DNA from: Bacteroidales bacterium
GTDB lineage: Bacteria > Bacteroidota > Bacteroidia > Bacteroidales > UBA932
Reading direction: 5' to 3'
Length of the DNA: 64,000 nucleotides
NCBI GenBank assembly: GCA_017617035.1
Contig: JAFZWV010000032.1
Span: 1 to 64,000, forward strand
Positions 1 through 64,000 of the stretch are shown piece by piece. Every line of letters starts with the position of its first letter. Position 1 is the first letter of the stretch. The position numbers and the translations under genes were made by a program. The notes under the pieces were generated by a model that made no database searches, had not been told where the DNA came from, and saw nothing but the letters and a program-made list of their open reading frames with translations.

Positions 1-1163
1 ACAAGACCCCGCTCGATCCGAAGAGCAACATGAAGGCGGCCCAGTTCGCCCAGCCTCTCTTCGAGTTCAGCGGCGCCTGCGCAGGCTGCGGCGAGACCCC
101 GTACATCAAGAACATCACCCAGCTCTTCGGCGATCGCATGATGATCTCCAACGCTACCGGCTGTTCCTCGATCTACGGCGCCTCCTTCCCCGCCTCGCCT
201 TACTGCACCGATGCCCATGGCCATGGCCCTGCATGGCAGAACTCCCTGTTCGAGGACTTCTGCGAGTTCGGTTACGGCATCAGGCTCGGTTCCGAGCGTC
301 TGCGCGACACAGTAGCGGCCTACATGCAGAAGGGCCTCGAGTGTCCGAAGTGCTCCGCCGAGATGAAGGAGCTCTACCAGAAGTGGCTCGACAACCGCGG
401 AAGCTACGATGTGACCCGCGAGGTCGCCGACAAGCTCGTTCCTCTGATGGAGGCATGCGGCTGCGATGTCAGCAAAGCGCTGCTCGCCCTCAAGGACTAC
501 ATCCCCGCCCGCAGCCAGTGGATAATCGGCGGCGACGGAGCTTCCTACGATATCGGTTACGGCGGACTTGACCATGTCCTCGCAAGCGGCGAGAACGTCA
601 ACATCCTCGTCCTCGATACCGAGGTCTACTCCAACACCGGCGGCCAGTCCTCCAAGGCAACCCCTGCGGGCGCAATCGCCAAGTTCGCGGCCAGCGGTAA
701 GAAGATTCGCAAGAAAGACCTCGGAATGATGGCCATGAGCTATGGCTATGTCTATGTAGCACAGGTCGCCATGGGCGCAAGCCCCGTCCAGTTCATGAAG
801 GTTATCAAGGAGGCCGAGGCCTACGACGGACCGTCGCTGATCATCGCCTACGCCCCTTGTATCAACCATGGTCTTAAAGCCGGCATGGGTCTGAGCCAGA
901 AGGAAGAGAAGCTCGCGGTCGACTGCGGCTACTGGCACCTCTATCACTTCAACCCTGATCTCGAAGAGCAGGGCCAGAACCCCTTCATCCTCGACAGCAA
1001 GGAGCCCGACTGGACCAAGTTCCAGGACTTCCTCAAGGGTGAGGTTCGTTTCGCATCCCTCAGTAAGCTCTTCCCCGAGAGGGCCGAGGAACTTCTCCAG
1101 AAGACCGAGGAGTACGCAAAGATTCGCTACAATTCCTACAAGAAGCTCGCATCGCAGGATTAA
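1..1163 (+). CDS. nifJ: Pyruvate:ferredoxin (flavodoxin) oxidoreductase, C-terminal part, cut by window edge
   Basis: The frame is open to the left edge (codons start at base 3), so only the last ~385 residues are present. The enzyme oxidises pyruvate with CoA to acetyl-CoA and CO2, passing electrons to ferredoxin in the cytoplasm. The visible part is the thiamine-diphosphate domain. CAGCGETPY carries cysteines of the proximal Fe-S cluster, and GDGASYDIGYGG followed by NTGGQSSKATP is the TPP/Mg-binding stretch. Family length is about 1,170-1,190 residues. The stop overlaps the stop of the convergent lipoprotein gene by 4 bases. The small ferredoxin at 6600-6773 is a possible electron acceptor (inference). 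Confidence 0.96.
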   Translation, partial: KTPLDPKSNMKAAQFAQPLFEFSGACAGCGETPYIKNITQLFGDRMMISNATGCSSIYGASFPASPYCTDAHGHGPAWQNSLFEDFCEFGYGIRLGSERLRDTVAAYMQKGLECPKCSAEMKELYQKWLDNRGSYDVTREVADKLVPLMEACGCDVSKALLALKDYIPARSQWIIGGDGASYDIGYGGLDHVLASGENVNILVLDTEVYSNTGGQSSKATPAGAIAKFAASGKKIRKKDLGMMAMSYGYVYVAQVAMGASPVQFMKVIKEAEAYDGPSLIIAYAPCINHGLKAGMGLSQKEEKLAVDCGYWHLYHFNPDLEEQGQNPFILDSKEPDWTKFQDFLKGEVRFASLSKLFPERAEELLQKTEEYAKIRYNSYKKLASQD

Positions 1164-2956
1164 TCCTCCTCGAACAGAGCATACTTCCTGATTATCGCGG
1201 CAATCTCCGGATCGAGGTTGCCGCGATATTTGTATGTCGGCTCTGCGGCGACCGCTTTCAGGAGATGTTCGACCGCGTCTGTTTCGCGGCCGCGGCGGCT
1301 ATAGGAGAGCGCGAGGATGTAGTCGACCGGCGCCGACGAAGGCAGGCTCTCCAGTATCTCCGCCGCGGTCGCGTTGTAGTCCAGCGCCATGTACGCCACC
1401 GCCGTATTGAAGTCGCGGTAGGCCGACAGCACAGAGAGGGCCTGTTCGTATTCGCGATCCAGCAGAAGGCTCACTCCGCGCATGTAGGTGGAGTCCGGGA
1501 CAGTGGTCACGAGAGTGTCCTGCTCTATCCCCTTGCGGTGGAGATGGTAATCGAAACGGACATGGCGCAGCGCCGGGTAGTGCTTACACTTGATGTACGG
1601 GAAGAACTTCTGGCCGCGCAGTTTCGACTCGCGCACGTCGGGGTCCTTCTCGGCGCAGATGCGCCTGTAGGCCTTTCGTTCCCAGGCGCGCAGCATAGGG
1701 TCCGCCTCCACCAGCGAATCGAGCATCTCCCAGTTCTCGGCGATCCCGCGGGCGGTGCAGTCGAGCCCGAAGTACTCGCGGACGGCGTCCGCACGCTGCT
1801 GGGCGAGACGGGCATTGCCCGCGTAGGGGCCGTCGGGACTGCAGGAGGAGGTTACGATCAGCGAGTCAAGCTCCAGCTCACGGTCGCACAGGAGTTCGGC
1901 CATTCGCTCCCGCAGGCCGGCGACCTTTTGCGCGTTATCCGCGAGAGAAGTGTCCACAGTGCTGCTCCCGCCCGCGAACGCAAGGCTGCAGGAAATGTTC
2001 TCGCGGATGGCGCGCGGAATGAGGACGGTGAGGAAACGGGTGGTCGTGTCCGCGAGGGTGCTGACCGAGCTGACGTAGAAGGTGACCGGCTCGCTTCGGG
2101 GCAGCTCGCAGATCACGCGGTCCGCGTCGTAGATGGCCCCGTCGACCGTGACCGTTATCTTGCGCAGGCCGGGCCTGGTGTGCATGCGGTGCGAGTAAGT
2201 GTAGATGAACGGATGCGTGCCCAGGCATACCGAGTCGAGGCGCGCGTACTCAGGCTCTATCGGCACCTTGATATACCTGCGGCGCAGCGACTCTTTTCGG
2301 GAGGCCTTGCGGGCATTGAGCCATTTAAGACCACGGCGGGAGTAGTGGTCCTCGACCTCTTCCCGGCTTAGCTCGGCCGTGCGCTGGAGAAACTTGCCGG
2401 CCTGGTCACGGTCCACGAAAAGGGAACTGTCACGCGAGAGGCTTCTGAGGTAGCGGTCATAGCGATCGTAGCCGCGTATCTGGGCACGGCGGAAGTCTTC
2501 GCCCGTGATGAGGACGGGCTCAAGGCGGAGCGTGTCCTCCATAACAAACATCAGCGGCTCGAAGCGCAACTGCCAGGCCGGGTCCTGGAGCGAGTCGCTC
2601 ACCACTATCATGAAATCGAGGTCTATATCGCCGAGGCGCTCGGCCACATTGCGGAATCGGGCTACCAAAACGGCCGCTCGCAGTTGCTCAGAGGCGACCA
2701 TTTCGCCTGTCTGTTCATCGCGTATGGCTTTCATGATGTGGAGTTCCTGGCCGTTTTCACCTTCTACGGTCAGGTCCTCTACGCTGGTCTGGCGTATACG
2801 GTTTACCTTTTCTTCGCTAAGTTCAGGAAGCGAAAGCGCTGCGGTCTGCGAGCCGTTGCGTATTTGTTCAATCTTCTTCTTGGAGGATGCGCATGAACAC
2901 ACTAGTGCCGCGGCAATGACTGCGAAGGCAGCCATGGTCAGTTTTGAAGTTTTCAT
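1160..2956 (-). CDS. Lipoprotein with OmpA-like motif and C-terminal TPR-like helices
   Basis: A 598-residue protein with a lipoprotein signal ending in VCSCASS, so it is probably envelope-anchored. Around residues 350-390 the stretch SSCSPDGPYAGNARLAQQRA, followed by ADAVREYFG, resembles the peptidoglycan-binding part of OmpA-like domains (N..L...RA..V..YL). The last ~90 residues (ALSYSRRGRETDAVEHLLKA) look like tetratricopeptide helices. The middle is rich in Arg and Asp and matches no domain I can name. It lies 20 bases behind the short LysR gene on the same strand, so the two probably share a transcript. A structural envelope role is inferred; no enzyme motif is seen. Confidence 0.75.
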   Translation of the reverse strand: MKTSKLTMAAFAVIAAALVCSCASSKKKIEQIRNGSQTAALSLPELSEEKVNRIRQTSVEDLTVEGENGQELHIMKAIRDEQTGEMVASEQLRAAVLVARFRNVAERLGDIDLDFMIVVSDSLQDPAWQLRFEPLMFVMEDTLRLEPVLITGEDFRRAQIRGYDRYDRYLRSLSRDSSLFVDRDQAGKFLQRTAELSREEVEDHYSRRGLKWLNARKASRKESLRRRYIKVPIEPEYARLDSVCLGTHPFIYTYSHRMHTRPGLRKITVTVDGAIYDADRVICELPRSEPVTFYVSSVSTLADTTTRFLTVLIPRAIRENISCSLAFAGGSSTVDTSLADNAQKVAGLRERMAELLCDRELELDSLIVTSSCSPDGPYAGNARLAQQRADAVREYFGLDCTARGIAENWEMLDSLVEADPMLRAWERKAYRRICAEKDPDVRESKLRGQKFFPYIKCKHYPALRHVRFDYHLHRKGIEQDTLVTTVPDSTYMRGVSLLLDREYEQALSVLSAYRDFNTAVAYMALDYNATAAEILESLPSSAPVDYILALSYSRRGRETDAVEHLLKAVAAEPTYKYRGNLDPEIAAIIRKYALFEED

Positions 2957-2976
2957 AGTATTTCATTTTGATTGGA

Positions 2977-3339
2977 TTAGTCTTCTTTAAGTTTTAGGTG
3001 AAGGTCTCCGCCCGTACTCCAGATCTGGACTTTCTTCGAACCGTTTAATGTGACTTCCAGCGGCTCATCGGCCTGTTTTTCCGGATCCAGGGCGTCATTT
3101 GCGGCGCCGTACCAGTGAAGGATTTCGTCGGCGTAATTTTTCAGGAGTTCGCCTGTCGGAGTGATGGAAAGAGAGTTTCGAGTGCGATCGAAAAGAACGG
3201 CGCCTGTCTGGCGCTCGAGCTCGGCTATGTTCTGGCTGACGGCAGACTGGCTCACGCCAAGTCTGCGCGCGGCAGCCGAGAAGCCCCCGAGCTCAGCGAC
3301 GGTCACAAAAACCCTCAATCTAAAATCTTCCTCCAACAC
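2977..3339 (-). CDS. Short LysR-type DNA-binding protein (HTH domain only)
   Basis: 120 residues. Residues 1-65 are a normal LysR winged helix-turn-helix (FSAAARRLGVSQSAVSQNIAELE, then LFDRTRNSLSITPTGE). The ~200-residue effector-binding domain of LysR regulators is absent. Instead there is a short tail (DEPLEVTLNGSKKVQIWSTG) that could form beta strands. No frameshifted remnant of an effector domain is visible downstream, where the lipoprotein gene begins after 20 bases. HTH-only LysR proteins occur in Bacteroidota, so this may be complete. The start is GTG at 3339. A TATATTTG box 8 bases upstream implies an almost leaderless message. The likely target is its own divergent promoter region (inference). 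Confidence 0.8.
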   Translation of the reverse strand: MLEEDFRLRVFVTVAELGGFSAAARRLGVSQSAVSQNIAELERQTGAVLFDRTRNSLSITPTGELLKNYADEILHWYGAANDALDPEKQADEPLEVTLNGSKKVQIWSTGGDLHLKLKED

Positions 3340-3346
3340 AATGGTA

Positions 3347-3354
3347 CAAATATA
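3347..3354 (-). promoter_or_regulatory. -7 box of the short LysR gene
   Basis: TATATTTG on the minus strand matches the Bacteroidota -7 consensus TAnnTTTG. It ends 8 bases before the GTG start, leaving little or no 5' leader. It lies 12 bases from the oppositely directed box at 3367-3374. No clear TTTG -33 box is present. Confidence 0.6.
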
Positions 3355-3366
3355 AGAATCATTTTT

Positions 3367-3374
3367 TATATTTG
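3367..3374 (+). promoter_or_regulatory. -7 box of the OmpA-like repeat protein gene
   Basis: TATATTTG on the plus strand matches TAnnTTTG and lies 25 bases before the GTG start at 3400. It faces away from the minus-strand box at 3347-3354, so the two promoters overlap in their upstream parts. Confidence 0.65.
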
Positions 3375-3399
3375 TAGTTCAAACCAAAACCACTTCGAA

Positions 3400-5493
3400 G
3401 TGAAAAAGACTATTCTAATCGCCGTTCTTATCTGCTTGTTTGCAGGTATTGCCAACGCTCAAACTAAAGCTGAGACCGTCAGGACAGACAAAGTCTACGT
3501 CTCCCTTGGAGCGGGAACTCAGATCTCATTAAACCTTAGGTTCATCGATGCAGGAGGTCAGTTTGAGTTGGGTTGGTGGTTCTCCCCCATCACAGCTATC
3601 GCTGTCAACGCAGGTGGAAACCTTATAGTAGGACGCAACACCGCCGGTGCCGATGAAATCTTCGCCGGCAAGGAATTCGATCTCCAGGCCCGCATTCTCG
3701 GACTCCTCGAATTCACCAATCTCTTCCTTGGCGATGAAGAAGGCGCAAGAGCCCGATTCCATGTCGCAGGCTATGCCGGATTGGGTAAAATAGTCAATGA
3801 AGTACCTACAGCCGGAAGCAAGTACTACTGGCTTCCCTCAATCGGTGTCGATCTCAGCGACAGGATTTCCCAACACACAAGCATGTTCCTGCGCGCCGGA
3901 GTTAACCTCTATCACCCTATTCGCAACCTTACCGTCTATCCTGAAGCAAGCATCGGTCTGAGGTTCGGTCTCGGCAAGGGCCGCACCTACGACAAAGACC
4001 CTCATCAGGCCTATAAGGACAATATCGCAGCTCTTGAGCAGGAGCTCGAGAAGGAAAGGAATAAGGTAAAGACAGATACCGTCGTCGTGACCGAGACTAA
4101 AGAAGTCGAAGTGGAAAAACTCGTTCGCGACACCGTTCTCGTAAAGGTCAATCAGGTCGACACGCTTACCATCTACGATGTTGTAGAAGTCGGTAACGGC
4201 GCTCCCGTCAAGGCAGACACCGTCTTCGTAAAAGATACCATCTTTGTAGATTCCGAGCCTATAGTCAAAACCGATACTATCCTCGTCTACTCCCAGCCTG
4301 AGATTCTGGTCAAGACCGTCTATGTAGATAGCGTAGGCGCTCCTGCAGCAGATTCAGTCTATACAGACGCCGTAGCTCAGGTAGATACCGTTTACATCGT
4401 TTCTGAGCCCGAGGTTCAGATTCAGGTTCAGACCGATACCGTTTTCGTCGCCTCTGAGCCGGAGTTCCTGATTCAGATTCAGACAGACACTGTTTTCGTT
4501 GCTTCCGAGCCCGAGATTCAGATTCAGGTCCAGAAGGACACTATTTTCGTCCCGACCGAGCCCGAAATCATGGTTAGGACCGTCTACGTCAATAAAGAGC
4601 CCATCATCCTGAAGGACACCGTTTTCGTAGCTACAGACCCCGAGGTTCAGATCCAGACCGTCTACCGCGATAAGGAGCCTATCATCCTCGTCGATACGGT
4701 ATTCGTACAGTCCGACCCCGAAATTGAGATCAGGACTGTCTATCGCGACCGCGAAGTCGTTAAGGTTCAGACAGATACTGTTTTCGTAGCATCCGAGCCC
4801 GAGGTTCAGATTCAGGTCCAGGTCCAGAAAGACACCGTCTTCGTTCCTTCTGATCCTACAATCCAGACCGACACAGTTTTCGTCGACAGAGAGATTGCCG
4901 GAAAGATTGACACTGTTCTGGTCGAAAAAGATCCTATCGTTCAGATAGACACCGTAGTTATCGAGAAGGATCCTATCGTCCAGATTGATACCGTTGTCGT
5001 AGAAAAAGATCCTATCGTTCAGATAGACACCGTAGTTATTGAGAAGGACCCTGTCATCCAGATCGATACCGTTCTTGTCGAGAAGGATCCTATCGTTCAA
5101 GTTGATACCGTTATCGTCAACGTACCAGTCGAGCCCGAAAGCACCATCATCTATGTCCTGTTCCCGGAGAACGCAGCATGGGTCAACTATGGCGCCCGCA
5201 AGCAGCTCGACAAGATTTCGAAGGAAATCAAGGAATACGACGGCGGCGGCAAATATCTGCTCATCGCCCCGGTATCGCCCGACAGCGAAGATCCTGTCAA
5301 GGCCTACAACCTCGGCGTAAGGCGTGTTTCCCAGGTAAGGCTCCACCTCATCAGGGAGAACGGCGTCGACAGCCGCAAGCTTCAGGAGAGCGTTATCGTA
5401 TCCCCTGCCGGCATCGCCGTTGAAGACGGAAACGCTTTCGTGATTGTAGCCCGCGAGGACGATCCCCGCATCAGCGAAATACTCGGACAGTAG
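3400..5493 (+). CDS. Outer-membrane protein: barrel, ~20 DTVxV repeats, OmpA-like end
   Basis: 697 residues from GTG 3400, chosen because a clear signal peptide (KKTILIAVLICLFAGIANAQ) follows it and a -7 box precedes it. An open extension to 3115 crosses the promoter and is rejected. Residues ~25-205 alternate like a small outer-membrane beta-barrel. A short coiled coil (ALEQELEKERNKVK) follows. Residues ~225-585 hold about twenty DT(V/I)xV units, ending in near-perfect 12-residue repeats (EKDPIVQIDTVV). The last ~110 residues resemble OmpA, with KAYNLGVRRVSQV matching the N..L...R peptidoglycan-binding helix. The repeat may act as a spacer between outer membrane and peptidoglycan (inference). 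Confidence 0.8.
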   Translation: MKKTILIAVLICLFAGIANAQTKAETVRTDKVYVSLGAGTQISLNLRFIDAGGQFELGWWFSPITAIAVNAGGNLIVGRNTAGADEIFAGKEFDLQARILGLLEFTNLFLGDEEGARARFHVAGYAGLGKIVNEVPTAGSKYYWLPSIGVDLSDRISQHTSMFLRAGVNLYHPIRNLTVYPEASIGLRFGLGKGRTYDKDPHQAYKDNIAALEQELEKERNKVKTDTVVVTETKEVEVEKLVRDTVLVKVNQVDTLTIYDVVEVGNGAPVKADTVFVKDTIFVDSEPIVKTDTILVYSQPEILVKTVYVDSVGAPAADSVYTDAVAQVDTVYIVSEPEVQIQVQTDTVFVASEPEFLIQIQTDTVFVASEPEIQIQVQKDTIFVPTEPEIMVRTVYVNKEPIILKDTVFVATDPEVQIQTVYRDKEPIILVDTVFVQSDPEIEIRTVYRDREVVKVQTDTVFVASEPEVQIQVQVQKDTVFVPSDPTIQTDTVFVDREIAGKIDTVLVEKDPIVQIDTVVIEKDPIVQIDTVVVEKDPIVQIDTVVIEKDPVIQIDTVLVEKDPIVQVDTVIVNVPVEPESTIIYVLFPENAAWVNYGARKQLDKISKEIKEYDGGGKYLLIAPVSPDSEDPVKAYNLGVRRVSQVRLHLIRENGVDSRKLQESVIVSPAGIAVEDGNAFVIVAREDDPRISEILGQ
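4920..5113 (+). repeat. 36-bp tandem coding repeats (12-residue units)
   Basis: Within the preceding gene, about five 36-bp units encode EKDPIVQIDTVV with small changes. Two adjacent units form a near-identical 72-bp higher-order repeat (from about 4930 and from about 5002), which suggests recent duplication. The preceding ~800 bases hold older, diverged versions of the same motif. Confidence 0.85.
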
Positions 5494-5505
5494 CATATTA
5501 ATCCG

Positions 5506-6459
5506 ATGGCTAAAATCCAGTCGGAAAGCATCCTGTACAACATCCTCCGCTACCCGGTCGACGCTTGTATCAGACGAATGTTCAGAAAAATGAGGACCTC
5601 GGGGAAGAAAGATCTTCCCAAGGACGGGGTCCTCATTCTTGCTCCTAATCACTGCAATACTTTGCTGGACGCTCTCGTGGTGCTCCAGTGTTCACACCAT
5701 CCTACGGCCTTCGGTGCACGCGCCGATATCTTCCGCAATCCAAAGATCGCCGCGCTGCTGAACTGGCTCAGGATGGTCCCCATGGCCCGTTTCCGCGACG
5801 GTCTGGCCGAAGTAAGAAATAATTTCTCTGTTTTCGACGAAGCCGCCGAATGCGCTGTAGCCGGAGTTCCCTTCTGCATATTTCCTGAAGGCAAACACAC
5901 TCCCGGTTATGAAGTTCAGCCCGTCAAGAGCGGAGTATTCCGCATTATGGAGGCGGCCCAGGAAAAAACTGACAAGACAGTATATATAGTTCCCATCGGA
6001 CTGAGCTATTCAGACTTTTACCGTCCGAAACCGGATATATATATAAGATATGGTAAAGCTATTCCGGCGAATGAGATTCTTGCTCTGCCTCCCAAGGAAA
6101 GAAGCGAGAAACTCCATCAGGCGATTCAGGAGCTCGTAATTAAGCCGGAGGCGAAAGAGGATCCGCTTTGGATGATGATACTTAAATGGCTGATCAGTAT
6201 CATTCTGTCACCGGTAATCATCTCTGCGATTCTTCTCTCTTGCCCTATCTGGATTACCTCTGAAGCAATCGTTCGCTACGGAGTCAAGGACAAAGCATGG
6301 TCGAACACAGTCCGCTTCGCCTGCAGACTGATAGGCACTGTCCTTCTGACTATCATTTACGGAGTTCTGGGCTTTATCTTCCTGCCCTGGTGGGGAGCAA
6401 TAGCGCTAATACTCTTCTTCTGGGTTGCTCCTAACTTCTTCTATCAGTTGTTTAGGTAG
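5506..6459 (+). CDS. PlsC-type glycerol-phosphate acyltransferase with C-terminal membrane segments
   Basis: 317 residues of the PF01553 family, which transfers acyl groups to glycerol- or lysophospholipids at the inner membrane. Block I is NHCNTLLD, with His and Asp separated by five residues as in the NHPN-type subfamily. FPEGKHTPG is block III. The C-terminal ~100 residues contain two or three membrane segments (WLISIILSPVIISAILL and the stretch from VLLTIIYGVLGFIF). It starts 12 bases after the OmpA-like gene and probably shares its transcript. The acyl acceptor cannot be told from sequence. Confidence 0.85.
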   Translation: MAKIQSESILYNILRYPVDACIRRMFRKMRTSGKKDLPKDGVLILAPNHCNTLLDALVVLQCSHHPTAFGARADIFRNPKIAALLNWLRMVPMARFRDGLAEVRNNFSVFDEAAECAVAGVPFCIFPEGKHTPGYEVQPVKSGVFRIMEAAQEKTDKTVYIVPIGLSYSDFYRPKPDIYIRYGKAIPANEILALPPKERSEKLHQAIQELVIKPEAKEDPLWMMILKWLISIILSPVIISAILLSCPIWITSEAIVRYGVKDKAWSNTVRFACRLIGTVLLTIIYGVLGFIFLPWWGAIALILFFWVAPNFFYQLFR

Positions 6460-6483
6460 CAATCGTTAGTCTATCAGCTACAC

Positions 6484-6571
6484 AGAACCCCCTAAAGCCC
6501 GCTATCGCCTGGAGACGCTTCGCGTCAAACGGCGACCCTGGTCCGGGAAAATGCGGTCTTTAGGGGGTTCT
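6484..6571. repeat. Family A structured palindromic element, copy 1
   Basis: Perfect 14-base arms (AGAACCCCCTAAAG at 6484-6497, complement at 6558-6571) enclose a core shared with copies at 10414 and 32041. The core is TATCGCCTGG, an inner hairpin GACGC-TTC-GCGTC, then GGCGACCC and GGTCCGGGAAAATG. CGCC/GGCG forms a second helix. It sits between convergent genes and has no U-tract after it. Confidence 0.85.
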
Positions 6572-6599
6572 ATGTTGCCGAAACGACTGCGTGTTGGGG

Positions 6600-6773
6600 T
6601 TATTCACCAGGGGTGATAGCTCCGGTCGGGCATGCGTCTGCGCAAGTTCCGCAGTCGATGCAGATAGCGGGATCGATGCTGTAGACATCTCCCTCTTTGA
6701 TTGCACCGGTAGGGCACTCGCTCTGGCAGGTTCCGCAAGCGACACAAGTGTCGGCAGAGATTTTGTAAGCCAT
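6600..6773 (-). CDS. Small 2[4Fe-4S] ferredoxin
   Basis: 57 residues (MAYKISADTCVACGTCQSEC onward). Two CxxCxxCxxxCP motifs (Cys 10/13/16/20 and 38/41/44/48) bind two [4Fe-4S] clusters, the pattern of clostridial-type ferredoxins. It is a cytoplasmic electron carrier, plausibly a partner of the pyruvate:ferredoxin oxidoreductase at the left edge of the window. The gene is transcribed alone from a TACATTTG box at 6803-6810, divergently from the DUF1573 gene. Confidence 0.95.
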   Translation of the reverse strand: MAYKISADTCVACGTCQSECPTGAIKEGDVYSIDPAICIDCGTCADACPTGAITPGE

Positions 6774-6802
6774 AATGTTTGTTGTTTAGAATTTCGCTGG
6801 TG

Positions 6803-6810
6803 CAAATGTA
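6803..6810 (-). promoter_or_regulatory. -7 box of the ferredoxin gene
   Basis: TACATTTG on the minus strand (TAnnTTTG), 30 bases before the ATG at 6773. Confidence 0.6.
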
Positions 6811-6822
6811 ACAATTTGTGGT

Positions 6823-6830
6823 TAACTTTG
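6823..6830 (+). promoter_or_regulatory. -7 box of the DUF1573 gene
   Basis: TAACTTTG (TAnnTTTG) ends 5 bases before the ATG at 6836, so the message is predicted to be leaderless or nearly so. It is divergent from the ferredoxin box. Confidence 0.55.
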
Positions 6831-6835
6831 CAATT

Positions 6836-7927
6836 ATGTCAAAGGCATTGTTAAAAGCTTTTATGGTGTTCGTTGCCGGGGCCTGTCTTTCGGCAGGAGC
6901 CTTCGCTCAGAGCAAGTTCGCGGGAATCGTTTCCCTCGATAAGACCGTCCACGACTGGGGTGATGTTACAGTTAAGGACGGCCCGCTGAGCTGCACCTTC
7001 ACCGTGACCAATATATCTGACGAGCCGGTCCAGATCCGCACTGTCGCAAGTTCTTGCGGCTGTACGGGCGTTACTTGGACTATGGGCGCCATCCAGCCCG
7101 GCGAGGCCGGAACCGTCCAGGCTACGTACTCTAACGACGAGGGACCGTATGCCTTCGATAAGACCCTGACCGTCTCGTTCGTGGGCGTGCGCAAGCCGCT
7201 GGTGCTTCATCTGCGCGGGGTCGTGCACCCGAAAAAGCTGCCCCTGAAGGAGACTTATACCGTCCAGTTCGGGCAGCTCGGTTTCCGTGAGTCCGAAATC
7301 AAGATAGGCAACCTCAGCCAGGGCGAGCAAAAAAGCGCAGAGGTCCGGGTGGCCAACGTCGGGAAGAAGGAGATCACGGTCAGCTTCGACTGCGTCTCCC
7401 CTTTCCTTTCGTTTACACCGTCAGAGCTTACGATAGCCGGCAATTCGACCGCTATTCTGGGCGTGACGATTACGGCCGACCGCAGCCTCTGGGGCAACAA
7501 CGTCTATTATGCAACCCCGGTGGTTAACGGGGTCAGGCAAGAGAGCCGAATCGCCTTCACGGCCGCCACACGCGAGAATTTCGATTCGTGGACCGAGATG
7601 CAGCGCATGGCCGCCCCTTCCGCCGACTATGACGGCTCGTTCGCGGCAGACCCGGTCGAGGCCGGAACTCCGATTAAGGCTAAGTTCAAGATTGCCAATA
7701 CGGGCCGCTCTCCTCTGCAGATTTACAAGATTGATTACAATCGCGACAATATCACGCCAGGCTTGGTTCCGCTCAGCATCAAACCCGGCTCCAAGGCCTT
7801 TTTCGAGTTCGAGTTGGATACTGCCGGCATGAAACCCGACAGCGAGAATCTTGGGATAATCACTCTTTATACGAATGATCCCCATCATAGCCTGATTCAT
7901 CTTTATATTGACGTGATTATTTTGTAA
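6836..7927 (+). CDS. DUF1573 domain protein, exported
   Basis: 363 residues from ATG 6836. The alternative GTG at 6818 lies before the -7 box and is rejected. The signal peptide is MSKALLKAFMVFVAGACLSAGAFAQ. Residues ~35-130 are a DUF1573 immunoglobulin-like domain with the usual FTVTNISDEPVQI and SSCGCTGVTW motifs. Two further beta-sandwich segments follow, the second carrying FKIANTGRSPLQI. DUF1573 proteins are common exported proteins of Bacteroidota with no settled function; the motifs resemble PapD/MSP-type beta sandwiches. parE follows after 24 bases. Confidence 0.85.
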   Translation: MSKALLKAFMVFVAGACLSAGAFAQSKFAGIVSLDKTVHDWGDVTVKDGPLSCTFTVTNISDEPVQIRTVASSCGCTGVTWTMGAIQPGEAGTVQATYSNDEGPYAFDKTLTVSFVGVRKPLVLHLRGVVHPKKLPLKETYTVQFGQLGFRESEIKIGNLSQGEQKSAEVRVANVGKKEITVSFDCVSPFLSFTPSELTIAGNSTAILGVTITADRSLWGNNVYYATPVVNGVRQESRIAFTAATRENFDSWTEMQRMAAPSADYDGSFAADPVEAGTPIKAKFKIANTGRSPLQIYKIDYNRDNITPGLVPLSIKPGSKAFFEFELDTAGMKPDSENLGIITLYTNDPHHSLIHLYIDVIIL

Positions 7928-7951
7928 CTTAGCGCCGCAAAATCTCTAAAG

Positions 7952-9844
7952 ATGGCAGAAGAGCAGATTAAATACACAGACGAAAACATCCGAACTCTCG
8001 AAGGTGTTACCCACATCCGAATGAGGCCCGGTATGTATATCGGCCGCCTTGGAGACGGTCGCAGCCAGGACGACGGTATCTACGTGATGCTCAAGGAAAT
8101 CATCGACAACTCTATCGACGAGTTCTCGATGGGCTTCGGAAAGCAGATTACCATCGACATCACCGAAGACGGCCACGTCTCAGTGCGCGACTTCGGCCGC
8201 GGAATTCCGCTAGGCTCTGTCGTAAAAGCGATGAGCGTTCTGAATACCGGCGGTAAGTTCGACGACAAGGCCTTCAAGAAGTCAGTGGGTCTGAACGGCG
8301 TCGGTTCGAAGGCCGTTAACGCCCTTTCGTCTGAATTCCGCGTCTGCTCCTACCGCGACGGCCTGAGCCACTGGGCCAGGTTCGTCAAAGGCCAGCTCGC
8401 CGAGGAGGCTGAGGAGCCCACTAAAGAGAAGAACGGAACTTTGATTTCCTTCTATCCCGACTCAGAAATGTTCGGAAACTTCGCCTTCAACATGGACTAT
8501 GTTGAGACGATGATAAAGAACTACTCCTACCTCAAGAAAGGCCTTACACTGATCCTGAACGGCGTTTCTTATCGTTCGGAGAACGGTCTTCTCGACCTTG
8601 TCAACGATAACCTCAGCGAGGAACCGCTCTACCCTCCGATTCACCTCGAAGGCGATGATATCGAAATCGTTCTGAGCCATGGCAACGCCTACGGTGAGAA
8701 TATCAGTTCATTTGTCAACGGTCAGAACACCCGCGACGGCGGTACACATCTGGCTGCTTATCGCGAGGCTATCGCAAAGACTCTGAAGGAGTTCTTTGGA
8801 AAGAACTATGAGCCGGCGGACTGCCGCCAGGGCGTAGTGGGAGCCATTAGCATCCAGATTCAAGAGCCCAAGTTCGAGAGCCAGACTAAGATTAAGCTCG
8901 GTTCAACATATCTCTGGGAGAAAAACGGCGATGTTGGCCCTACGATCAGATCCTTTGTGAACGACTTCGTCTCCAAGGCTCTGGACGACTATCTTCGCAT
9001 CCATAAGGAGATTGTCCCCATCATCGAGGAGAAGATCAAGTCCAACAAGCAGGAGCGCGAAGAGATCGCCGGAATTCAGAAGAAGACCCGCGAGAAGAAC
9101 AAGAAAGCGAACGTCTACAATAAGAAGCTCCGCGACTGCCGTTATCATTATAACGACAAGATTACGGAGAGGACTCCGCAGGAGATTCAGGATTATATCG
9201 ACGCTTCATCTATCTTCATCACCGAGGGTGATTCCGCATCCGGAACCATCACCAAGGCCCGTAACGCTAATTGCCAGGCCGTGTTCTCCCTGAGGGGCAA
9301 GCCTATCAACTGCTACAAGGAAAGCCGCAAGAAGGTCGCTGAGAATGAGGAATTGAATCTTTTGATTTCCGCACTCGGCGTAGAGGACGACCTCGAGAAC
9401 CTGCGCTACAACCGCATTGTAGTAGCGACCGATGCCGATGACGACGGTATGCATATCCGCATGCTGGTCCTGACCTTCTTCATGAAGTATTATCCGGACC
9501 TTATCCGCCGCGGCCATGTCCATATCCTCCAGACTCCCCTCTTCAGGGTCCGCAACAAGAAGGACAACATCTACTGCTACGACCAGGTCGAGAAGGAGAA
9601 GGCTATCGCAAAGCTCAAGACGGGCGTTGAAATCACCCGTTTCAAAGGCCTTGGAGAAATCTCATCCGACGAATTCGCCGATTTCATCGGTGAAGGAATG
9701 AGGCTCGATCACGTAAAGCTCGCCGACGAGGAGTCTATCTCCGAGATCATGGAGTTCTACATGGGCGACAATACCATCGAGCGACAGAATTTCGTTCGCG
9801 CGAACCTTCGTTCCGAGGAAGAACTCGAGGACGTCGATATTTAA
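7952..9844 (+). CDS. parE: DNA topoisomerase IV subunit B
   Basis: 630 residues: the ATPase subunit that, with ParC, decatenates chromosomes. The N-terminal GHKL ATPase has EIIDNSIDEF (Mg/ATP-binding Asn) and GRGIP. The transducer domain lies at ~220-370. The TOPRIM domain has TEGDSASG and ATDADDDGMHIR (metal-binding Asp residues). The opening (YTDENIRTLEGVTHIRMRPGMYIG, GDGRSQDDGIY) is of the Bacteroidota ParE type rather than GyrB. No parC lies next to it. Its stop overlaps the ATG of the next gene by one base. Confidence 0.9.
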   Translation: MAEEQIKYTDENIRTLEGVTHIRMRPGMYIGRLGDGRSQDDGIYVMLKEIIDNSIDEFSMGFGKQITIDITEDGHVSVRDFGRGIPLGSVVKAMSVLNTGGKFDDKAFKKSVGLNGVGSKAVNALSSEFRVCSYRDGLSHWARFVKGQLAEEAEEPTKEKNGTLISFYPDSEMFGNFAFNMDYVETMIKNYSYLKKGLTLILNGVSYRSENGLLDLVNDNLSEEPLYPPIHLEGDDIEIVLSHGNAYGENISSFVNGQNTRDGGTHLAAYREAIAKTLKEFFGKNYEPADCRQGVVGAISIQIQEPKFESQTKIKLGSTYLWEKNGDVGPTIRSFVNDFVSKALDDYLRIHKEIVPIIEEKIKSNKQEREEIAGIQKKTREKNKKANVYNKKLRDCRYHYNDKITERTPQEIQDYIDASSIFITEGDSASGTITKARNANCQAVFSLRGKPINCYKESRKKVAENEELNLLISALGVEDDLENLRYNRIVVATDADDDGMHIRMLVLTFFMKYYPDLIRRGHVHILQTPLFRVRNKKDNIYCYDQVEKEKAIAKLKTGVEITRFKGLGEISSDEFADFIGEGMRLDHVKLADEESISEIMEFYMGDNTIERQNFVRANLRSEEELEDVDI

Positions 9845-10413
9845 TGAACCAGAAGTTCCACAAATTCGTCTTCAACAAGATACTCGGTTGGCGCGGTGCC
9901 GAGGGTGAAGGGCTTATCCCGGAGGATAAAGCCATTATCCTTGCAGCGCCCCATACCAGCATCTACGATTTCGTGATCGGATTCTTCTACTACCGCTCGA
10001 TGGGCGGCAGACTGAAAATCATGATCAAGAAAGAGGCGTTCTTCTGGCCCCTCGGCCCCATCCTCAGGCATCTCGGGGCTTTCCCCATGGACCGCAGTAA
10101 TCCCCAGGCGATGATGATGAGCATAATCCACGAAATGGAGAAACCGGATACCAAATGCATGCTCACCATCTGTCCTGAGGGCACCCGCAAGGCTGTCCAT
10201 AAATGGAAAATGGGATACCATAAAATCGGCCGCGAGTGCAATCTCCACGTCTATCTGGCCCACTTAGACTACAAGACCCGCGTCATCGGTTCCGGTTCCA
10301 ACAACCCCATCACCCTTACCGACGACGCCCGCGCCGACACCGACCGCATCCAGCAGATGTACGAAGATATGCATCTGACAGCTCTGCATCCTGACGGGTA
10401 TACGACTAAATAA
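9844..10413 (+). CDS. 1-acyl-glycerol-3-phosphate acyltransferase family protein
   Basis: 189 residues. HTSIYD is the HX4D catalytic block I, MDRSN is near block II and CPEGTR is block III, so all parts of the PlsC fold core are present. There is no long C-terminal extension and no obvious membrane helix beyond a short N-terminal patch. It acts on membrane lipid acylation, probably associated with the inner membrane. It is translationally coupled to parE by a one-base overlap. A family A repeat starts directly after its stop codon. The exact acceptor is unknown. Confidence 0.82.
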   Translation: MNQKFHKFVFNKILGWRGAEGEGLIPEDKAIILAAPHTSIYDFVIGFFYYRSMGGRLKIMIKKEAFFWPLGPILRHLGAFPMDRSNPQAMMMSIIHEMEKPDTKCMLTICPEGTRKAVHKWKMGYHKIGRECNLHVYLAHLDYKTRVIGSGSNNPITLTDDARADTDRIQQMYEDMHLTALHPDGYTTK

Positions 10414-10519
10414 GCGTCAAAGCATTGCCCCCATAGCCGCTATCGCTTGACGACGCTGCGCGCGTCTTGAAGCGACCCTAGTCCGGGCAAATGCGGCTAT
10501 AGGAGCAATGCCTTGACGC
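10414..10519. repeat. Family A structured palindromic element, copy 2
   Basis: The left arm begins at the base after the acyltransferase stop. The arms GCGTCAAAGCATTGC (10414-10428) and GCAATGCCTTGACGC (10505-10519) pair with one mismatch, and ATAGCCGC pairs with GCGGCTAT further in. The core is homologous to copies 1 and 3. Its helices carry compensatory changes (CGCTT/AAGCG in place of CGCC/GGCG) and the inner hairpin is GACGC/GCGTC with a different loop. The end GCGACCCTAGTCCGGG is unchanged. Confidence 0.85.
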
Positions 10520-10525
10520 AAATTA

Positions 10526-10556
10526 TTTGTTAAATCAAAAATAATGTCTATATTTG
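10526..10556 (+). promoter_or_regulatory. Promoter of the rpsF-rpsR-rplI operon
   Basis: TTTG at 10526-10529, 19 bases, then TATATTTG at 10549-10556: a full match to the Bacteroidota primary-sigma consensus. The leader contains a short CCCC/GGGG hairpin (about 10560-10573). The CCG bulge typical of S6:S18-binding leaders elsewhere is not seen. Confidence 0.85.
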
Positions 10557-10599
10557 CGTCCCCTTTTGAGGGGATGTATAATAATTAACGTATAATAAA

Positions 10600-11022
10600 A
10601 TGATCAAACAGTACGAAACCGTTTTCATTGCAACTCCCGTTTTGTCTGACGCCCAGATGAAGGAAGCGGTTGCCAAGTACACTGACCTCATCAAGAACAA
10701 TGGGGGCGAAATCGTGTACGAAGAGGATTGGGGACTCAAGCAGCTTGCTTACCCTATCCAGCACAAGACATCAGGATTCTATTACCTGATCGAATTCAAG
10801 GCTACACCCGAATTTGTAGCTCTTCTCGAGACCCAGTATCACCGCGACGAGCGCATCATCCGCTACCTCACCGTAGCTCTTGACAAGGACGCTATCGCTT
10901 ACGCTGAGCACCGTCGTCAGGTCCGCGCCGCCAAGGCAAACGCTCCTCAGGTTGAGGAGGCACCCAAGGCCGAAGAGATCGCAGAAGTAGAAGTTGAACC
11001 CGAAATTGCAGAGGAGGCATAA
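10600..11022 (+). CDS. rpsF: 30S ribosomal protein S6
   Basis: 140 residues. The first ~95 are the S6 ferredoxin-like fold ([40 protein letters not shown]). The last ~40 form an acidic tail ([21 protein letters not shown]), a common lineage-specific extension. S6 binds 16S rRNA with S18, encoded immediately downstream. It is the first gene of a three-gene operon with a strong promoter. Confidence 0.98.
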
Positions 11023-11024
11023 TC

Positions 11025-11300
11025 ATGGCAGCTAATGTAGAAAACAGCGGTATCCGCTATCTTAATCCTCCGACCGTAGAGGTTCGCAAGAAGAAGTATT
11101 GCCGCTTCAAGAAAGCAGGCATCAAGTATGTTGATTACAAGGACGCAGAGTTCCTCAAGAAGTTCCTCAACGAGCAGGGTAAGATTCTCCCTCGCCGTAT
11201 CACCGGTACTTCGCTTAAGTTCCAGAGGAAGGTCGCTCAGGCTATCAAGCGTGCGCGCGCCATCGCCCTGCTCCCTTATGTTACTGACCTTCTTAAATAA
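11025..11300 (+). CDS. rpsR: 30S ribosomal protein S18
   Basis: 91 residues, basic, with the S18 signature: [16 protein letters not shown] near the N-terminus, [20 protein letters not shown] in the middle and [12 protein letters not shown] at the end. It starts two bases after rpsF and lies 8 bases before rplI. It is a platform protein of the small subunit. Confidence 0.98.
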
Positions 11301-11308
11301 TTGAGAGT

Positions 11309-11749
11309 ATGAAGATTATCCTTAAGAAAGAAGTCGCAGGTCTCGGTGAGGCGCTCGACGTAGTAGAAGTAAAGGCTGGTTACGCTCTCAATTACCTCGT
11401 ACCCCAGGGCTACGCTATCGTAGGTACCCCTTCCGCTCTCAAGCAGAACGAGGAGACTATCCGTCAGAGGGCACACAAAGAGGCTAAGCTTGTCGCTGAC
11501 GCCCAGGCTCTCGCAGCAAAGGCCGAGGCAGTCGAGCTCAAGATCGCTGCCAAGGTTGGCGAAGGCGGAAAGCTCTACGGTGGAATCACCGCAGCTCAGG
11601 TCGCCGAGGCTCTTGCCAAGGCTGGCATCGAGGTCGAGAAGCGCAATATCGACGTTCCTGAGATCAAGGCTCTTGGCCAGTATGAGGCTAAGGCTAAGTT
11701 CTACAAGGGCGTTTTCGCCACCCTCAAGATCGAGGTTGTCGAAGAGTAA
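11309..11749 (+). CDS. rplI: 50S ribosomal protein L9
   Basis: 146 residues. The N-terminal domain MKIILKKEVAGLGEALDVVEVKAGYALNYL with VPQGYA is the L9 signature for 23S rRNA binding. A long charged helix (EETIRQRAHKEAKLVADAQA) leads to the C-terminal domain. It is the last gene of the ribosomal operon, and a bidirectional terminator follows after 18 bases. Confidence 0.98.
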   Translation: MKIILKKEVAGLGEALDVVEVKAGYALNYLVPQGYAIVGTPSALKQNEETIRQRAHKEAKLVADAQALAAKAEAVELKIAAKVGEGGKLYGGITAAQVAEALAKAGIEVEKRNIDVPEIKALGQYEAKAKFYKGVFATLKIEVVEE

Positions 11750-11767
11750 TTCTAACCTACTCACAAT

Positions 11768-11800
11768 AAAAGAGGCTGGCCCGAAAGGTCAGCCTCTTTT
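11768..11800. terminator. Bidirectional terminator between rplI and the 2-epimerase
   Basis: AAAAGAGGCTGGCC and GGTCAGCCTCTTTT form a hairpin with an A-tract on one side and a T-tract on the other. It can therefore stop transcripts from both strands. Its right half includes the stop codon and last codons of the convergent 2-epimerase gene. Confidence 0.85.
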
Positions 11801-13024
11801 CATTATCTCCATGCACATGCGGCCGTTGTGGTATGGACATTTCCAGAAGCCAGCGCGGTCGTCGTCGAGATTGACGCTGCCATCGGCCCGGCGGCCCCAG
11901 TACCATTCTCCGTCGGGGGCGATTATCGCGCGTTTGATGTAGTCCCACTCGGCAAGGCAGCGCTCAAGATCGTCCGGGGCTCCGGCGAGCTGGTAGCGAT
12001 TCAGATAACCCACTACCGCTTCGGCCTGGACCCACCAGTCGCGGTCTTCCTTACGGTAGCCCGTCGAGGGGTCGTATTCGTAGATCATGCCATCTGGCGT
12101 GAGGCCTTCTGTCGCGGCGGCGGCCAGGTCGCGGCTGGCTCCGAGGCATTCCATGTACAGGAGCCTGTCGCCCAAGTCGCCGCTTTCGCTGAGGACCTCG
12201 GCGGCCTCGACTAGCAGCCATGAGGTTTCGATGTCATGGCCGAAGGACTGCATCTCGCCATGGAGCTTCCAGTCTTCGTCGAAAAAGAGGCCCAGGTGGC
12301 CGTCGGGCTGGATGATCTTGTCGAGGAACAGCTGGATGAGGCCGCGCAGGCGGTCATGGAGCCCCGCATCCTTCCACACCCGGTAGAGCCCTGTATAGGC
12401 CTCGAGTATGTGGAGGTGCGTGTTCATGGTCTTGGCGTAGTTCTCGTCCTTTTCGGAGAGGCGCATGTCTTCGATGGCGCCCCACTCGCGCGTGGACGCT
12501 TCTATATAACCCCCGCGCGCGGAGTCGTAGCTATGGTCTTCGATGCTTTTGTATAACGAGATGGCCAGAGACAAACTGTCATCTCGAGCGTAGTCGAGAG
12601 ATCTCTCCGCGCGCTTCGCTTGGTCGAGATGACAAATAGCGCGGTAGTACTCCGCGAGCCCGTAGACCGCGAAGGCGATGGCGTAGAACTGTTTTTTGGT
12701 GTCCAGCGGACTTCCGTCTGCGTTCAGGCTCCAATAGGCTCCGCCATGGTCATGGTCTATGAAATGCTCCGCGATGTACTGCTTCGCCCTGGTAGCCGCT
12801 TCCAGGTACTCCGGCCGGCCCAGCATCCCGTAGGCCTGCGAGAAAGTCCAGAGAATGCGCGCGTTCAGGATCAGGCCCTTGGGGGCATCTGCATCCAGTT
12901 TGCCGCTGCCGTCGATGCGACCGTAGAAACCGCCGCGAGGGTCCTGCATATGGTTTATCCAGAACGGGAGGATGTCCGAAGTCAGTTCATTGGTTACGTC
13001 GTGGACCAGTTTATCGATATTCAT
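11789..13024 (-). CDS. Cellobiose/mannobiose 2-epimerase (AGE family)
   Basis: 411 residues, no signal peptide, so cytoplasmic. GGFYGRIDGSGKLDADAPKG and LNARILWTFSQAY match cellobiose 2-epimerases, which invert C2 of the reducing-end sugar. Beside GH130 and mannanases the likely reaction is mannobiose to 4-O-mannosyl-glucose (inference). The C-terminal EYDPSTGYRKEDRDWWVQAE is part of the alpha/alpha-barrel active site. Between EYYRA and SLSLAISLYKSIEDH the protein carries about 20 extra residues (HLDQAKRAERSLDYARDD) encoded by a palindromic repeat (12577-12634). The gene is divergent from the AraC regulator. Alternative: an N-acylglucosamine 2-epimerase, less likely from motifs and context. 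Confidence 0.88.
   Translation of the reverse strand: MNIDKLVHDVTNELTSDILPFWINHMQDPRGGFYGRIDGSGKLDADAPKGLILNARILWTFSQAYGMLGRPEYLEAATRAKQYIAEHFIDHDHGGAYWSLNADGSPLDTKKQFYAIAFAVYGLAEYYRAICHLDQAKRAERSLDYARDDSLSLAISLYKSIEDHSYDSARGGYIEASTREWGAIEDMRLSEKDENYAKTMNTHLHILEAYTGLYRVWKDAGLHDRLRGLIQLFLDKIIQPDGHLGLFFDEDWKLHGEMQSFGHDIETSWLLVEAAEVLSESGDLGDRLLYMECLGASRDLAAAATEGLTPDGMIYEYDPSTGYRKEDRDWWVQAEAVVGYLNRYQLAGAPDDLERCLAEWDYIKRAIIAPDGEWYWGRRADGSVNLDDDRAGFWKCPYHNGRMCMEIMKRG
12577..12634. repeat. Family C palindromic element inside the 2-epimerase gene
   Basis: TGTCATCTCGA (12577-12587) and TCGAGATGACA (12624-12634) are inverted ends of a 58-bp element lying within codons of the epimerase. In the coding direction it begins TGTCATCTCGACCAAGC, identical over 17 bases to the element in tldD (45281-45297). 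It keeps the reading frame open and adds a loop of about 20 residues. Confidence 0.8.
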
Positions 13025-13051
13025 GATTTCCTTTCAAATCCTAATCAAACA

Positions 13052-13059
13052 CAAATATA
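13052..13059 (-). promoter_or_regulatory. -7 box of the 2-epimerase gene
   Basis: TATATTTG on the minus strand (TAnnTTTG), 28 bases before the ATG at 13024. No TTTG -33 box is evident, which would fit a promoter needing an activator (inference). Confidence 0.6.
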
Positions 13060-13089
13060 TAATAATTAATCGTTACTCTCCCCATGCTC

Positions 13090-13134
13090 TTTTTGGACTA
13101 CTCCCCCTAAAAGAGGGGGGAGAAGTCCAAAAAT
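13090..13134. repeat. Family B REP-like hairpin, copy a
   Basis: TTTTTGGACTACTCCCC and GGGGAGAAGTCCAAAAA form a long hairpin between the divergent epimerase and AraC promoters. The asymmetric loop (CTAAAAGAGG) puts it in the same orientation as copy d. One arm has a base change (CTACTCC for CTTCTCC). Confidence 0.85.
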
Positions 13135-13175
13135 ATTTTTTAGGTTAAAAAAGTATCATATTTTCGAATATTTTG

Positions 13176-13183
13176 TATATTTG
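13176..13183 (+). promoter_or_regulatory. -7 box of the AraC regulator gene
   Basis: TATATTTG (TAnnTTTG), 23 bases before the ATG at 13207. Confidence 0.65.
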
Positions 13184-13206
13184 CCACTGTATAACACAGT
13201 AGCTAA

Positions 13207-14085
13207 ATGGCTGAAATTCTAGAAGAAATAACCCATCTGACCCCTAAGGACTGCTACTTCATTGTAGAGCGTCACAAAAGGACCTTCGATTACCCGATCC
13301 ACCAGCACGCCGAGTGCGAGCTCAACTTTGTTGAGAACGGAAAAGGCGTGAAGAGAATAGTCGGCAGTAGCGTAGAGGAAATAGGCGAATACGATCTTGC
13401 GCTGATAAACTCCCCCTCCCTTCCGCATATGTGGGACCAGAACGACGCGCCTCCCAGGCAAATCAGGGAAATCACCATCCACTTTTCTCCCGATCTGCTC
13501 GGCGACAGCCTGATGTCGCGCAACCAGTTCGCATCCATCAAAGAGATGCTGGATAGAGCCAAACACGGTCTTGCCTTCCCCACTTCAGCTATCATGAAAG
13601 TGTACAGTCTTCTGGATGTCCTGGCCAACGAAAAAAACTCGTTCAACCAGTTTCTGGGCTTCGTCCAGATTCTTTACGAACTGTCACGAAGCAAATATCG
13701 CGAACTTGACGTAACCGCTGGAAGCGAACAGTCAAGTCCAGCCGCAGAAGACCCCAGGATAGCTTCCGTCAAGGATTACGTGGCATCCAGGTACAACGAA
13801 GACATAACCCTGGAACAGCTCGCAGACATAGCCGGAATGACGCCAACCGCCTTCAGCCGCTTCTTTAAACTTCATACCGGACGCACTGTCAGCAACTACA
13901 TTATCGAGACCCGTTTAGGCGCGGCGTCCCGTGCGCTGGTCGACACTTCCCAGAGCATCTCGGAGATCTGCTACAACTGCGGATTCAACAATCTGTCGAA
14001 CTTCAACCGTACATTCAAATCGAAACGGGGCGTAACACCTCGCGACTTCCGGATGAACTACAAGAAGAAAAAAGTGTTGGTCTAA
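13207..14085 (+). CDS. AraC-family regulator of the mannan locus
   Basis: 292 residues. Residues ~15-180 form a cupin-like sensor domain (HAECELNFVENGKGVKRIVG, PHMWDQND). Residues ~190-288 are the double helix-turn-helix of AraC proteins (ITLEQLADIAGMTPTAFSRF and ISEICYNCGFNNLSNFNRTF). Many Sus-type loci use hybrid two-component or SusR sensors, but AraC activators also occur. The gene stands directly upstream of susC and divergent from the epimerase, so it is the obvious regulator of both. A 9-base direct repeat upstream of susC (14099-14122) is a candidate site. The sugar it senses is not known. Confidence 0.88.
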   Translation: MAEILEEITHLTPKDCYFIVERHKRTFDYPIHQHAECELNFVENGKGVKRIVGSSVEEIGEYDLALINSPSLPHMWDQNDAPPRQIREITIHFSPDLLGDSLMSRNQFASIKEMLDRAKHGLAFPTSAIMKVYSLLDVLANEKNSFNQFLGFVQILYELSRSKYRELDVTAGSEQSSPAAEDPRIASVKDYVASRYNEDITLEQLADIAGMTPTAFSRFFKLHTGRTVSNYIIETRLGAASRALVDTSQSISEICYNCGFNNLSNFNRTFKSKRGVTPRDFRMNYKKKKVLV

Positions 14086-14098
14086 ACAAAAAATTTGC

Positions 14099-14122
14099 AG
14101 TATTTGTCAATTTAGTATTTGT
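14099..14122 (+). promoter_or_regulatory. Direct repeat overlapping the susC -33 box, candidate AraC site
   Basis: AGTATTTGT occurs at 14099-14107 and again at 14114-14122, a 15-base period. The second copy contains the -33 TTTG. Direct half-sites upstream of, and touching, the -33/-35 element are the usual arrangement for AraC activators. The assignment is inference. Confidence 0.45.
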
Positions 14123-14149
14123 TTACCCTTATATATAAAGGTACTTTTG
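14118..14149 (+). promoter_or_regulatory. Promoter of the mannan-locus susC operon
   Basis: TTTG (14118-14121), 20 bases, then TACTTTTG (14142-14149) matches the Bacteroidota consensus. It leaves a leader of roughly 95 bases before the susC ATG at 14250, in which I see no clear riboswitch or structure. Confidence 0.8.
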
Positions 14150-14249
14150 CATATAAAATGCGGAAGTACTTTTTTTAAGCACCCAGGCAGACCACAAACA
14201 CAAACAATTTTTATACTAACCAAATTTTATTAACCAAAAATCAGGTACA

Positions 14250-17200
14250 ATGAAAAGTAAGTTCTTTACTTGCCTTGCTGCACTCCTCGTGAGTATGTCC
14301 CTGATGGCCCAGACCAAGACTATTACTGGTGTCGTCAAGGATGCAGTAGGTCCTGTCATTGAAGCCGCTGTCGTAGAACAGGGAACCTTCAATGGCACGA
14401 CTACCGATCAGAATGGCCGCTTCGAGCTCGAAGTTAAAGAAGGAGCTACGATAGAGGTCTCTCTGTTCGGGTACAAGACAGTCTCGATCAAGGTTTCAGG
14501 AAAAACCTATTTCGAGATTTTATTGGAAGAGGACAGCCTGCTTCTGGATGACGTAGTCGTCGTCGGCTACGGTACGATGAAGAAGAGCGATGTCGCCGGC
14601 GCTTCCGTCTCCATGAAGGAAGACGCCATCAAGGGCTCGCTCATCACCAACATCGACCAGTCTCTCCAGGGCCGCGCTGCCGGTGTCACCGCAGTTCAGA
14701 CTTCCGGTGCCCCTGGCGGATCGTCCTCAATTCGCGTCCGCGGACAGGCGACTATCAACGCCAACGCAGAACCGCTCTACGTCATCGACGGTGTCATCAT
14801 GCAGGGCGGCGGCTCATCCGGATTCGACTTCGGTGTGGGCGATGCGCTCGGTAATGGTGCCGTTTCCGCAATCTCCCCGCTCTCCACGATCAACCCTTCT
14901 GATATCGTGAGCATGGAGATCCTCAAAGACGCATCAGCAACCGCAATCTATGGTGCCCAGGGCGCTAACGGCGTTATTCTCATCACCACCAAGCGCGGTA
15001 AGGCCGGCGAAGCGAAGTTCGCATATGACGGTATGTTCGCCATCCAGCGTCAGACCCGTCGTATCGACCTCCTCAACCTACGCGAATTCGCCGAGTACTA
15101 CAACGACCTCGCTTCGGTATCGATGGTAAGGGCCAACGAATGGTACAGCGATCCTTCCATTCTTGGAAAAGGAACCAACTGGCAGGACGCTATCTTCCGT
15201 ACTGCTCTCCAGCACCAGCATCAGATCAGCGCCCAGGGCGGTACCGACAAGGTTCAGTATTATGTTTCCGGTTCTTACATGGACCAGGAAGGAACCATCA
15301 TCGGTTCAGAGTTCTCCCGCTTCAGCGTCAGGACCAACCTCGACGCCCAGCTTAAGGACTGGTGGAAACTCGGCGTAAGCGCCACTTTCTCCGCCACCGA
15401 CGAAAGCATGAAACTGGCAGACTCCGACGAGGGTATCATCAACTACTCCCTCACTTCCCTGCCTAGTGCTCCTATCTACGACCAGGACGGCAACTACTAC
15501 AATATCCAGATGGAGAACTACTCCATTATCAACCCTGTCGCCATGGCTATGTTGGAGCAGATCCTCCTCAAGCGCCAGAAACTCGCCGGAAACATCTTCT
15601 CCGACATCACCTTCATGAAGGGTCTTGTATGGCACGCCGAGCTGGGTTACGATGTATCCTACTCAAAGGCTATCACCTTCAACCCTGCCGTCAGTTTCGG
15701 TTCCTATCAGAGGGCTGCTAACGAGGCGCGCTCCCAGAAGAACAATTCGCTCTACTGGCAGCTCAAGAACTATCTCACCTATTCCAACACCTTCGGAAAG
15801 AATAGCGTCACCGCTATGATCGGTCAGGAGTGCTGGGAGAGCACGTGGGATTACATGTCGGTTTACAACAACAAGATGCCTTCCAACGAGGTTATCAACC
15901 CCTCACTTGGTGAAGGCACCCCGAAGATCGGTTATGGTTTCGGTTCATCCGCCATGGCATCGTTCTTCACACGTGAGACCTACAACTACGACAACCGCTA
16001 CATCGGAACCTATACTTTCCGTTACGACGGTTCTTCGAACTTCGGTCCCAACAAACGCTGGGCTCCATTCCACTCCTTCGCCCTTGCATGGAGGTTCACC
16101 AATGAGAAGTTCTTCCCGAAGGGCTTCATCAACGACGGTAAACTCCGCCTCGGCTGGGGCCAGACCGGTAATGCATCCATCGGTTCCTACAAGTGGGGCG
16201 CCGCCATGCAGATGCTTACTACAGGCCTTGGAAACGGTTATCGTCAGGTCAACATCCCCAACCTCGACGTTATGTGGGAGAAGCAGGAGCAGATCAACAT
16301 CGGTCTCGACCTCAGTTTCCTCGACAACCGCGTAAGCCTCGTTGCAGAGTGGTATGACCGCGTGTCCAACAACATGCTCATGCCTCTCCAGATGCCCACT
16401 TACATGGGAACTCAGGGCAACGCAGCTACTTCTCTTCAGGCTCCTTACGGCAACTACGGCCAGATCGACAACACCGGATATGAGTTAACTCTCAACATCC
16501 ACCCGATTGAGACCAAGGACTTCCACTGGAGCACCGAAGGACAGATTTCATTCAACCGCAACAAGCTCGTCGCCCTTGCCGGTACGGCTTCCGCCGCCAT
16601 CGTGGGTTACGGTCAGTGGAACGACGTCGTCTCCGTGTCCAACGTTGGCGATCCTCTGTTCAACTTCTACGGCTATGTAACCGACGGTCTTTATAAGAAC
16701 ATCGACGAAGTCATGGCTGGTCCTATCTCCTGCAAGACCCTCGAGACTGTTGCAACCCAGGATGCAGATGGTGTATGGCACGGTTCAACCAACAAGGCGG
16801 ACTACAACCAGTACAACACTACCTGGATTGGTGATATCCGCTACAAGGATCTCAATGGCGACGGTCTTATCACCGAAGCCGACCGTACCAACATCGGTTC
16901 CCCGATGCCCAAGTTCACCTTCGGTCTTACCAACACCTTCACCTACAAGAATTGGGACCTCACCGTGTTCCTCAACGGATCCTACGGCAACAAGGTACTC
17001 AACTACCTGAGCATGAAGACCGGTAACATGAAGAGTGCATGGCAGAACCAGCCCGCATCAGTCCTCAATCGCGCAAAGCTTGTTGTGATTGATCCTGACA
17101 AGACATACGACGGAACCAACGGCGTATGGAACTGGTATGAAGATCCGGACAATGTCCAGATTGCCAACCCCGGGACCAAGATCCCTCGCGCAACTACCGG

Positions 17201-17492
17201 AGACCCCAACGACAACGACCGCCTCAGCGACCGTTATATCGAGGATGGCTCCTACCTGCGCGTCAAGAACATTACCCTCGGCTACACCTTCCCGAAGAAT
17301 TTCCTCCAGAAGGCAAAGATCGAGAGCGTAAGGGTCCAGGTTAACATCCAGAACCTGTATACTTTCACCAAGTATACCGGTTATGATCCTGAAATCGGTG
17401 CCAGTATGGCATCTGTCAACGTGATGGGTCTGGATAACGGCCGTTATCCTTCCCCTACCGCATATTCTCTCGGAGTCAACGTTACATTCTAA
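14250..17492 (+). CDS. SusC-like TonB-dependent outer-membrane transporter (mannan locus)
   Basis: 1,080 residues. Signal peptide to AQ (about residue 23), then a carboxypeptidase-regulatory-like domain (TITGVVKDAVGPVIEAAVV). Next come a TonB-box region (LLLDDVVVVGYGTMKK), the plug (GRAAGVTAVQTSGAPG, VIDGVI, ANGVILITTKRG) and a large beta-barrel ending in aromatic VNVTF. It imports oligosaccharides across the outer membrane using TonB energy, paired with the SusD lipoprotein encoded 18 bases downstream. Genes following to GH94 appear to form one operon. Mannan or glucomannan oligosaccharides are the expected cargo from the enzymes encoded. Confidence 0.96.
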   Translation: MKSKFFTCLAALLVSMSLMAQTKTITGVVKDAVGPVIEAAVVEQGTFNGTTTDQNGRFELEVKEGATIEVSLFGYKTVSIKVSGKTYFEILLEEDSLLLDDVVVVGYGTMKKSDVAGASVSMKEDAIKGSLITNIDQSLQGRAAGVTAVQTSGAPGGSSSIRVRGQATINANAEPLYVIDGVIMQGGGSSGFDFGVGDALGNGAVSAISPLSTINPSDIVSMEILKDASATAIYGAQGANGVILITTKRGKAGEAKFAYDGMFAIQRQTRRIDLLNLREFAEYYNDLASVSMVRANEWYSDPSILGKGTNWQDAIFRTALQHQHQISAQGGTDKVQYYVSGSYMDQEGTIIGSEFSRFSVRTNLDAQLKDWWKLGVSATFSATDESMKLADSDEGIINYSLTSLPSAPIYDQDGNYYNIQMENYSIINPVAMAMLEQILLKRQKLAGNIFSDITFMKGLVWHAELGYDVSYSKAITFNPAVSFGSYQRAANEARSQKNNSLYWQLKNYLTYSNTFGKNSVTAMIGQECWESTWDYMSVYNNKMPSNEVINPSLGEGTPKIGYGFGSSAMASFFTRETYNYDNRYIGTYTFRYDGSSNFGPNKRWAPFHSFALAWRFTNEKFFPKGFINDGKLRLGWGQTGNASIGSYKWGAAMQMLTTGLGNGYRQVNIPNLDVMWEKQEQINIGLDLSFLDNRVSLVAEWYDRVSNNMLMPLQMPTYMGTQGNAATSLQAPYGNYGQIDNTGYELTLNIHPIETKDFHWSTEGQISFNRNKLVALAGTASAAIVGYGQWNDVVSVSNVGDPLFNFYGYVTDGLYKNIDEVMAGPISCKTLETVATQDADGVWHGSTNKADYNQYNTTWIGDIRYKDLNGDGLITEADRTNIGSPMPKFTFGLTNTFTYKNWDLTVFLNGSYGNKVLNYLSMKTGNMKSAWQNQPASVLNRAKLVVIDPDKTYDGTNGVWNWYEDPDNVQIANPGTKIPRATTGDPNDNDRLSDRYIEDGSYLRVKNITLGYTFPKNFLQKAKIESVRVQVNIQNLYTFTKYTGYDPEIGASMASVNVMGLDNGRYPSPTAYSLGVNVTF

Positions 17493-17510
17493 TCAAGGGA
17501 GGATACGAAT

Positions 17511-19274
17511 ATGAAACATACATATAAATATATTGCACTTGCTCTGGCAGTCACCCTGACCGCCACTTCATGCGAGGACTTCCTTACACGTCCTGCAGAA
17601 GATACTTACAACGAGTCCAATTTCTATCAGGACGCGAACCAGTGCATACAGGGTGTCAACTACCTCTATAATGCTCCCTGGTTCGACGTTATCCGCGGAT
17701 TTTACAGAATCGGCGAATGCTTCTCAGGAAACTACTATATGGGCGACAGCCCCTATCTGCAGTTCACTCTGAACGGAACAGATGCCGAGCTCTCCGACAT
17801 GTCCAAGTCGCTGTGGGCAGTAAACGCCAACGCGACCACGGTATACAACCGTCTCAAGAAGGCAGACGTCGATGAGACTACCAAGAAAATGTGCATGGGC
17901 GAGGCCCTGACCTGGAAGGCAATGGCCTATTTCTTCCTCGCACGTACTTTTGGTGACGTGCCCATCATCCATGACGTCTCCGCCGAAATCGCAAGCGGTA
18001 ACTACAACACCATCTACAAAGCTCCCAAGGCCCAGGTCTATGAGTACATCATCATGACCCTCGAAGAGGCGCTCAAGCTCCTTCCCAAGAAGGTCGGCAA
18101 TATGGATGGACGCATTGATTACTACAGCGCAGAGGCTCTTCTCGCTAAGGTTTACCTCCAGAAGGCCGGTGTTACCGGAACCCTGGTTCAGGCCGACCTC
18201 GACGAGGCTGCAAGACTTGCTGAAGATGTCATAAAGAACTCGGGCCGCAAGCTCATGGAGACCTATTCCGATATCTTCCGCATGCAGAACAACAAGAACA
18301 TCGAAGCACTCATCTCCTGGCATTGGCAATCACCTTACAACCAGTGGACCTGCCAGAACGCATTCCAGTGCGACCTTGCAAACAAGGGAATGGATGAGTT
18401 CGCCGACACCTGGGGCCAGTGGAACGGTCCTTCCATCGCTCTTCAGGAGCAGTTTGGAGTAACCGCACTCATGGATCCTACGACTCGTTCCGACGTAGAT
18501 ACCCGCCGCAAAGCGACAATGATGCTCGCAGGCGATAAGTATGACTACTTCTGGACAACTAACGGCGGCTTCGACTATCTGCGTTTCTTCTATGATCCTG
18601 ATTACGGCCCGAGCGGCAGTCCCAACGCATCTGAAGGAGCCCTAAGGAGCCCGACCGGTGCAGGTTGCGTCAAGTTCCTCTATGGCGATGGTAACGACCA
18701 CCTTGCAGCTCTCGGAGTTTCCGCAGGCCTTCAGTCCAACGGTCTTGCTACCCATATCCTTCGCCTTGCAGACATCTATCTCGTCTACTGCGAAGCCAAG
18801 CTCAACGGCCCCGGCAGCAGTACAACCGATCCCCTTGCGCTTGAGTGCTACAACGCCATCCGCAACAGGGCTATCCCCGGATCGGTCAGTGCCAAGACCT
18901 CCATCACCTTCGACGAGGTGTTCAAGGAGCGCAATCTGGAGCTCGCCCTCGAGGGCGACCGCTGGTACGACTATGTCAGAGTTGGTTACTACAATGAAGA
19001 CTACGTAGTCAACAACATCCAGGCTCAGAAGCGCAACGGCTATATGGAAGGCGCCGGTGGATTCAGCCTTGATACCGTCTATAAGAATTACTATGAGACC
19101 GGTAACTGGAATACCGCCGACATCGCTTACAATGAGAATCAGTATCCTATCCCTTCGAAGAACGCTATCCTCGCGATGGTAAAGGCTGTCCCGTTCCCTT
19201 CTGAGGACGTGGTCTACAACCCCAATCTCGAGAAAGAGGCTCAGGAGTACGATCTTACCCGCTTTACTTATTAA
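17511..19274 (+). CDS. SusD-like surface glycan-capture lipoprotein (mannan locus)
   Basis: 587 residues of the RagB/SusD family. The lipoprotein signal ends TATSCEDFLTRPAEDTY; acidic residues right after the cysteine fit the export signal for surface lipoproteins. The N-terminal helical TPR-like part contains ALTWKAMAYFFLARTFGDVPII, and the C-terminal part EVFKERNLELALEGDRWYDYVRVG is the SusD hallmark. It forms the lid of the SusC barrel and binds glycan at the cell surface. Confidence 0.96.
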   Translation: MKHTYKYIALALAVTLTATSCEDFLTRPAEDTYNESNFYQDANQCIQGVNYLYNAPWFDVIRGFYRIGECFSGNYYMGDSPYLQFTLNGTDAELSDMSKSLWAVNANATTVYNRLKKADVDETTKKMCMGEALTWKAMAYFFLARTFGDVPIIHDVSAEIASGNYNTIYKAPKAQVYEYIIMTLEEALKLLPKKVGNMDGRIDYYSAEALLAKVYLQKAGVTGTLVQADLDEAARLAEDVIKNSGRKLMETYSDIFRMQNNKNIEALISWHWQSPYNQWTCQNAFQCDLANKGMDEFADTWGQWNGPSIALQEQFGVTALMDPTTRSDVDTRRKATMMLAGDKYDYFWTTNGGFDYLRFFYDPDYGPSGSPNASEGALRSPTGAGCVKFLYGDGNDHLAALGVSAGLQSNGLATHILRLADIYLVYCEAKLNGPGSSTTDPLALECYNAIRNRAIPGSVSAKTSITFDEVFKERNLELALEGDRWYDYVRVGYYNEDYVVNNIQAQKRNGYMEGAGGFSLDTVYKNYYETGNWNTADIAYNENQYPIPSKNAILAMVKAVPFPSEDVVYNPNLEKEAQEYDLTRFTY

Positions 19275-19287
19275 TCCTTAGCACAGC

Positions 19288-20619
19288 ATGAATATGAAAA
19301 ATATATTTGCAAAATTCGCTCTTTATGCTGCGGCAGTAATGACGCTGGGAGTCCTCGCGGGTTCCTGTGTAGATGAACCGGACAAGTTTGAACTTACATC
19401 CGGAAAACCCACGGTCTACTACGTACGTCCTATGAATGTAGAGAAGGCAGATTCCCTGCTTTCCGGAGCCTATATGGGCAACGGTATCTGCATCGTTGGC
19501 GACAACCTGCGCAGCGTTTACAAGCTGTTCTTCAACGACCAGGAAGCCGTTCTGAACAACAGCTATATCACTGACAACACTATCCTTGTCAATGTCCCCA
19601 ACGAGATTCCGGGAGAAGTGTCCGACAACATGTACCTGATCACCCAGGCTGCCGACACCGTTACTTACTCGTTTAAGGTGTTGGTCCCCGGACCGGTAAT
19701 CAACTCTATGTCCTGCGAATATGCTCCTTACGGAGAAATTGCCACCCTTTACGGCGACTATTTCGTAGACGATCCCAATGTTCCGCTCAAAGTCTTTGTG
19801 GGCGAAACGGAAGCGGTTGTCAAGAGCATTTCCAAGGGTGCCATAACCTTCGTAACTCCCAACGTGGACGATCAGCCCATCAAGGTTACAAACATTTATG
19901 GCGAGGCAACCTCCGTGTTCCACTATCGCGATGCACGCGGTCTTCTGTTCAATTTCGACACTGATCCTCACCCGTCTTACCACGGCTGGCACACTCCGAA
20001 CATCCTCGGCCCCGACGATACTTCCCTCGACGGCAAGTATCTGAGCCTTGGCACCGGAGCGCAGACTATGGCTGCAGACGGCGGAACCTGGGACGACAGC
20101 AACTTCTGTATGGAGTACTGGCCCGGTGACTGGGACGATCCCGTCACCTACGCAGCCAGCCCTCGTCTGACCGACTTTGCTGACTTCTCTGACTGGCAGA
20201 ACATGGCCCTCAAGTTCGAGATGTGCATTCCTTCGTCCAACCCCTGGATGGCAGGATCGCTGCAGCTCATCGTCGGCGGTGTCGACAAGATCACCGGCGG
20301 TGCGGCAGGCGCAATCGATATCGACGGCAATACCACCGCAGGTGCGAACAACAAGTTCTTCGACGGAGGCGCTCTCCCGCGCGGTCTATATTCACCTTGG
20401 GCCACCACAGGATCTTTCGACACAGGCGGAAAGTGGATTACCGTTACCATACCTTACTCCAACTTCATCTATACTGATCAGGGCGGAGAATCTGCAGGCG
20501 TTCTTACCGCTGCAGACTTCACATCCCTTACCCTCTTCCTCTTCAGAGGAGGTCTCAAGGGTACGGAGTGCAACCCTATCATTAAGATTGACAATATCCG
20601 CGCTGTTCCCAACAAATAA
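19288..20619 (+). CDS. Surface glycan-binding lipoprotein with IPT/TIG domains
   Basis: 443 residues; lipoprotein signal ends AGSCVDEPDKFE, acidic after the cysteine as expected for surface export. Residues ~35-225 hold two immunoglobulin-like IPT/TIG folds (AYMGNGICIVGDNLRSVYKL; PYGEIATLYGDYFVDDPN). The C-terminal ~220 residues (FNFDTDPHPSYHGWHTPN onward, ending IKIDNIRAVPNK) resemble the glycan-binding module of SGBPs encoded after susD in many such loci. It lies 13 bases after susD. A role in holding mannan or glucomannan at the surface is inferred from position and architecture. Confidence 0.85.
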   Translation: MNMKNIFAKFALYAAAVMTLGVLAGSCVDEPDKFELTSGKPTVYYVRPMNVEKADSLLSGAYMGNGICIVGDNLRSVYKLFFNDQEAVLNNSYITDNTILVNVPNEIPGEVSDNMYLITQAADTVTYSFKVLVPGPVINSMSCEYAPYGEIATLYGDYFVDDPNVPLKVFVGETEAVVKSISKGAITFVTPNVDDQPIKVTNIYGEATSVFHYRDARGLLFNFDTDPHPSYHGWHTPNILGPDDTSLDGKYLSLGTGAQTMAADGGTWDDSNFCMEYWPGDWDDPVTYAASPRLTDFADFSDWQNMALKFEMCIPSSNPWMAGSLQLIVGGVDKITGGAAGAIDIDGNTTAGANNKFFDGGALPRGLYSPWATTGSFDTGGKWITVTIPYSNFIYTDQGGESAGVLTAADFTSLTLFLFRGGLKGTECNPIIKIDNIRAVPNK

Positions 20620-20622
20620 TTG

Positions 20623-22956
20623 ATGATGCGTATGAAAAAGATATTTCAATTAGCAACCATTCTGGCCGGCATCTCAATGCTTGTGTTCTCCTGCTCTCCA
20701 GAAGAACTCAGCACCGAGCAGTACAAGAATGATGTCGTAGCGCTTCAGGCCTACGGCCCTCAGCCTGTGGTTCGCGGCGGACAGCTCCGCTTCATCGGTT
20801 CCAACCTCGACAAGGTCGTGAGTGTCACCATCCCTCAGGACAACGTGATTACTGACATCGAAGTGATTGCTTCCGGCACACACTCCGAGATTCAGGTCAC
20901 CGTCCCCAAGGAGACCTCCGAGCCCGGCTATCCCGTGCTCACCCTCAAAGACGGAACCACTATCACGGGTAAAACCATACTCAGCTATTCTGAGCCTATC
21001 ACTATCGATAGCTTTACAGCAGAAGCCCTTCCCGGCGCTACTATAACCATCGAGGGAGATTACCTCAATCTCATCCACGAAGTTATCTTCGCCGAGAAAG
21101 TGAAGGTTTCCGAGACTGCGTTCAAGGCCCACACACGTTACAAGATTGAGGTAGCCGTGCCTGAGACTGCTCAGACCGGTAAGCTCAAGCTCGGAACAGT
21201 CGATGAGGCTGCTATAGCTGGCAGCGAGAACGAGGCTGATCTCCTCAAGACCCTCAACCTGGTTGAGACTGAGACAGCATTTGTGGTTACCACCGCCAAG
21301 GGAACTCTTGCAGCCACTACCATCAAGGCAGGCGCGACCGTTACCATCAACGGTACCAACCTCAAACTCGCCAAGAAGATCGAGCTCGAAGGCGCTACCG
21401 TTACAGATTTCACCGCCACCGACACCAAGATCACCTTCCCTCTCCCCGCTACAGCAACAGACGGCGAAGTGAAGATGGTCATGGCCTCGGGAGTAGAAGT
21501 CGTAGCAGGCACTATCACTACCGTTGTCCCTACCGTTACCGCTGTCTCCCCGAAGCCCGTCAAGAACGGCGCAGCGCTTACTATCACCGGTACTAATCTC
21601 GACCTCGTGACCGGCGTTGCCCTGCCCAAGTCAGCTGCAGAATTCACCGCAACCGCTTCAACAATCACGATTGCTGAGGTTCCGGAGAAGGCGCAGGAAG
21701 GCGATATTACTCTGTCTCTGGCCAACGGCAAGACAGTTACTGTCGCCTACACGCTCGTTAAGCCGACCATCACAAGCTTCAGCGCAAATCCTGCATCAGC
21801 TGGATCCGCTGTTACCATCAACGGTACAGACCTCGATCTTGCAGCAGCCGTCACCTTCGGCGGCGCAATCAAGGTCGACCTCCCCGGAGATGCTACCGCA
21901 ACCTCCTTCACCGTAGATGTTCCTACAGCGGCTGAAACCGGCGTGCTGGTCCTCAACCTCAAGAACGGCACTGACGTAGAAACCATCGAGCTTGCCATCG
22001 ACAAGCCCGCAGGCGCCTACATCGCCGTCATGCCCGAAACCATCTACAAGCCCGGCGACATGTTCATCGTTGAGATCGAGAATCCCGATCACCTCACCGC
22101 CGTCAAGGTCGATGATGTACCTGTAAACTACATCCTCAACGGCAAGACGCTCTATATGTCGATTCCCGCCGAGGCAACTGCCGGCAGCCAGCTCACCCTG
22201 GTCTCCGACAACGGTTCGGTAACCTACACCCTTAACATCGATCCTGGCACTCAGATCGTCTACGTCATCTGGGAAGGAAACGAGGATATGGGTTCATGGT
22301 CCAACCAGCCTTATGTCGGTGAATTCGGCTTCCTGCTGAACCATCCCGAGATTGTTCCAGGCGACGTAATCCGCTTCTCCATCACTGGCTATGCAGACTG
22401 GTATCAGATCCAGCTCATAGGCGGTAACTGGGGCGATCCTATCGCCACGGCCGATGCAAACAATGTGGTTAACGGAGTATACGACATGGTCCTCACCCAG
22501 GAAATCATCGATAAGCTCAATGCCCTTGAAAACTGGGGCGGTCTGTTCGTCGTCCAGGGTGAAAGCTGTATCCTCACCCAGATTGCAGTCATCCACTACA
22601 TTCCTCAGGAAACAGTTATCTGGGAAGGCAGTGAGGACATGGGCTCATGGAGCAACCAGCCTTACCTGGCTCCTTGGGGATATCTGGCCGATAACAACAT
22701 TCAGGCTGGCGCCAAGTGCCGCTTCTATATCACCGGTTATGCAGACTGGTATCAGGTCCAGATTATCGGTGGTAACTGGGGCGATCCTATCACGGTAGCC
22801 GATGCCAACAATGTTGTCGACGGCAAGTATGAGTTCGAGCTCACCCAGGAAATCATTGACAAACTGAATGCCCTTGAGAACTGGGGCGGTCTGTTCGTCG
22901 TCCAGGGCGAGAGCTGTATCATCACCAAGATTTCGCTTATTTACTTAGTGAAATAA
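20623..22956 (+). CDS. Long multi-TIG surface glycan-binding lipoprotein with duplicated C-terminal module
   Basis: 777 residues from ATG 20623; ATG 20632 is also possible. The lipoprotein signal ends VFSCSPEELSTEQ. About six TIG-like beta-sandwich repeats follow (for example AGATVTINGTNLKLAKKIEL, GAALTITGTNLDLVTGVALP, GSAVTINGTDLDLAAAVTFG), forming a long stalk. Two near-identical ~115-residue modules make the C-terminus, each beginning (V)IWEG.EDMGSWSNQPY and holding WYQIQLIGGNWGDPI. Their conserved tryptophans suggest carbohydrate binding. The duplication gives a two-site tip. It is the last gene before the enzymes and is separated from them by a hairpin. Confidence 0.82.
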   Translation: MMRMKKIFQLATILAGISMLVFSCSPEELSTEQYKNDVVALQAYGPQPVVRGGQLRFIGSNLDKVVSVTIPQDNVITDIEVIASGTHSEIQVTVPKETSEPGYPVLTLKDGTTITGKTILSYSEPITIDSFTAEALPGATITIEGDYLNLIHEVIFAEKVKVSETAFKAHTRYKIEVAVPETAQTGKLKLGTVDEAAIAGSENEADLLKTLNLVETETAFVVTTAKGTLAATTIKAGATVTINGTNLKLAKKIELEGATVTDFTATDTKITFPLPATATDGEVKMVMASGVEVVAGTITTVVPTVTAVSPKPVKNGAALTITGTNLDLVTGVALPKSAAEFTATASTITIAEVPEKAQEGDITLSLANGKTVTVAYTLVKPTITSFSANPASAGSAVTINGTDLDLAAAVTFGGAIKVDLPGDATATSFTVDVPTAAETGVLVLNLKNGTDVETIELAIDKPAGAYIAVMPETIYKPGDMFIVEIENPDHLTAVKVDDVPVNYILNGKTLYMSIPAEATAGSQLTLVSDNGSVTYTLNIDPGTQIVYVIWEGNEDMGSWSNQPYVGEFGFLLNHPEIVPGDVIRFSITGYADWYQIQLIGGNWGDPIATADANNVVNGVYDMVLTQEIIDKLNALENWGGLFVVQGESCILTQIAVIHYIPQETVIWEGSEDMGSWSNQPYLAPWGYLADNNIQAGAKCRFYITGYADWYQVQIIGGNWGDPITVADANNVVDGKYEFELTQEIIDKLNALENWGGLFVVQGESCIITKISLIYLVK
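22264..22953 (+). repeat. Tandem duplication of a putative carbohydrate-binding module
   Basis: Units of about 350 bp (22264-22614) and 340 bp (22615-22953) encode the two modules. Long stretches are identical or nearly so in DNA (for example around 22500-22560 and 22850-22910), so the duplication is recent or kept alike by gene conversion. Confidence 0.85.
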
Positions 22957-22963
22957 TCCTTTG

Positions 22964-22991
22964 CCGGAAGGGACCTGACCGTCCCTTCCGG
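22964..22991 (+). promoter_or_regulatory. Intra-operon hairpin between binding-protein and enzyme genes
   Basis: CCGGAAGGGAC and GTCCCTTCCGG form a perfect 11-bp stem with a 6-base loop in the 45-base gap. No U-tract follows, so full termination is not predicted. It could be a processing or RNA-stability boundary that keeps enzyme mRNA lower than susCD mRNA, or a partial terminator (inference). Confidence 0.6.
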
Positions 22992-23001
22992 TCCCAATAA
23001 C

Positions 23002-24399
23002 ATGAAGCGTTATATACTAGTCGCAATAATGGCTATATTGACCATTGCCTGCTCACCGGTTGAGGATAATCCCCAACCGGTTCAGGTGGCTCCTACGTAT
23101 ATCACTTTTAGTCAGAACGAGTTCCACTTTCCTGTAGAAGGAGGCAGTGCGCAACTTGAAATCACAGCGCCATCCAGACCCACACTATCCGGAATACCAT
23201 ATTGGATTAAGGTTACTGATGGTGTATATGTCAATTATAAGATTACCTACACTATCACTGTCGAAGCCAACTATACACATTCTCCCAAAGAAGATTATAT
23301 AAACGTTCAGATCGGGACGCGGTTGGGAGGTTTTGCGGTTTATCAGGAATGCATCGGTGACCCTATAGATTCCAACGCAGATATAGATATTAAGCTAACG
23401 AACAAAAACTCCAGTAGAGATGCCAATTGCGTTTACCAATTCCTAAGGTACATCTACGGCCAAAGAATTCTTAGCGGAGTGCAGTCTACAGACACCGCGA
23501 ACAACAATATAGCGCTTAACCGTGTCTATGAAATAACAGGAAAGCATCCGGCTTTGTCCTGCTATGACTTTATCTTTCTACAGTATTCACCAACCCCTGA
23601 GAACTGGAGTTGGAAGATTGACTACAGCAATATCTCAGCCGCGAAGGAACATTGGGACGCCAACGGTCTGGTATCCTATATGTGGCACTGGAATGTTCCA
23701 ACATCTGAAGCAGCATGGGAAAAGGGCAAAAACGGAGAATTCAACGGCTACGGATTCTACAGCAATGATACTGCTTTCGATATTACGCGTGCTCTTACCG
23801 ATGGAACATGGGAAAATGAATTCTTACTCGGGGATATCGATAAGGTCGCGGGATATCTCAAACTACTGCAGGCCGAAGGAATCCCCGTCATCTGGCGTCC
23901 CCTCCACGAAGCCGCCGGGAATTATAACATCTACGGGACCAACGGCGCTTGGTTCTGGTGGGGCCGTGGTGGGGCCGAGCCATGCAAACGGTTGTGGAAA
24001 TTGCTGCGGGATAAACTCGAAGGTGAGTACGGTCTTGATAATCTTATATGGGTATGGACTCTGGACGCCACCCAGGGAGCAGAAACTCAGTATTCTGACT
24101 GGTATCCCGGCAATGAATATGTAGATATAATAGGAGTTGACATATATGCTGATGACACGGAGGCAAAACAGCGTCAGTACAACGCCGCTGTAGCGCTCAG
24201 TGGTGGCCACAAAATGGTAACAATCAGCGAATGCGGTAATATTCCCGATCCTCGAAAGTGCCTGAGTGCCGCCCAATTCTGGAGTTGGTTCCTGGTATGG
24301 GATCTGGACAGTTATTCACTAAATACAGACACTTATTGGAAAACCCTGATGGCATCGCCTGCCGTTATTGGCCGCGAAGATATGCCATTTATGAAATAA
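23002..24399 (+). CDS. GH26 endo-beta-mannanase lipoprotein with BACON domain
   Basis: 465 residues; lipoprotein signal ends TIACSPVEDNPQ, with acidic residues soon after the cysteine, so probably surface-exposed. Residues ~30-115 are a BACON domain (FPVEGGSAQLEITAPSRP). Residues ~130-460 are a GH26 barrel. WRPLHEAAGNY holds the acid/base Glu, with WFWWGRGG following; TISECGN holds the nucleophile Glu. It cuts beta-1,4-mannan backbones. Codon use (more ATA and AGA) and base composition look more AT-rich than its neighbours, possibly from separate acquisition. First enzyme gene of the operon. Confidence 0.92.
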   Translation: MKRYILVAIMAILTIACSPVEDNPQPVQVAPTYITFSQNEFHFPVEGGSAQLEITAPSRPTLSGIPYWIKVTDGVYVNYKITYTITVEANYTHSPKEDYINVQIGTRLGGFAVYQECIGDPIDSNADIDIKLTNKNSSRDANCVYQFLRYIYGQRILSGVQSTDTANNNIALNRVYEITGKHPALSCYDFIFLQYSPTPENWSWKIDYSNISAAKEHWDANGLVSYMWHWNVPTSEAAWEKGKNGEFNGYGFYSNDTAFDITRALTDGTWENEFLLGDIDKVAGYLKLLQAEGIPVIWRPLHEAAGNYNIYGTNGAWFWWGRGGAEPCKRLWKLLRDKLEGEYGLDNLIWVWTLDATQGAETQYSDWYPGNEYVDIIGVDIYADDTEAKQRQYNAAVALSGGHKMVTISECGNIPDPRKCLSAAQFWSWFLVWDLDSYSLNTDTYWKTLMASPAVIGREDMPFMK

Positions 24400-24408
24400 T
24401 GAATTAGA

Positions 24409-25935
24409 ATGCGAACTATCTATCATTGGATTCTCGTTGCAGGAGTACTGATCTCCACTATCTGTTGCTGCGGCAAGAACAACGGCAACGACAACGATAT
24501 TGATACCCCGACCTCTCCGGGCTCAATTACCCTATCTGCCAACACCATCGAAGCGGCAGCTGCAGGCGGATCCTATGAACTCACCATCAAAGCTCCGGCA
24601 CGTCCCAAATTCGAGCTTCCTACCTGGATTACCAAGAAGGACGGCACTTTTAAGGATTATAAAATCACCTTTACGCTGGTGGTAGCGGCCAATGACAAAG
24701 ACGAAGCGCGCGAAGCTGATATCACCGTCAGCGCTACGGGCGCAAACGATGTCACCCTCAAGGTAACTCAACCGGCCAAGGAAGTAATCAAGGACCCGGT
24801 ACTGCCCAATAACAATGCAGTGGCGCGCAATATGGAACTGGGGCTCGGCTGGAATATGGGCAACCATTTCGACGCTTACTCTAACGGCGTTGCCAGCGAA
24901 ACGGCCTGGGGCGGCAAGCCCGCAACCGAGGCAACTTTTGCCGGAGTCAAGGCGGCCGGCTTTACCAGTGTCCGCATCCCCGTTACCTGGCTGGGCCATA
25001 TAGGTGATGCTCCCGACTACAAACTCGACGAAACATGGCTCAACCGTGTCTACGAAGTGGTCGGATATGCCGAGAAAGCAGGCCTGTTTGTAATCATCAA
25101 CACCCACCACGACGAAGACCATGGCGAAGGCCATTGGCAGAATCTCGCGGGAGCAGTTAACAGTGAAGATACAAACACCCAGATTAAACAGGAGATTGCT
25201 GCGGTCTGGACTCAGATTGCGAACAAATTCAAGGACAAAGGCGATTTCCTGATGCTCGAATCTTTCAACGAACTTATCTACGGAACAGAATGGCAGACAT
25301 ATTCAAATACCCAGAAGAAGTGCGCTATTATCAATGAGTGGAATCAGGTATTTGTCGACGCCGTACGTGCTACTGGAGGCAACAACTCCACCAGATGGCT
25401 TGGCGTTCCCGGATACGCCGCCAGTGCTCTATATCTTGAGTATCTGACCGTGCCCAACGATCCGGCTAATAAGACCATGCTCGCCTTCCACTGCTACGAC
25501 CCTTACGACTACACTATCGGAGAGAAACAACTTCCCGACTGGGGCCATACAGGAAAGTCCTTCCCGAAGGGAGAGGAGCAGATCCAGACTTTGTTCAACA
25601 GCATTTACACCAACTACATCGCCAAGGACATCCCTATCTATATGGGCGAGTTCGGCTGCTCATTCAGATCGAAGAGCGACGCCAAGGCATGGGCCAGTTT
25701 CCTGTATTTTCTGGAATACTTTGTCAAATGTGCCCGGGTGTACGGCATATCCAGTTTCCTCTGGGACAATGGCAACAAAGGTGCCGGCCAGGAACACCAT
25801 GCATACATCGACCATGCAACAGGCCAGTATATAGACTATTCCGAGGAAGCCGTATCTGCAATGATGCGCGCATGGAACTCCACCGATCCCAATTATACCC
25901 TTCAGAGCGTATACGATTCCGCACCCGCACTGTAA
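24409..25935 (+). CDS. GH5 (subfamily 4-like) endo-beta-glucanase/glucomannanase lipoprotein with BACON domain
   Basis: 508 residues. The signal ends STICCCGKNNGNDNDIDT. BACON domain at ~35-130 (AAAAGGSYELTIKAPARP). Catalytic domain at ~140-500, with NMELGLGWNMGNHFDAYSNG and SETAWGGKPAT, then VRIPVTWLGHIGDAPDY, closely resembling the Bacteroides ovatus surface xyloglucanase BoGH5A (recalled). ESFNELIYG holds the acid/base and YMGEFGCSF the nucleophile. GH5_4 enzymes cut beta-1,4-glucan backbones of xyloglucan, mixed-linkage glucan or glucomannan; here glucomannan fits best (inference). Starts 9 bases after the GH26 gene. Confidence 0.9.
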   Translation: MRTIYHWILVAGVLISTICCCGKNNGNDNDIDTPTSPGSITLSANTIEAAAAGGSYELTIKAPARPKFELPTWITKKDGTFKDYKITFTLVVAANDKDEAREADITVSATGANDVTLKVTQPAKEVIKDPVLPNNNAVARNMELGLGWNMGNHFDAYSNGVASETAWGGKPATEATFAGVKAAGFTSVRIPVTWLGHIGDAPDYKLDETWLNRVYEVVGYAEKAGLFVIINTHHDEDHGEGHWQNLAGAVNSEDTNTQIKQEIAAVWTQIANKFKDKGDFLMLESFNELIYGTEWQTYSNTQKKCAIINEWNQVFVDAVRATGGNNSTRWLGVPGYAASALYLEYLTVPNDPANKTMLAFHCYDPYDYTIGEKQLPDWGHTGKSFPKGEEQIQTLFNSIYTNYIAKDIPIYMGEFGCSFRSKSDAKAWASFLYFLEYFVKCARVYGISSFLWDNGNKGAGQEHHAYIDHATGQYIDYSEEAVSAMMRAWNSTDPNYTLQSVYDSAPAL

Positions 25936-27423
25936 ATGAAACTTCGCGAAGTCATATGTCTTGCCGCGCTGCTGGCTGTCGCCTGCACGCCTGAGACTCC
26001 GGACCCCACCCCGGATCCGGTGCCTGAGAATATGACTTTGAGCGCATCTACACTTGAGGCATCACAAAGCGGAGAGACACTATACCTTACAGTGACTTCC
26101 CCGGCGCGCCCCAAGGTGGGCGGAGTCCCCGACTGGATCAAATTCACAGACGGAACCTTCAACCATTACAAGATTACCTTCTCCTTCCAGGTGAGCGCAA
26201 ACAACACTCATGAAACCCGCGAGGCGAAACTCAGAATAACTGCGAATGGCCTGGAGGATCAAATCTTTACCATAAGCCAACCCGGTATTCCCGACTCCCC
26301 CTCTCCTGAAGACGGTTGGGAGAGCGCCTCATCCGCCGTGAGGAACATGGGCGCAGGTTGGAATCTGGGAAACACCCTCGATTCCAATAGTGGCGATATC
26401 GACAATATGTGGATAGAGGCCTACAGCCAGCGCAGGACATCGGATTACGAAACCGCATGGGGCCAACCAGTGACTACGCGCGCGTTGATCCATATGTTCA
26501 AGGATGCCGGATTTGGCGCCATTCGCGTGCCAGTTACATGGTACCCCCATATCGGGACGGTTACCGTCAATGGGAAGCATTGGGACATGTCGACCTGGAC
26601 CGGCAATGACGTCGATCCTGCATGGATGGCCCGCGTAAAAGAGGTAGTTGACTACGTCATAGACGAAGGGCTGTACTGCATACTGAATGTCCACCACGAC
26701 ACCGGAGCAGCCCCCACAGCCTGGCTGGTTGCAAGCGACGCGGATTTCGAGGCAGCCAAGGACCGTTATGAATCACTTTGGCAGCAGATTGCCAACACCT
26801 TCAAGGATTACGGTGAACACCTACTGTTCGAATCATACAACGAGATGCTTGATCCCCTTGACTCATGGTGCTTCGCATCCTTTGCCGCTCCCGGCAGCTA
26901 TGACGCAGATGTCGCCAGGTCTGCATATTCGGGTATCAACCGTTACGCTGAGCTCTTTACGACCACGGTTCGAGCCACGGGAGGCAACAACGCAAAGCGC
27001 AACCTTATAGTCAACACCTATGGAGCCTGCAGCGGCGACGGGACCTGGAACTCCCACCTCATAGATCCCATAAAAGCGATAGAGATACCCGAAGAACCAG
27101 GTCACATCGCCGTCCAAATCCACAGTTACTGGGACGCAGAGAAATTTGACACGCAAAAGTCAGACATAGACCGACTGTTCTCGAATATTGGAGAGCATCT
27201 CATCGGCCGCCTTGGCGTTCCTGTAATCATAGGAGAATGGGGAGGAGGCACGGGCGAAGACAGCGAGAACAACGTACGCTTCGCAACCTACTTTTCCCAA
27301 AAGGCAAAAGAATCCAGCGTAGCCGCTTTCTGGTGGATGGGCCTCTCTGACGGAGCCGACCGCAGTGCACTGGCCTGGACCATGCCCCTGACCAAAGACG
27401 GAATACTCAAAGCTTACAAGTAA
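25936..27423 (+). CDS. GH5 endo-beta-glycanase lipoprotein with BACON domain
   Basis: 495 residues; starts directly at the base after the previous stop. Lipoprotein signal ends AVACTPETPDPTPDPVPE, with a Pro/Asp linker. BACON domain at ~30-115. GH5 catalytic domain at ~125-495: GAGWNLGNTLDSNSGDID, YETAWGQPVTT, AIRVPVTWYPHIG, LFESYNEMLDPLD (acid/base Glu), VIIGEWGGGTG (nucleophile Glu). The family is broad in substrate (cellulose, glucomannan, mannan). A different GH5 from its neighbour, not a simple duplicate; overlap of BACON domains suggests both are displayed outside the cell. Confidence 0.9.
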   Translation: MKLREVICLAALLAVACTPETPDPTPDPVPENMTLSASTLEASQSGETLYLTVTSPARPKVGGVPDWIKFTDGTFNHYKITFSFQVSANNTHETREAKLRITANGLEDQIFTISQPGIPDSPSPEDGWESASSAVRNMGAGWNLGNTLDSNSGDIDNMWIEAYSQRRTSDYETAWGQPVTTRALIHMFKDAGFGAIRVPVTWYPHIGTVTVNGKHWDMSTWTGNDVDPAWMARVKEVVDYVIDEGLYCILNVHHDTGAAPTAWLVASDADFEAAKDRYESLWQQIANTFKDYGEHLLFESYNEMLDPLDSWCFASFAAPGSYDADVARSAYSGINRYAELFTTTVRATGGNNAKRNLIVNTYGACSGDGTWNSHLIDPIKAIEIPEEPGHIAVQIHSYWDAEKFDTQKSDIDRLFSNIGEHLIGRLGVPVIIGEWGGGTGEDSENNVRFATYFSQKAKESSVAAFWWMGLSDGADRSALAWTMPLTKDGILKAYK

Positions 27424-27424
27424 T

Positions 27425-28522
27425 ATGAAGAAACTAACCATACTCGCAGCATTGCTTATGAGCGTAGCCTGCACACATCCGACCGATCAAGTCCTCGCGA
27501 CCCTGAAGAAAGCAGTCGCAGAAGGCAAGGTCCTTTACGGCCACCAGGACGACCTGCTTTACGGCCACACATGGAACGCGACACTAGAAGACGATCATAC
27601 AATGGAGCGCTCCGACGTCAAGTTCGTCACCGGTGACTACCCTGCTATCCTAGGCCTTGAACTCGGAGACTTCGAACTCGGAGCTCAGAGAAACCTCGAC
27701 GGCAACGATATCGACCTTACCCGCGAAGCGGCCGTGAAACACTATCTGCGCGGGGGTATAGTTACAATAAGCTGGCATCCCAACAATCCGGTTACAGGCG
27801 GTGATGCATGGGATCTTACCGGCGGAGACGTAGTCGCAAAATTGCTTCCTGGAGGAGATCTCCACGACATGTGGATGGAGCGCATGGGCCGCATCGGCGA
27901 CTTCCTCGAGAGCATAAAAACCCCGGACGGAAAACCTATACCTATCATCTGGCGCCCCTGGCACGAACACACCGGAAGCTGGTTCTGGTGGGGCTGGGAT
28001 TTCTGCAGCGCCCAGGAATTCAACGACTTCTGGGTCATGACCTATGACTATATGGTACGCGAGCGCGGCCTTAAGAACCTTCTCTGGGCCATCTCCCCCA
28101 ACGGAGTCGACTTCTTCGAGGACTGGCCCCAGCGCTATCCCGGCGACAAGTATGTCGACATAGTCGGTCTGGACATGTACTGCCCAACATGGATGCCCCA
28201 GGAGACCGCCCTGCCCTACTATATGGAGAATATGCCCCTGCTGCTCGCTTCTCTCGAGCAGTTCGCCAAGGAGCACGGCAAGATACTGGCCCTGACGGAG
28301 ACCGGCTACGAAGGCCTGACCTGGCCTACGTGGTGGACCGAGGTGCTCGCGCCCTCGATCAAGGGCTTCCCCATCGCATACCTTCTTACATGGCGCAACA
28401 CCAGCGAGCCCGACCGCAGGGACGTCCACTTCTACGCTCCCTTCCCCGGCGGTCCCACCGAGCAGGACTTCTGCAAATGGATTAACGAAAACAACATCCT
28501 TCTTCTGAACGGAATAAAATGA
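27425..28522 (+). CDS. GH26 beta-mannanase, probably periplasmic
   Basis: 365 residues, no BACON domain. Signal [22 protein letters not shown] ends in a lipoprotein cysteine, but no acidic cluster follows, which favours the periplasmic face over surface export. The GH26 barrel starts at once: [44 protein letters not shown] (acid/base Glu) and [10 protein letters not shown] (nucleophile Glu). It resembles the BoMan26A type that trims imported oligosaccharides to mannobiose, the substrate of the 2-epimerase. Its stop overlaps the GH130 start (ATGA). Confidence 0.92.
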
Positions 28523-29673
28523 ACTGGAAACTGAAACTAAACCTTCTTCGCAAAGAACACGAAGAACTGCTGTCGAAAAAGAACCACACCGTCTATGTGA
28601 ACGGCGTGTATGAAAGATATGAGAATCCTGTTCTCACTGCCGCCCATGCCCCGCTGGAGTGGCGCTACGACCTCAATCCCGAGACGAACCCCTTCCTGAT
28701 GGAGCGCATCGGCATCCACGCCGCATTCAATAGCGGAGCGATCAAGTGGGGCGACAAATATGTATTGGTAGTCCGCGTAGAGGCCGACGACCGCAAGTCC
28801 TTCTTCGCGGTAGCCGAGAGCCCCAACGGAATCGACAACTTCCGCTTCTGGCCCCGCCCGATAACCATGCCCGAGTACGGAGAGCCAGCGACCAATGTCT
28901 ACGACATGCGCCTGACGCGCCATGAAGACGGCTGGATCTACGGCCTGTTCTGCGTGGAGCGCAAGGACCATGATCTCGAGGGCGACCTCTCAGCCGCTAC
29001 GGCCGCGTGCGGGATCGCGCGTACCCATGACCTCGTGAACTGGGAGCGCCTGCCCGACCTGAAGTCCCGCTCGCAGCAGCGCAACGTCTGCCTGCACCCG
29101 GAGTTCGTCGACGGCAAGTACGCCCTCTACACCCGCCCGCAGGACGGTTTCATCGATGCAGGTAGCGGCGGCGGAATCGGCTGGGCGCTGGTAGACGACA
29201 TCACCAACGCCGAGGTCCGCGAGGAGAAGATAATCAGCGCGCGCAAGTACCACACCGTCTACGAAGTCAAGAACGGCGAGGGCCCGGCTCCGATCAAGAC
29301 GGCGAAGGGTTGGCTCCACCTTGCCCATGGCGTACGCGGCTGCGCGAGCGGCCTTCGCTACGTGCTGTATATGTACATGACCGCCCTGGACGACCCTTCG
29401 AAACTGATCGCTCAGCCTTCTGGCTTTTTCATCGCCCCCGAGGGCGACGAACTCGTAGGCGACGTAATGAACGTCGCATTCTCCAGCGGCTGGATAGAGG
29501 ATCCCGACGGGAAGGTGTTCATCTACTACGCCTCGTCCGATACCCGTATGCATGTAGCCACCTCGACTGTAGACAGGCTGGTGGACTACTGCCTCCATAC
29601 CGAGCCCGACGGTGGCCGCACCGGCCTGACGGTCGAGCGAATCAACAGACTGATTGACAAGAATAATAAATAA
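28519..29673 (+). CDS. GH130 4-O-beta-mannosyl-glucose phosphorylase
   Basis: 384 residues with no signal peptide: cytoplasmic. It converts mannosyl-beta-1,4-glucose and phosphate to mannose-1-phosphate and glucose. Seen: [59 protein letters not shown] (catalytic Asp in the YDMRL stretch), [20 protein letters not shown] and [20 protein letters not shown], all typical of GH130 subfamily 1. The 2-epimerase at 11789-13024 makes its substrate from mannobiose. Translationally coupled to the GH26 gene by a 4-base overlap. Confidence 0.95.
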
Positions 29674-29681
29674 GCATAACT

Positions 29682-31025
29682 ATGGCCAAACTCTCAGAGA
29701 AAATTGGATACGCTCTTGGCGATGCCGCTGCCGGCGGTATAACCTGGAAGGTGATGTCCATCGCTTTTCCCTTCTTCTTTACTAACGTCTTCGGTCTTAC
29801 GGTAGCCGACGCTGCCGCTCTGATGCTGGTAGCCCGTTTGTTCGACGTAATCACTGACCCCATGATGGGCGCCATCGCAGACCGCACCCAGTCGCGCTGG
29901 GGCACCTATCGTCCATGGCTCATCTTCGGAGCCATTCCGCTGGGCCTGGTGTTCGCCATGCTGCTCTACACCCCGGATTTCGGGCCTGCCGGCAAGCGCG
30001 TCTACGCTTATACGCTCTATCTGCTGATGATGGTGGTGTACACCGCCGTCAACGTGCCTTACGGGTCGCTGCTGGGCGTGATGACCGACGATGACAACGA
30101 GAAGAACCAGTTCTCATCGTTCCGTATGGTAGGCGCCTATGCCATGGGCTTTATCATGCTCTTCTCCTTCCCCTATCTTCAGAGGTTGGTAGGCGGCGAG
30201 CCCAAGCATCAGTACGCAGTCCTGGGCGTTATTCTCGGAGCTGTTGCGGCCCTTGGAACCCTTGCCTGCGGCCTGCTTACCAGAGAGAGGCTGAAGCCCA
30301 TACGCGCGGAGAAATTCTCGTTCAAGCCTTTTGCCGACCTGTTCCGCAATAAGCCATGGATTTACCTGACGCTCATCGGAATCTGCACCAACTTCTTCAA
30401 TGGCTTCCGCTACGCTGTAGCCGCTTACCTGATGGAGTACTGCCTGCATGGCGATGTGACCGTCATGGGCCTGGTGATCAACTATACCGTGTTCATGATG
30501 TTCGGTGAGGCCACCTGCATGGTTTTCGGAGGCTTGTGTCCCTGGTTCACCAAGAAGGTCGGTTCGAAGAAGAAGGCCTTTGCCTGGGCAGCCATTATCT
30601 GCGCCGTTTCCTCGATCCTTTTCTTCTTCATTCCCATGAACCCGGCTTGGATTTGGGTAATGGTGGCCAATGTAATTATCACCTCCATCGGCATCGGCTT
30701 CTATTCCCCGCTGCTTTGGTCGATGTATGCCGATGTGGCCGACTATGCCACCGAAAAGAACGGCACGTCCTCGACCGGCCTGATTTTCTCGTCCGGGACC
30801 ATGGCCCAGAAGTTCGGCTCCGCCATTTCGGGCGCGCTGGTCGCCATGCTCCTTGGCCTTGCAGGCTTCATCTCCAACACTGACCCTGCCACCGGCGATA
30901 CCGTTGTGACTATCCTCAACGAGGGCTCGGTCCAGACTATGATATGGTCGCTGTTCTCGCTCTTCCCGGCCGCGATTGCGCTGCTTATACTGCTGCTCCT
31001 TAAGCTCTACCCTATTCAGAAATGA
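29682..31025 (+). CDS. GPH-family sugar:cation symporter
   Basis: 447 residues with about 12 membrane segments in the inner membrane. The opening LSEKIGYALGDAAAGGITWK and the motif RLFDVITDPMMGAIADRTQS, then RWGTYRPWL, are signatures of the glycoside-pentoside-hexuronide (MelB-like) family. It sits between GH130 and GH5 genes and most likely brings mannobiose and cellobiose from the periplasm to the cytoplasmic epimerase and phosphorylases. Its stop overlaps the next start by 4 bases. Confidence 0.92.
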   Translation: MAKLSEKIGYALGDAAAGGITWKVMSIAFPFFFTNVFGLTVADAAALMLVARLFDVITDPMMGAIADRTQSRWGTYRPWLIFGAIPLGLVFAMLLYTPDFGPAGKRVYAYTLYLLMMVVYTAVNVPYGSLLGVMTDDDNEKNQFSSFRMVGAYAMGFIMLFSFPYLQRLVGGEPKHQYAVLGVILGAVAALGTLACGLLTRERLKPIRAEKFSFKPFADLFRNKPWIYLTLIGICTNFFNGFRYAVAAYLMEYCLHGDVTVMGLVINYTVFMMFGEATCMVFGGLCPWFTKKVGSKKKAFAWAAIICAVSSILFFFIPMNPAWIWVMVANVIITSIGIGFYSPLLWSMYADVADYATEKNGTSSTGLIFSSGTMAQKFGSAISGALVAMLLGLAGFISNTDPATGDTVVTILNEGSVQTMIWSLFSLFPAAIALLILLLLKLYPIQK

Positions 31026-32041
31026 GAAAGTTATTGTTTGCATTGATGGTAGTTATGGGCGTTGGCTGCTGCAAGACTCCGGCGGTCGCACCGCTTAAGG
31101 TAGAGGGTACTCAGCTCACGGCCGACGGCAAACCCGTCGCCTTCCATGGCATCAGTTTCGGCTGGCACAACATCTGGCCGCGCTTCTACAATAAAGCGGC
31201 TGTAAAGCAACTGCATGAAGATACGGGATGTATGATTTTCCGAGCCGCGATTGGCTCCGACGACCATGCCCTGGCCGACAATCCCGGTATTCCTTCCGGA
31301 TATATTGGAGCCCCCGAATTCGCCCTTGAGAAGCTTTACGCAGTAGTCGACGGAGCGATTAAGAATGGCTGCTATGTGATAGTAGACTGGCATTCGCATA
31401 CGCTCCATTTAGATGCAGCCAAGGAATTCTTTACCGCCGTCGCAACTCGTTACAAGGGTGTCCCTAATGTGATTTACGAGTTGTTCAACGAGCCTGTGTG
31501 CTTCTCTTTCGAAGAGTGGCGTGAGAATCCTTACGAGGATCTGGGCGACCCTGACGCTATGATGGCTTACTGGCTTGAGTTAAAATCATATGCTACCGAG
31601 TTGATTAAAGTCATCACGGAGATCGACCCCTCCGAGCCGCTCATCCTCATGGGCTGCCCGAGTTGGGACCAGAGAGTCGACCTGCCTGCCGCATCTCCCA
31701 TCGAGGGATACTCTAATTTGATGTACACAATGCACTTCTACGCCGCGACCCATAAGCATCTTCGCGATGCGTGCGACCTGGCTCTTGCAGCCGGCATCCC
31801 GATTTTCGTGAGCGAATGCGCTGCATGTGAGGCCAGCGGCGACGGTCCCATGGACCTCGAAGAGTGGCAGAAATACAGCGACTGGGCAGACGCTAATGGC
31901 ATCACCATGATGGCCTGGAGCATCTCCGACAAGGTCGAGACCTGCTCGATGTTCACCAAGGAGGCTTCATCTGAAGGGCCATGGAGCGATGAAGTGATTA
32001 AACCGTGGGGACAACTAGTTAAAAAATGGATTAAGGAATAA
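31022..32041 (+). CDS. GH5 (subfamily 2-like) endo-beta-1,4-glucanase, probably periplasmic
   Basis: 339 residues. Signal ends MGVGCCKTPAVAPLK, a lipoprotein cysteine without following acidic residues, so periplasm-facing is likely. GH5 features: VAFHGISFGWHNIWPRFYN, VIVDWHSH, VIYELFNEPV (acid/base Glu), MYTMHFYAATHKHLRD and IFVSECAA (nucleophile Glu). The pattern matches bacterial cellulases of subfamily 2. With GH94 next door it would supply cellobiose from glucomannan oligomers. The stop codon's last base is also the first base of a family A repeat. Confidence 0.88.
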   Translation: MRKLLFALMVVMGVGCCKTPAVAPLKVEGTQLTADGKPVAFHGISFGWHNIWPRFYNKAAVKQLHEDTGCMIFRAAIGSDDHALADNPGIPSGYIGAPEFALEKLYAVVDGAIKNGCYVIVDWHSHTLHLDAAKEFFTAVATRYKGVPNVIYELFNEPVCFSFEEWRENPYEDLGDPDAMMAYWLELKSYATELIKVITEIDPSEPLILMGCPSWDQRVDLPAASPIEGYSNLMYTMHFYAATHKHLRDACDLALAAGIPIFVSECAACEASGDGPMDLEEWQKYSDWADANGITMMAWSISDKVETCSMFTKEASSEGPWSDEVIKPWGQLVKKWIKE

Positions 32042-32142
32042 TAATCAGGCATCTGTACCTGGGCCCTATCGCCTGGAAACGCTTCGCGTCAAACGGCGAC
32101 CCTAGTCCGGGAAAATGGGCCCCGCTACAGATGCCTGATTAT
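32041..32142. repeat. Family A structured palindromic element, copy 3
   Basis: Perfect 17-base arms (ATAATCAGGCATCTGTA at 32041-32057, complement at 32126-32142) plus inner GGGCCC/GGGCCC enclose the shared core: TATCGCCTGG, ACGC-TTC-GCGT, CGGCGACCCTAGTCCGGG, AAAATG. It fills the gap between the GH5 and GH94 genes inside the operon and starts on the last base of the GH5 stop codon. Its arms share no sequence with those of copies 1 and 2. Confidence 0.85.
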
Positions 32143-32160
32143 CATTAGCATTATTATATA

Positions 32161-34569
32161 ATGAAACAATTCGGTCATTTCGATGACGCTGCAAGGGAGT
32201 ATGTGATAACATCTCCCGCCACTCCGTGGCCATGGATCAATTATCTGGGCACGGACGGCTTCTTCTCGCTGATTTCGAACACCGCGGGCGGTTATTGCTT
32301 CTACCGCGACGCCAAATTCCGCCGCATCACCCGTTACCGCTACAACGATGTCCCGATGGACAGCGTCGGAAGGTACTTCTATGTAAAGGAGGGTTCAGAA
32401 GTTTGGAGTCCGGGATGGAAGCCCTGCAAAACTGCGCTCGATTTTTACGAGTGCCGCCACGGCATGGGCTATACCCGCATAACCGGCGAGAAAGACGGAC
32501 TCAGCGTCAGCGAGCTGTTCTTCGTACCTGTGGGCAAAAACTGCGAAATTCAGCAAGTTACTCTGAAAAATAACAGCTCCGTTAAGCGTTCATTCAAACT
32601 GTTCGCCTACACCGAATGGTGTCTGTGGAATGGCCAGACCGACGGTGAGAACTTCCAGAGGAATCTCTCCACCGGTGAAGTTGAGATTGAGCCTGGTGTA
32701 TTGTATCACAAGACCGAATACAAGGAGCGCAGAAACCATTATGCGTTCTACTATTGCTCCGATCCCAAGGCGTCTTATGATACCGACCGCGAATCGTTCG
32801 TAGGCCTGTATAACGGTCTTGATGCCCCCGAAGCGGTTACAGAAGGCAAATGCCGCAAATCTGTCGCCCACGGTTGGAGTCCGATTGCTGCTTTTGAACT
32901 GGATATCGTACTGGAACCCGGCGAGACTGCCGAGCGCACCTTTATGATAGGCTATATCGAGAATCCTGAAGACGAGAAGTTCGATTTGAAGGCTCCCCGT
33001 ACCGTCTGGAGTCCGACTATCAATAAGAAACGCACCCATGAACTGATTGCCGCATTTGACTCCCCTGCAAAGGTCGCCGATGCGTTTGCAGAACTAGGCC
33101 GTTACTGGGACAACATCCTCGGACGTTTCTCCATTCAGTCCGATTCGCCCGAACTCGACCGCATGGTCAATATCTGGAACCAGTACCAGTGCATGATTAC
33201 CTTCTGCTTCTCGCGAAGCGCCTCGTTCTTCGAGAGCGGCATCGGCCGTGGAATGGGCTTCCGCGACTCCAACCAGGATCTCGTCGGCTTTGTCCATCAG
33301 ATTCCGGCCCGCGCCCGCGAGCGCATACTCGATATCGCAGCGACCCAGTTCCCCGACGGAGGCTGCTACCACCAGTATCAGCCGCTAACCAAGCGGGGCA
33401 ACAACGACATAGGCGGCGGTTTCGGCGACGATCCGCTGTGGCTCATTTTCGGCACGGTCGCATACATCAAGGAGACGGGCGATTTCAGTATTCTGGACGA
33501 AATGGTCCCGTTCGACAACAAGCCCGGCAGCGAAAAGACTCTGCTCGAGCACCTTCGCATCTCCTTTGACCATGTCGCTTCGAGGCTCGGCCCCCACGGT
33601 CTGCCGCTTATCGGCCGCGCCGACTGGAACGACTGCCTCAACCTCAACTGCTTCTCGAGCGACCCGAACGAGTCATTCCAGACCACCGAAAACAACTCCG
33701 AAGGCAGCAAGGCAGAATCACTTATGATCGCAGGCCAGTTCGTGTTCTGCGGCCGGCAGTACGCCGAACTGCTCGAACGCCTGGGCCTTTCATCCGAGCA
33801 TGTTCGTTCGCAGGTCGACGCTATGGTCGCGGCGGTCGAGCAGTTCGGCTGGGACGGCCGTTGGTTCCTTCGCGCCTACGATTTCCATGGCGGTAAGGTC
33901 GGCAGCGACGAGTGCGAAGAGGGCAAGATCTTCATCGAGAGTCAGGGATGGTGCACCATGGCCGGCATAGGCGCTGAAAAAGGGATGTGCGCCATGGCCC
34001 TGGACAGCGCGAAAGAGATGCTCGACTGCGAATATGGCCTCGTTTTGAATAACCCCGCGTTCACTCGCTATTATATCGAGTACGGCGAGATCTCGACCTA
34101 CCCGGCCGGCTACAAGGAAAACGCCGGCATCTTCTGCCACAATAACCCGTGGGTCATTATCGGCGAGGTAGTAGCCGGCCGCGCGGAGGATGCGTGGGAC
34201 CACTACCGGAAGATTTGCCCCGCCTTTGTCGTGGACCAGGAACGCCGTAAGGTCGAGCCGTACGTGTACTGCCAGATGGTAGCCGGCAAGGACGCCGCGC
34301 TGCCGGGCGAGGGCAAAAACAGCTGGCTCACCGGCACCGCCGCCTGGAACTGGTACACCGCCACCCAGTGGATACTCGGAATAAAGCCCGAATACGACGG
34401 GCTGCGGGTCAAGCCCTGCCTACCCGCGTCGATTCGCGAGGTCCGGGTCCGCAAGGTCTTCCGTGACGCTGTCTACGATATCGTCCTGAAGCGCACCGGC
34501 CATGGCCCCGCCGACGGCACCTTCATCCCCTATCAGCCCGGCGAGCACACGGTCACCGTAGAGTTTTAA
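32161..34569 (+). CDS. GH94 cellobiose phosphorylase
   Basis: 802 residues, no signal peptide, normal length for the family. Cytoplasmic conversion of cellobiose and phosphate to glucose-1-phosphate and glucose. Visible: YVITSPATPWPWINYLGTDG, YFYVKEG and RGMGFRDSNQDLVGFVHQIP, then GRADWNDCLNLNCFS, which carries the catalytic Asp, and GAEKGMCA. The C-terminal WLTGTAAWNWYTATQWILGI is typical. Its presence shows that glucose-containing (glucomannan) disaccharides are used as well as mannobiose. Last gene of the mannan operon; a family A repeat precedes it and a family B hairpin follows 14 bases after its stop. Confidence 0.95.
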   Translation: MKQFGHFDDAAREYVITSPATPWPWINYLGTDGFFSLISNTAGGYCFYRDAKFRRITRYRYNDVPMDSVGRYFYVKEGSEVWSPGWKPCKTALDFYECRHGMGYTRITGEKDGLSVSELFFVPVGKNCEIQQVTLKNNSSVKRSFKLFAYTEWCLWNGQTDGENFQRNLSTGEVEIEPGVLYHKTEYKERRNHYAFYYCSDPKASYDTDRESFVGLYNGLDAPEAVTEGKCRKSVAHGWSPIAAFELDIVLEPGETAERTFMIGYIENPEDEKFDLKAPRTVWSPTINKKRTHELIAAFDSPAKVADAFAELGRYWDNILGRFSIQSDSPELDRMVNIWNQYQCMITFCFSRSASFFESGIGRGMGFRDSNQDLVGFVHQIPARARERILDIAATQFPDGGCYHQYQPLTKRGNNDIGGGFGDDPLWLIFGTVAYIKETGDFSILDEMVPFDNKPGSEKTLLEHLRISFDHVASRLGPHGLPLIGRADWNDCLNLNCFSSDPNESFQTTENNSEGSKAESLMIAGQFVFCGRQYAELLERLGLSSEHVRSQVDAMVAAVEQFGWDGRWFLRAYDFHGGKVGSDECEEGKIFIESQGWCTMAGIGAEKGMCAMALDSAKEMLDCEYGLVLNNPAFTRYYIEYGEISTYPAGYKENAGIFCHNNPWVIIGEVVAGRAEDAWDHYRKICPAFVVDQERRKVEPYVYCQMVAGKDAALPGEGKNSWLTGTAAWNWYTATQWILGIKPEYDGLRVKPCLPASIREVRVRKVFRDAVYDIVLKRTGHGPADGTFIPYQPGEHTVTVEF

Positions 34570-34583
34570 CCCAACGCTCCGCA

Positions 34584-34630
34584 TTTTTGGACTTCTCCCC
34601 CCCTTTTTTACGGGGAGAAGTCGAAATTTT
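34584..34630. repeat. Family B REP-like hairpin, copy b
   Basis: TTTTTGGACTTCTCCCC and GGGGAGAAGTCGAAATTTTT form a hairpin with one mismatch against the family. The loop (CCCTTTTTTAC) gives the same orientation as copy c. It lies between GH94 and the M16 protease and may terminate the mannan operon, though this is a repeat copy rather than a dedicated terminator. Confidence 0.8.
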
Positions 34631-34667
34631 TCGTACTTTTATAACAAATTACAACCATAGTAGTGTT

Positions 34668-37550
34668 ATGAAGAGAATAATTGTAATCGCAGCTGCGTTG
34701 CTGGCGAGCCTTAGCCTCAACGCACAGAACAATCCCCTTGATGTACAGGAAATCACACTCTCCAACGGTATGCAGGTCTGGCTCAACCAGGACGCCTCGC
34801 AGCCGAAGGTCTTCGGCGCTGTAGTCGTGAAGGCCGGCGGCAAGGACAGTCCCGATACCGGCCTTGCCCACTATCTGGAGCATCTCCTCTTCAAGGGAAC
34901 GACAGAAATGGGAACTGTAGACTATGAGGCCGAGAAGGTTTGGCTTGACTCTATTGCCGTGTGCTATAATCAGTTAGCCGAGACCAAAGACGACAGCCTC
35001 AGACTCGCAATCCAGACGGAAATCAACCGCCTCAGCATCAAGGCGGCCGACTACGCCATCCCGAACGAGTTCGACCTCCTGACCGCCCGCTTCGGCGGCA
35101 CCGGCCTCAATGCTGCGACCTCATACGACTATACCTATTATTTCAACACCTTCTCCCCGCAGTACATTGCTCAGTGGTGCGAACTCAACAGCCACCGCAT
35201 GATTAACCCGGTCTTCCGCCTCTTCCAGGGCGAGCTTGAGACGGTCTACGAGGAGAAGAACCGTGCAGCCGACAACACCATGGAGGCCCCGCTCATGGAG
35301 ATGATACGCATCTTCTCCGACGGCAACCCCTACTCGTTCGAGATCATCGGCAGCACCGAGAACCTGAAGAACCCGCGCCTGGGCGAGATGATGGACTTTT
35401 TCCATAAGTACTATGTGGGCAATAACATGGGCCTGATTCTGTCCGGCGACATCGACGCCGCGACGATCCAGCCGCTTCTCGAGAGCACGTTCGGCCGTAT
35501 CCCTGCCGGTGAGCCCGCGGTAAAGGAGCCCGTGGCCATGCCCAATATCCATGGCGCCCGCGACTACAAGATCAAGGCCGAGATCCCGCTCATCAAGATA
35601 GCGATCTACGGTTTCAACGGCCCGAAGGACGGCGACCCGGACGCCCGTGCGCTCGACATGGCCACGGCCCTGCTGACCAACAGCTTCTCCTCCGGCCTGC
35701 TCGATTCGCTCGCGACTAACCATAAAGTGCTCATGGCCGCGGCCTCGCGTGTCCCGATGTTCGGCGAGATGGGCATAGTCGGCTACATGATCGTCCCGTC
35801 CATCCCGTTCGGCTCGCTCTCGAAGGCCGAGAAGCTCTGCCGTGAGCAGGTCGAGAAGATCAAGGCCGGCAAGTTCTCCGACGCAGACCTGGAGGCCCTG
35901 AAACTGGATGCCGCCCGCGCCGAGATGAAGCAGCTCGAGACCATAGGCGGGCGTTCCGACCTCATGATCGATGTCATGGCGCAGAACCGTTCGTGGGCCG
36001 ACTATCTCGCGGAAGTGGAGTCCATTAAGAGCATCACCCGCGAGGACGTTATCCGCGTGGCGAACAAGTACTTCGGGGGCGATTATATCCGCTTCGAAAA
36101 GGTCAACGGCACCTACCCGAAGGACAAGGTCGCGGCGCCCAAGTTCGACCCGATCGTCCCCAAGCACGCAGGCCAGAAATCGGAATACGCCAAGCGCCTC
36201 GAAGAGATGCCTGTCGGCGACAAGGAGCCACGTCTGCTCGACTTCGAGGGCGACGTCCAGAAGTGCAAGCTCGGCGAGCTGGTTACGCTATACTATAAGC
36301 AGAACGAGGTCAACGACCTCTTCAGCCTTAGCATTCAGGTCGACGAAGGCTTCAACGAAGACCCGCTTATCCCCCATGTCGCAGAGTTCCTCAACACCAT
36401 AGGGACCGATTCTTTGAGCATCCAGCAACTTTCGAAGGCATGGCAAAACCTTGGAACCAGCTTCTCGGTAGGCAGCGATAATCACCGCTTCAACCTGAGC
36501 ATGACCGGCTTCGACAGCCGTTTCGCCCCATCGGTTAAGTTATTGAGGCACTTCGAAGACCATGCAAAAGCCGATAAGGAGAGCTTCAATGAGATCAAGA
36601 AAGGCATTGACCTGGAGAAGAAGACCTTCCTGACAGGAGGTACTTCCAACATCATGCAGGCTACTTCCCAGCGCGTAATCTACGGCGAGAATGCTCCTAA
36701 GCTTGTTGCTCTTAATGCCAAGGAACTCGGAAAAGTCGGCGCACAAGGCTTACTTGAAAAGTTCGACGAGCTGCTCGACAAGGAGTGCGCAATATTCTAC
36801 TGCGGAACTCTGCCTATTGATCAGGTTGCTGAAATTCTCACTGCTGAGTTGGATCTGTCACGTGTGGTCGAATCTACCGATCGTGATTATTTGCCGTACA
36901 TGGTTTATGACGAGCCCACAGTATTCTTCTATAATCTGCCCGGTTCGCGTCAGGCCCAGATTATGACCTATCAGACGCCTGCCGCTCCCGCCGATGATTT
37001 GCAGGCTACTATGCTTGAAGTGCTCGGCGAATATGTCGGAGGAGGAATGTATTCGATTATGTTCCAGGAAGTTCGCGAGTTCCGCGCAATGGCCTATTCC
37101 GCCCACGGATACATCAATCGCCCTCTCCCCGTCGAGAAGGATAAGAATGCACTGTTTGTCACTTCGCTCGGCACCCAGGCTGACAAGAGCCTCGCCGCCC
37201 TCGAATTGGTTGATTCGCTGCTGAATTCTATGCCTTTGAAGGAGTCAACATTCACCGCCTCGGTTCAGTCTATTGTTTCCGAGGCCAACAACAGCTATCC
37301 GACCTTCCGTGGAGTGGCTTCTTCAATACATAATCTTGGAATCAAGGGTTATACCGAAGATCCTAACAAGGCTATCCTGGACAACCTTTCTGCGGTTTCG
37401 CTGGAGAGCATGAAGGCTTACTATGACGAAGTAGTCAAAACTTCCAACAAGTGTCTGATTATCGTTGGCGACAAAGCCAAACTCCCCATGGACAAGATCG
37501 CCGAGTTCGGCAAGATCGTCGAGCTCACCCAGAAGGATGTCTACAAATAG
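34668..37550 (+). CDS. M16-family zinc metalloprotease (insulinase/pitrilysin type), exported
   Basis: 960 residues from ATG 34668; this start gives a clean signal peptide (RIIVIAAALLASLSLNAQ). An in-frame ATG at 34587 lies inside repeat copy b and is rejected. The active domain has HYLEH at residues 68-72 (zinc-binding inverted HxxEH), and YEEKNRAADN supplies the downstream Glu region. A second, inactive M16 domain occupies the C-terminal half (SVGSDNHRFNLSMTGFDSRF). It is a periplasmic or surface peptidase, substrates unknown. A near-consensus TACTTTTA at 34634-34641 may be its -7 box. Confidence 0.92.
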   Translation: MKRIIVIAAALLASLSLNAQNNPLDVQEITLSNGMQVWLNQDASQPKVFGAVVVKAGGKDSPDTGLAHYLEHLLFKGTTEMGTVDYEAEKVWLDSIAVCYNQLAETKDDSLRLAIQTEINRLSIKAADYAIPNEFDLLTARFGGTGLNAATSYDYTYYFNTFSPQYIAQWCELNSHRMINPVFRLFQGELETVYEEKNRAADNTMEAPLMEMIRIFSDGNPYSFEIIGSTENLKNPRLGEMMDFFHKYYVGNNMGLILSGDIDAATIQPLLESTFGRIPAGEPAVKEPVAMPNIHGARDYKIKAEIPLIKIAIYGFNGPKDGDPDARALDMATALLTNSFSSGLLDSLATNHKVLMAAASRVPMFGEMGIVGYMIVPSIPFGSLSKAEKLCREQVEKIKAGKFSDADLEALKLDAARAEMKQLETIGGRSDLMIDVMAQNRSWADYLAEVESIKSITREDVIRVANKYFGGDYIRFEKVNGTYPKDKVAAPKFDPIVPKHAGQKSEYAKRLEEMPVGDKEPRLLDFEGDVQKCKLGELVTLYYKQNEVNDLFSLSIQVDEGFNEDPLIPHVAEFLNTIGTDSLSIQQLSKAWQNLGTSFSVGSDNHRFNLSMTGFDSRFAPSVKLLRHFEDHAKADKESFNEIKKGIDLEKKTFLTGGTSNIMQATSQRVIYGENAPKLVALNAKELGKVGAQGLLEKFDELLDKECAIFYCGTLPIDQVAEILTAELDLSRVVESTDRDYLPYMVYDEPTVFFYNLPGSRQAQIMTYQTPAAPADDLQATMLEVLGEYVGGGMYSIMFQEVREFRAMAYSAHGYINRPLPVEKDKNALFVTSLGTQADKSLAALELVDSLLNSMPLKESTFTASVQSIVSEANNSYPTFRGVASSIHNLGIKGYTEDPNKAILDNLSAVSLESMKAYYDEVVKTSNKCLIIVGDKAKLPMDKIAEFGKIVELTQKDVYK

Positions 37551-37555
37551 TCCCA

Positions 37556-37601
37556 TTTTTGGACTTCTCCCCCCTCTTTTACGGGGAGAAGTCCAAAAAA
37601 A
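37556..37601. repeat. Family B REP-like hairpin, copy c
   Basis: TTTTTGGACTTCTCC and its complement, loop CCCTCTTTTAC. Exact reverse complement of copy d through stem and loop. It ends at the base before the stop codon of the RAYT transposase gene and also lies 5 bases after the convergent M16 gene. Confidence 0.9.
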
Positions 37602-38510
37602 TTATAGATGCATATACTTTCGTAAGGCTAGACCATCAATCTGGTAACGATTCATAAGTACATTTGCCATCTTGACTTTTTCATCCCGGCTGGCCTCATA
37701 TATCTTTCGCGGAGACCAGCCCTTTTCTTTTAGTATCTTTCCTATCCTTACATATTCTTGGTCGGAGAATCGATAATACTCCTCTTTAATATCGTGTTCG
37801 GCACCGACGACAGAATCAAACGCTGAGACCATTGTTTCAAAATCTCCATAAAACTCAATAGCCTTGTCGAAATCGACATATAAATACGTAGAAATAGTAT
37901 AATCTATTAGTTGTTCTATTTCCACGTGATTCAGCCCAATGGTAATACTATACCAATCGGAATACTTTAGATATTTCTTTTGCTTACGCCTTCTTGCGAC
38001 AAATCGCATGGCGTAAGTGAGTTGTTGAGAGGCTTTCTCAAGAGTAATCGGTTCTGAAAAAGGAAATCCATTTCTGTAATATGGAAGGAAAGTCCACCTT
38101 TCATCAACAGCATGCTTACAGAGCCCTTTTTCAACGTGGTTATTAGCGACATAAGCAAGGTTTTCCCTGATTTTCTTCTCACTGGTTTTGGCCGCGCTTC
38201 CAAAAGTATCGTGGAATAAAGAGCCCTTCCTCCCGTAATGGCAATTATGCAATCTTGCATATACAGATGTCGCATCCTGCATAAATTTCGACATCTTACT
38301 CTTCATATTTGCAATGAGAGAATGATGCAGATGGGTGAACATAATGGCTGACATAAGGATAGTAATCCCATAGCGTTCAGCCATCACGCACACTACTGAG
38401 CAGAACACTATTCTGTCGACAACGTTGTAGAACACGACGCCACCATCAATGGATTTCTGATAAATGTGCTGCACGGCACGAGCCGTAAAAGGACGAAGCT
38501 TGTGATTCAT
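37602..38510 (-). CDS. REP-associated tyrosine transposase (RAYT-like, Y1/IS200 superfamily)
   Basis: 302 residues. MSAIMFTHLHHSLIANMKS corresponds to the HUH (here H-L-H) metal-binding strand of Y1 transposases. YARLHNCHYGRKGSLFHDTFG and IRENLAYVANNHVEKGLC match the conserved helix and the Y(I/V)xxNPV-type block of RAYT proteins; the catalytic Tyr is probably in the YARLHN region. The C-terminal ~60 residues (DQEYVRIGKILKEKGWSPRKIY) look like an added helix-turn-helix DNA-binding domain. The gene is bracketed by family B hairpins c and d in opposite orientation. It is probably domesticated and responsible for spreading those repeats. Confidence 0.85.
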   Translation of the reverse strand: MNHKLRPFTARAVQHIYQKSIDGGVVFYNVVDRIVFCSVVCVMAERYGITILMSAIMFTHLHHSLIANMKSKMSKFMQDATSVYARLHNCHYGRKGSLFHDTFGSAAKTSEKKIRENLAYVANNHVEKGLCKHAVDERWTFLPYYRNGFPFSEPITLEKASQQLTYAMRFVARRRKQKKYLKYSDWYSITIGLNHVEIEQLIDYTISTYLYVDFDKAIEFYGDFETMVSAFDSVVGAEHDIKEEYYRFSDQEYVRIGKILKEKGWSPRKIYEASRDEKVKMANVLMNRYQIDGLALRKYMHL

Positions 38511-38557
38511 AGTAAAAGAACTATTATAGGTTAATAACTGAAGCTAAAATACAAAAA

Positions 38558-38602
38558 ATTTGGACTTCTCCCCGTAAAAGAGGGGGGAGAAGTCCAAAAA
38601 TC
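38558..38602. repeat. Family B REP-like hairpin, copy d
   Basis: TTTGGACTTCTCCCC and GGGGAGAAGTCCAAAAA with loop GTAAAAGAGG, upstream of the RAYT gene and 12 bases after the POT gene. Oriented opposite to copy c, so the transposase lies within a large inverted repeat of about 1 kb span. Confidence 0.9.
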
Positions 38603-38614
38603 GAGGAAAAAAGG

Positions 38615-40141
38615 CTACTCCGCTGTGGCGGCTTCGAGCTTTTTCATCATCGCGAACATGAAGATCGCGGAGACGACGCAGACGCCGAGGAAGACAGTCC
38701 AGACGACCCAGAGAGGAATCGATCCCCAGAGGTGTCCGCCAACCTGAACGAGGAAGTTGCCGAGGGCGGTCGCGACGAACCACATACCCATCATCATACC
38801 CTTGTATTTGGGAGGAGCGACCTTCGAGACGAAGGAAATTCCCATCGGGCTCAACAGAAGCTCGCCGAAAGTCAAAACCAGGTAAACGGTTATAAGCCAG
38901 TAAGGAGAAACCAGGGTCTCAGGCATACCGGCTTCGCGGGCTGCGGCCTGGACATCGGGGGTATTCAGACCAATAGAAGCGAATACCATAAGTCCGAAGG
39001 CGATAGCGGCGACAAGCATACCGTAAGCGATCTTGCGGGGAGCGGAAGGCTCCTTGCCTTTAGATGCGAGGGCGCCGAAGATAGCCATCGACACAGGGGT
39101 AAGGGCTACCACATAGAACGGGTTGAAGTGCTGGAAGATAGGGGCGCTGATCTCAACAGAACCAGTAAGGCGCTCATACTGCCATACAAGATATGCGCAT
39201 GCCAGAGCGACTACCGCGACACCAATCCATTTACCGCGTTTCGAAGCCTCCTTATCGAAGATGGAGAACAGCGCATAGACGATAATGATCACAGCAACCA
39301 GATTCCATACGTTGAAAGGCATGGAAGCGAGGCCGGAAGCACTGCGCTCGGTAAACTCGTTTGCAAAGTAAGTGAGGGTAAGACCATTCTGATGGAAGCT
39401 CATCCAGAAGAAGATAACCACGGCGAACACCAGGAAGAGGGCCACCATGCGCTTCTTCGTCTGCTCAGGAGTAAGAGTGTCAACCACCTGGGCCTTCTCT
39501 CCCTTGGCGTGGCCACCTTCAACATGCTTGAACCAGCTGCGGAAAGCGTAGTAAATACCGATAGAAACAATCAGGGAGACGCAAGCGACCGCGAACGAGA
39601 AATGGTATGCGGCATTTCCGTCGAAGCCGAGGGTTATAGCCCACTCGCGAATCTTGATAGCAGCCGTAGGAGCAAAGAGAGCGCCAAGGTTGATAGCCAT
39701 ATAGAACAGCGAGAAGCCGGAATCGCGCTTTGCCGCATAGAGAGGATCGTTGTAGAGATCTCCCACCATCACCTGCAGGTTACCCTTGAACAGACCCGTT
39801 CCGAAGCCGATCAGAAGAAGAGCGGCAAGCATGGCCACAAGAGCCACATTACCGCTTCCAAGGGGAACAGACAGCAACAGATAACCGGCGAACATAACGA
39901 AGATACCGGTTGTAACCATCTTTCCGAATCCGAACTTATCTGCCAGAATACCTCCGATGAGCGGGAAGAAATAAACCAGCATAAGGAACGTGCTGTAAAT
40001 GAAGCCGGCAGTTCCGGCCTCGAGGCCGAAGTTCGCGCGCAAAAACAGCGCGAAGACGGCGATCATAGTGTAGTAGCCGAAGCGCTCGCCGGTGTTGGCG
40101 AGAGCCAGGGCAAACAAACCTTTCGGTTGATTCTTAAACAT
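38615..40141 (-). CDS. POT/PTR-family proton-dependent oligopeptide transporter
   Basis: 508 residues with about 14 membrane segments in the inner membrane. ANTGERFGYYTM carries the ExxERFxYY proton-coupling motif on helix 1; GFGTGLFKGNLQVMVGDLY and FYMAINLGALFAP are the PTR2 signatures. It imports di- and tripeptides with protons. It is transcribed alone from a TAAATTTG box at 40175-40182. The peptidases pepD (42147-43595) and tldDE nearby may act on the imported peptides, though they are on the other strand. Confidence 0.93.
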   Translation of the reverse strand: MFKNQPKGLFALALANTGERFGYYTMIAVFALFLRANFGLEAGTAGFIYSTFLMLVYFFPLIGGILADKFGFGKMVTTGIFVMFAGYLLLSVPLGSGNVALVAMLAALLLIGFGTGLFKGNLQVMVGDLYNDPLYAAKRDSGFSLFYMAINLGALFAPTAAIKIREWAITLGFDGNAAYHFSFAVACVSLIVSIGIYYAFRSWFKHVEGGHAKGEKAQVVDTLTPEQTKKRMVALFLVFAVVIFFWMSFHQNGLTLTYFANEFTERSASGLASMPFNVWNLVAVIIIVYALFSIFDKEASKRGKWIGVAVVALACAYLVWQYERLTGSVEISAPIFQHFNPFYVVALTPVSMAIFGALASKGKEPSAPRKIAYGMLVAAIAFGLMVFASIGLNTPDVQAAAREAGMPETLVSPYWLITVYLVLTFGELLLSPMGISFVSKVAPPKYKGMMMGMWFVATALGNFLVQVGGHLWGSIPLWVVWTVFLGVCVVSAIFMFAMMKKLEAATAE

Positions 40142-40174
40142 ATCTAACTATTATTTGAATTGTCTACGAGTAGG

Positions 40175-40182
40175 CAAATTTA
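40175..40182 (-). promoter_or_regulatory. -7 box of the POT transporter gene
   Basis: TAAATTTG on the minus strand, 34 bases before the ATG at 40141, divergent from the box at 40195-40202. Confidence 0.55.
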
Positions 40183-40194
40183 CTAATAAATTGT

Positions 40195-40202
40195 TAAATT
40201 TG
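40195..40202 (+). promoter_or_regulatory. -7 box of the LpxL-type acyltransferase gene
   Basis: TAAATTTG ends 4 bases before the ATG at 40207, predicting a leaderless message. The short GGGAG between them could also be read as a Shine-Dalgarno sequence, but it would lie before or at the transcription start. Confidence 0.5.
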
Positions 40203-40206
40203 GGAG

Positions 40207-41121
40207 ATGAAGCGTTTTCTCATAAAGGCTTTCCTGCGCCTGTTCTCATGGCTGCCTCTAAGCGTGCATCGTTTCAATGCACACATTCTGGGGTGGTTAG
40301 CTCGATGCGTTGTGCGCTACCGAGTAAAGGTCGTCAGAGAAAACATAGACAAAGCCTTCCCGGAGAAATCGCCCAAGGAGCGCAGAAAAATCTTCAAGGA
40401 CTTCTACCTGCATTTCGCTCAGATTATCACCGAAACCATTTGGTTCAGCGGCTGCACTCCTAAGCGCATACGCCGCTCCGGAATAGCAAAGGTCAACAAT
40501 CCGGAATTCCTCGAAGAACTCCAAGCAAAGTCCGACGGTACCATCGTCCTGTCTGCCCACTGCGGCAACTGGGAAATTCTCGGTGGATTCCCCTACTTCG
40601 ACTACGGAGGGCACCAGCCTTGCTTCAATGCCCAGAACACGGCCAACGTTTATAAAAGGCTCACGGATCCTGTCTGGGACGACATCCTCAGAGAATCTCG
40701 AACCAGACCGCTTGGTCCGGATTACTCCAATTATGTGGAGACCAGAGCGATTCTTCGCCACATCATAGAGCATCGCAAGGACAAATTATTCTGGCTCATC
40801 AATACCGACCAGTGGCCCTATGGCAGTGCAAAAGCCTACACTATCGTCGACTTCATGCACCGCAAAACCCGCTCGATGACGGCCGCGGCAGCCATCGCCC
40901 GCAAACTGAACATGTCGATCTGCTACCTCTCAATCGTAAGAGGTCCCAAAGGCAAGAACTACATTCTGGAATTCAAGCCTATAGCCGAAAACGCATCGAC
41001 TCTCACCGAACAGCAAATCATCGAAACATACTACAAATACATAGAAGAAGACATCTACGCCGACCCTGGAAACTACCTGTGGTCTCACCGCAGATGGAAA
41101 ATAAGACCCGACACGCAATGA
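40207..41121 (+). CDS. Lipid A biosynthesis acyltransferase (LpxL/HtrB family)
   Basis: 304 residues. A short N-terminal hydrophobic anchor (AFLRLFSWLPLSVHRFNAHI) is followed by the acyltransferase core with AHCGNWE (HX4E catalytic motif). The later stretch NTDQWPYGSAKAYTIVDFMH and the C-terminal YLWSHRRWK are typical of the family. It adds a secondary acyl chain to lipid A precursors at the inner membrane. It is the first gene of a plus-strand run to slyD; its stop overlaps the DUF4831 start (ATGA). Confidence 0.9.
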   Translation: MKRFLIKAFLRLFSWLPLSVHRFNAHILGWLARCVVRYRVKVVRENIDKAFPEKSPKERRKIFKDFYLHFAQIITETIWFSGCTPKRIRRSGIAKVNNPEFLEELQAKSDGTIVLSAHCGNWEILGGFPYFDYGGHQPCFNAQNTANVYKRLTDPVWDDILRESRTRPLGPDYSNYVETRAILRHIIEHRKDKLFWLINTDQWPYGSAKAYTIVDFMHRKTRSMTAAAAIARKLNMSICYLSIVRGPKGKNYILEFKPIAENASTLTEQQIIETYYKYIEEDIYADPGNYLWSHRRWKIRPDTQ

Positions 41122-42134
41122 GAAAGACCATCATCGCCGCCGTAATCCTGCTCGCCGCAATCCCCGCGAAAGCGCAGGAAATAACCTATGCACTGCCTAA
41201 GACCTCGATCAACATCGAAGTAGGCTACACTCAGGAAATCATCCATGCCGGCAAGTACGCCAAATACGCAAAAGAACTGCTCGGCATAGAAGTAACCCAG
41301 AGTGATACCGTAGTTACCACTATAACTCAGTTCAGGATTAAGCCCAGGGTCGAAGCCGACCAGTCGAAACGCTTCACTCTGAACCTGACTTCCAACGCTC
41401 TCCCTTCCCTGCTTGCCCTCACTGATCAAGGTCTGATTGCCGGCAAGGAAGCAGAAGAGTCGAAAGCGACACATCAAGGCAGAAGCGTCAACTACAGAAA
41501 GCCCGAGCCCAAACCTGAGGCTCCAAAGCCTCTTGAGCCCACCTACGAACAGCAGATAGTACCCGGACTTGACTCCCTCGGCAACACGATATACGACACA
41601 ATCATAGTAGAAATTCCCCCTGTAGATCCTCTTCTGCAGGAAGCGACAGACGCTGCCGAAGACATTAAAGAACTGCGCGAACAGCGCTACAAGATCATTA
41701 CAGGCGATACTGACGCCTCATACTCAGGCGAGGCCCTCGGAGCCGCGCTTCAGGAGCTCAACAGGCTCGAGGCCGAGCTGCTCCCCCTCTTCGAAGGCAC
41801 TTCCGAGACAATAAAGAACAAGGCATGGTTCGACATAATCCCCGACCGCGAAGGGTCCTTCGCGGCCTTTGCCCTGGATCCCGAACGCGGCCCCGTACGC
41901 GCTACTAAATCAAGCACCGACATCTTTGAGATCATCATCGAAGCCGAGCCTGTAGCCGTACCCGACGTACAGGCCGACAACTCACGTGGAAAGAAGAATT
42001 CTCACCAGAACCTGGTATACAGAATCCCGGCTGTCTGCACCGTAACCCTCAAAGACGGCGTTCAGGAAATCACAAGCATGCGCATGCCTATCTACCAGCT
42101 CGGCCAGGAAGCCACCTATCCCGTATACGAATAA
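41118..42134 (+). CDS. DUF4831 family exported protein
   Basis: 338 residues from ATG 41118, which follows the previous gene by ATGA overlap and begins a signal peptide (RKTIIAAVILLAAIPAKAQ). ITYALPKTSINIEVGYTQE and GKYAKYAKELLGI match the DUF4831 family of Bacteroidota, of unknown function. Proline- and charge-rich linker at ~130-165 (RKPEPKPEAPKPLEPTYEQQ), then a helical segment and a second beta domain (YRIPAVCTVTLKDG). Co-transcription with lipid A acyltransferase suggests an envelope role (inference). Confidence 0.8.
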   Translation: MRKTIIAAVILLAAIPAKAQEITYALPKTSINIEVGYTQEIIHAGKYAKYAKELLGIEVTQSDTVVTTITQFRIKPRVEADQSKRFTLNLTSNALPSLLALTDQGLIAGKEAEESKATHQGRSVNYRKPEPKPEAPKPLEPTYEQQIVPGLDSLGNTIYDTIIVEIPPVDPLLQEATDAAEDIKELREQRYKIITGDTDASYSGEALGAALQELNRLEAELLPLFEGTSETIKNKAWFDIIPDREGSFAAFALDPERGPVRATKSSTDIFEIIIEAEPVAVPDVQADNSRGKKNSHQNLVYRIPAVCTVTLKDGVQEITSMRMPIYQLGQEATYPVYE

Positions 42135-42146
42135 AAACCAAAAGAT

Positions 42147-43595
42147 ATGACTATCAAAGACCTGACTCCATCAATAGTATGGAACAACTTCTACGGAATT
42201 ACCCGTATTCCCCGTCCCTCAAAGCATGAGGAAAAGATACGCGCCTATCTCCTTAAGTGGGCTGAAGATCACAACGTAGAGGCCTTCACCGACGACACCG
42301 GAAACGTCATAATGCGCGTTCCCGCCACCCCCGGATTCGAGAATCGCAAGGGCGTCATCCTTCAGGGCCATATGGACATGGTCCCTCAGAAGAACTCCGA
42401 CATCAAGCACGACTTCCTTACAGACCCTATCGAGACGCGCGTCGACGGCGACTGGCTCAAGACCTTCGGCACTACCCTCGGCGCCGACAACGGCCTCGGC
42501 CTTGCACTCGCCCTCTCGGTAGCGGAATCCAAGGACGTCAAGCACGGCCCCATCGAGATTCTGGCGACCTACGACGAGGAGACCGGCATGACCGGCGCTG
42601 CCCTGCTCAAACCGGGCATCCTCAAAGGCGACATCCTCATCAACCTCGACTCCGAAACCGAAGGCGAGCTCTACGTGGGCTGCGCGGGCGGCGTGGACGG
42701 AACCTCCGAAGGAAGCTACAAGCCTGTTAAGGCGCCTGCCGGCTACAAGGCCGTCGACTTCGCCGTAAAGGGCTGTCAGGGCGGACACTCGGGCATGGAC
42801 ATCGTCCTCTACAGGGCCAACGCCAACAAAGTCGCTGCGCGCATCTTGCTCGAAGCGCTCAAGTCCGAAGACCTGCTTCTCGCAAGCCTCGAGGGTGGCA
42901 CCCTCCGCAACGCAATCCCGCGCGAGTGCTTCGGAACACTGCTCGTTAAGGACTTTGCAAGCGCCAAGGCCGCAATCGAGCGCATAGCTGCCGTTCTCAA
43001 GAGCGAGTACGCCGAAACTGATCCGGACATGACGATAGTCTTCGAGCCTGCCGCAGCCCCCGTCGAGGAGTGTGCCAGCGCGGCCGATACTGCCCGCATA
43101 ATCAACGCGATAGTCGCATGCCCCGACGGCGTGGAGCGCATGAGCGCGTCCGTGCCCGGCCTGTGCGAGACCTCTACCAATATGGCCATGGTCAAGGTCG
43201 CCGGCGGCGAGTTCTTCGTTAAGAGCCTGCTTCGCAGCTCGGTCGATACCGCCAAGATGGCCCTGGCCGATAAACTGGCCGCGGTCTTCGAGCTCGCAGG
43301 CGCAAAAACCAGCTTCGAGGGCGCCTACTCCGGATGGAAACCCAATCCGAAGTCGGCAATCCTCAAGGTCATGAAGGAAGTCTACGAGCGCAAGTTCGGG
43401 CAGGAGCCCAAGGTCATGGCTATTCACGCCGGCCTCGAATGCGGTATCCTCTCGGGAGCATACCCCCACTGGGACATGGTCTCCTGCGGACCTACCATCC
43501 TCAGCCCCCACTCCCCCGACGAGCGCTGCTTTATCCCTTCGGTTGCAAAGATGTGGGACTACCTGCAGGAAGTCCTGATTAACATACCCGAATGA
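42147..43595 (+). CDS. pepD: Cytosolic nonspecific dipeptidase / aminoacyl-histidine dipeptidase (M20)
   Basis: 482 residues, full length. Zinc-site motifs: LQGHMDMVPQ (first His/Asp), TTLGADNGLGLALAL (bridging Asp), ATYDEETGMTGA (Glu pair) and the C-terminal AIHAGLECG and SCGPTI. A lid domain with QGGHSGMDI lies at ~205-380. It hydrolyses dipeptides in the cytoplasm. Starts 12 bases after the DUF4831 gene; its stop overlaps the DUF2400 start (ATGA). Confidence 0.94.
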   Translation: MTIKDLTPSIVWNNFYGITRIPRPSKHEEKIRAYLLKWAEDHNVEAFTDDTGNVIMRVPATPGFENRKGVILQGHMDMVPQKNSDIKHDFLTDPIETRVDGDWLKTFGTTLGADNGLGLALALSVAESKDVKHGPIEILATYDEETGMTGAALLKPGILKGDILINLDSETEGELYVGCAGGVDGTSEGSYKPVKAPAGYKAVDFAVKGCQGGHSGMDIVLYRANANKVAARILLEALKSEDLLLASLEGGTLRNAIPRECFGTLLVKDFASAKAAIERIAAVLKSEYAETDPDMTIVFEPAAAPVEECASAADTARIINAIVACPDGVERMSASVPGLCETSTNMAMVKVAGGEFFVKSLLRSSVDTAKMALADKLAAVFELAGAKTSFEGAYSGWKPNPKSAILKVMKEVYERKFGQEPKVMAIHAGLECGILSGAYPHWDMVSCGPTILSPHSPDERCFIPSVAKMWDYLQEVLINIPE

Positions 43596-44407
43596 AGCCC
43601 GAAGTTCGCCAGCAACTCATAGACTGGGCCGAGACCTACAACGACCCCGTCTATTTCCAGGAGGATCCCATCGCATTCCCGCGTGAGTTTCTCCAGCGCG
43701 GCGCCGCACTCCAGGATATCGAGATTGCGGCGATCTTCGCCGCACACCTGGCCTGGGGGCGCCGCGCCATGATCGTGCGCGACTGCACCCGCCTCTTCGA
43801 CGAAATGGAATGGCGCCCTTACAACTACATAATGGCCCACTCCTACCGCGACGACAACACGAGCCTGCATCGCACCATCAAATGGTCCGAAATCGCCCAC
43901 ATCTGTAATAGATTATATCATTTCTATTCGGCCAGGGCGACCAGTACCCCCCGAACCGTCTCGCTTGCGCTCGACCCCACCGTTCACTCCGTTCACGGTT
44001 CCCCCTCTTATGGTGCCGAGGGTAGCACAGGTTCTGGGGGCACTGGTCGCCCTGTGCGCTCGTTAGAGTTACTAAGCGCAGAGGAAATAAGAGTTACCAT
44101 TTTCAGGCAGAAGGAGGACAAGAGGGCGGCGAACAAGAAGATCAACATGATGCGCAGATGGATGGTCAGAAACGACGGAAAGGTCGATCTGGGACTGTGG
44201 ACGCATACCAGTGCGGCGGATCTCATCATTCCGCTGGATGTGCATGTGTATACTCAGGCGGCAGCGCTGGGACTAACAGACAGAAAACAGAAAGATATAG
44301 TGACGGCGCGTCAGATAACGGATGCGTTCAGGGAGATTTGGCCCGACGATCCAGTAAAGGGCGATTTCGCGCTGTTTGGATACGGAGTAACGAGAAAAGA
44401 TGCCTAG
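43592..44407 (+). CDS. DUF2400 (TIGR02757) family protein with in-frame repeat insertion
   Basis: 271 residues. The N-terminal part (DIEIAAIFAAHLAWGRRAMIVR, then HRTIKWSEIAHICNRLYHFY) and the C-terminal part (KKINMMRRWMVRNDGKVDLG, then TSAADLIIPLDVHVYTQAAA, and VKGDFALFGYGVTR) both match the conserved family, function unknown, mainly Bacteroidota; the C-terminal fold recalls helix-hairpin DNA glycosylases (weak). Between them is a low-complexity stretch of ~40 residues (TSTPRTVSLALDPTVHSVHG and on) encoded by an inverted-repeat element (43935-44052). The frame is intact, so the gene is not scored as broken. It overlaps the next gene by 8 bases. Confidence 0.85.
   Translation: MKPEVRQQLIDWAETYNDPVYFQEDPIAFPREFLQRGAALQDIEIAAIFAAHLAWGRRAMIVRDCTRLFDEMEWRPYNYIMAHSYRDDNTSLHRTIKWSEIAHICNRLYHFYSARATSTPRTVSLALDPTVHSVHGSPSYGAEGSTGSGGTGRPVRSLELLSAEEIRVTIFRQKEDKRAANKKINMMRRWMVRNDGKVDLGLWTHTSAADLIIPLDVHVYTQAAALGLTDRKQKDIVTARQITDAFREIWPDDPVKGDFALFGYGVTRKDA
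43935..44052. repeat. Family D inverted-repeat element inside the DUF2400 gene
   Basis: GGGCGACCAGTACCCCC (43935-43951) and GGGGGCACTGGTCGCCC (44036-44052) are inverted ends with one mismatch. Inside are a smaller ACCGT/ACGGT palindrome (around 43979-43999) and a TCGCTTGCGCTCGA stretch recalling family C. The element is translated, adding a Ser/Thr/Gly/Pro-rich loop. Confidence 0.8.
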
Positions 44408-44999
44408 ACTATACATATTGTCGGGTTGCAACGGTTCCGGTAAGACCACGGCGTCGTATACGCTGCTTCCGGAAATGCTCGAATGCCGCGAATTCGTCAA
44501 TTCCGACGAGTTCGCAAAGAGCCTTTCGCCCTTTGACCCGTCGTCTGCGTCGGTATCGGCCAGCCGCTATATGCTCCTGAAAATCAGGTATTTGCTAAGC
44601 AAAAGAGCAGACTTCAGTATTGAGACTACCCTCGCTACCCGTTCGCTTCTGAACATCATTAAAGAAGCAAAGAGCTTGGGCTATACTGTTACTCTTTTAT
44701 ACTTCTGGCTGAAGACTCCCGAACTCGCAATCAAAAGAGTTCAGGCGCGAGTCGAGGCAGGCGGCCACAACATCCCTGAAGACACAGTTCGCAGGCGCTA
44801 TGTAATGGGTCTGAGATACTTTTTCGAGACCTATGCGCCCGTTAGCGACCGCTGGGTATTGGCCGACAACTCCAAGACCCCGTTCACGGTAGTGGCCGAG
44901 GGCAACAAACAAGAAACTTTCATCAGAGATGAGGAGCGATACAAGACCATTAGAAACGTTTGCTATCCGGAAGACGGATCTGGAGAAGCTGACCAGTGA
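44400..44999 (+). CDS. Zeta-toxin-like P-loop kinase
   Basis: 199 residues. LSGCNGSGKTTASYTLLPEM is the Walker A loop at the N-terminus; FVNSDEFAK resembles the substrate-binding (N)xD block of zeta toxins and related small-molecule kinases; SIETTLATRS and LLYFWLKTPELAIKRVQARV are further family blocks. No epsilon-like antitoxin gene is next to it. Chromosomal lone members are commonly annotated as zeta toxin family but may be ordinary kinases. It overlaps DUF2400 by 8 bases and tldD by up to 71 bases. Confidence 0.75.
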   Translation: MPRLYILSGCNGSGKTTASYTLLPEMLECREFVNSDEFAKSLSPFDPSSASVSASRYMLLKIRYLLSKRADFSIETTLATRSLLNIIKEAKSLGYTVTLLYFWLKTPELAIKRVQARVEAGGHNIPEDTVRRRYVMGLRYFFETYAPVSDRWVLADNSKTPFTVVAEGNKQETFIRDEERYKTIRNVCYPEDGSGEADQ

Positions 45000-46437
45000 G
45001 GCCCTGCGCAGCGGCGGCTCTTACTGTGATCTCTTCTTCGAGAGCACCATGGTCTCGAACCTGATGCTTCGCGACGGCGAAGTAAGTTCGGGCGGTCTAA
45101 CGGTCGACTATGGCTGCGGCGTCCGCGTCCTCGAGGGCGAGAAAACCGGCTACGCCTACTCCGAATCCACCGACATGCGCTCGCTCCTCGAGGCCGCCCG
45201 CGCCGCCGGAGCAATAGCGGGAAAAGATTCCTTCGCTTCGCTCGGAATGACAAAGAAAGGGCTCGAAATGACAAATAAATTGTCATCTCGACCAAGCAAT
45301 CGGGGCCCCCGCCAATTGCAAATTGGTGGGGTGAAGCAAGCGAGTGGAGAGATCCCAAACTTCTACCCTATGCAGCGCGACTGGCGCACCTGCAACCCGG
45401 CAGATTTTGTAGAGGGACTGCATAAGCTCGAGAGCCTGATACGCGCGAAAGACAGCCGTGTCGCCAAGGTAATCGCCCTTCTGGGCTACTCGGTCAGCGA
45501 AATCCTGATGTACAACTCGCTGGACGAACTTACCTCCGACCTCAGGCCCATGGCAAGTCTCAGCGTGCAGGTCGTCTACCAGAGCAAGGGCTCGGTCCAG
45601 ACCAAGAGCGCCTCACGCAGTTTCCGTATGGGAGTCGAGTTCTTTACCGACGAGCTCATCAACGAAGTCGCGACCGAGGCGACGGCTGGCATCGACGCCA
45701 TGTTCGAAGCCCGGCGTCCCGCCGGAGGCCAGATGAGCGTCGTGATGGGCGCCGGCGCCTCCGGAATACTTCTCCACGAAGCCATGGGCCATGCTTTCGA
45801 AGCCGACTTCAACCGCAAGGGCCAGTCGATATTCGCCGGCAAAATAGGCCAGCAGATATGCCGTAAGGGCATCAACATAGTCGACGACGGCACTCTCCCC
45901 TTCTTCCGCGGCAGTTGCAACTTTGACGACGAGGGCGTGCCCGGCCAAAAGACCTACATGGTCACGGACGGAGTCCTGACCTCCTATCTCCATGACCGCA
46001 TCAGCGCGAACTACTATGGCGTCGCCCCTACGGGCAACGGCCGCCGCGAATCGTTCCGCTACAACCCCATCCCGCGCATGCGCTCGACCTACATGGAAAA
46101 CGGCGCAGACGGGACTGTCGAAGACCTCATCAAGATGGCAGGCAACGGCATCTATGTCGACGAATTCGCCAACGGCGAGGTCAAGATAGGCGAAGGCGAC
46201 TTCACCTTCTACGTGAAGAGCGGCTTCCTTATCGAAGACGGCCGCCTGACCATGCCCGTAAAGGACATCAACATAATAGGAAACGGTCCCCAGGCGCTCT
46301 CCGACATAGTCGCGGTAGCAGGCGACCTGAAGGTGGACCCGGGCCGATGGACCTGCGGCAAGGGGCAGAGCGCCCCGGTGAGCTGCGGCATCCCCTCAGT
46401 CCTCATCAATAATCTAACGGTAGGAGGCGGACAATGA
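44929..46437 (+). CDS. tldD: TldD metalloprotease subunit with in-frame repeat insertion
   Basis: 502 residues. The zinc motif HEAMGH (in GILLHEAMGHAFEADF) is intact; GSCNFDDEGVPGQKTYMVTD and MRSTYMENG are conserved family blocks. With TldE it forms a cytoplasmic protease that unravels and degrades peptides. Between AGAIA and FYPMQRDW there are about 45 residues not expected in the family (SFASLGMTKKGLEMTNKLSS, RPSNRGPRQLQIGGVKQASG), encoded by palindromic repeats at 45226-45355. ATG 44929 is used because the family N-terminal helix (DLEKLTSEALRSGG) needs it; it overlaps the kinase gene by 71 bases. A later start is possible. Confidence 0.88.
   Translation: MRSDTRPLETFAIRKTDLEKLTSEALRSGGSYCDLFFESTMVSNLMLRDGEVSSGGLTVDYGCGVRVLEGEKTGYAYSESTDMRSLLEAARAAGAIAGKDSFASLGMTKKGLEMTNKLSSRPSNRGPRQLQIGGVKQASGEIPNFYPMQRDWRTCNPADFVEGLHKLESLIRAKDSRVAKVIALLGYSVSEILMYNSLDELTSDLRPMASLSVQVVYQSKGSVQTKSASRSFRMGVEFFTDELINEVATEATAGIDAMFEARRPAGGQMSVVMGAGASGILLHEAMGHAFEADFNRKGQSIFAGKIGQQICRKGINIVDDGTLPFFRGSCNFDDEGVPGQKTYMVTDGVLTSYLHDRISANYYGVAPTGNGRRESFRYNPIPRMRSTYMENGADGTVEDLIKMAGNGIYVDEFANGEVKIGEGDFTFYVKSGFLIEDGRLTMPVKDINIIGNGPQALSDIVAVAGDLKVDPGRWTCGKGQSAPVSCGIPSVLINNLTVGGGQ
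45226..45355. repeat. Family C palindromic repeats inside tldD
   Basis: From 45226, GATTCCTTCGCTTCGCTCGG followed by AATGACA is one element end. TTGTCATCTCGACCAAGC begins at 45280, and GTGGAGAGATCCC ends at 45355. A further palindrome (CCAATTGCAAATTGG, 45312-45326) is nested between. TGTCATCTCGACCAAGC is shared exactly with the epimerase insertion, in the same orientation to the coding strand but read in another frame (L-S-S-R-P-S here, C-H-L-D-Q-A there). Confidence 0.75.
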
Positions 46438-47771
46438 TAGAGAACTACGAACTGGAGCTCGCGCGCCTCGCCATGGACATAGCCGCGCAGGAGGGCGCCC
46501 AAAAATGCAGGGTCTGCCTCTCGAAAAGCGTTTCCGATATTTTCTCCACGCTCGACGGCGAAATCGACAAGGTCTCGCACTGCATGGACCGTGGGCTTTC
46601 GCTCACCCTGTTTGTCGACGGCCGCTTCGGCACCTTCTCGACCAACCAGCTCGACGAAGCGAGCCTGCGCGACTTCGTAAGGAAGGCCGTGAACATGACC
46701 AGGATCCTGGCCACCGACCAGCTTCGCGACCTGCCCGACCCTGCGCGCTGCTGCACCAAGGCCGGAAGCGGCGACGAACTCGGCCTCTACGACCCCGCGT
46801 ACGCGAAGGTTAGCGCGGATCAGCGTAGCGCCATGGCCCTTCAGGCTGCGGTAACAGGCCGAATCCCCGACACGCCAGCCTACAAGCTCATCTCCGAAGA
46901 GGGCGAGTACAGCGACTCGGAATTCGACGCAGTCACGCTCGATTCGGGCGGCCTTTTCTGCCGCCACAAAGAGACTTCGTTCGAATACGGAGTCGAGGTC
47001 ACGGTCGAGGCCCCCGACGGCTCAAAGTACAGCGGCTTCTGGTGGGAGTCCTCCCCCAGGCTCGACGGACTGCGCACCGACGAAGTGGGCCGAAAAGCAG
47101 TAGCTCGCGCGGCTGCGCAAATCGGTTCTCAGCCCTTCCCCGGCGGGAAATACACCATGGTCGTAGACACCGACGTCGCCTCCAGGTTGGTTACGCCTGT
47201 CCTCAACGCGCTCGGCGGCTATTCCCTGCAGCAGGGCAACTCCTTTATGAACGGAACTCTAGGCCAGCAGGTCTTCGGCGAATCTGTAACCATCATCGAC
47301 GACTGCCACATCGCGGGCCAGTCTGGCTCGCGCCTCTTCGACTCGGAGGGAGTCGCTACCGCCCCTGGGCCCGTCATCGAAAATGGCGTCGTAAAAGAGT
47401 ACTTCATCAACACATATATCTCCCGCAAGATGGAGATCGCCCCTACGATCGAAGATTGCACCCGCGCCCACCTTCTGCCTTTCGGCGGAGTTTCGGACCG
47501 TGAGGCGATTTTGAGGAAATGCGGCGAGGGAATCCTCGTCACCGGTTTCAACGGCGGAAACTGCAACTCTGCGACTGGAGATTTCTCTTACGGTATTGAA
47601 GGTTTCCGCTTCGAAAACGGTAAGATTGTGAGCCCGGTAAGCGGCATGCTCATCACGGGCAATTTCCGCGAGCTATGGAAGAACCTCATAGCCGCCGGCG
47701 ATGATGCCAGACCATGCATGGCCAAACTTATTCCCACATTAGCATTCACAAATGTAGATTTCAACGGATAA
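46434..47771 (+). CDS. tldE: TldE/PmbA-type partner of TldD
   Basis: 445 residues. It resembles TldD in fold but lacks the HExxxH zinc motif, as expected for the non-catalytic partner. Visible: FGTFSTNQLDEASLRDFVRK in the N-terminal domain, then SLQQGNSFMNGTLGQQVFGE and YFINTYISRKM, and the C-terminal NGGNCNSATGDFSYGIEGFR with PVSGMLITGN typical of PmbA/TldE. Coupled to tldD by ATGA overlap and to slyD by a one-base overlap. Confidence 0.9.
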   Translation: MIENYELELARLAMDIAAQEGAQKCRVCLSKSVSDIFSTLDGEIDKVSHCMDRGLSLTLFVDGRFGTFSTNQLDEASLRDFVRKAVNMTRILATDQLRDLPDPARCCTKAGSGDELGLYDPAYAKVSADQRSAMALQAAVTGRIPDTPAYKLISEEGEYSDSEFDAVTLDSGGLFCRHKETSFEYGVEVTVEAPDGSKYSGFWWESSPRLDGLRTDEVGRKAVARAAAQIGSQPFPGGKYTMVVDTDVASRLVTPVLNALGGYSLQQGNSFMNGTLGQQVFGESVTIIDDCHIAGQSGSRLFDSEGVATAPGPVIENGVVKEYFINTYISRKMEIAPTIEDCTRAHLLPFGGVSDREAILRKCGEGILVTGFNGGNCNSATGDFSYGIEGFRFENGKIVSPVSGMLITGNFRELWKNLIAAGDDARPCMAKLIPTLAFTNVDFNG

Positions 47772-48262
47772 TGAAAGTAGAAAAGAACAGAGTAGTAGCT
47801 CTAAGCTACACCCTCGTAGTAGACGGCGCGGTCGCCGACAAGGCCACCGCCGAAAAACCCCTCGAGTACATCCACGGCACCGGTATGCTGCTTCCCCGCT
47901 TCGAAGAGGAAGTCGCCGGCAAAGAGCCCGGAGAGGATTATAAATTCACCCTTTCGCCTGAAGAAGGCTACGGAGTTTACAATCCTGCTTATGTATTCGA
48001 CATTCCCATCAGCGCGTTCATGGACAACGGCGAAGTGCGCCGCGACCTGCTCGTCGTAGGCCGCACCATCCCCATGCTCAACCAGCAGGGACAGGTAGTC
48101 CAGGGCACTGTGGCCGCGGTCAAGGAAGATTCAGTCTCGATGGACTTCAACCATCCTATGGCCGGCAAGACCCTCAACTTCAGCGGTACGGTAGTATCAG
48201 TAAGAGAAGCCACCGATAAGGAACTTACCGATGGCCTCCACGGAGAGTATCGTCCTGATTAA
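47771..48262 (+). CDS. slyD: SlyD-type FKBP peptidyl-prolyl isomerase
   Basis: 163 residues from ATG 47771, which overlaps the tldE stop by one base. FKBP core: ALSYTLVVDGAVADKATAEK, EYIHGTGMLLPRFEEEVAGK and YKFTLSPEEGYG; the inserted-flap domain lies at ~75-125. It accelerates proline isomerization and acts as a chaperone in the cytoplasm. The His/Cys-rich metal-binding tail of enterobacterial SlyD is absent. Its stop overlaps the stop of the convergent BASS gene. Confidence 0.92.
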   Translation: MKVEKNRVVALSYTLVVDGAVADKATAEKPLEYIHGTGMLLPRFEEEVAGKEPGEDYKFTLSPEEGYGVYNPAYVFDIPISAFMDNGEVRRDLLVVGRTIPMLNQQGQVVQGTVAAVKEDSVSMDFNHPMAGKTLNFSGTVVSVREATDKELTDGLHGEYRPD

Positions 48263-49245
48263 GCTTCTTCAGGCAGTTTTTTGCCCCTGAAGATACTCGC
48301 AAGAGTAAGTCCGGAGATAATATGCCAGATTCCCCACCATGCGGTGACGAAGAGCATACCTCCGTACATAATTCCGGTTGCGGGATTATCCCAGATCTCA
48401 GGCTTGAAAATAGCCGGATTGAGAAGAAGGGTAAGTCCGAGACCGGAATTCTGTATACCCACTTCGATAGTAATTGACCTTCTGTCTTTCTTCGGGAGCT
48501 TCATAAGAGTAGCTCCTCCGAAGCCTGTACCGAATGCGCAAGCGTTGTGGATAAGTACAAGGAAGAAAATGAACACTATGTACTTAATGAAGAGCTGCCA
48601 GTTCGGGATGAACATTCCGAGCACCATCACTATGAACACCACTATCGAGAAGATGGAGAAGGGTTTCTGGATCTTTTCGGAGGCCTTGGGCCAGAAGTGA
48701 GTAAAAAGCATACCCAGGATAATGGGAACGCCCAGGATAAGGAACACAGTCACGAAGATATCCTTGAACGGGATTACCAGCTGAGGGATAGTCAGTTCAC
48801 CGACTTTTCCTGCATACTTGAGGTAAAGATTGCCCCAGAACCAGAAGTTGAAGGGAGTAATGACTGGTGCGGCAATAGTCGCGACCGCGGTCATACTCAC
48901 CGACAGCTCGATATTACCTTTTGCGAAGGTGCTCATGAAGTTGGAGATGTTTCCACCAGGGCAACTTGCTACCAGGAGCATACCCAGACACACCATAGGG
49001 GTAAGGATGGGGTTGAAGATCATAATCAGAAGGAAGGTCACAAGCGGAAGTCCTATCCATTGGAGAATGACTCCCGTGAGGATGGATTTGGGCTTTACGA
49101 ATACTTCCTTGAGGGTAGAGCCCTTAATGTTAAGGGCGATACCAAACATGATAAGGCCGAGCACGATACTCATTACGAGACCGGTGCCGCTGCCAAGGTT
49201 CAGGTTTACCGCATCCAGAGATGCGAATTGTTCACGAATTCCCAT
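48259..49245 (-). CDS. BASS-family sodium symporter
   Basis: 328 residues with about nine or ten membrane segments in the inner membrane. ASCPGGNISNFMSTFAKGNIE is the conserved crossover-helix motif of bile acid:Na+ symporter (SBF) proteins, and EVGIQNSGLGLTLL is the second crossover motif. Bacterial members carry organic anions, not necessarily bile acids. Last gene of a long minus-strand series, 14 bases after trkA. Substrate unknown. Confidence 0.9.
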   Translation of the reverse strand: MGIREQFASLDAVNLNLGSGTGLVMSIVLGLIMFGIALNIKGSTLKEVFVKPKSILTGVILQWIGLPLVTFLLIMIFNPILTPMVCLGMLLVASCPGGNISNFMSTFAKGNIELSVSMTAVATIAAPVITPFNFWFWGNLYLKYAGKVGELTIPQLVIPFKDIFVTVFLILGVPIILGMLFTHFWPKASEKIQKPFSIFSIVVFIVMVLGMFIPNWQLFIKYIVFIFFLVLIHNACAFGTGFGGATLMKLPKKDRRSITIEVGIQNSGLGLTLLLNPAIFKPEIWDNPATGIMYGGMLFVTAWWGIWHIISGLTLASIFRGKKLPEEA

Positions 49246-49259
49246 AGTACACTTTAGAT

Positions 49260-50618
49260 TTATTTAAACATTTTGTCTACCGCTTTGATTGCGTTCGGAA
49301 GAGCGAAGACCACTACCCTGTCGCCATCCTTGATAACCGTGTTACCTACTGCGATAAGGGCTTCCTGATCGCGGAGCACACCTCCGACGACGGCGCCTTC
49401 CGGGAAATCTATGTCCTTGAGCGGAGCGCGAGTGATAGCGCTGTCCTTAGAGGCTGTATATTCGAGCACCTCGGCTTTTGTACCGCTCATGTAGCGTATG
49501 AACTTCGCCTTGTCGCTCAGGGTCATCTTGAAGATGAGGCTGGCCGAAGAGAGTTTCTTATTGACGACCATGTCGATACCCATCTCTTCCGCAAGGCTTA
49601 CATATTCGATATTCTCTACTTCCGCGATTGTACGCGGCACACCGAACTTCTTTGCGGCTACGCAAGCGAGGATATTGGCTTCGTCGTTGCCTGTCACTGC
49701 CACGAAAGCGTCGTAACTAGTGATGCCTTCCTCGACAAGGAAATCGGGATTACGTCCGTCACCGTTCACCACCAGGATGCTGTCGTCGAGAATTTCATCA
49801 ACTTCCACGCAGCGGTCGTGTCTAACCTCGATCACCTTGATATCCGGAATATCGCCCAGCAGCGATGCAGCGGTCATCGTACCGACGGTTCCGCCTCCGA
49901 TTATCATCGCCTTCTTTACATCTATATCGCTGACTCCCAGATAGTTGGTCAGCTTCTTAAGGCCGGCTTTACGTATCATGATATAGACTACGTCGCCGAA
50001 CTTGAATTTCGTGTCGAACTTCGGAATTATGGTCTTTTCGTCGCGGGTGATTGCGATTACTCGGAACTGAGAGGCGTCCTCTACCGAGAACTCCTGTACG
50101 AAGTCAATTAGTTTGGTATCCAGAATAGGGCTCTCTTCACCCATCCTGAAAACTGCCAGCTGGAGCTTGCCGCCCACAAAATCGAGGGTGTCGGAGTTAA
50201 GACCCCTCTTGATATGGCTGACTATAACGTCGGAGGCAATCTTCTCCGGGCAGAAGGTCATGTCAATACCGCTCTCGCGTATCATTCGCTTGGGCTCGGG
50301 TCCCAAAAGGTCGTTGTGGATACGAGCGACGACTTTCTTCGCACCGAGTTTTTTGGCGAACATACAGGCCACCAGGTTCACTTCCTGGTTAACGTGGGGG
50401 AAGACGGCTATAAACAGGTCGCAGTTTTCAACTCCCGCCCTTTTCATGGCGGGAATGGAACTGGGCTCACCCTCAACCACACCTACATCGGCGGTGGCGG
50501 AGATTGCATCGAGCCTGTGTTCGTCGCTGTCGATTACAGTGACTTCGTTTCCTTCCCTAGAGAGCAATTTGGCGAGGTGGGATCCAACCTCACCTGCTCC
50601 GTCAATGACTACTTTCAT
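49260..50618 (-). CDS. trkA: Trk potassium uptake regulatory protein TrkA
   Basis: 452 residues: two tandem RCK units, each a Rossmann NAD-binding domain (GAGEVGSHLAKLLSREGNEV; IIGGGTVGTMTAAS) followed by an RCK-C domain (LAVFRMGEESPI; LEYTASKDSAI). It gates the TrkH potassium channel at the inner membrane. No trkH is in the window. It overlaps the GT2 gene start/stop by 4 bases. Confidence 0.94.
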   Translation of the reverse strand: MKVVIDGAGEVGSHLAKLLSREGNEVTVIDSDEHRLDAISATADVGVVEGEPSSIPAMKRAGVENCDLFIAVFPHVNQEVNLVACMFAKKLGAKKVVARIHNDLLGPEPKRMIRESGIDMTFCPEKIASDVIVSHIKRGLNSDTLDFVGGKLQLAVFRMGEESPILDTKLIDFVQEFSVEDASQFRVIAITRDEKTIIPKFDTKFKFGDVVYIMIRKAGLKKLTNYLGVSDIDVKKAMIIGGGTVGTMTAASLLGDIPDIKVIEVRHDRCVEVDEILDDSILVVNGDGRNPDFLVEEGITSYDAFVAVTGNDEANILACVAAKKFGVPRTIAEVENIEYVSLAEEMGIDMVVNKKLSSASLIFKMTLSDKAKFIRYMSGTKAEVLEYTASKDSAITRAPLKDIDFPEGAVVGGVLRDQEALIAVGNTVIKDGDRVVVFALPNAIKAVDKMFK

Positions 50619-51646
50619 ATCTTGTTTCTCAAATAATCAAACACCTTGCTGCCCTTGAACACATAGGCCGGAATTATGCGGACTTCGGTCAACTTGACCT
50701 CTGCGTTAGGCGTAGTCGGGACTATCTTTCTTCGCTTGGCTTCTTTGCGCGCACGCGACACGGCCTTCACATAATTCCACTTTCCCTGGAGCAAATATAC
50801 TACCTGAGTCGCGAAATCTATCAAGCCTCTTGTGAATATGCGCCACTTCGCCCTGCATGGACCGACAGTCGCCGGGAGGTTTTTGCGCAGCATCCATGTC
50901 GAATTGCGGTAATTCAGCATGAGCTTCAGGGGCGAGGCGGGCGCGAGGGTGCCGCCTCCGATGTGCCAGACGGTTGCCGCAGGCACCGTCCATATCTCGT
51001 AGCCGGCCAGCTGCGCCCGCCAGCAGAAATCTATTTCTTCCATATGGGCGAAGAACTCGGCATCCAGGCCTCCCAGTTCGCGCCATACCGACGCCCTGGT
51101 CAGGAGGCACGCTCCCGTGATCCAGAACACCTTGGCGGGCTCGTCGTACTGGCCATGGTCCATCTCCACCTTCTGGAGCACGCGGCCGCGGCAGTACGGG
51201 AAGCCGAAGCGGTCGAGCCATCCGCCTGCAGCGCCGGCATACTCAAAGCGGTCGGTACGCGAGTACCCGCCGCCCTGCGCAGGATCGAGCGCATGGAGCT
51301 TCGGGCCGCACACGGCGCACCGCGGATGGCTCTCCATCCACTGCACCAGCGGTTCGAGCCAGCCCTCACCCACTTCTATATCGGAATTGAGCAGCAGATA
51401 ATACTCCGCATCGTCAATTTGAGAGAGAGCTCTGTCGTAGCCCTCTGCGAAGCCATAATTGCGCCCGAGCGGTATAAGTCCCACTTCGGGATGATTGTCC
51501 GCAAGCCAGCCAAGCGAACCGTCTTCGGAACCGCTGTCGGCCACGTACAGTTTGTCGTCGGGACTGAGCGAGCCCAGAATACCCGGGACGAAACGCCTCA
51601 GGTAATCCAGATTGTTCCAGTTCAGTACGACGACAGCTACTCTCAT
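50615..51646 (-). CDS. Family 2 glycosyltransferase
   Basis: 343 residues. GT-A fold: VAVVVLNWNNLDYLRRFVPG, DSGSEDGS and YLLLNSDIEVGEG (DxD-type metal site as NSD), then HMEEIDFCWRAQLAGYE (catalytic region). Resembles rhamnosyltransferase-type GT2 enzymes that build surface polysaccharides; the C-terminal helical part may lie on the membrane. Begins 3 bases after the phosphodiester glycosidase gene, so it may be co-transcribed with the second Sus-like locus, though a functional link is not shown. Confidence 0.88.
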   Translation of the reverse strand: MRVAVVVLNWNNLDYLRRFVPGILGSLSPDDKLYVADSGSEDGSLGWLADNHPEVGLIPLGRNYGFAEGYDRALSQIDDAEYYLLLNSDIEVGEGWLEPLVQWMESHPRCAVCGPKLHALDPAQGGGYSRTDRFEYAGAAGGWLDRFGFPYCRGRVLQKVEMDHGQYDEPAKVFWITGACLLTRASVWRELGGLDAEFFAHMEEIDFCWRAQLAGYEIWTVPAATVWHIGGGTLAPASPLKLMLNYRNSTWMLRKNLPATVGPCRAKWRIFTRGLIDFATQVVYLLQGKWNYVKAVSRARKEAKRRKIVPTTPNAEVKLTEVRIIPAYVFKGSKVFDYLRNKI

Positions 51647-51649
51647 ATT

Positions 51650-53254
51650 TTACGGCTTTGCGAATCCGACCATGGTCATAACTGCGCGCTCGACGCCGCT
51701 CGACGAAGGTCTGTTGAGTACAGTAAGGTCCTGGCCGGCGCAGATTACAGAAGATCCACCGCCGTCGAGATTCATCGCATCGACACAGCCGACACCTGTC
51801 ATAAGTCTCGCCAGGTCAGTCAGGACAACACCTTCACTCACTCCGGAGTTACGTCCGTCGACAACCATCAGAACCACTTTTCCGTCTGCTGTGCGACCTA
51901 TAGCCGTACGGGGCTGACGGGTAGTTTTGTGGTAGATATCGCTCGGGAACAACTCGAAATTGGAAAGGTAAACGTCCTCTTCCATAAGATAGTTGATCAC
52001 AGTCCTGCCGTCTTTGACCAAAACGGGACCGCCACCCAGAGCTGAATAATAATGCGGATCGATAGCCGCAGCCGGGACGGTAGATGAAGGCATAACGACA
52101 GGCCATCCATCTATCTGAGGAATAGGCGTGTCATAGAAGAACGGACCGCCGTTGGTAGTACCGCCGAAGCGCCAGCAGACGGAAGATTCGCCGGTCGCCG
52201 TAGCGCCAAAAACTCCGCGGGAGATGTAATAATCCTTCTTGCGCGACAGAAGACTCTGATTCTCAGCCTTTTTCTCTCCCTGATCAAGCAGGTAGCTAAC
52301 CGATGCTCCGCCGCCAAAATAACCTCCATTGGTAAATACATAAGGAGTAGTCACGTTAGCCTTGGCGTACACGCTGGTCTTGGCATTGGACGGAGGACAG
52401 AGTGTCCTGAGTACCACATTGCCAGTAGAGAGATCGGCAATGGCATACCAGATATTGGTCGGACGTCCTGTTACATTGGTACTGGCCTTATAAACCTTTA
52501 TCTCCGAAGGGACATCCGAAGGAGTGATGTCTGTATAACTCACGTTGTAAGGTGTGGGCTCGGCATCCGGAGTAATGACACGGACTGCGGAATAACCTGT
52601 TTTACCTGTTGCAGGCTTGGCGTAAGCCTTGACATGCACAGGGCCAGTCGGGTTAATGATAATGCCCAGACCGATTCCTCTGGTGCCAAGTTTAGTCATA
52701 TATGCCTGGGATTCTCCGTCTTCCAGGGTCGGGTCGCTGGAAGTATAACTCCAGACTATACCGTTGTCGACCTTGCTCCCAAGATCGTCGGTAACGGTAT
52801 AACGAACCACTATCATATTGCACGCCGTCTCCACCTTGGAGATGCTAATTTCCGGGATTGGATCAGGAACGCCATCGACGACGAAATCCACACTCGCATA
52901 GTCGCTATAGTTATTTCCCTTATAGGAGCAAAGGCGATAGCTGTAGTTACCGTTCTCGGTAAAATCAGAGTCTTTGTAACTAAGAGTACCTGCGGCCACG
53001 TTTGAAAGCAAGCGATACTTTCCGTTAGTACCGGCCTTCTCGATTTCCACCCCGTCGTAGTCGGTAGACTGGTTCTCCCAGGTAAGGGTAGCCTCAATAC
53101 CATCGACCGCCACCGACAGATTGGTCGGGGCGACTAAGGCAGGCTTGACGGGCTCGGGTTCCGGTTCCGGCTGGGGAACAGGCTGAGGATCTTTACATCC
53201 TGCGAACATCATCGCCACCAGGGCGAGGGCTGCAAATAAGTTCTTTTTCATCAT
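51650..53254 (-). CDS. Phosphodiester glycosidase (NAGPA-like) lipoprotein with FN3 domain
   Basis: 534 residues. Lipoprotein signal ends MMFAGCKDPQPVPQPEPEPE, with a Pro/Glu-rich spacer. Residues ~40-130 are a fibronectin type III fold (APTNLSVAVDGIEATLTWEN). The C-terminal ~300 residues match PF09992: RTAIGRTADGKVVLMVVDGR, GCVDAMNLDGGGSSVI and YYSALGGGPVLVKDG. The mammalian member removes GlcNAc from GlcNAc-phospho-mannose; bacterial members act on, or are proposed to act on, sugar phosphodiesters. Here it is the last exported enzyme of the second Sus-like locus, overlapping GHL10 by 4 bases. Substrate unknown. Confidence 0.88.
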   Translation of the reverse strand: MMKKNLFAALALVAMMFAGCKDPQPVPQPEPEPEPVKPALVAPTNLSVAVDGIEATLTWENQSTDYDGVEIEKAGTNGKYRLLSNVAAGTLSYKDSDFTENGNYSYRLCSYKGNNYSDYASVDFVVDGVPDPIPEISISKVETACNMIVVRYTVTDDLGSKVDNGIVWSYTSSDPTLEDGESQAYMTKLGTRGIGLGIIINPTGPVHVKAYAKPATGKTGYSAVRVITPDAEPTPYNVSYTDITPSDVPSEIKVYKASTNVTGRPTNIWYAIADLSTGNVVLRTLCPPSNAKTSVYAKANVTTPYVFTNGGYFGGGASVSYLLDQGEKKAENQSLLSRKKDYYISRGVFGATATGESSVCWRFGGTTNGGPFFYDTPIPQIDGWPVVMPSSTVPAAAIDPHYYSALGGGPVLVKDGRTVINYLMEEDVYLSNFELFPSDIYHKTTRQPRTAIGRTADGKVVLMVVDGRNSGVSEGVVLTDLARLMTGVGCVDAMNLDGGGSSVICAGQDLTVLNRPSSSGVERAVMTMVGFAKP

Positions 53255-54693
53255 AGCGGGTTTACGGCTTTGTTGGGATAAAGCTCACGGAACAGGTCCG
53301 CACGCTCTTTGATTCCGTCGAACCAGAACTGCGATTCTCCGCAGACCATCAGACGACGGTTAATTGATATCTCACTGCGTATATCCTCCTCGGAAAGAAT
53401 CTTACTTCCGTTTTTGAGGATCATAACAGGATTGAGTTTCGACTTGTCTACATAGCGTAGAGCAAGAGTCGCGGTAGTTTCATAACTGGTGGGGACATAA
53501 CACTGCACCGAAATCAAATCGGCGTGGCCTTCAGAAACCCATGTGGGCCAGTCCTGCATGAGGTTGTTGTAGCACCACGGATAGGGATTGGGGCTGAAGC
53601 ATACTGCGCAAGAGGGTTTGATGCCCTTTACGAGGTCCCATATATCGCCTGCGAAGGAGTTGAGGATATCGGTCCTGAACTTCAACCAGGCATTGCTGGA
53701 ATAATTGAGGGAAGGGTCATTTCCCGTCGCAGCCTTGTAGGCTGCTTTGGTCTTTTCGTCGTAGCCGGAATTGATGGGCATGGCCGGCATGCGGTCGTCG
53801 CCCTGAATTCCGTCCACATCAGGATACTTTGTCAGCACTTCGCGAATAAGCGCGAGCATGAAGTCCCGGACATCGGGATCATAGGCGTTGAGATAGTAGT
53901 CGTTGCCGTTGTAATTAGCATATCCGCCCTGGTTGTCGATACCCAGCCAGTCCGGATGGTTTGCGAGCAGAGGATCGTCGAAGTCGACCCCGCCAACTTT
54001 GTGCATGAAACCGTACTCGAACCAAAGCACGACCTTGATGTCGCGTTTGTGGGCTTCGGCGATAATGTCCTTGAGGGCATCGCCGCTGCCGCCGGTATAG
54101 CCGGCGTACATATTACCCTGAGCGGGCGAAGTGTAGGTAGTCTGTTGTACCAGAACATCGCTGTTCCAGCAGGTCTTCGTCGCAGCCCAACTGCATACGA
54201 AGAGTGTATTGAAATTGAGCTCCGCCATCAGGTCCAGAGACGAGCATACGTTCGCATAGGTGATGAAGGAGTTTGTGTGGTCGGGCGAAGGGAGGAAAAG
54301 CCCCCGGACGCCTACCTGATCGGCCATGGACGAGGTAACGGAGAACTGAGCCGCCGCACCATCTTCCGTTCGCGAGAGGAAGATCTTGGCCTTCTTTTTA
54401 AGGTTGAACTCGCTTCCGCTCACCGGATCGGCTGTAATGCCGTCCGGGAGCGTGAATTCGAGTTTTATTGCGCTGAGGTCCGCGCCGAAGGGGAAGAGGA
54501 TGTTTGCCTCCCCTTCCCCAAGGGTAATCTCGGCGTCGGGCCAGTCTGGCGTTGTGAGGGTGAGAATCTTCAGCTCCGGCAGAACGGTGGTTGTCGTATC
54601 ATTCGGTCCGACGGGCGTCGGGCTCGGGGGTACCGAAGGACGGCATGCGCCCATCAGCACTGTCAGAAACAATATGATTCCCATTTTATGCAC
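53251..54693 (-). CDS. GHL10-family glycoside hydrolase-like lipoprotein
   Basis: 480 residues. Lipoprotein signal ends LMGACRPSVPP. An N-terminal beta domain (~35-125; EITLGEGEANILFPFGADLS) resembles DUF5018-type modules. The catalytic region (~130-470) is of the PF02638 (GHL10) TIM-barrel type: GVRGLFLPSPDH, MAELNFNTLFVCSWAA, IIAEAHKRDIKVVLWFEYGF, DVDGIQGDDRMPA and ISVQCYVPTSYE. The family is poorly characterised, with suspected action on cell-wall or amino-sugar glycans. One-base overlap with the upstream lipoprotein gene. Substrate unknown. Confidence 0.82.
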   Translation of the reverse strand: MHKMGIILFLTVLMGACRPSVPPSPTPVGPNDTTTTVLPELKILTLTTPDWPDAEITLGEGEANILFPFGADLSAIKLEFTLPDGITADPVSGSEFNLKKKAKIFLSRTEDGAAAQFSVTSSMADQVGVRGLFLPSPDHTNSFITYANVCSSLDLMAELNFNTLFVCSWAATKTCWNSDVLVQQTTYTSPAQGNMYAGYTGGSGDALKDIIAEAHKRDIKVVLWFEYGFMHKVGGVDFDDPLLANHPDWLGIDNQGGYANYNGNDYYLNAYDPDVRDFMLALIREVLTKYPDVDGIQGDDRMPAMPINSGYDEKTKAAYKAATGNDPSLNYSSNAWLKFRTDILNSFAGDIWDLVKGIKPSCAVCFSPNPYPWCYNNLMQDWPTWVSEGHADLISVQCYVPTSYETTATLALRYVDKSKLNPVMILKNGSKILSEEDIRSEISINRRLMVCGESQFWFDGIKERADLFRELYPNKAVNPL

Positions 54694-56360
54694 TATTTCT
54701 CAAGTTTGAAGCAGGAAACACCTGCGCCTTCAGACATTGCAACGATGTAAGTCTCACCGCCTACCTCACGGACAGTGCAGTCACACAGTGAGTTACCGCT
54801 CTTATAGCCGCTGATCGGGAACTCGTTCGGATCGGAAAGACCGTAGGTAAAGACGTTCTTTCCGTCGATAGCCTTGATAGCCGCTGTCAGATTCTCACCA
54901 TTGAGGGCTATAATGCGAAGGCTGCAGTCACACAGGTCTCCGGTCAGGCGGGCGAATGCCATGTACTTCTGGTCGCTGAAGGTGAAGAAGTTGAATCCTT
55001 CGTCGGTAGCGGAGAAGATGTTGGAATCGAAATCATCACCGGCGGTAACTGTAGCTCCGCTTACGGTGTAGATTTTCGGACGGGCACCGGCTACGGAGAT
55101 AACGAACTCGCTGTCGCTGTACTTGTAAATCTGACCATAAGAACCAGCCGTATAGTCGGAGAGAGGAATTACGGTAGGTGTCGCGCTGACAGTGCCGTTG
55201 GTGATAGTGAAGACATATACCTTACGAGGGGTAGCGTTGGATGTGACGAAGCTGATCTGTCCATTCTTCCAGGTTCCGGATACTTCCATCTTGTCGCCAA
55301 GACGGTGGCCGTCGGAATTGGTGTACTCGAGAGCCACTGAAGGTTTTGCGTCTTTGTTGTCCCACTTGTAAACCTTAAGGGCGGCTGTACCGGCCTGGAG
55401 GTTACACTGGAGGATCTTGTAGCCACCATCTCCGTCGGGAATCGTACGGATGCAGGAAAGCTGGTGAGTACCGACGCTTACACCCTCAATATTCAGGCGT
55501 CCGACCAGCGAACCGTCCGCAAGACTGAGGACATAGGCAGGATAAGCGGCCCCCTGATGCTGGGCAAGATAGACATATTTGTCATCCATTGCGCAGGAAC
55601 GAAGCCAGTATTTACCGGAGAACGGGATGTCTGTAACGACAGTCTGGAACCAGTCGTCTTCCACGGTCTTAGGCTGTGCGTAGTGTGCCCAGACGCGCTC
55701 CGCCTTACGGATACCGGAAGTGATTACGATTACTTTGTGGGTCTTTGACGCCTCGCCGAGGCTCACGGTGAAAGTAACGCCGTTGAGAACGTCCGTGAAG
55801 TCGAGCTCGTCCCCGGAAGCGATCTCATTTCCGCCGACGGTAACGATCGCATCTTCGGGATCCACGGTGAATTCAACCGGGAGGTGCGACAGCGACGCAG
55901 CGCTTGCCATACGGACTTCGCCGCCCATGGCATCGAGTCCGCCCACCGTAAGGGTAAGGAACTTCGGATCCGCTGCGCCGACCTCAACACTTATGACGTA
56001 CTCGGCCGCCTTCTGCTCACCATACTTGAAGGTGACAGTCTGGGTCGCGCCGTCGGCATAGTTGAAGGTCTTCTGATACTCTGTCGTGAAGCCTTCGGGA
56101 AGGTTGAGGAAATTGACGGTAAGGGCCTTGGTGTTCTCCTTATCGCCATACTCAAGCATAAGCTTGATAGTCTTGGCCGCATTGTCGATAACCGGCATGC
56201 ATTCGCCGTCGATGCCGGAGACATCGATATTGGCCGCGGAAAGCGTAAGGGCCGGAATTTTGTTATCGGGTCCATCAGGATTGTCCGGATTGTCGGGCCC
56301 GCAAGAGGCAAGGGCAAACACTGTGAGTGCCGATGCCATCAAAGCAAATAACTTTTTCAT
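54693..56360 (-). CDS. Lipoprotein with repeated beta domains and propeller-like C-terminus
   Basis: 555 residues. Lipoprotein signal ends ALASCGPDNPDNPDGPDNK, with acidic residues after the cysteine that favour surface display. Residues ~35-215 hold two Ig-like modules (LTVNFLNLPEGFTTEYQKTF; GGNEIASGDELDFTDVLNGV). The last ~330 residues show repeating strands with KYWLRSCAMDDKYVYLAQHQ and CIRTIPDGDGGYKILQCN, which look like beta-propeller blades, perhaps DUF4623-like (recalled, unverified). It occupies the place of a SusE/SGBP-type binding protein in the second locus. Confidence 0.7.
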   Translation of the reverse strand: MKKLFALMASALTVFALASCGPDNPDNPDGPDNKIPALTLSAANIDVSGIDGECMPVIDNAAKTIKLMLEYGDKENTKALTVNFLNLPEGFTTEYQKTFNYADGATQTVTFKYGEQKAAEYVISVEVGAADPKFLTLTVGGLDAMGGEVRMASAASLSHLPVEFTVDPEDAIVTVGGNEIASGDELDFTDVLNGVTFTVSLGEASKTHKVIVITSGIRKAERVWAHYAQPKTVEDDWFQTVVTDIPFSGKYWLRSCAMDDKYVYLAQHQGAAYPAYVLSLADGSLVGRLNIEGVSVGTHQLSCIRTIPDGDGGYKILQCNLQAGTAALKVYKWDNKDAKPSVALEYTNSDGHRLGDKMEVSGTWKNGQISFVTSNATPRKVYVFTITNGTVSATPTVIPLSDYTAGSYGQIYKYSDSEFVISVAGARPKIYTVSGATVTAGDDFDSNIFSATDEGFNFFTFSDQKYMAFARLTGDLCDCSLRIIALNGENLTAAIKAIDGKNVFTYGLSDPNEFPISGYKSGNSLCDCTVREVGGETYIVAMSEGAGVSCFKLEK

Positions 56361-56776
56361 CGTTTAAAATAAAATTGGTAGTTTTTAGTGTCTTTTCCAT
56401 TTGCCGCCTTGACTGTAAAGTAGACGGTTACATTGTCTAGCGAACGCAGTCCGCCGATGCCATGTCCGAGGGAATTCCACATCGCGTCGGTTTCCACAAT
56501 GCTGGCCGTCGCCGGGATGGAAGCCTCAAGCCTGCAGCGCGAGACATCGGTCAGCTCGGCCGGGAATTTAAATTGTCCGGCGCCGGATTCGGCGTCGTAC
56601 ATTCCCCCGAGAGCGTTGAGCGGATCTTTGGTGGCTTTATTGCCGTCTGCGTCGTAGACGTAGACCTTAAGGGCGCTGAGCGTACACGCAGAATCTCCTT
56701 CGGGGAATTCAGGTTCCACGCAGGAGCTCAGCATAAACGCTGCAATCGCCGCAAACAGTATGAATCGTTTCATCAC
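56357..56776 (-). CDS. Small DUF5018-like lipoprotein
   Basis: 139 residues. Lipoprotein signal ends MLSSCVEPEFPEGDSA, acidic after the cysteine. The rest is one beta-sandwich of DUF5018 type (CTLSALKVYVYDADGNKATK ... VTVYFTVKAANGKDTKNYQF). Such proteins follow susCD in several Bacteroidota loci and are thought to bind or present substrate. It overlaps both neighbours by 4 bases, so translation is coupled. Confidence 0.75.
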   Translation of the reverse strand: MMKRFILFAAIAAFMLSSCVEPEFPEGDSACTLSALKVYVYDADGNKATKDPLNALGGMYDAESGAGQFKFPAELTDVSRCRLEASIPATASIVETDAMWNSLGHGIGGLRSLDNVTVYFTVKAANGKDTKNYQFYFKR

Positions 56777-58404
56777 CAGTCGCTGTTTTGTTTAGCCAGA
56801 GTGTTGTTGGAAATCTCGCTCTGCGGGATGGGGAAACGGTCAAACCTCTCGGGGTAAATCCTGGCGCCCATTTCGCAGGAGGCCAGTTCTGCCGTGAAGG
56901 TCGTTCCGCTCTTTTTCCAGAGCACTCCGTTGTATTTCTTGCCGTCGAGCACTTCCCTGGCCCGGCCGGTACGCCTGAGGTCCCAGAAACGGTGGCCTTC
57001 GAAGCAGAACTCGACAGCTCGTTCGTGGAGTATCACGTCGAGCGCCGTGTCCCAGGAGTTGATGGGCTGAGTTATCACATCGTCGCGGCCGAAACGGGCC
57101 TTACGAAGGGTATTGACGTCATTGAAAGCTCCTGTCCAGTCGTCTTCTGAAGCAAGGCACTCGGCGCGTATGAGCAGGACCTCGGCCAGACGGCACTCGA
57201 TCCATGGCGTCCATGATCCGTCGCGAACGTAGTCGAAGTTGTCTTCCTGCAGGTTCTTGCGGATATAGTAGCCCGTAACGCTATTGCCAGGTTCCTTTGA
57301 GGCGCCGTAAGGGAAATATTTCATATCTACACCGTTCTCGTAAAGCTCCATGGCCCTTCCCTTCCACTCAGCACCGTTCCAGAGGACGGCCTTCGCAAGA
57401 CGTGGATCGCGCGAGGCGACATTGTCGTTGGTTATAAAACGACGGGCGACATTGGTAATATCGAACGGCGAACCGTCTGCGTTGTCGAACATGTCCACGA
57501 ATTCCTGGGTGGGGCCCGCCCTGCCTCCGCCGTAGCTGCCGCTCTCGCACACATCGCCCGGCGAGGCGTAGCGGGCGTCGTAGAGGTGGACGAGATTCAC
57601 CTTCTGGAAATCGTATTTTAGGATAGTTTCGTTGTCTGCGAGGTCATAGCCGCCGTTGTCGATGATGTCCGTACAGAGGTCCTTCGCAATCGAGTATCGT
57701 CCCGCATAGAGCATGGCCCTGGCAGTAATGGCTTCAGCCGCATATTTGTCGATGCGGCCCTGGGCCTGGGCTGGCTCGGGCAGATGCAGGCATGCGTAGT
57801 TAAGGTCGTCATAGACCTGATCCCATGAGGTGGAGACATCAGCGCGGGCACGGTTCTTCCCCGCTGCGGTCATGTCCTTTATGTCGGTATACAGGATCGC
57901 TCCGAGATCGTCCTTGGCCGAAGCGTGATTACGCATAATAAGGTGATAGCAATAACCCCTGAAGAACAGGGCCTCGGCGCGATACCTCTCCTTTTCTTCC
58001 GCCGGGAGCGGAGAATCGTTCTCCAGCGCGGAAAGGAATTCGTTGATACGGCGTATCCAGCCATAGCATGTAGTCCAGCTGTCAAAATAGTTTTGGGAGA
58101 CGCTCTGCTGGCCTTCGATAGTCATTATAAGGTTACAATCACCGGTACCGGCGACAATACTGCTATATTTAAGGATATCGGTAAGGCCGTCGGACATATT
58201 GGAGTTGGTTCCTCCGAGGGCGTATGAGCCGAACTGTCCGAAATTGCGGATTATAGGATAGAAGCTGTTGAGATAGAGCTCCGTATTGGCCGCGGTGCTT
58301 ACGCCGTACGACTGGTCGTACTGGTTGGTGGGCTGGAGATCTACGCTGCTGCAGGCTGCGAGTATCGCAGTCGCCATGGTAAGTGTAAGTAGTTTCTGTC
58401 TCAT
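56773..58404 (-). CDS. SusD-like surface lipoprotein (second locus)
   Basis: 543 residues of the RagB/SusD family. Lipoprotein signal ends AILAACSSVDLQPTNQYDQS. Conserved parts: ALFFRGYCYHLIMRNHA in the helical half and LDVILHERAVEFCFEGHRFW with DLRRTG in the C-terminal half. It forms the lid of the SusC barrel encoded 4 bases upstream. The family does not reveal the substrate. Confidence 0.95.
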   Translation of the reverse strand: MRQKLLTLTMATAILAACSSVDLQPTNQYDQSYGVSTAANTELYLNSFYPIIRNFGQFGSYALGGTNSNMSDGLTDILKYSSIVAGTGDCNLIMTIEGQQSVSQNYFDSWTTCYGWIRRINEFLSALENDSPLPAEEKERYRAEALFFRGYCYHLIMRNHASAKDDLGAILYTDIKDMTAAGKNRARADVSTSWDQVYDDLNYACLHLPEPAQAQGRIDKYAAEAITARAMLYAGRYSIAKDLCTDIIDNGGYDLADNETILKYDFQKVNLVHLYDARYASPGDVCESGSYGGGRAGPTQEFVDMFDNADGSPFDITNVARRFITNDNVASRDPRLAKAVLWNGAEWKGRAMELYENGVDMKYFPYGASKEPGNSVTGYYIRKNLQEDNFDYVRDGSWTPWIECRLAEVLLIRAECLASEDDWTGAFNDVNTLRKARFGRDDVITQPINSWDTALDVILHERAVEFCFEGHRFWDLRRTGRAREVLDGKKYNGVLWKKSGTTFTAELASCEMGARIYPERFDRFPIPQSEISNNTLAKQNSDW

Positions 58405-58408
58405 AGCC

Positions 58409-61400
58409 CTAGAATGTTATATCCAAGCCCGCGCTGATAACCCTCTGCTGCGGGTAATAACCGTTTTGTACGCTCGGGACCTCCGGGTCGAGTCCAAGTT
58501 TGGAAAGCTTAGACAGGGTAAAGAGGTTGGAGCCGCTTACATAAGCCCTCATTCTGGAGAGGTGCATTGCGTTTACTATCCTAGAGGGGAAAGTAAATCC
58601 CAGCTGAACGTTCTTCAGACGAAGATACGAAGCATCCCTCTTCCAGAAATCACTCGCGATTGCGTTGTTCGAGCTGGTCTGGGTACTCAGTCTGGGATAC
58701 TCTGCATCGGTATGGTCCGGACGCCAGCTTCCCTCGACCAGATACTTCGGAGGATTGCTTCCCCACTTGAAGGCCTGAGTGAAATATGTACCGTCGGAAT
58801 AGCCCAGAGCGGAATAGTTACCGCAGAGCATGACATCGGTAAGCACCGCGCCCTGCAGAGTTACATTGAGGTCGAACTGACGCCAGCCGGCACTCAGGTT
58901 AAGACCGAACATCACCTTCGGGAGCTGAGGGCCTGCTATCCACGTCCTGTCTTCGAGAGTAATCTTGCCGTCGCCGTTAAGATCCTTATACTTGATATCG
59001 CCTACGCGGACGGCATCGCTGGTCTTAGGGGAATTCAGCAAATCCTCTTCGTCTCGGTACAGGCCGTCGGAAACATAGCCGAGGACGCTGCCCAGCGAGG
59101 TTCCAAGCTTGCTCTGCCAGACAGGGATGTTCTCACTGTCATTGGTGCTGATGTAGCGGTTGGTCGCGTAGGAGGCGTTAGCCGATATATCGTATACGAA
59201 CTCTCCCACCCTGTTGTGATGGCTCAGGACTACTTCTGCACCCTTTACATCCACAACTCCACCGTTAATAATCGACGGGTAATTGCCACCGATGGACGGC
59301 GGCATCTCGCCCGACTGGGTCTGGAGAATGCCGGTCGTGACTTTATAGAAGACATCGGTCTGGAGGCCAAGCAGGCCGTTCCAGAGCGAGAGGTCACTTC
59401 CTATGTTCCAGGTAGTAGTGGTTTCCCATGTAATCTCCCTGTTAGGCACGGACGTAGTCGAGAGGCCCTGGACGGCCCTGCCGTTTATCACGGCCTGGGC
59501 ATTGGTCGAGAGGGCGACGCCCTGGACATAGAGGAAGTCGGATATCTGGTCGTTGCCGAGCTTACCCCATGACGCCCTGAGCTTTAGATTATCCAGCCAT
59601 GTTCTCGAGTCTTCGAGGAAAGGCTCCTCCGAGATGCGCCAGCCCGCTGAGATTGCGGGGAAAACGCCCATTCTATGGCCTTTGGCGAACTTGGCCGACC
59701 AGTCTTCGCGAAGCGAGGCCTGGAACAGATAACGCCCGCCGTAGGAGTAATTGACTCGAGCCAGGAGGCCCTGACGGCCTGTATTGGAATGGTTGCCCTT
59801 AGCCGAGTTGGGCGTCACCTCGGTGCTGAAGTCGAGGTCAGGAATCTCGGTGATGGCGAAATCCTGCTTGGTGACGGTAAAATAGCGGTAGTTAGTTCCG
59901 CTCTGCTCCCAGACCAGGTCGGCCCCGATTTCATGGTCACCGAAACTACCGGTATAGTTGACCTGGGCCTGGCCGGTGTAGCGCGAGTAAAGGGCGTGCT
60001 CCTCCTGCAGGGTGTTGACGCCGGTGCTGAGGTGGGGCGAGTTGCCGGCCGTGAGGTTGACGTAGCCCGTCACCGGGTCTGCCGTTCCGTATTGGGGAGT
60101 CACCTGCGCGCACGGGAGCATCAGGCGCTTATTAAGGGTGTTGCGGAAGTCGTAGCTGAGCATTGCCCTGGCGGTGAGGCCCTTGAGCCATGGAGCCCTG
60201 TACTCGAGCGAGAGCGCGGTCTGGACATAGCTGCGGTCCTTCTGCTGGAAGCCGGATTCGTCGCGCGCGATGAGCGGGTTCTGGTAGCCTATGTAGGTCC
60301 CGTCGGGCATGCGCGGGTTGATGGTAGGCTTCGCGGAGATCGTGTAGAACACCACGTTTTTGTAGCCGTACTCAGCGCCGCCGCCGTCAACCGAGGCCGT
60401 AGGGTCGCTGCTGCCCGCCGAGACGCCGCTCTGGTGGCGCTGCTCGATACGGCCGGAGACGTCGAGCTTGAGGGTAAGGTCCTTAGTAAGCGAGACGTCG
60501 ATGTTGGTGCGGAGGTTGTAGCGCTTGAACCAGACGCCGTCGATAAGGCCGTCCTGAAGGAGGGTGCTGCCCGCAAGGAAGTAGCGCGCAGCGTCGTTTC
60601 CGCCGGAGACTGTAAGGTTGTGGCTCTGGCCGACTGCGTAGTCTTTGAATATGAGCTTGACCCAGTCGGTGTTGCCGAACACGCCCTGGGGGTCGGCGAG
60701 CTCGCCGTTAATGTACTTGATCTGAGTGTCGGTATAATTGGGTGCCAGGCCGTCCAGGCCAGTAGCCATGTTGTGCCAGTAGGCATATTCGGGGCCGTTG
60801 AGCAGCTGGACCATGTCCGTATTGCTGGAGAAGGAAACGCTGCCGTTGTAGGTAAGGGTAGGCTTAGCGACGTCTCCCCTCTTGGTAGTCACGAGAATGA
60901 CGCCGTTCGCGCCCTTGACTCCATAGACAGCGGCCGAGGCGGCATCTTTAAGGATGGTGATGCTGGCGATTTCGCTCGGGTCGAGGTTGGAGAACTCGCG
61001 CTCGACGCCGTCGACAAGGACCAGAGGCGTCGAGTTGCCGGTAGTTGAGATACCACGGATGTAGATTGCCGCGTCGTTTTCGCCGGGAAGACCGGTAGTC
61101 TGGCGGGATACGAGGCCAGGGAGCTTACCGCCGAGCATGCCCGTAAGGTTGTCGACAGGAGCGCTCTTGAGTGTTTTCTGGTTGACGGACGCCACACTTC
61201 CAGTGAGATCGCCCTTCTTCTGGACTCCATAGCCCACGACTACGGCTTCATCGAGATTTAGAGCGGCTTCGTGGAGCACGACTTCGTAGTAGGAACGGCC
61301 TATCGCCCGGTACGCGTTTTCATAGCCGAAACAGGAGAATTCCAGCTCTCCCTTGGCGTGCTGCGCGGGGATGTCGAGGTCGAACTTTCCGTCCAGCCCC

Positions 61401-61561
61401 GTCACCGCTCCTATTGTTGTTCCCTTGATTACGACTCCCGCTCCCGGAATCGGGAGTTTGTCTTCATCCAGAACCACACCTCTGACGGTATTCTGGGCGC
61501 GCAGTCCTGTCGCTGCTATTAACGCGAAACCAACCGCCAGCACCCATTTCAGCCTTCTCAT
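58409..61561 (-). CDS. SusC-like TonB-dependent transporter (second locus)
   Basis: 1,050 residues from ATG 61561; a longer open frame to 61717 runs through the promoter and into the tRNA and is rejected. Signal peptide RRLKWVLAVGFALIAATGLRAQ. Carboxypeptidase-like domain (NTVRGVVLDEDKLPIPGAGV), TonB-box region (LNLDEAVVVGYGVQKK), plug (LGGKLPGLVSRQTTGLPG, VLVDGVE, GANGVILVTTKRG), barrel ending ISAGLDITF. First gene of the second locus, driven by the promoter at 61585-61616. It imports the products released by the surface enzymes. Confidence 0.96.
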   Translation of the reverse strand: MRRLKWVLAVGFALIAATGLRAQNTVRGVVLDEDKLPIPGAGVVIKGTTIGAVTGLDGKFDLDIPAQHAKGELEFSCFGYENAYRAIGRSYYEVVLHEAALNLDEAVVVGYGVQKKGDLTGSVASVNQKTLKSAPVDNLTGMLGGKLPGLVSRQTTGLPGENDAAIYIRGISTTGNSTPLVLVDGVEREFSNLDPSEIASITILKDAASAAVYGVKGANGVILVTTKRGDVAKPTLTYNGSVSFSSNTDMVQLLNGPEYAYWHNMATGLDGLAPNYTDTQIKYINGELADPQGVFGNTDWVKLIFKDYAVGQSHNLTVSGGNDAARYFLAGSTLLQDGLIDGVWFKRYNLRTNIDVSLTKDLTLKLDVSGRIEQRHQSGVSAGSSDPTASVDGGGAEYGYKNVVFYTISAKPTINPRMPDGTYIGYQNPLIARDESGFQQKDRSYVQTALSLEYRAPWLKGLTARAMLSYDFRNTLNKRLMLPCAQVTPQYGTADPVTGYVNLTAGNSPHLSTGVNTLQEEHALYSRYTGQAQVNYTGSFGDHEIGADLVWEQSGTNYRYFTVTKQDFAITEIPDLDFSTEVTPNSAKGNHSNTGRQGLLARVNYSYGGRYLFQASLREDWSAKFAKGHRMGVFPAISAGWRISEEPFLEDSRTWLDNLKLRASWGKLGNDQISDFLYVQGVALSTNAQAVINGRAVQGLSTTSVPNREITWETTTTWNIGSDLSLWNGLLGLQTDVFYKVTTGILQTQSGEMPPSIGGNYPSIINGGVVDVKGAEVVLSHHNRVGEFVYDISANASYATNRYISTNDSENIPVWQSKLGTSLGSVLGYVSDGLYRDEEDLLNSPKTSDAVRVGDIKYKDLNGDGKITLEDRTWIAGPQLPKVMFGLNLSAGWRQFDLNVTLQGAVLTDVMLCGNYSALGYSDGTYFTQAFKWGSNPPKYLVEGSWRPDHTDAEYPRLSTQTSSNNAIASDFWKRDASYLRLKNVQLGFTFPSRIVNAMHLSRMRAYVSGSNLFTLSKLSKLGLDPEVPSVQNGYYPQQRVISAGLDITF

Positions 61562-61584
61562 CCTTATATTATTAATTATGCACT

Positions 61585-61616
61585 CAAATTTAACAATAAA
61601 TCGGATAATAATCAAA
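61585..61616 (-). promoter_or_regulatory. Promoter of the second Sus-like locus
   Basis: On the minus strand, TTTG (61613-61616), 20 bases, then TAAATTTG (61585-61592). The leader to the ATG at 61561 is short (about 15-20 bases). No sigma/anti-sigma or hybrid sensor gene is nearby. Confidence 0.8.
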
Positions 61617-61620
61617 GGAC

Positions 61621-61637
61621 GGGTTCGAATCCCTCTC
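61621..61637. repeat. Inverted 17-base copy of the tRNA-Ser T-arm
   Basis: GGGTTCGAATCCCTCTC on the plus strand is the exact reverse complement of 61682-61698 within the tRNA-Ser gene, separated by 44 bases that contain the terminator-like hairpin. It lies just upstream of the susC -33 box. Confidence 0.8.
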
Positions 61638-61646
61638 GAAACGCGA

Positions 61647-61671
61647 AACGCGCCTGCAAAGCAGACGCGTT
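61647..61671 (-). terminator. Hairpin downstream of tRNA-Ser
   Basis: As minus-strand RNA, AACGCGU-CUGC pairs with GCAG-GCGCGUU around a UUU loop (11 bp, one U-G). It lies 5 bases after the tRNA 3' end, with UUUCGCGUUUCG following. The pair that is a mismatch in DNA is a wobble in the RNA of this strand, which supports the direction. Confidence 0.6.
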
Positions 61672-61675
61672 GATG

Positions 61676-61760
61676 CGGTGAGAGAGGGATTCGAACCCCC
61701 GGTACGTTGCCGTACACCTGTTTTCGAGGCAGGCTCCTTCAACCACTCGGACATCTCACC
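61676..61760 (-). tRNA. tRNA-Ser (anticodon CGA)
   Basis: 85 bases plus un-encoded CCA. Acceptor GGTGAGA pairs with TCTCACC; the anticodon loop CTCGAAA gives CGA (reads UCG, Ser). A long variable arm (GTGTACGGCAACGTAC) and T-arm GGGGGTTCGAATCCCTC are typical of class II tRNA-Ser. Discriminator base is G. Confidence 0.95.
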
Positions 61761-61776
61761 CCGGGTTTTGGGACTG

Positions 61777-61806
61777 CAAATATATAAAAACTATTCGAAT
61801 TACAAA
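61777..61806 (-). promoter_or_regulatory. Promoter of tRNA-Ser
   Basis: Minus strand TTTG (61803-61806), 18 bases, TATATTTG (61777-61784), ending 16 bases before the mature tRNA start. The -33 part overlaps the last codons of the metallophosphoesterase gene. Confidence 0.65.
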
Positions 61807-62579
61807 CGCGTCTCGATGTACTTCACGTCGAAACCGTCGCGTGTGACGTTAATGACGTTGTATCCCGAGCGGTCGCGGTCGAAAGCGAAGCCGACCGGGC
61901 CAGCGGCGTAGAAGCGGATGCCCTCGTATTCAGTACTGTAATCGATGTGAGTGTGGCCAGCGAATACGGCGTCCACTCCGTGTTCTTTAAAGAGTTCTAT
62001 GTATTCCTTGCGCTTAGGGATGGAGAAATTGAAGTAGTCTTCAGGTTCATCGATAGTCTGGCGAATAATCGGGCAGTGAAGGAATACGAAAGTGTATTTT
62101 GCTTTCCTGGACTTCGAGAGCTCTTTGCGTAACCACTCCAACTGCTCTGCTTCCAACTCCTCTTCCCCATTCTTGATGCAGTTCGAGTCGATTCCTATAA
62201 ACGCGCAGCCGTTTTTGCGAAGGGAGAACCTGGTCGGTCCATGCAATGCAGCCCAGCGTTCGCGGCTCTGAGGCTCGTTCGTTCTGATATCGTGGTTGCC
62301 GGGCAGCTCAAAGACGGGCGCCTCAATAAGCGCACGGTCGGCGAAGTAGATAGAATCCTGCTTGTCCGAATAGGCCCAGTTAACCAGATCGCCGGTAATC
62401 ACCACCAGCGCAGGATCAAGGGCGTTGACCTCCGCTACGGCGGCCTTGAACATAGTATCGGTCCTTTCCTCACTCAGCTCGAAGCCGATCTGAGGGTCGG
62501 TCATCTGAACGAAAGTGAAGGGACGAAAGGGACAGCACGCGGAGGCTAAAAACAGCAAGCCGAAAAGAATTTTTTTCAT
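61800..62579 (-). CDS. Calcineurin-like metallophosphoesterase, exported
   Basis: 259 residues. Signal MKKILFGLLFLASACCPF suggests a lipoprotein. Metal-site motifs of the family: MTDPQIG (D-x-H variant with Gln in place of the usual His), VVITGDLVNW (GD), LPGNHD (GNHD), LHCPI (His), and AGHTHIDYS (GHTH). Hydrolyses phosphoesters, probably in the periplasm; natural substrate unknown. Transcribed away from the GH3 gene. Confidence 0.88.
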   Translation of the reverse strand: MKKILFGLLFLASACCPFRPFTFVQMTDPQIGFELSEERTDTMFKAAVAEVNALDPALVVITGDLVNWAYSDKQDSIYFADRALIEAPVFELPGNHDIRTNEPQSRERWAALHGPTRFSLRKNGCAFIGIDSNCIKNGEEELEAEQLEWLRKELSKSRKAKYTFVFLHCPIIRQTIDEPEDYFNFSIPKRKEYIELFKEHGVDAVFAGHTHIDYSTEYEGIRFYAAGPVGFAFDRDRSGYNVINVTRDGFDVKYIETRL

Positions 62580-62610
62580 AAAAATATTTTTTAAGCACCT
62601 AAAATTAGCA

Positions 62611-62627
62611 ATTATTCACCGAATAAT
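62611..62627. promoter_or_regulatory. Palindrome between the metallophosphoesterase and GH3 genes
   Basis: ATTATTC-ACC-GAATAAT, a 7-bp inverted repeat with a 3-base centre in the 67-base divergent gap, 20 bases before the GH3 ATG. Could be an operator for either gene. No exact TAnnTTTG box is seen; TATCTTG at about 62631 is the nearest for GH3. Confidence 0.35.
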
Positions 62628-62646
62628 CGGTATCTTGTACTCACTT

Positions 62647-64000
62647 ATGAAACGAATAATCCTCCCTCTTATCGCCCTAGTGGTCGTATGCTGCACCCAG
62701 ACTCCGGAGCAGCGTGCCCGCGACCTGGTCGCCCAGATGACCATCGAACAGAAAACCGCCCTCATGGCGCATCAGTCCCTGCCCATCGACGAACTCGGAA
62801 TCCCCGCCTACAACTGGTGGAACGAAGCCCTCCACGGCGTGGCCCGAAACGGCAAGGCTACCGTGTTCCCGATGCCTATAGCCATGGCCGCTTCGTTCGA
62901 CGAAGCGCTTGTAAATGAGGTATTTACGGCCGTCAGCGACGAGGCGCGCATCAAGAACCGCCAGGCCCTGCAGGAAGGCGAAGCCGGATGGTACCAGGGA
63001 GTGACGTTCTGGACCCCGAACATCAATATTTTCCGCGACCCGCGCTGGGGCCGGGGAATGGAAACCTACGGCGAGGACCCGTATCTCACGGGCCAGCTCG
63101 GAATGGCGGTCGTACGCGGTCTCCAGGGCCCGGCCGACGCGCGGGTCCAGAAAGCCCATGCGTGCGCGAAACACTTCGCAGTACACTCAGGCCCGGAGTG
63201 GAATCGCCATGAATATGACGCCGTCGTGAGCGAGCGCGACCTGCGCGAAACCTACCTCCCTGCGTTCAAGGACCTCGTGACTAAGGCCGGCGTTCGCGAG
63301 GTGATGATCGCGTACAACCGTTTCCGCGGCGAGCCTTGCGGCGCGAGCGACTACCTCGTGAACACGATCCTGCGCGGCGAGTGGGGCTACAAGGGCCTCG
63401 TCGTCTCGGACTGCTGGGCCGTGAACGATTTCTACAGGCCTGGTGCCCATGGCTATAGCCCTGACGCTGCTCATGCCGTCGCGGCCGCTATCCACAACGG
63501 CACGGACCTCGAGTGCGGCGATTCTTATGTCCATATCCCCGAGGCCGTGGCTCAGGGTCTGCTGCCCGAAGAGGAGGTCGACCGCAGTCTCGTTCGCCTG
63601 CTGGCAGCGCGAATCCGTCTGGGTGAGCTGGACGGAGATATTTCTGATTGGGCCGGCTTGGCAGATACGCTGGTCGAAGGTTCCGAGCATCGCGCTTTGA
63701 GTCTGAAGATGGCGAGGGAGACCATGGTTCTGCTGCAGAACCGCGATAACATTCTGCCTTTGGCATCAGGCGCGCGCGTGGCCCTCGTCGGCCCGAACGC
63801 CGATGACAGGGAGATGATGTGGGGTAACTACAACCCGATTCCTTCGCAGACCGTGACGCTGGCCGATGCCCTGCGCGAGCGCGAGCCGGGTATCCCTGTG
63901 ATTGCCGGTTGCGGGCTGACTTCCGACGCGATGCCTGTGCGTAAGTTGTTGGCTGCTCTCAAGGATGTTGATATCGTTATTTTTGCTGGCGGTATTTCCC
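62647..64000 (+). CDS. GH3-family beta-glycosidase, cut by window edge
   Basis: The first ~451 residues are visible, open at the right edge. Lipoprotein-like signal ends VVVCCTQTPEQ. The GH3 N-terminal barrel shows YNWWNEALHGVAR, FWTPNINIFRDPRWGRGMET, YGEDPYLTGQLG and AKHFAVHSGPEWNRHEYDA; GLVVSDCWAV holds the nucleophile Asp. The second alpha/beta domain begins near VALVGPNADDREMMWGNYNP. The WNEALHG and GNY features resemble GH3 xylosidase/glucosidase enzymes. Specificity cannot be fixed, and it is not adjacent to either Sus-like locus. Confidence 0.93.
   Translation, partial: MKRIILPLIALVVVCCTQTPEQRARDLVAQMTIEQKTALMAHQSLPIDELGIPAYNWWNEALHGVARNGKATVFPMPIAMAASFDEALVNEVFTAVSDEARIKNRQALQEGEAGWYQGVTFWTPNINIFRDPRWGRGMETYGEDPYLTGQLGMAVVRGLQGPADARVQKAHACAKHFAVHSGPEWNRHEYDAVVSERDLRETYLPAFKDLVTKAGVREVMIAYNRFRGEPCGASDYLVNTILRGEWGYKGLVVSDCWAVNDFYRPGAHGYSPDAAHAVAAAIHNGTDLECGDSYVHIPEAVAQGLLPEEEVDRSLVRLLAARIRLGELDGDISDWAGLADTLVEGSEHRALSLKMARETMVLLQNRDNILPLASGARVALVGPNADDREMMWGNYNPIPSQTVTLADALREREPGIPVIAGCGLTSDAMPVRKLLAALKDVDIVIFAGGIS

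Follow-up and report, generated by a model that had tools for sequence, protein, structure and literature searches.

A dispersed palindromic repeat of uncultured Bacteroidales with variable but complementary arms and a core found in either orientation

Family A, a repeat first noticed as three structured intergenic copies in a 64,000-nt stretch of Bacteroidales DNA (the whole stretch analyzed, hereafter the window), is probably a dispersed, selfish palindromic DNA element resembling the Rickettsia palindromic elements (RPEs), in which strand switching on DNA or exchange between inverted repeats, and not selection on RNA or duplication of target DNA, preserves the complementarity of the arms. 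Our confidence is higher than this for the concerted change of the two arms and the inversion of the core, and lower for template switching as the agent responsible. The evidence comes from the copies of the genome to which the window belongs (G000), from orthologous copies in a close relative, and from a compact form of the element that is found within conserved protein-coding genes of other members of the genus (congeners).

Structure of the three window copies

All three copies reported by the initial annotation were present in the window (Table 1). Each has a core of approximately 50 nt, composed of TATCGC, a small hairpin, GCGACCCTAGTCCGGG and NAAATG (copy 1 carries CCCTGGTCC where the consensus has GCGACCCTAGTCCGGG), and this core is enclosed by two arms that are complementary as described but longer than the 14 to 17 nt originally given, measuring 19, 27 and 26 nt in copies 1, 2 and 3, respectively, with a few mismatches. 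Fold energies were far better than those of dinucleotide shuffles (z of -5.1, -8.2 and -8.5 for copies 1, 2 and 3), and the proposed inner helices were part of the minimum-energy fold of copy 2 only. Two copies had been said to begin at a stop codon, as was found for copy 2, with a 5' arm whose first base directly follows the stop codon of ORF 9844-10413, and for copy 3, with a 5' arm that starts inside the stop codon of ORF 31022-32041; for copy 1, the distance from the stop of the preceding ORF is 24 nt.

When the whole window was searched against Rfam at the gathering score, no family was matched by the element and the sole match was a tRNA, in agreement with the initial view that the repeat is not a known Rfam family. 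Copy 3 was the sole copy searched permissively. Its sub-threshold matches were implausible, and we set aside even the best of these, a trypanosome snoRNA (26.9 of 77 bits, E 0.00032).

Table 1. Positions of the three family A copies in the window and their matches to covariance model R1.
Copy	Span	Strand	5' arm	Core	3' arm	Model match	E value
1	6484..6571	+	6484-6502	6503-6552	6553-6571	6481-6577	1.8e-20
2	10414..10519	+	10414-10440	10441-10492	10493-10519	10419-10517	6.6e-18
3	32041..32142	+	32041-32066	32067-32116	32117-32142	32045-32141	2.0e-20

Family size and arm variation in the window genome

The copy number of family A in the window genome (1.64 Mb in 33 contigs, 80% complete) is about 50. 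A 22-base core pattern allowing up to 3 mismatches gave 52 matches compared to 0 for the reversed control, and 51 distinct copies or part-copies were recognized when the matches were read with their flanks. Covariance model R1, built from 28 copies of this genome, returned 46 matches at E<=0.001 and 50 at E<=1. At some sites 3' halves were repeated, such as three units spaced 78 nt on contig C32.

Across the 28 modeled copies, 90.4% of arm positions were paired and 21 of the 22 arm pairs had changes on both sides; sliding the partners by one column lowered whole-structure pairing from 91.6% to 42%. Covariation of the core helices, also claimed at the outset, was real but partial: inner-helix columns 29/51 were U-A in 14 copies, C-G in 10 and other in 4, and columns 30/50 were C-G in 6, U-A in 5 and other in 14, with a gap in 3.

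The outer arms differ from copy to copy, and the conserved terminal inverted repeats of a MITE were thus not found. The initial description of a real structured repeat that is distinct from REPs and MITEs with conserved ends holds. Its statement that the arms are unrelated between copies was too strong: mean pairwise identity of left arms was 8.8 of 24 positions versus 6.4 (sd 0.07) in shuffled arms, a subgroup of copies at different places has the common arm GCAGAACAAACTGCACCCC, and a weak consensus is apparent in positional preferences that reach A-rich and T-rich ends. Conservation of arms among further copies, which would speak against the initial description, was in this way observed in part. 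Since the subgroup shares its arms and all arms keep a weak consensus, the arms appear to be inherited and not derived from the target.

Concerted arms and inverted cores at orthologous loci

The metagenome-assembled genome RGIG10170 (G224) is a close relative of the window genome, with flank identity of about 79-88% and 24 model matches at E<=0.1. Fourteen of these copies were paired with orthologs in the window genome, with orthology and core orientation assigned by hand from alignments, and the other 10 were without a clear partner among the loci compared. The comparison covered 22 arm positions and, after 3 gap cells were dropped, 303 usable cells. Changes were detected at 48 left and 52 right positions, for an overall arm divergence of 16.5%, about the same as in the flanks. 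Both sides had changed in 39 cells, compared to a permutation mean of 8.3 and a maximum of 17 in 5000 permutations, and 29 of these double changes were Watson-Crick pairs in both species. One-sided changes were found in 22 cells, and homogenization of the arms is therefore imperfect.

By this same comparison, the core was reversed relative to the flanks in 7 of the 14 ortholog pairs. Of the 10 double changes that were not Watson-Crick in both species, 8 were mispaired cells inverted together with the core, all of them in inverted pairs (list read by hand); that inverted mispairs explain 8 of the 10 is evidence against separate insertions. Among 19 ortholog groups from congeners, 9 likewise included both core orientations. 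For example, in the methionine--tRNA ligase gene (MetG) loci L162 and L166 agree with L173 in site and arms, with the core turned and the reading frame unchanged, and in the dihydropteroate synthase gene (FolP) L163 and L169 likewise agree in site and arms, with the core again turned in an unchanged frame and with paired changes in the arms. Comparison of species thus indicates that the core turns round in place at orthologous loci and carries mispaired arm positions with it.

A compact form within protein-coding genes of congeners

In congeners the typical element is compact, 75 nt in length, and mostly coding. Among 87 core hits in 80 loci that were read, an open frame of at least 400 nt (a heuristic) passed through the element in 71, of which 47 had the frame in the orientation of the core and 24 against it. 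Strand assignment relied on frame length and third-position G+C; single assignments may therefore err, and a few short-frame assignments in G019 and G116, where most copies lie outside genes, are probably wrong. All copies were in frame in G018 (13/13) and G170 (15/15). From one set of 22 congener loci, two (L055 and L057) did not enter the next step.

The element keeps a frame open in both orientations and encodes the peptide ASLRDPVRANAP in one and GAFARTGSRSDA in the other, with small variants. Nine of 10 scanned hosts belonged to known protein families and one was without a match; the nine were RsmH, cysteine--tRNA ligase (CysS), ATP synthase gamma (AtpG), MetG, FolP, an MFS transporter, a SpoU-type methylase, UvrA and alpha-2-macroglobulin. 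Alignment to solved RsmH and cysteine--tRNA ligase placed the insert in a gap region, and RsmH was uninterrupted in several congeners.

As judged by eye, loops of MetG, FolP, RsmH and the MFS transporter hold family A in some species and other hairpin-like inserts elsewhere. Because different hairpin-like inserts occupy them in different species, these loops are tolerant sites.

Selection for RNA pairing

Compensatory change in stems is commonly read as proof of RNA function, and the strong covariation across the 28 copies could be explained if family A were a functional structured RNA, such as a 3'-end, stability or terminator domain, with stems kept by selection for RNA pairing and copies that serve as conserved regulatory parts. 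Placement in the window genome is in line with this: of 34 distinct copies, 18 were between tandem genes, 8 between convergent and 2 between divergent genes, 5 overlapped an ORF call and 1 was undetermined (ORF calls were mechanical, and duplicates L023 and L088 were removed by hand; in a separate step one locus, L038, was lost). The initial claim of placement at gene 3' ends therefore holds for this genome. Distal T-runs of at least 4 were also present in 13 of 45 right arms, versus 1 of 45 for control A-runs there.

The other evidence weakens this explanation, which we consider unlikely. Inversion of the core in half of the ortholog pairs changes the core RNA wholly, the arms have diverged at about the rate of their flanks, many congener copies lie within reading frames, and the inner helices are missing from the minimum-energy folds of two window copies (1 and 3). 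Stems kept for RNA pairing should tolerate G.U better than A.C on the mRNA strand. By contrast, in coding copies with good arms (copies with an arm score below 20 were excluded), 21 G.U and 32 A.C were counted on this strand among 1651 cells, of which 1390 were Watson-Crick. Transversions accounted for 10 of the 29 compensated changes and 6 of the 22 one-sided changes; a transversion cannot pass through a single G.U step. Thus, of the proposal of a structured RNA domain in 3' ends, the 3' placement stands, whereas the RNA function is weakened by a core found either way round in 7 of 14 pairs, by G.U not being favored and by copies within proteins. Use of some copies of the window genome as terminators is plausible, as predicted from placement and T-runs, and would be tolerated or secondary; it does not explain family A. 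Because family A combines strong covariation and in-place loop inversion with no sign of RNA-type constraint, covariation alone can mislead.

Taxonomic range and candidate mobilizers

Family A is apparently restricted to one genus of uncultured Bacteroidales. Building a covariance model from the copies and searching it against other genomes, as initially suggested, revealed further copies in the window genome and in congeners: model R1 had matches in 7 of 36 congeners and in none of 24 genomes from other families. The compact form was sought with its own pattern, which hit 36 of the 200 genus members scanned, and the reversed control stayed at zero throughout; the window genome was among those of the 200 with no match to this pattern. 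In most congeners copies are rare, if present at all. With an exact pattern designed for both forms, there were 0 matches in 147 sampled Bacteroidales genomes outside the genus and 0 in viral contigs. Among the matches listed from named-species genomes, 78 of 80 loci were titled uncultured Bacteroidales or Bacteroidia. Many of the uncultured loci among the matches listed come from rumen or other ruminant gut samples. On inspection by eye, loci L303 (Clostridia) and L359 (Acaryochloris) showed no arm complementarity, and both were attributed to chance.

The genome also encodes Y1 (RAYT-type) transposases, which act on hairpins and could have moved family A as a REP-like element. A Y1 gene is located within the window (37602-38510), and Y1_Tnp matches were detected in 16 of 17 carriers. 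However, 8 of 12 genomes that lack the compact pattern have Y1_Tnp too, so that its presence does not separate carriers from non-carriers, and no family A core lay beside the five Y1 matches that were read among the six in the window genome. Movement by these transposases is accordingly less likely still than a role as RNA, and no mobilizer of family A was found among the Y1_Tnp matches of the 17 carriers and 12 non-carriers compared. The window Y1 gene and the Y1 gene in L464 are flanked by other palindromes. A composite element at G224:C22, with two copies about 1.3 kb apart, had no transposase recognized by eye in its frames.

Origin of the arms

The great difference of arms between most copies might suggest that inverted duplication of target DNA at each insertion gives rise to the arms or that the core enters existing hairpins, as the initial annotation had offered; this is very improbable given the weak arm consensus and the subgroup that shares arms at different places. 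The proposal also found no support at loci that lack the element, where the direct test is a single empty site. The flanks of five copies found only in G224 were compared to the window genome, a weak test of which one case was informative: at one contiguous empty site (G000:C14 versus L403), approximately 138 nt including both arms was missing, neither arm was present and no target-site duplication was found, although a deletion in the window genome would look alike. For three of the other copies (L412, L424 and L407) the two flanks lie apart in the window genome, and for L411 there was no match. In the incomplete G224 assembly, the region containing window copies 1 and 2 could not be located, and 16 of 17 short matches there were to the elements themselves.

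Invertible regions are well known in Bacteroidales and inversion is frequent in family A, but a site-specific invertase that turns the core and thereby exchanges the arms is just as improbable, as no site in the arms is conserved from copy to copy and mispaired arm positions close to the core turn together with it, which places the exchange points in variable sequence.

A proposed mechanism and its relation to known systems

We favor, for these reasons, a selfish palindrome maintained at the level of DNA. During replication the arms would pair or swap strands, either via template switching at the hairpin or via RecA-independent exchange between inverted repeats. A mutation in one arm would be copied into the other arm or overwritten from it, and the loop would sometimes emerge inverted from such a rewriting event. 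Complementarity would thus be maintained by the mechanics of DNA, and identity would be kept for the core only. The copies of the window genome, chiefly at gene 3' ends, appear in some cases capable of acting as terminators, a use that is probably tolerated or secondary.

By its features, and by description only, family A resembles the RPEs in the way it works. These are palindromic repeats found in frame within unrelated protein genes, as described in the cited portion of PMC10969869, and family A in congeners is likewise in frame within unrelated protein genes (71/87 hits; 9/10 hosts of known families). It differs in host lineage, in the length of its compact form (75 nt versus about 150 bp) and, in the window genome, in being mainly between genes. 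In addition, RPEs are said in an excerpt of PMC6649704 to lose repeat identity over time, whereas the arms of family A stay complementary (29 compensated versus 22 one-sided changes in 303 cells) and its loop inverts.

Coding palindromes with actively maintained arms have also been described in nematomorph mitochondria, with repeat conversion or template switching proposed (PMC6649704, in the part cited). As in family A, inverted repeats lie inside genes and their arms are maintained. By contrast, the nematomorph arms encode conserved host protein and form no dispersed family with a shared core; family A is an added insert in a bacterial chromosome. In RNA genes, template-switch mutation can yield compensatory changes and loop inversion from one event, a combination hypothesized to be the strongest possible support for template switching and extremely rare there, according to the sections cited of PMC8794818. 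Family A has both compensation and inversion. The RNA-gene loops are short and their inversions extremely rare, while family A inverts in half of 14 pairs a core of up to about 50 nt.

REPs, given as 20-40 bp and tagged GTAG or CGTC in the cited part of PMC3733652, are also high-copy palindromes, and the window genome has Y1 transposases flanked by palindromes. Family A differs from the REP/RAYT system in having a conserved loop with variable arms and in not being beside a Y1 gene at five of six loci, those that were read. In the compact core, CGTC adjoins the loop and is not at the outer end (by eye).

No report of in-frame palindromes in Bacteroidales was found in the open-access literature searched. 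With family A, the range of protein-coding palindromes described for Rickettsia would widen to include Bacteroidales and essential genes. The family provides dozens of orthologous loci for measuring template switching in populations, and a natural system in which to test the self-maintenance of DNA hairpins. More tentatively, and with slightly more doubt than belief, we propose that bacterial chromosomes may carry self-maintaining selfish hairpins in which the loop is kept by sequence and the arms are rewritten one from the other at replication, and that each flip within a housekeeping protein would swap ASLRDPVRANAP for GAFARTGSRSDA without breaking the gene, amounting to phase variation of loops in MetG, FolP, AtpG, CysS and others. 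As a separate observation, a different element in L275 and L276 was found to have equal arms and an inverted middle in two species.

Family A copies, core inversion and possible rearrangement

Flanks of family A copies from G224, a close relative of the window genome (G000), were searched in G000, and for three of these copies (L412, L424 and L407) the two flanks were found apart; for two of the three, they lay on opposite strands of one G000 contig. Therefore, as judged from sequence comparison, family A copies may mark points of rearrangement.

Orthologous copies of the element were found at L018 (G000) and L409 (G224), with the core inverted between them. One copy of this pair carried the inner hairpin and the other just a short CGCTTCGCG form, indicating that copies can acquire or lose this hairpin. 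At three loci, a full copy was followed by its own 3' half and 3' arm repeated in tandem.

Copy 1 is probably between convergent genes, since a ferredoxin-like frame identified by eye on the minus strand (window 6600-6740) ends near 6600. Contrary to this reading, the script used for the gene-orientation count scored copy 1 as tandem.

Palindromes of transposase genes and protein loops

The RAYT-type transposase (Y1) ORF of the window was found to have a second palindrome, TTTGGACTTCTCCCC, on either side, with perfect arms of 17 and 15 nt; these form a REP-like pair. Near-copies of TTTGGACTTCTCCCC adjoined some family A copies, as judged by eye. Another Y1 ORF, at L464, was bracketed by a different palindrome pair, TACATCTCCCTA.

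Coordinates of partial repeats and Y1-associated features
Feature	Location	Strand
Tandem 3'-half and 3'-arm repeats	L035 200-480	
Tandem 3'-half and 3'-arm repeats	L013 50-260	
Tandem 3'-half and 3'-arm repeats	L022 1434-1640	reverse
Y1 (RAYT-type) transposase ORF	window 37602-38510	minus
Y1 ORF plus flanking palindromes	window 37556-38598	
Palindrome pair bracketing second Y1 ORF	L464 (G000:C9) 497-550 and 1589-1638	

A larger palindromic insert was detected in the MFS-transporter loop of two congeners (L275 of G203 and L276 of G207), with identical arms and a middle inverted between the two species; from these sequences, inversion of the loop may be a general property of the palindromes in family A's genus. 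Other hairpin-like repeats, translated in frame, occupied the same protein loops as family A in MetG (L243-L245 and L251), FolP (L282-L286) and the MFS transporter (L274).
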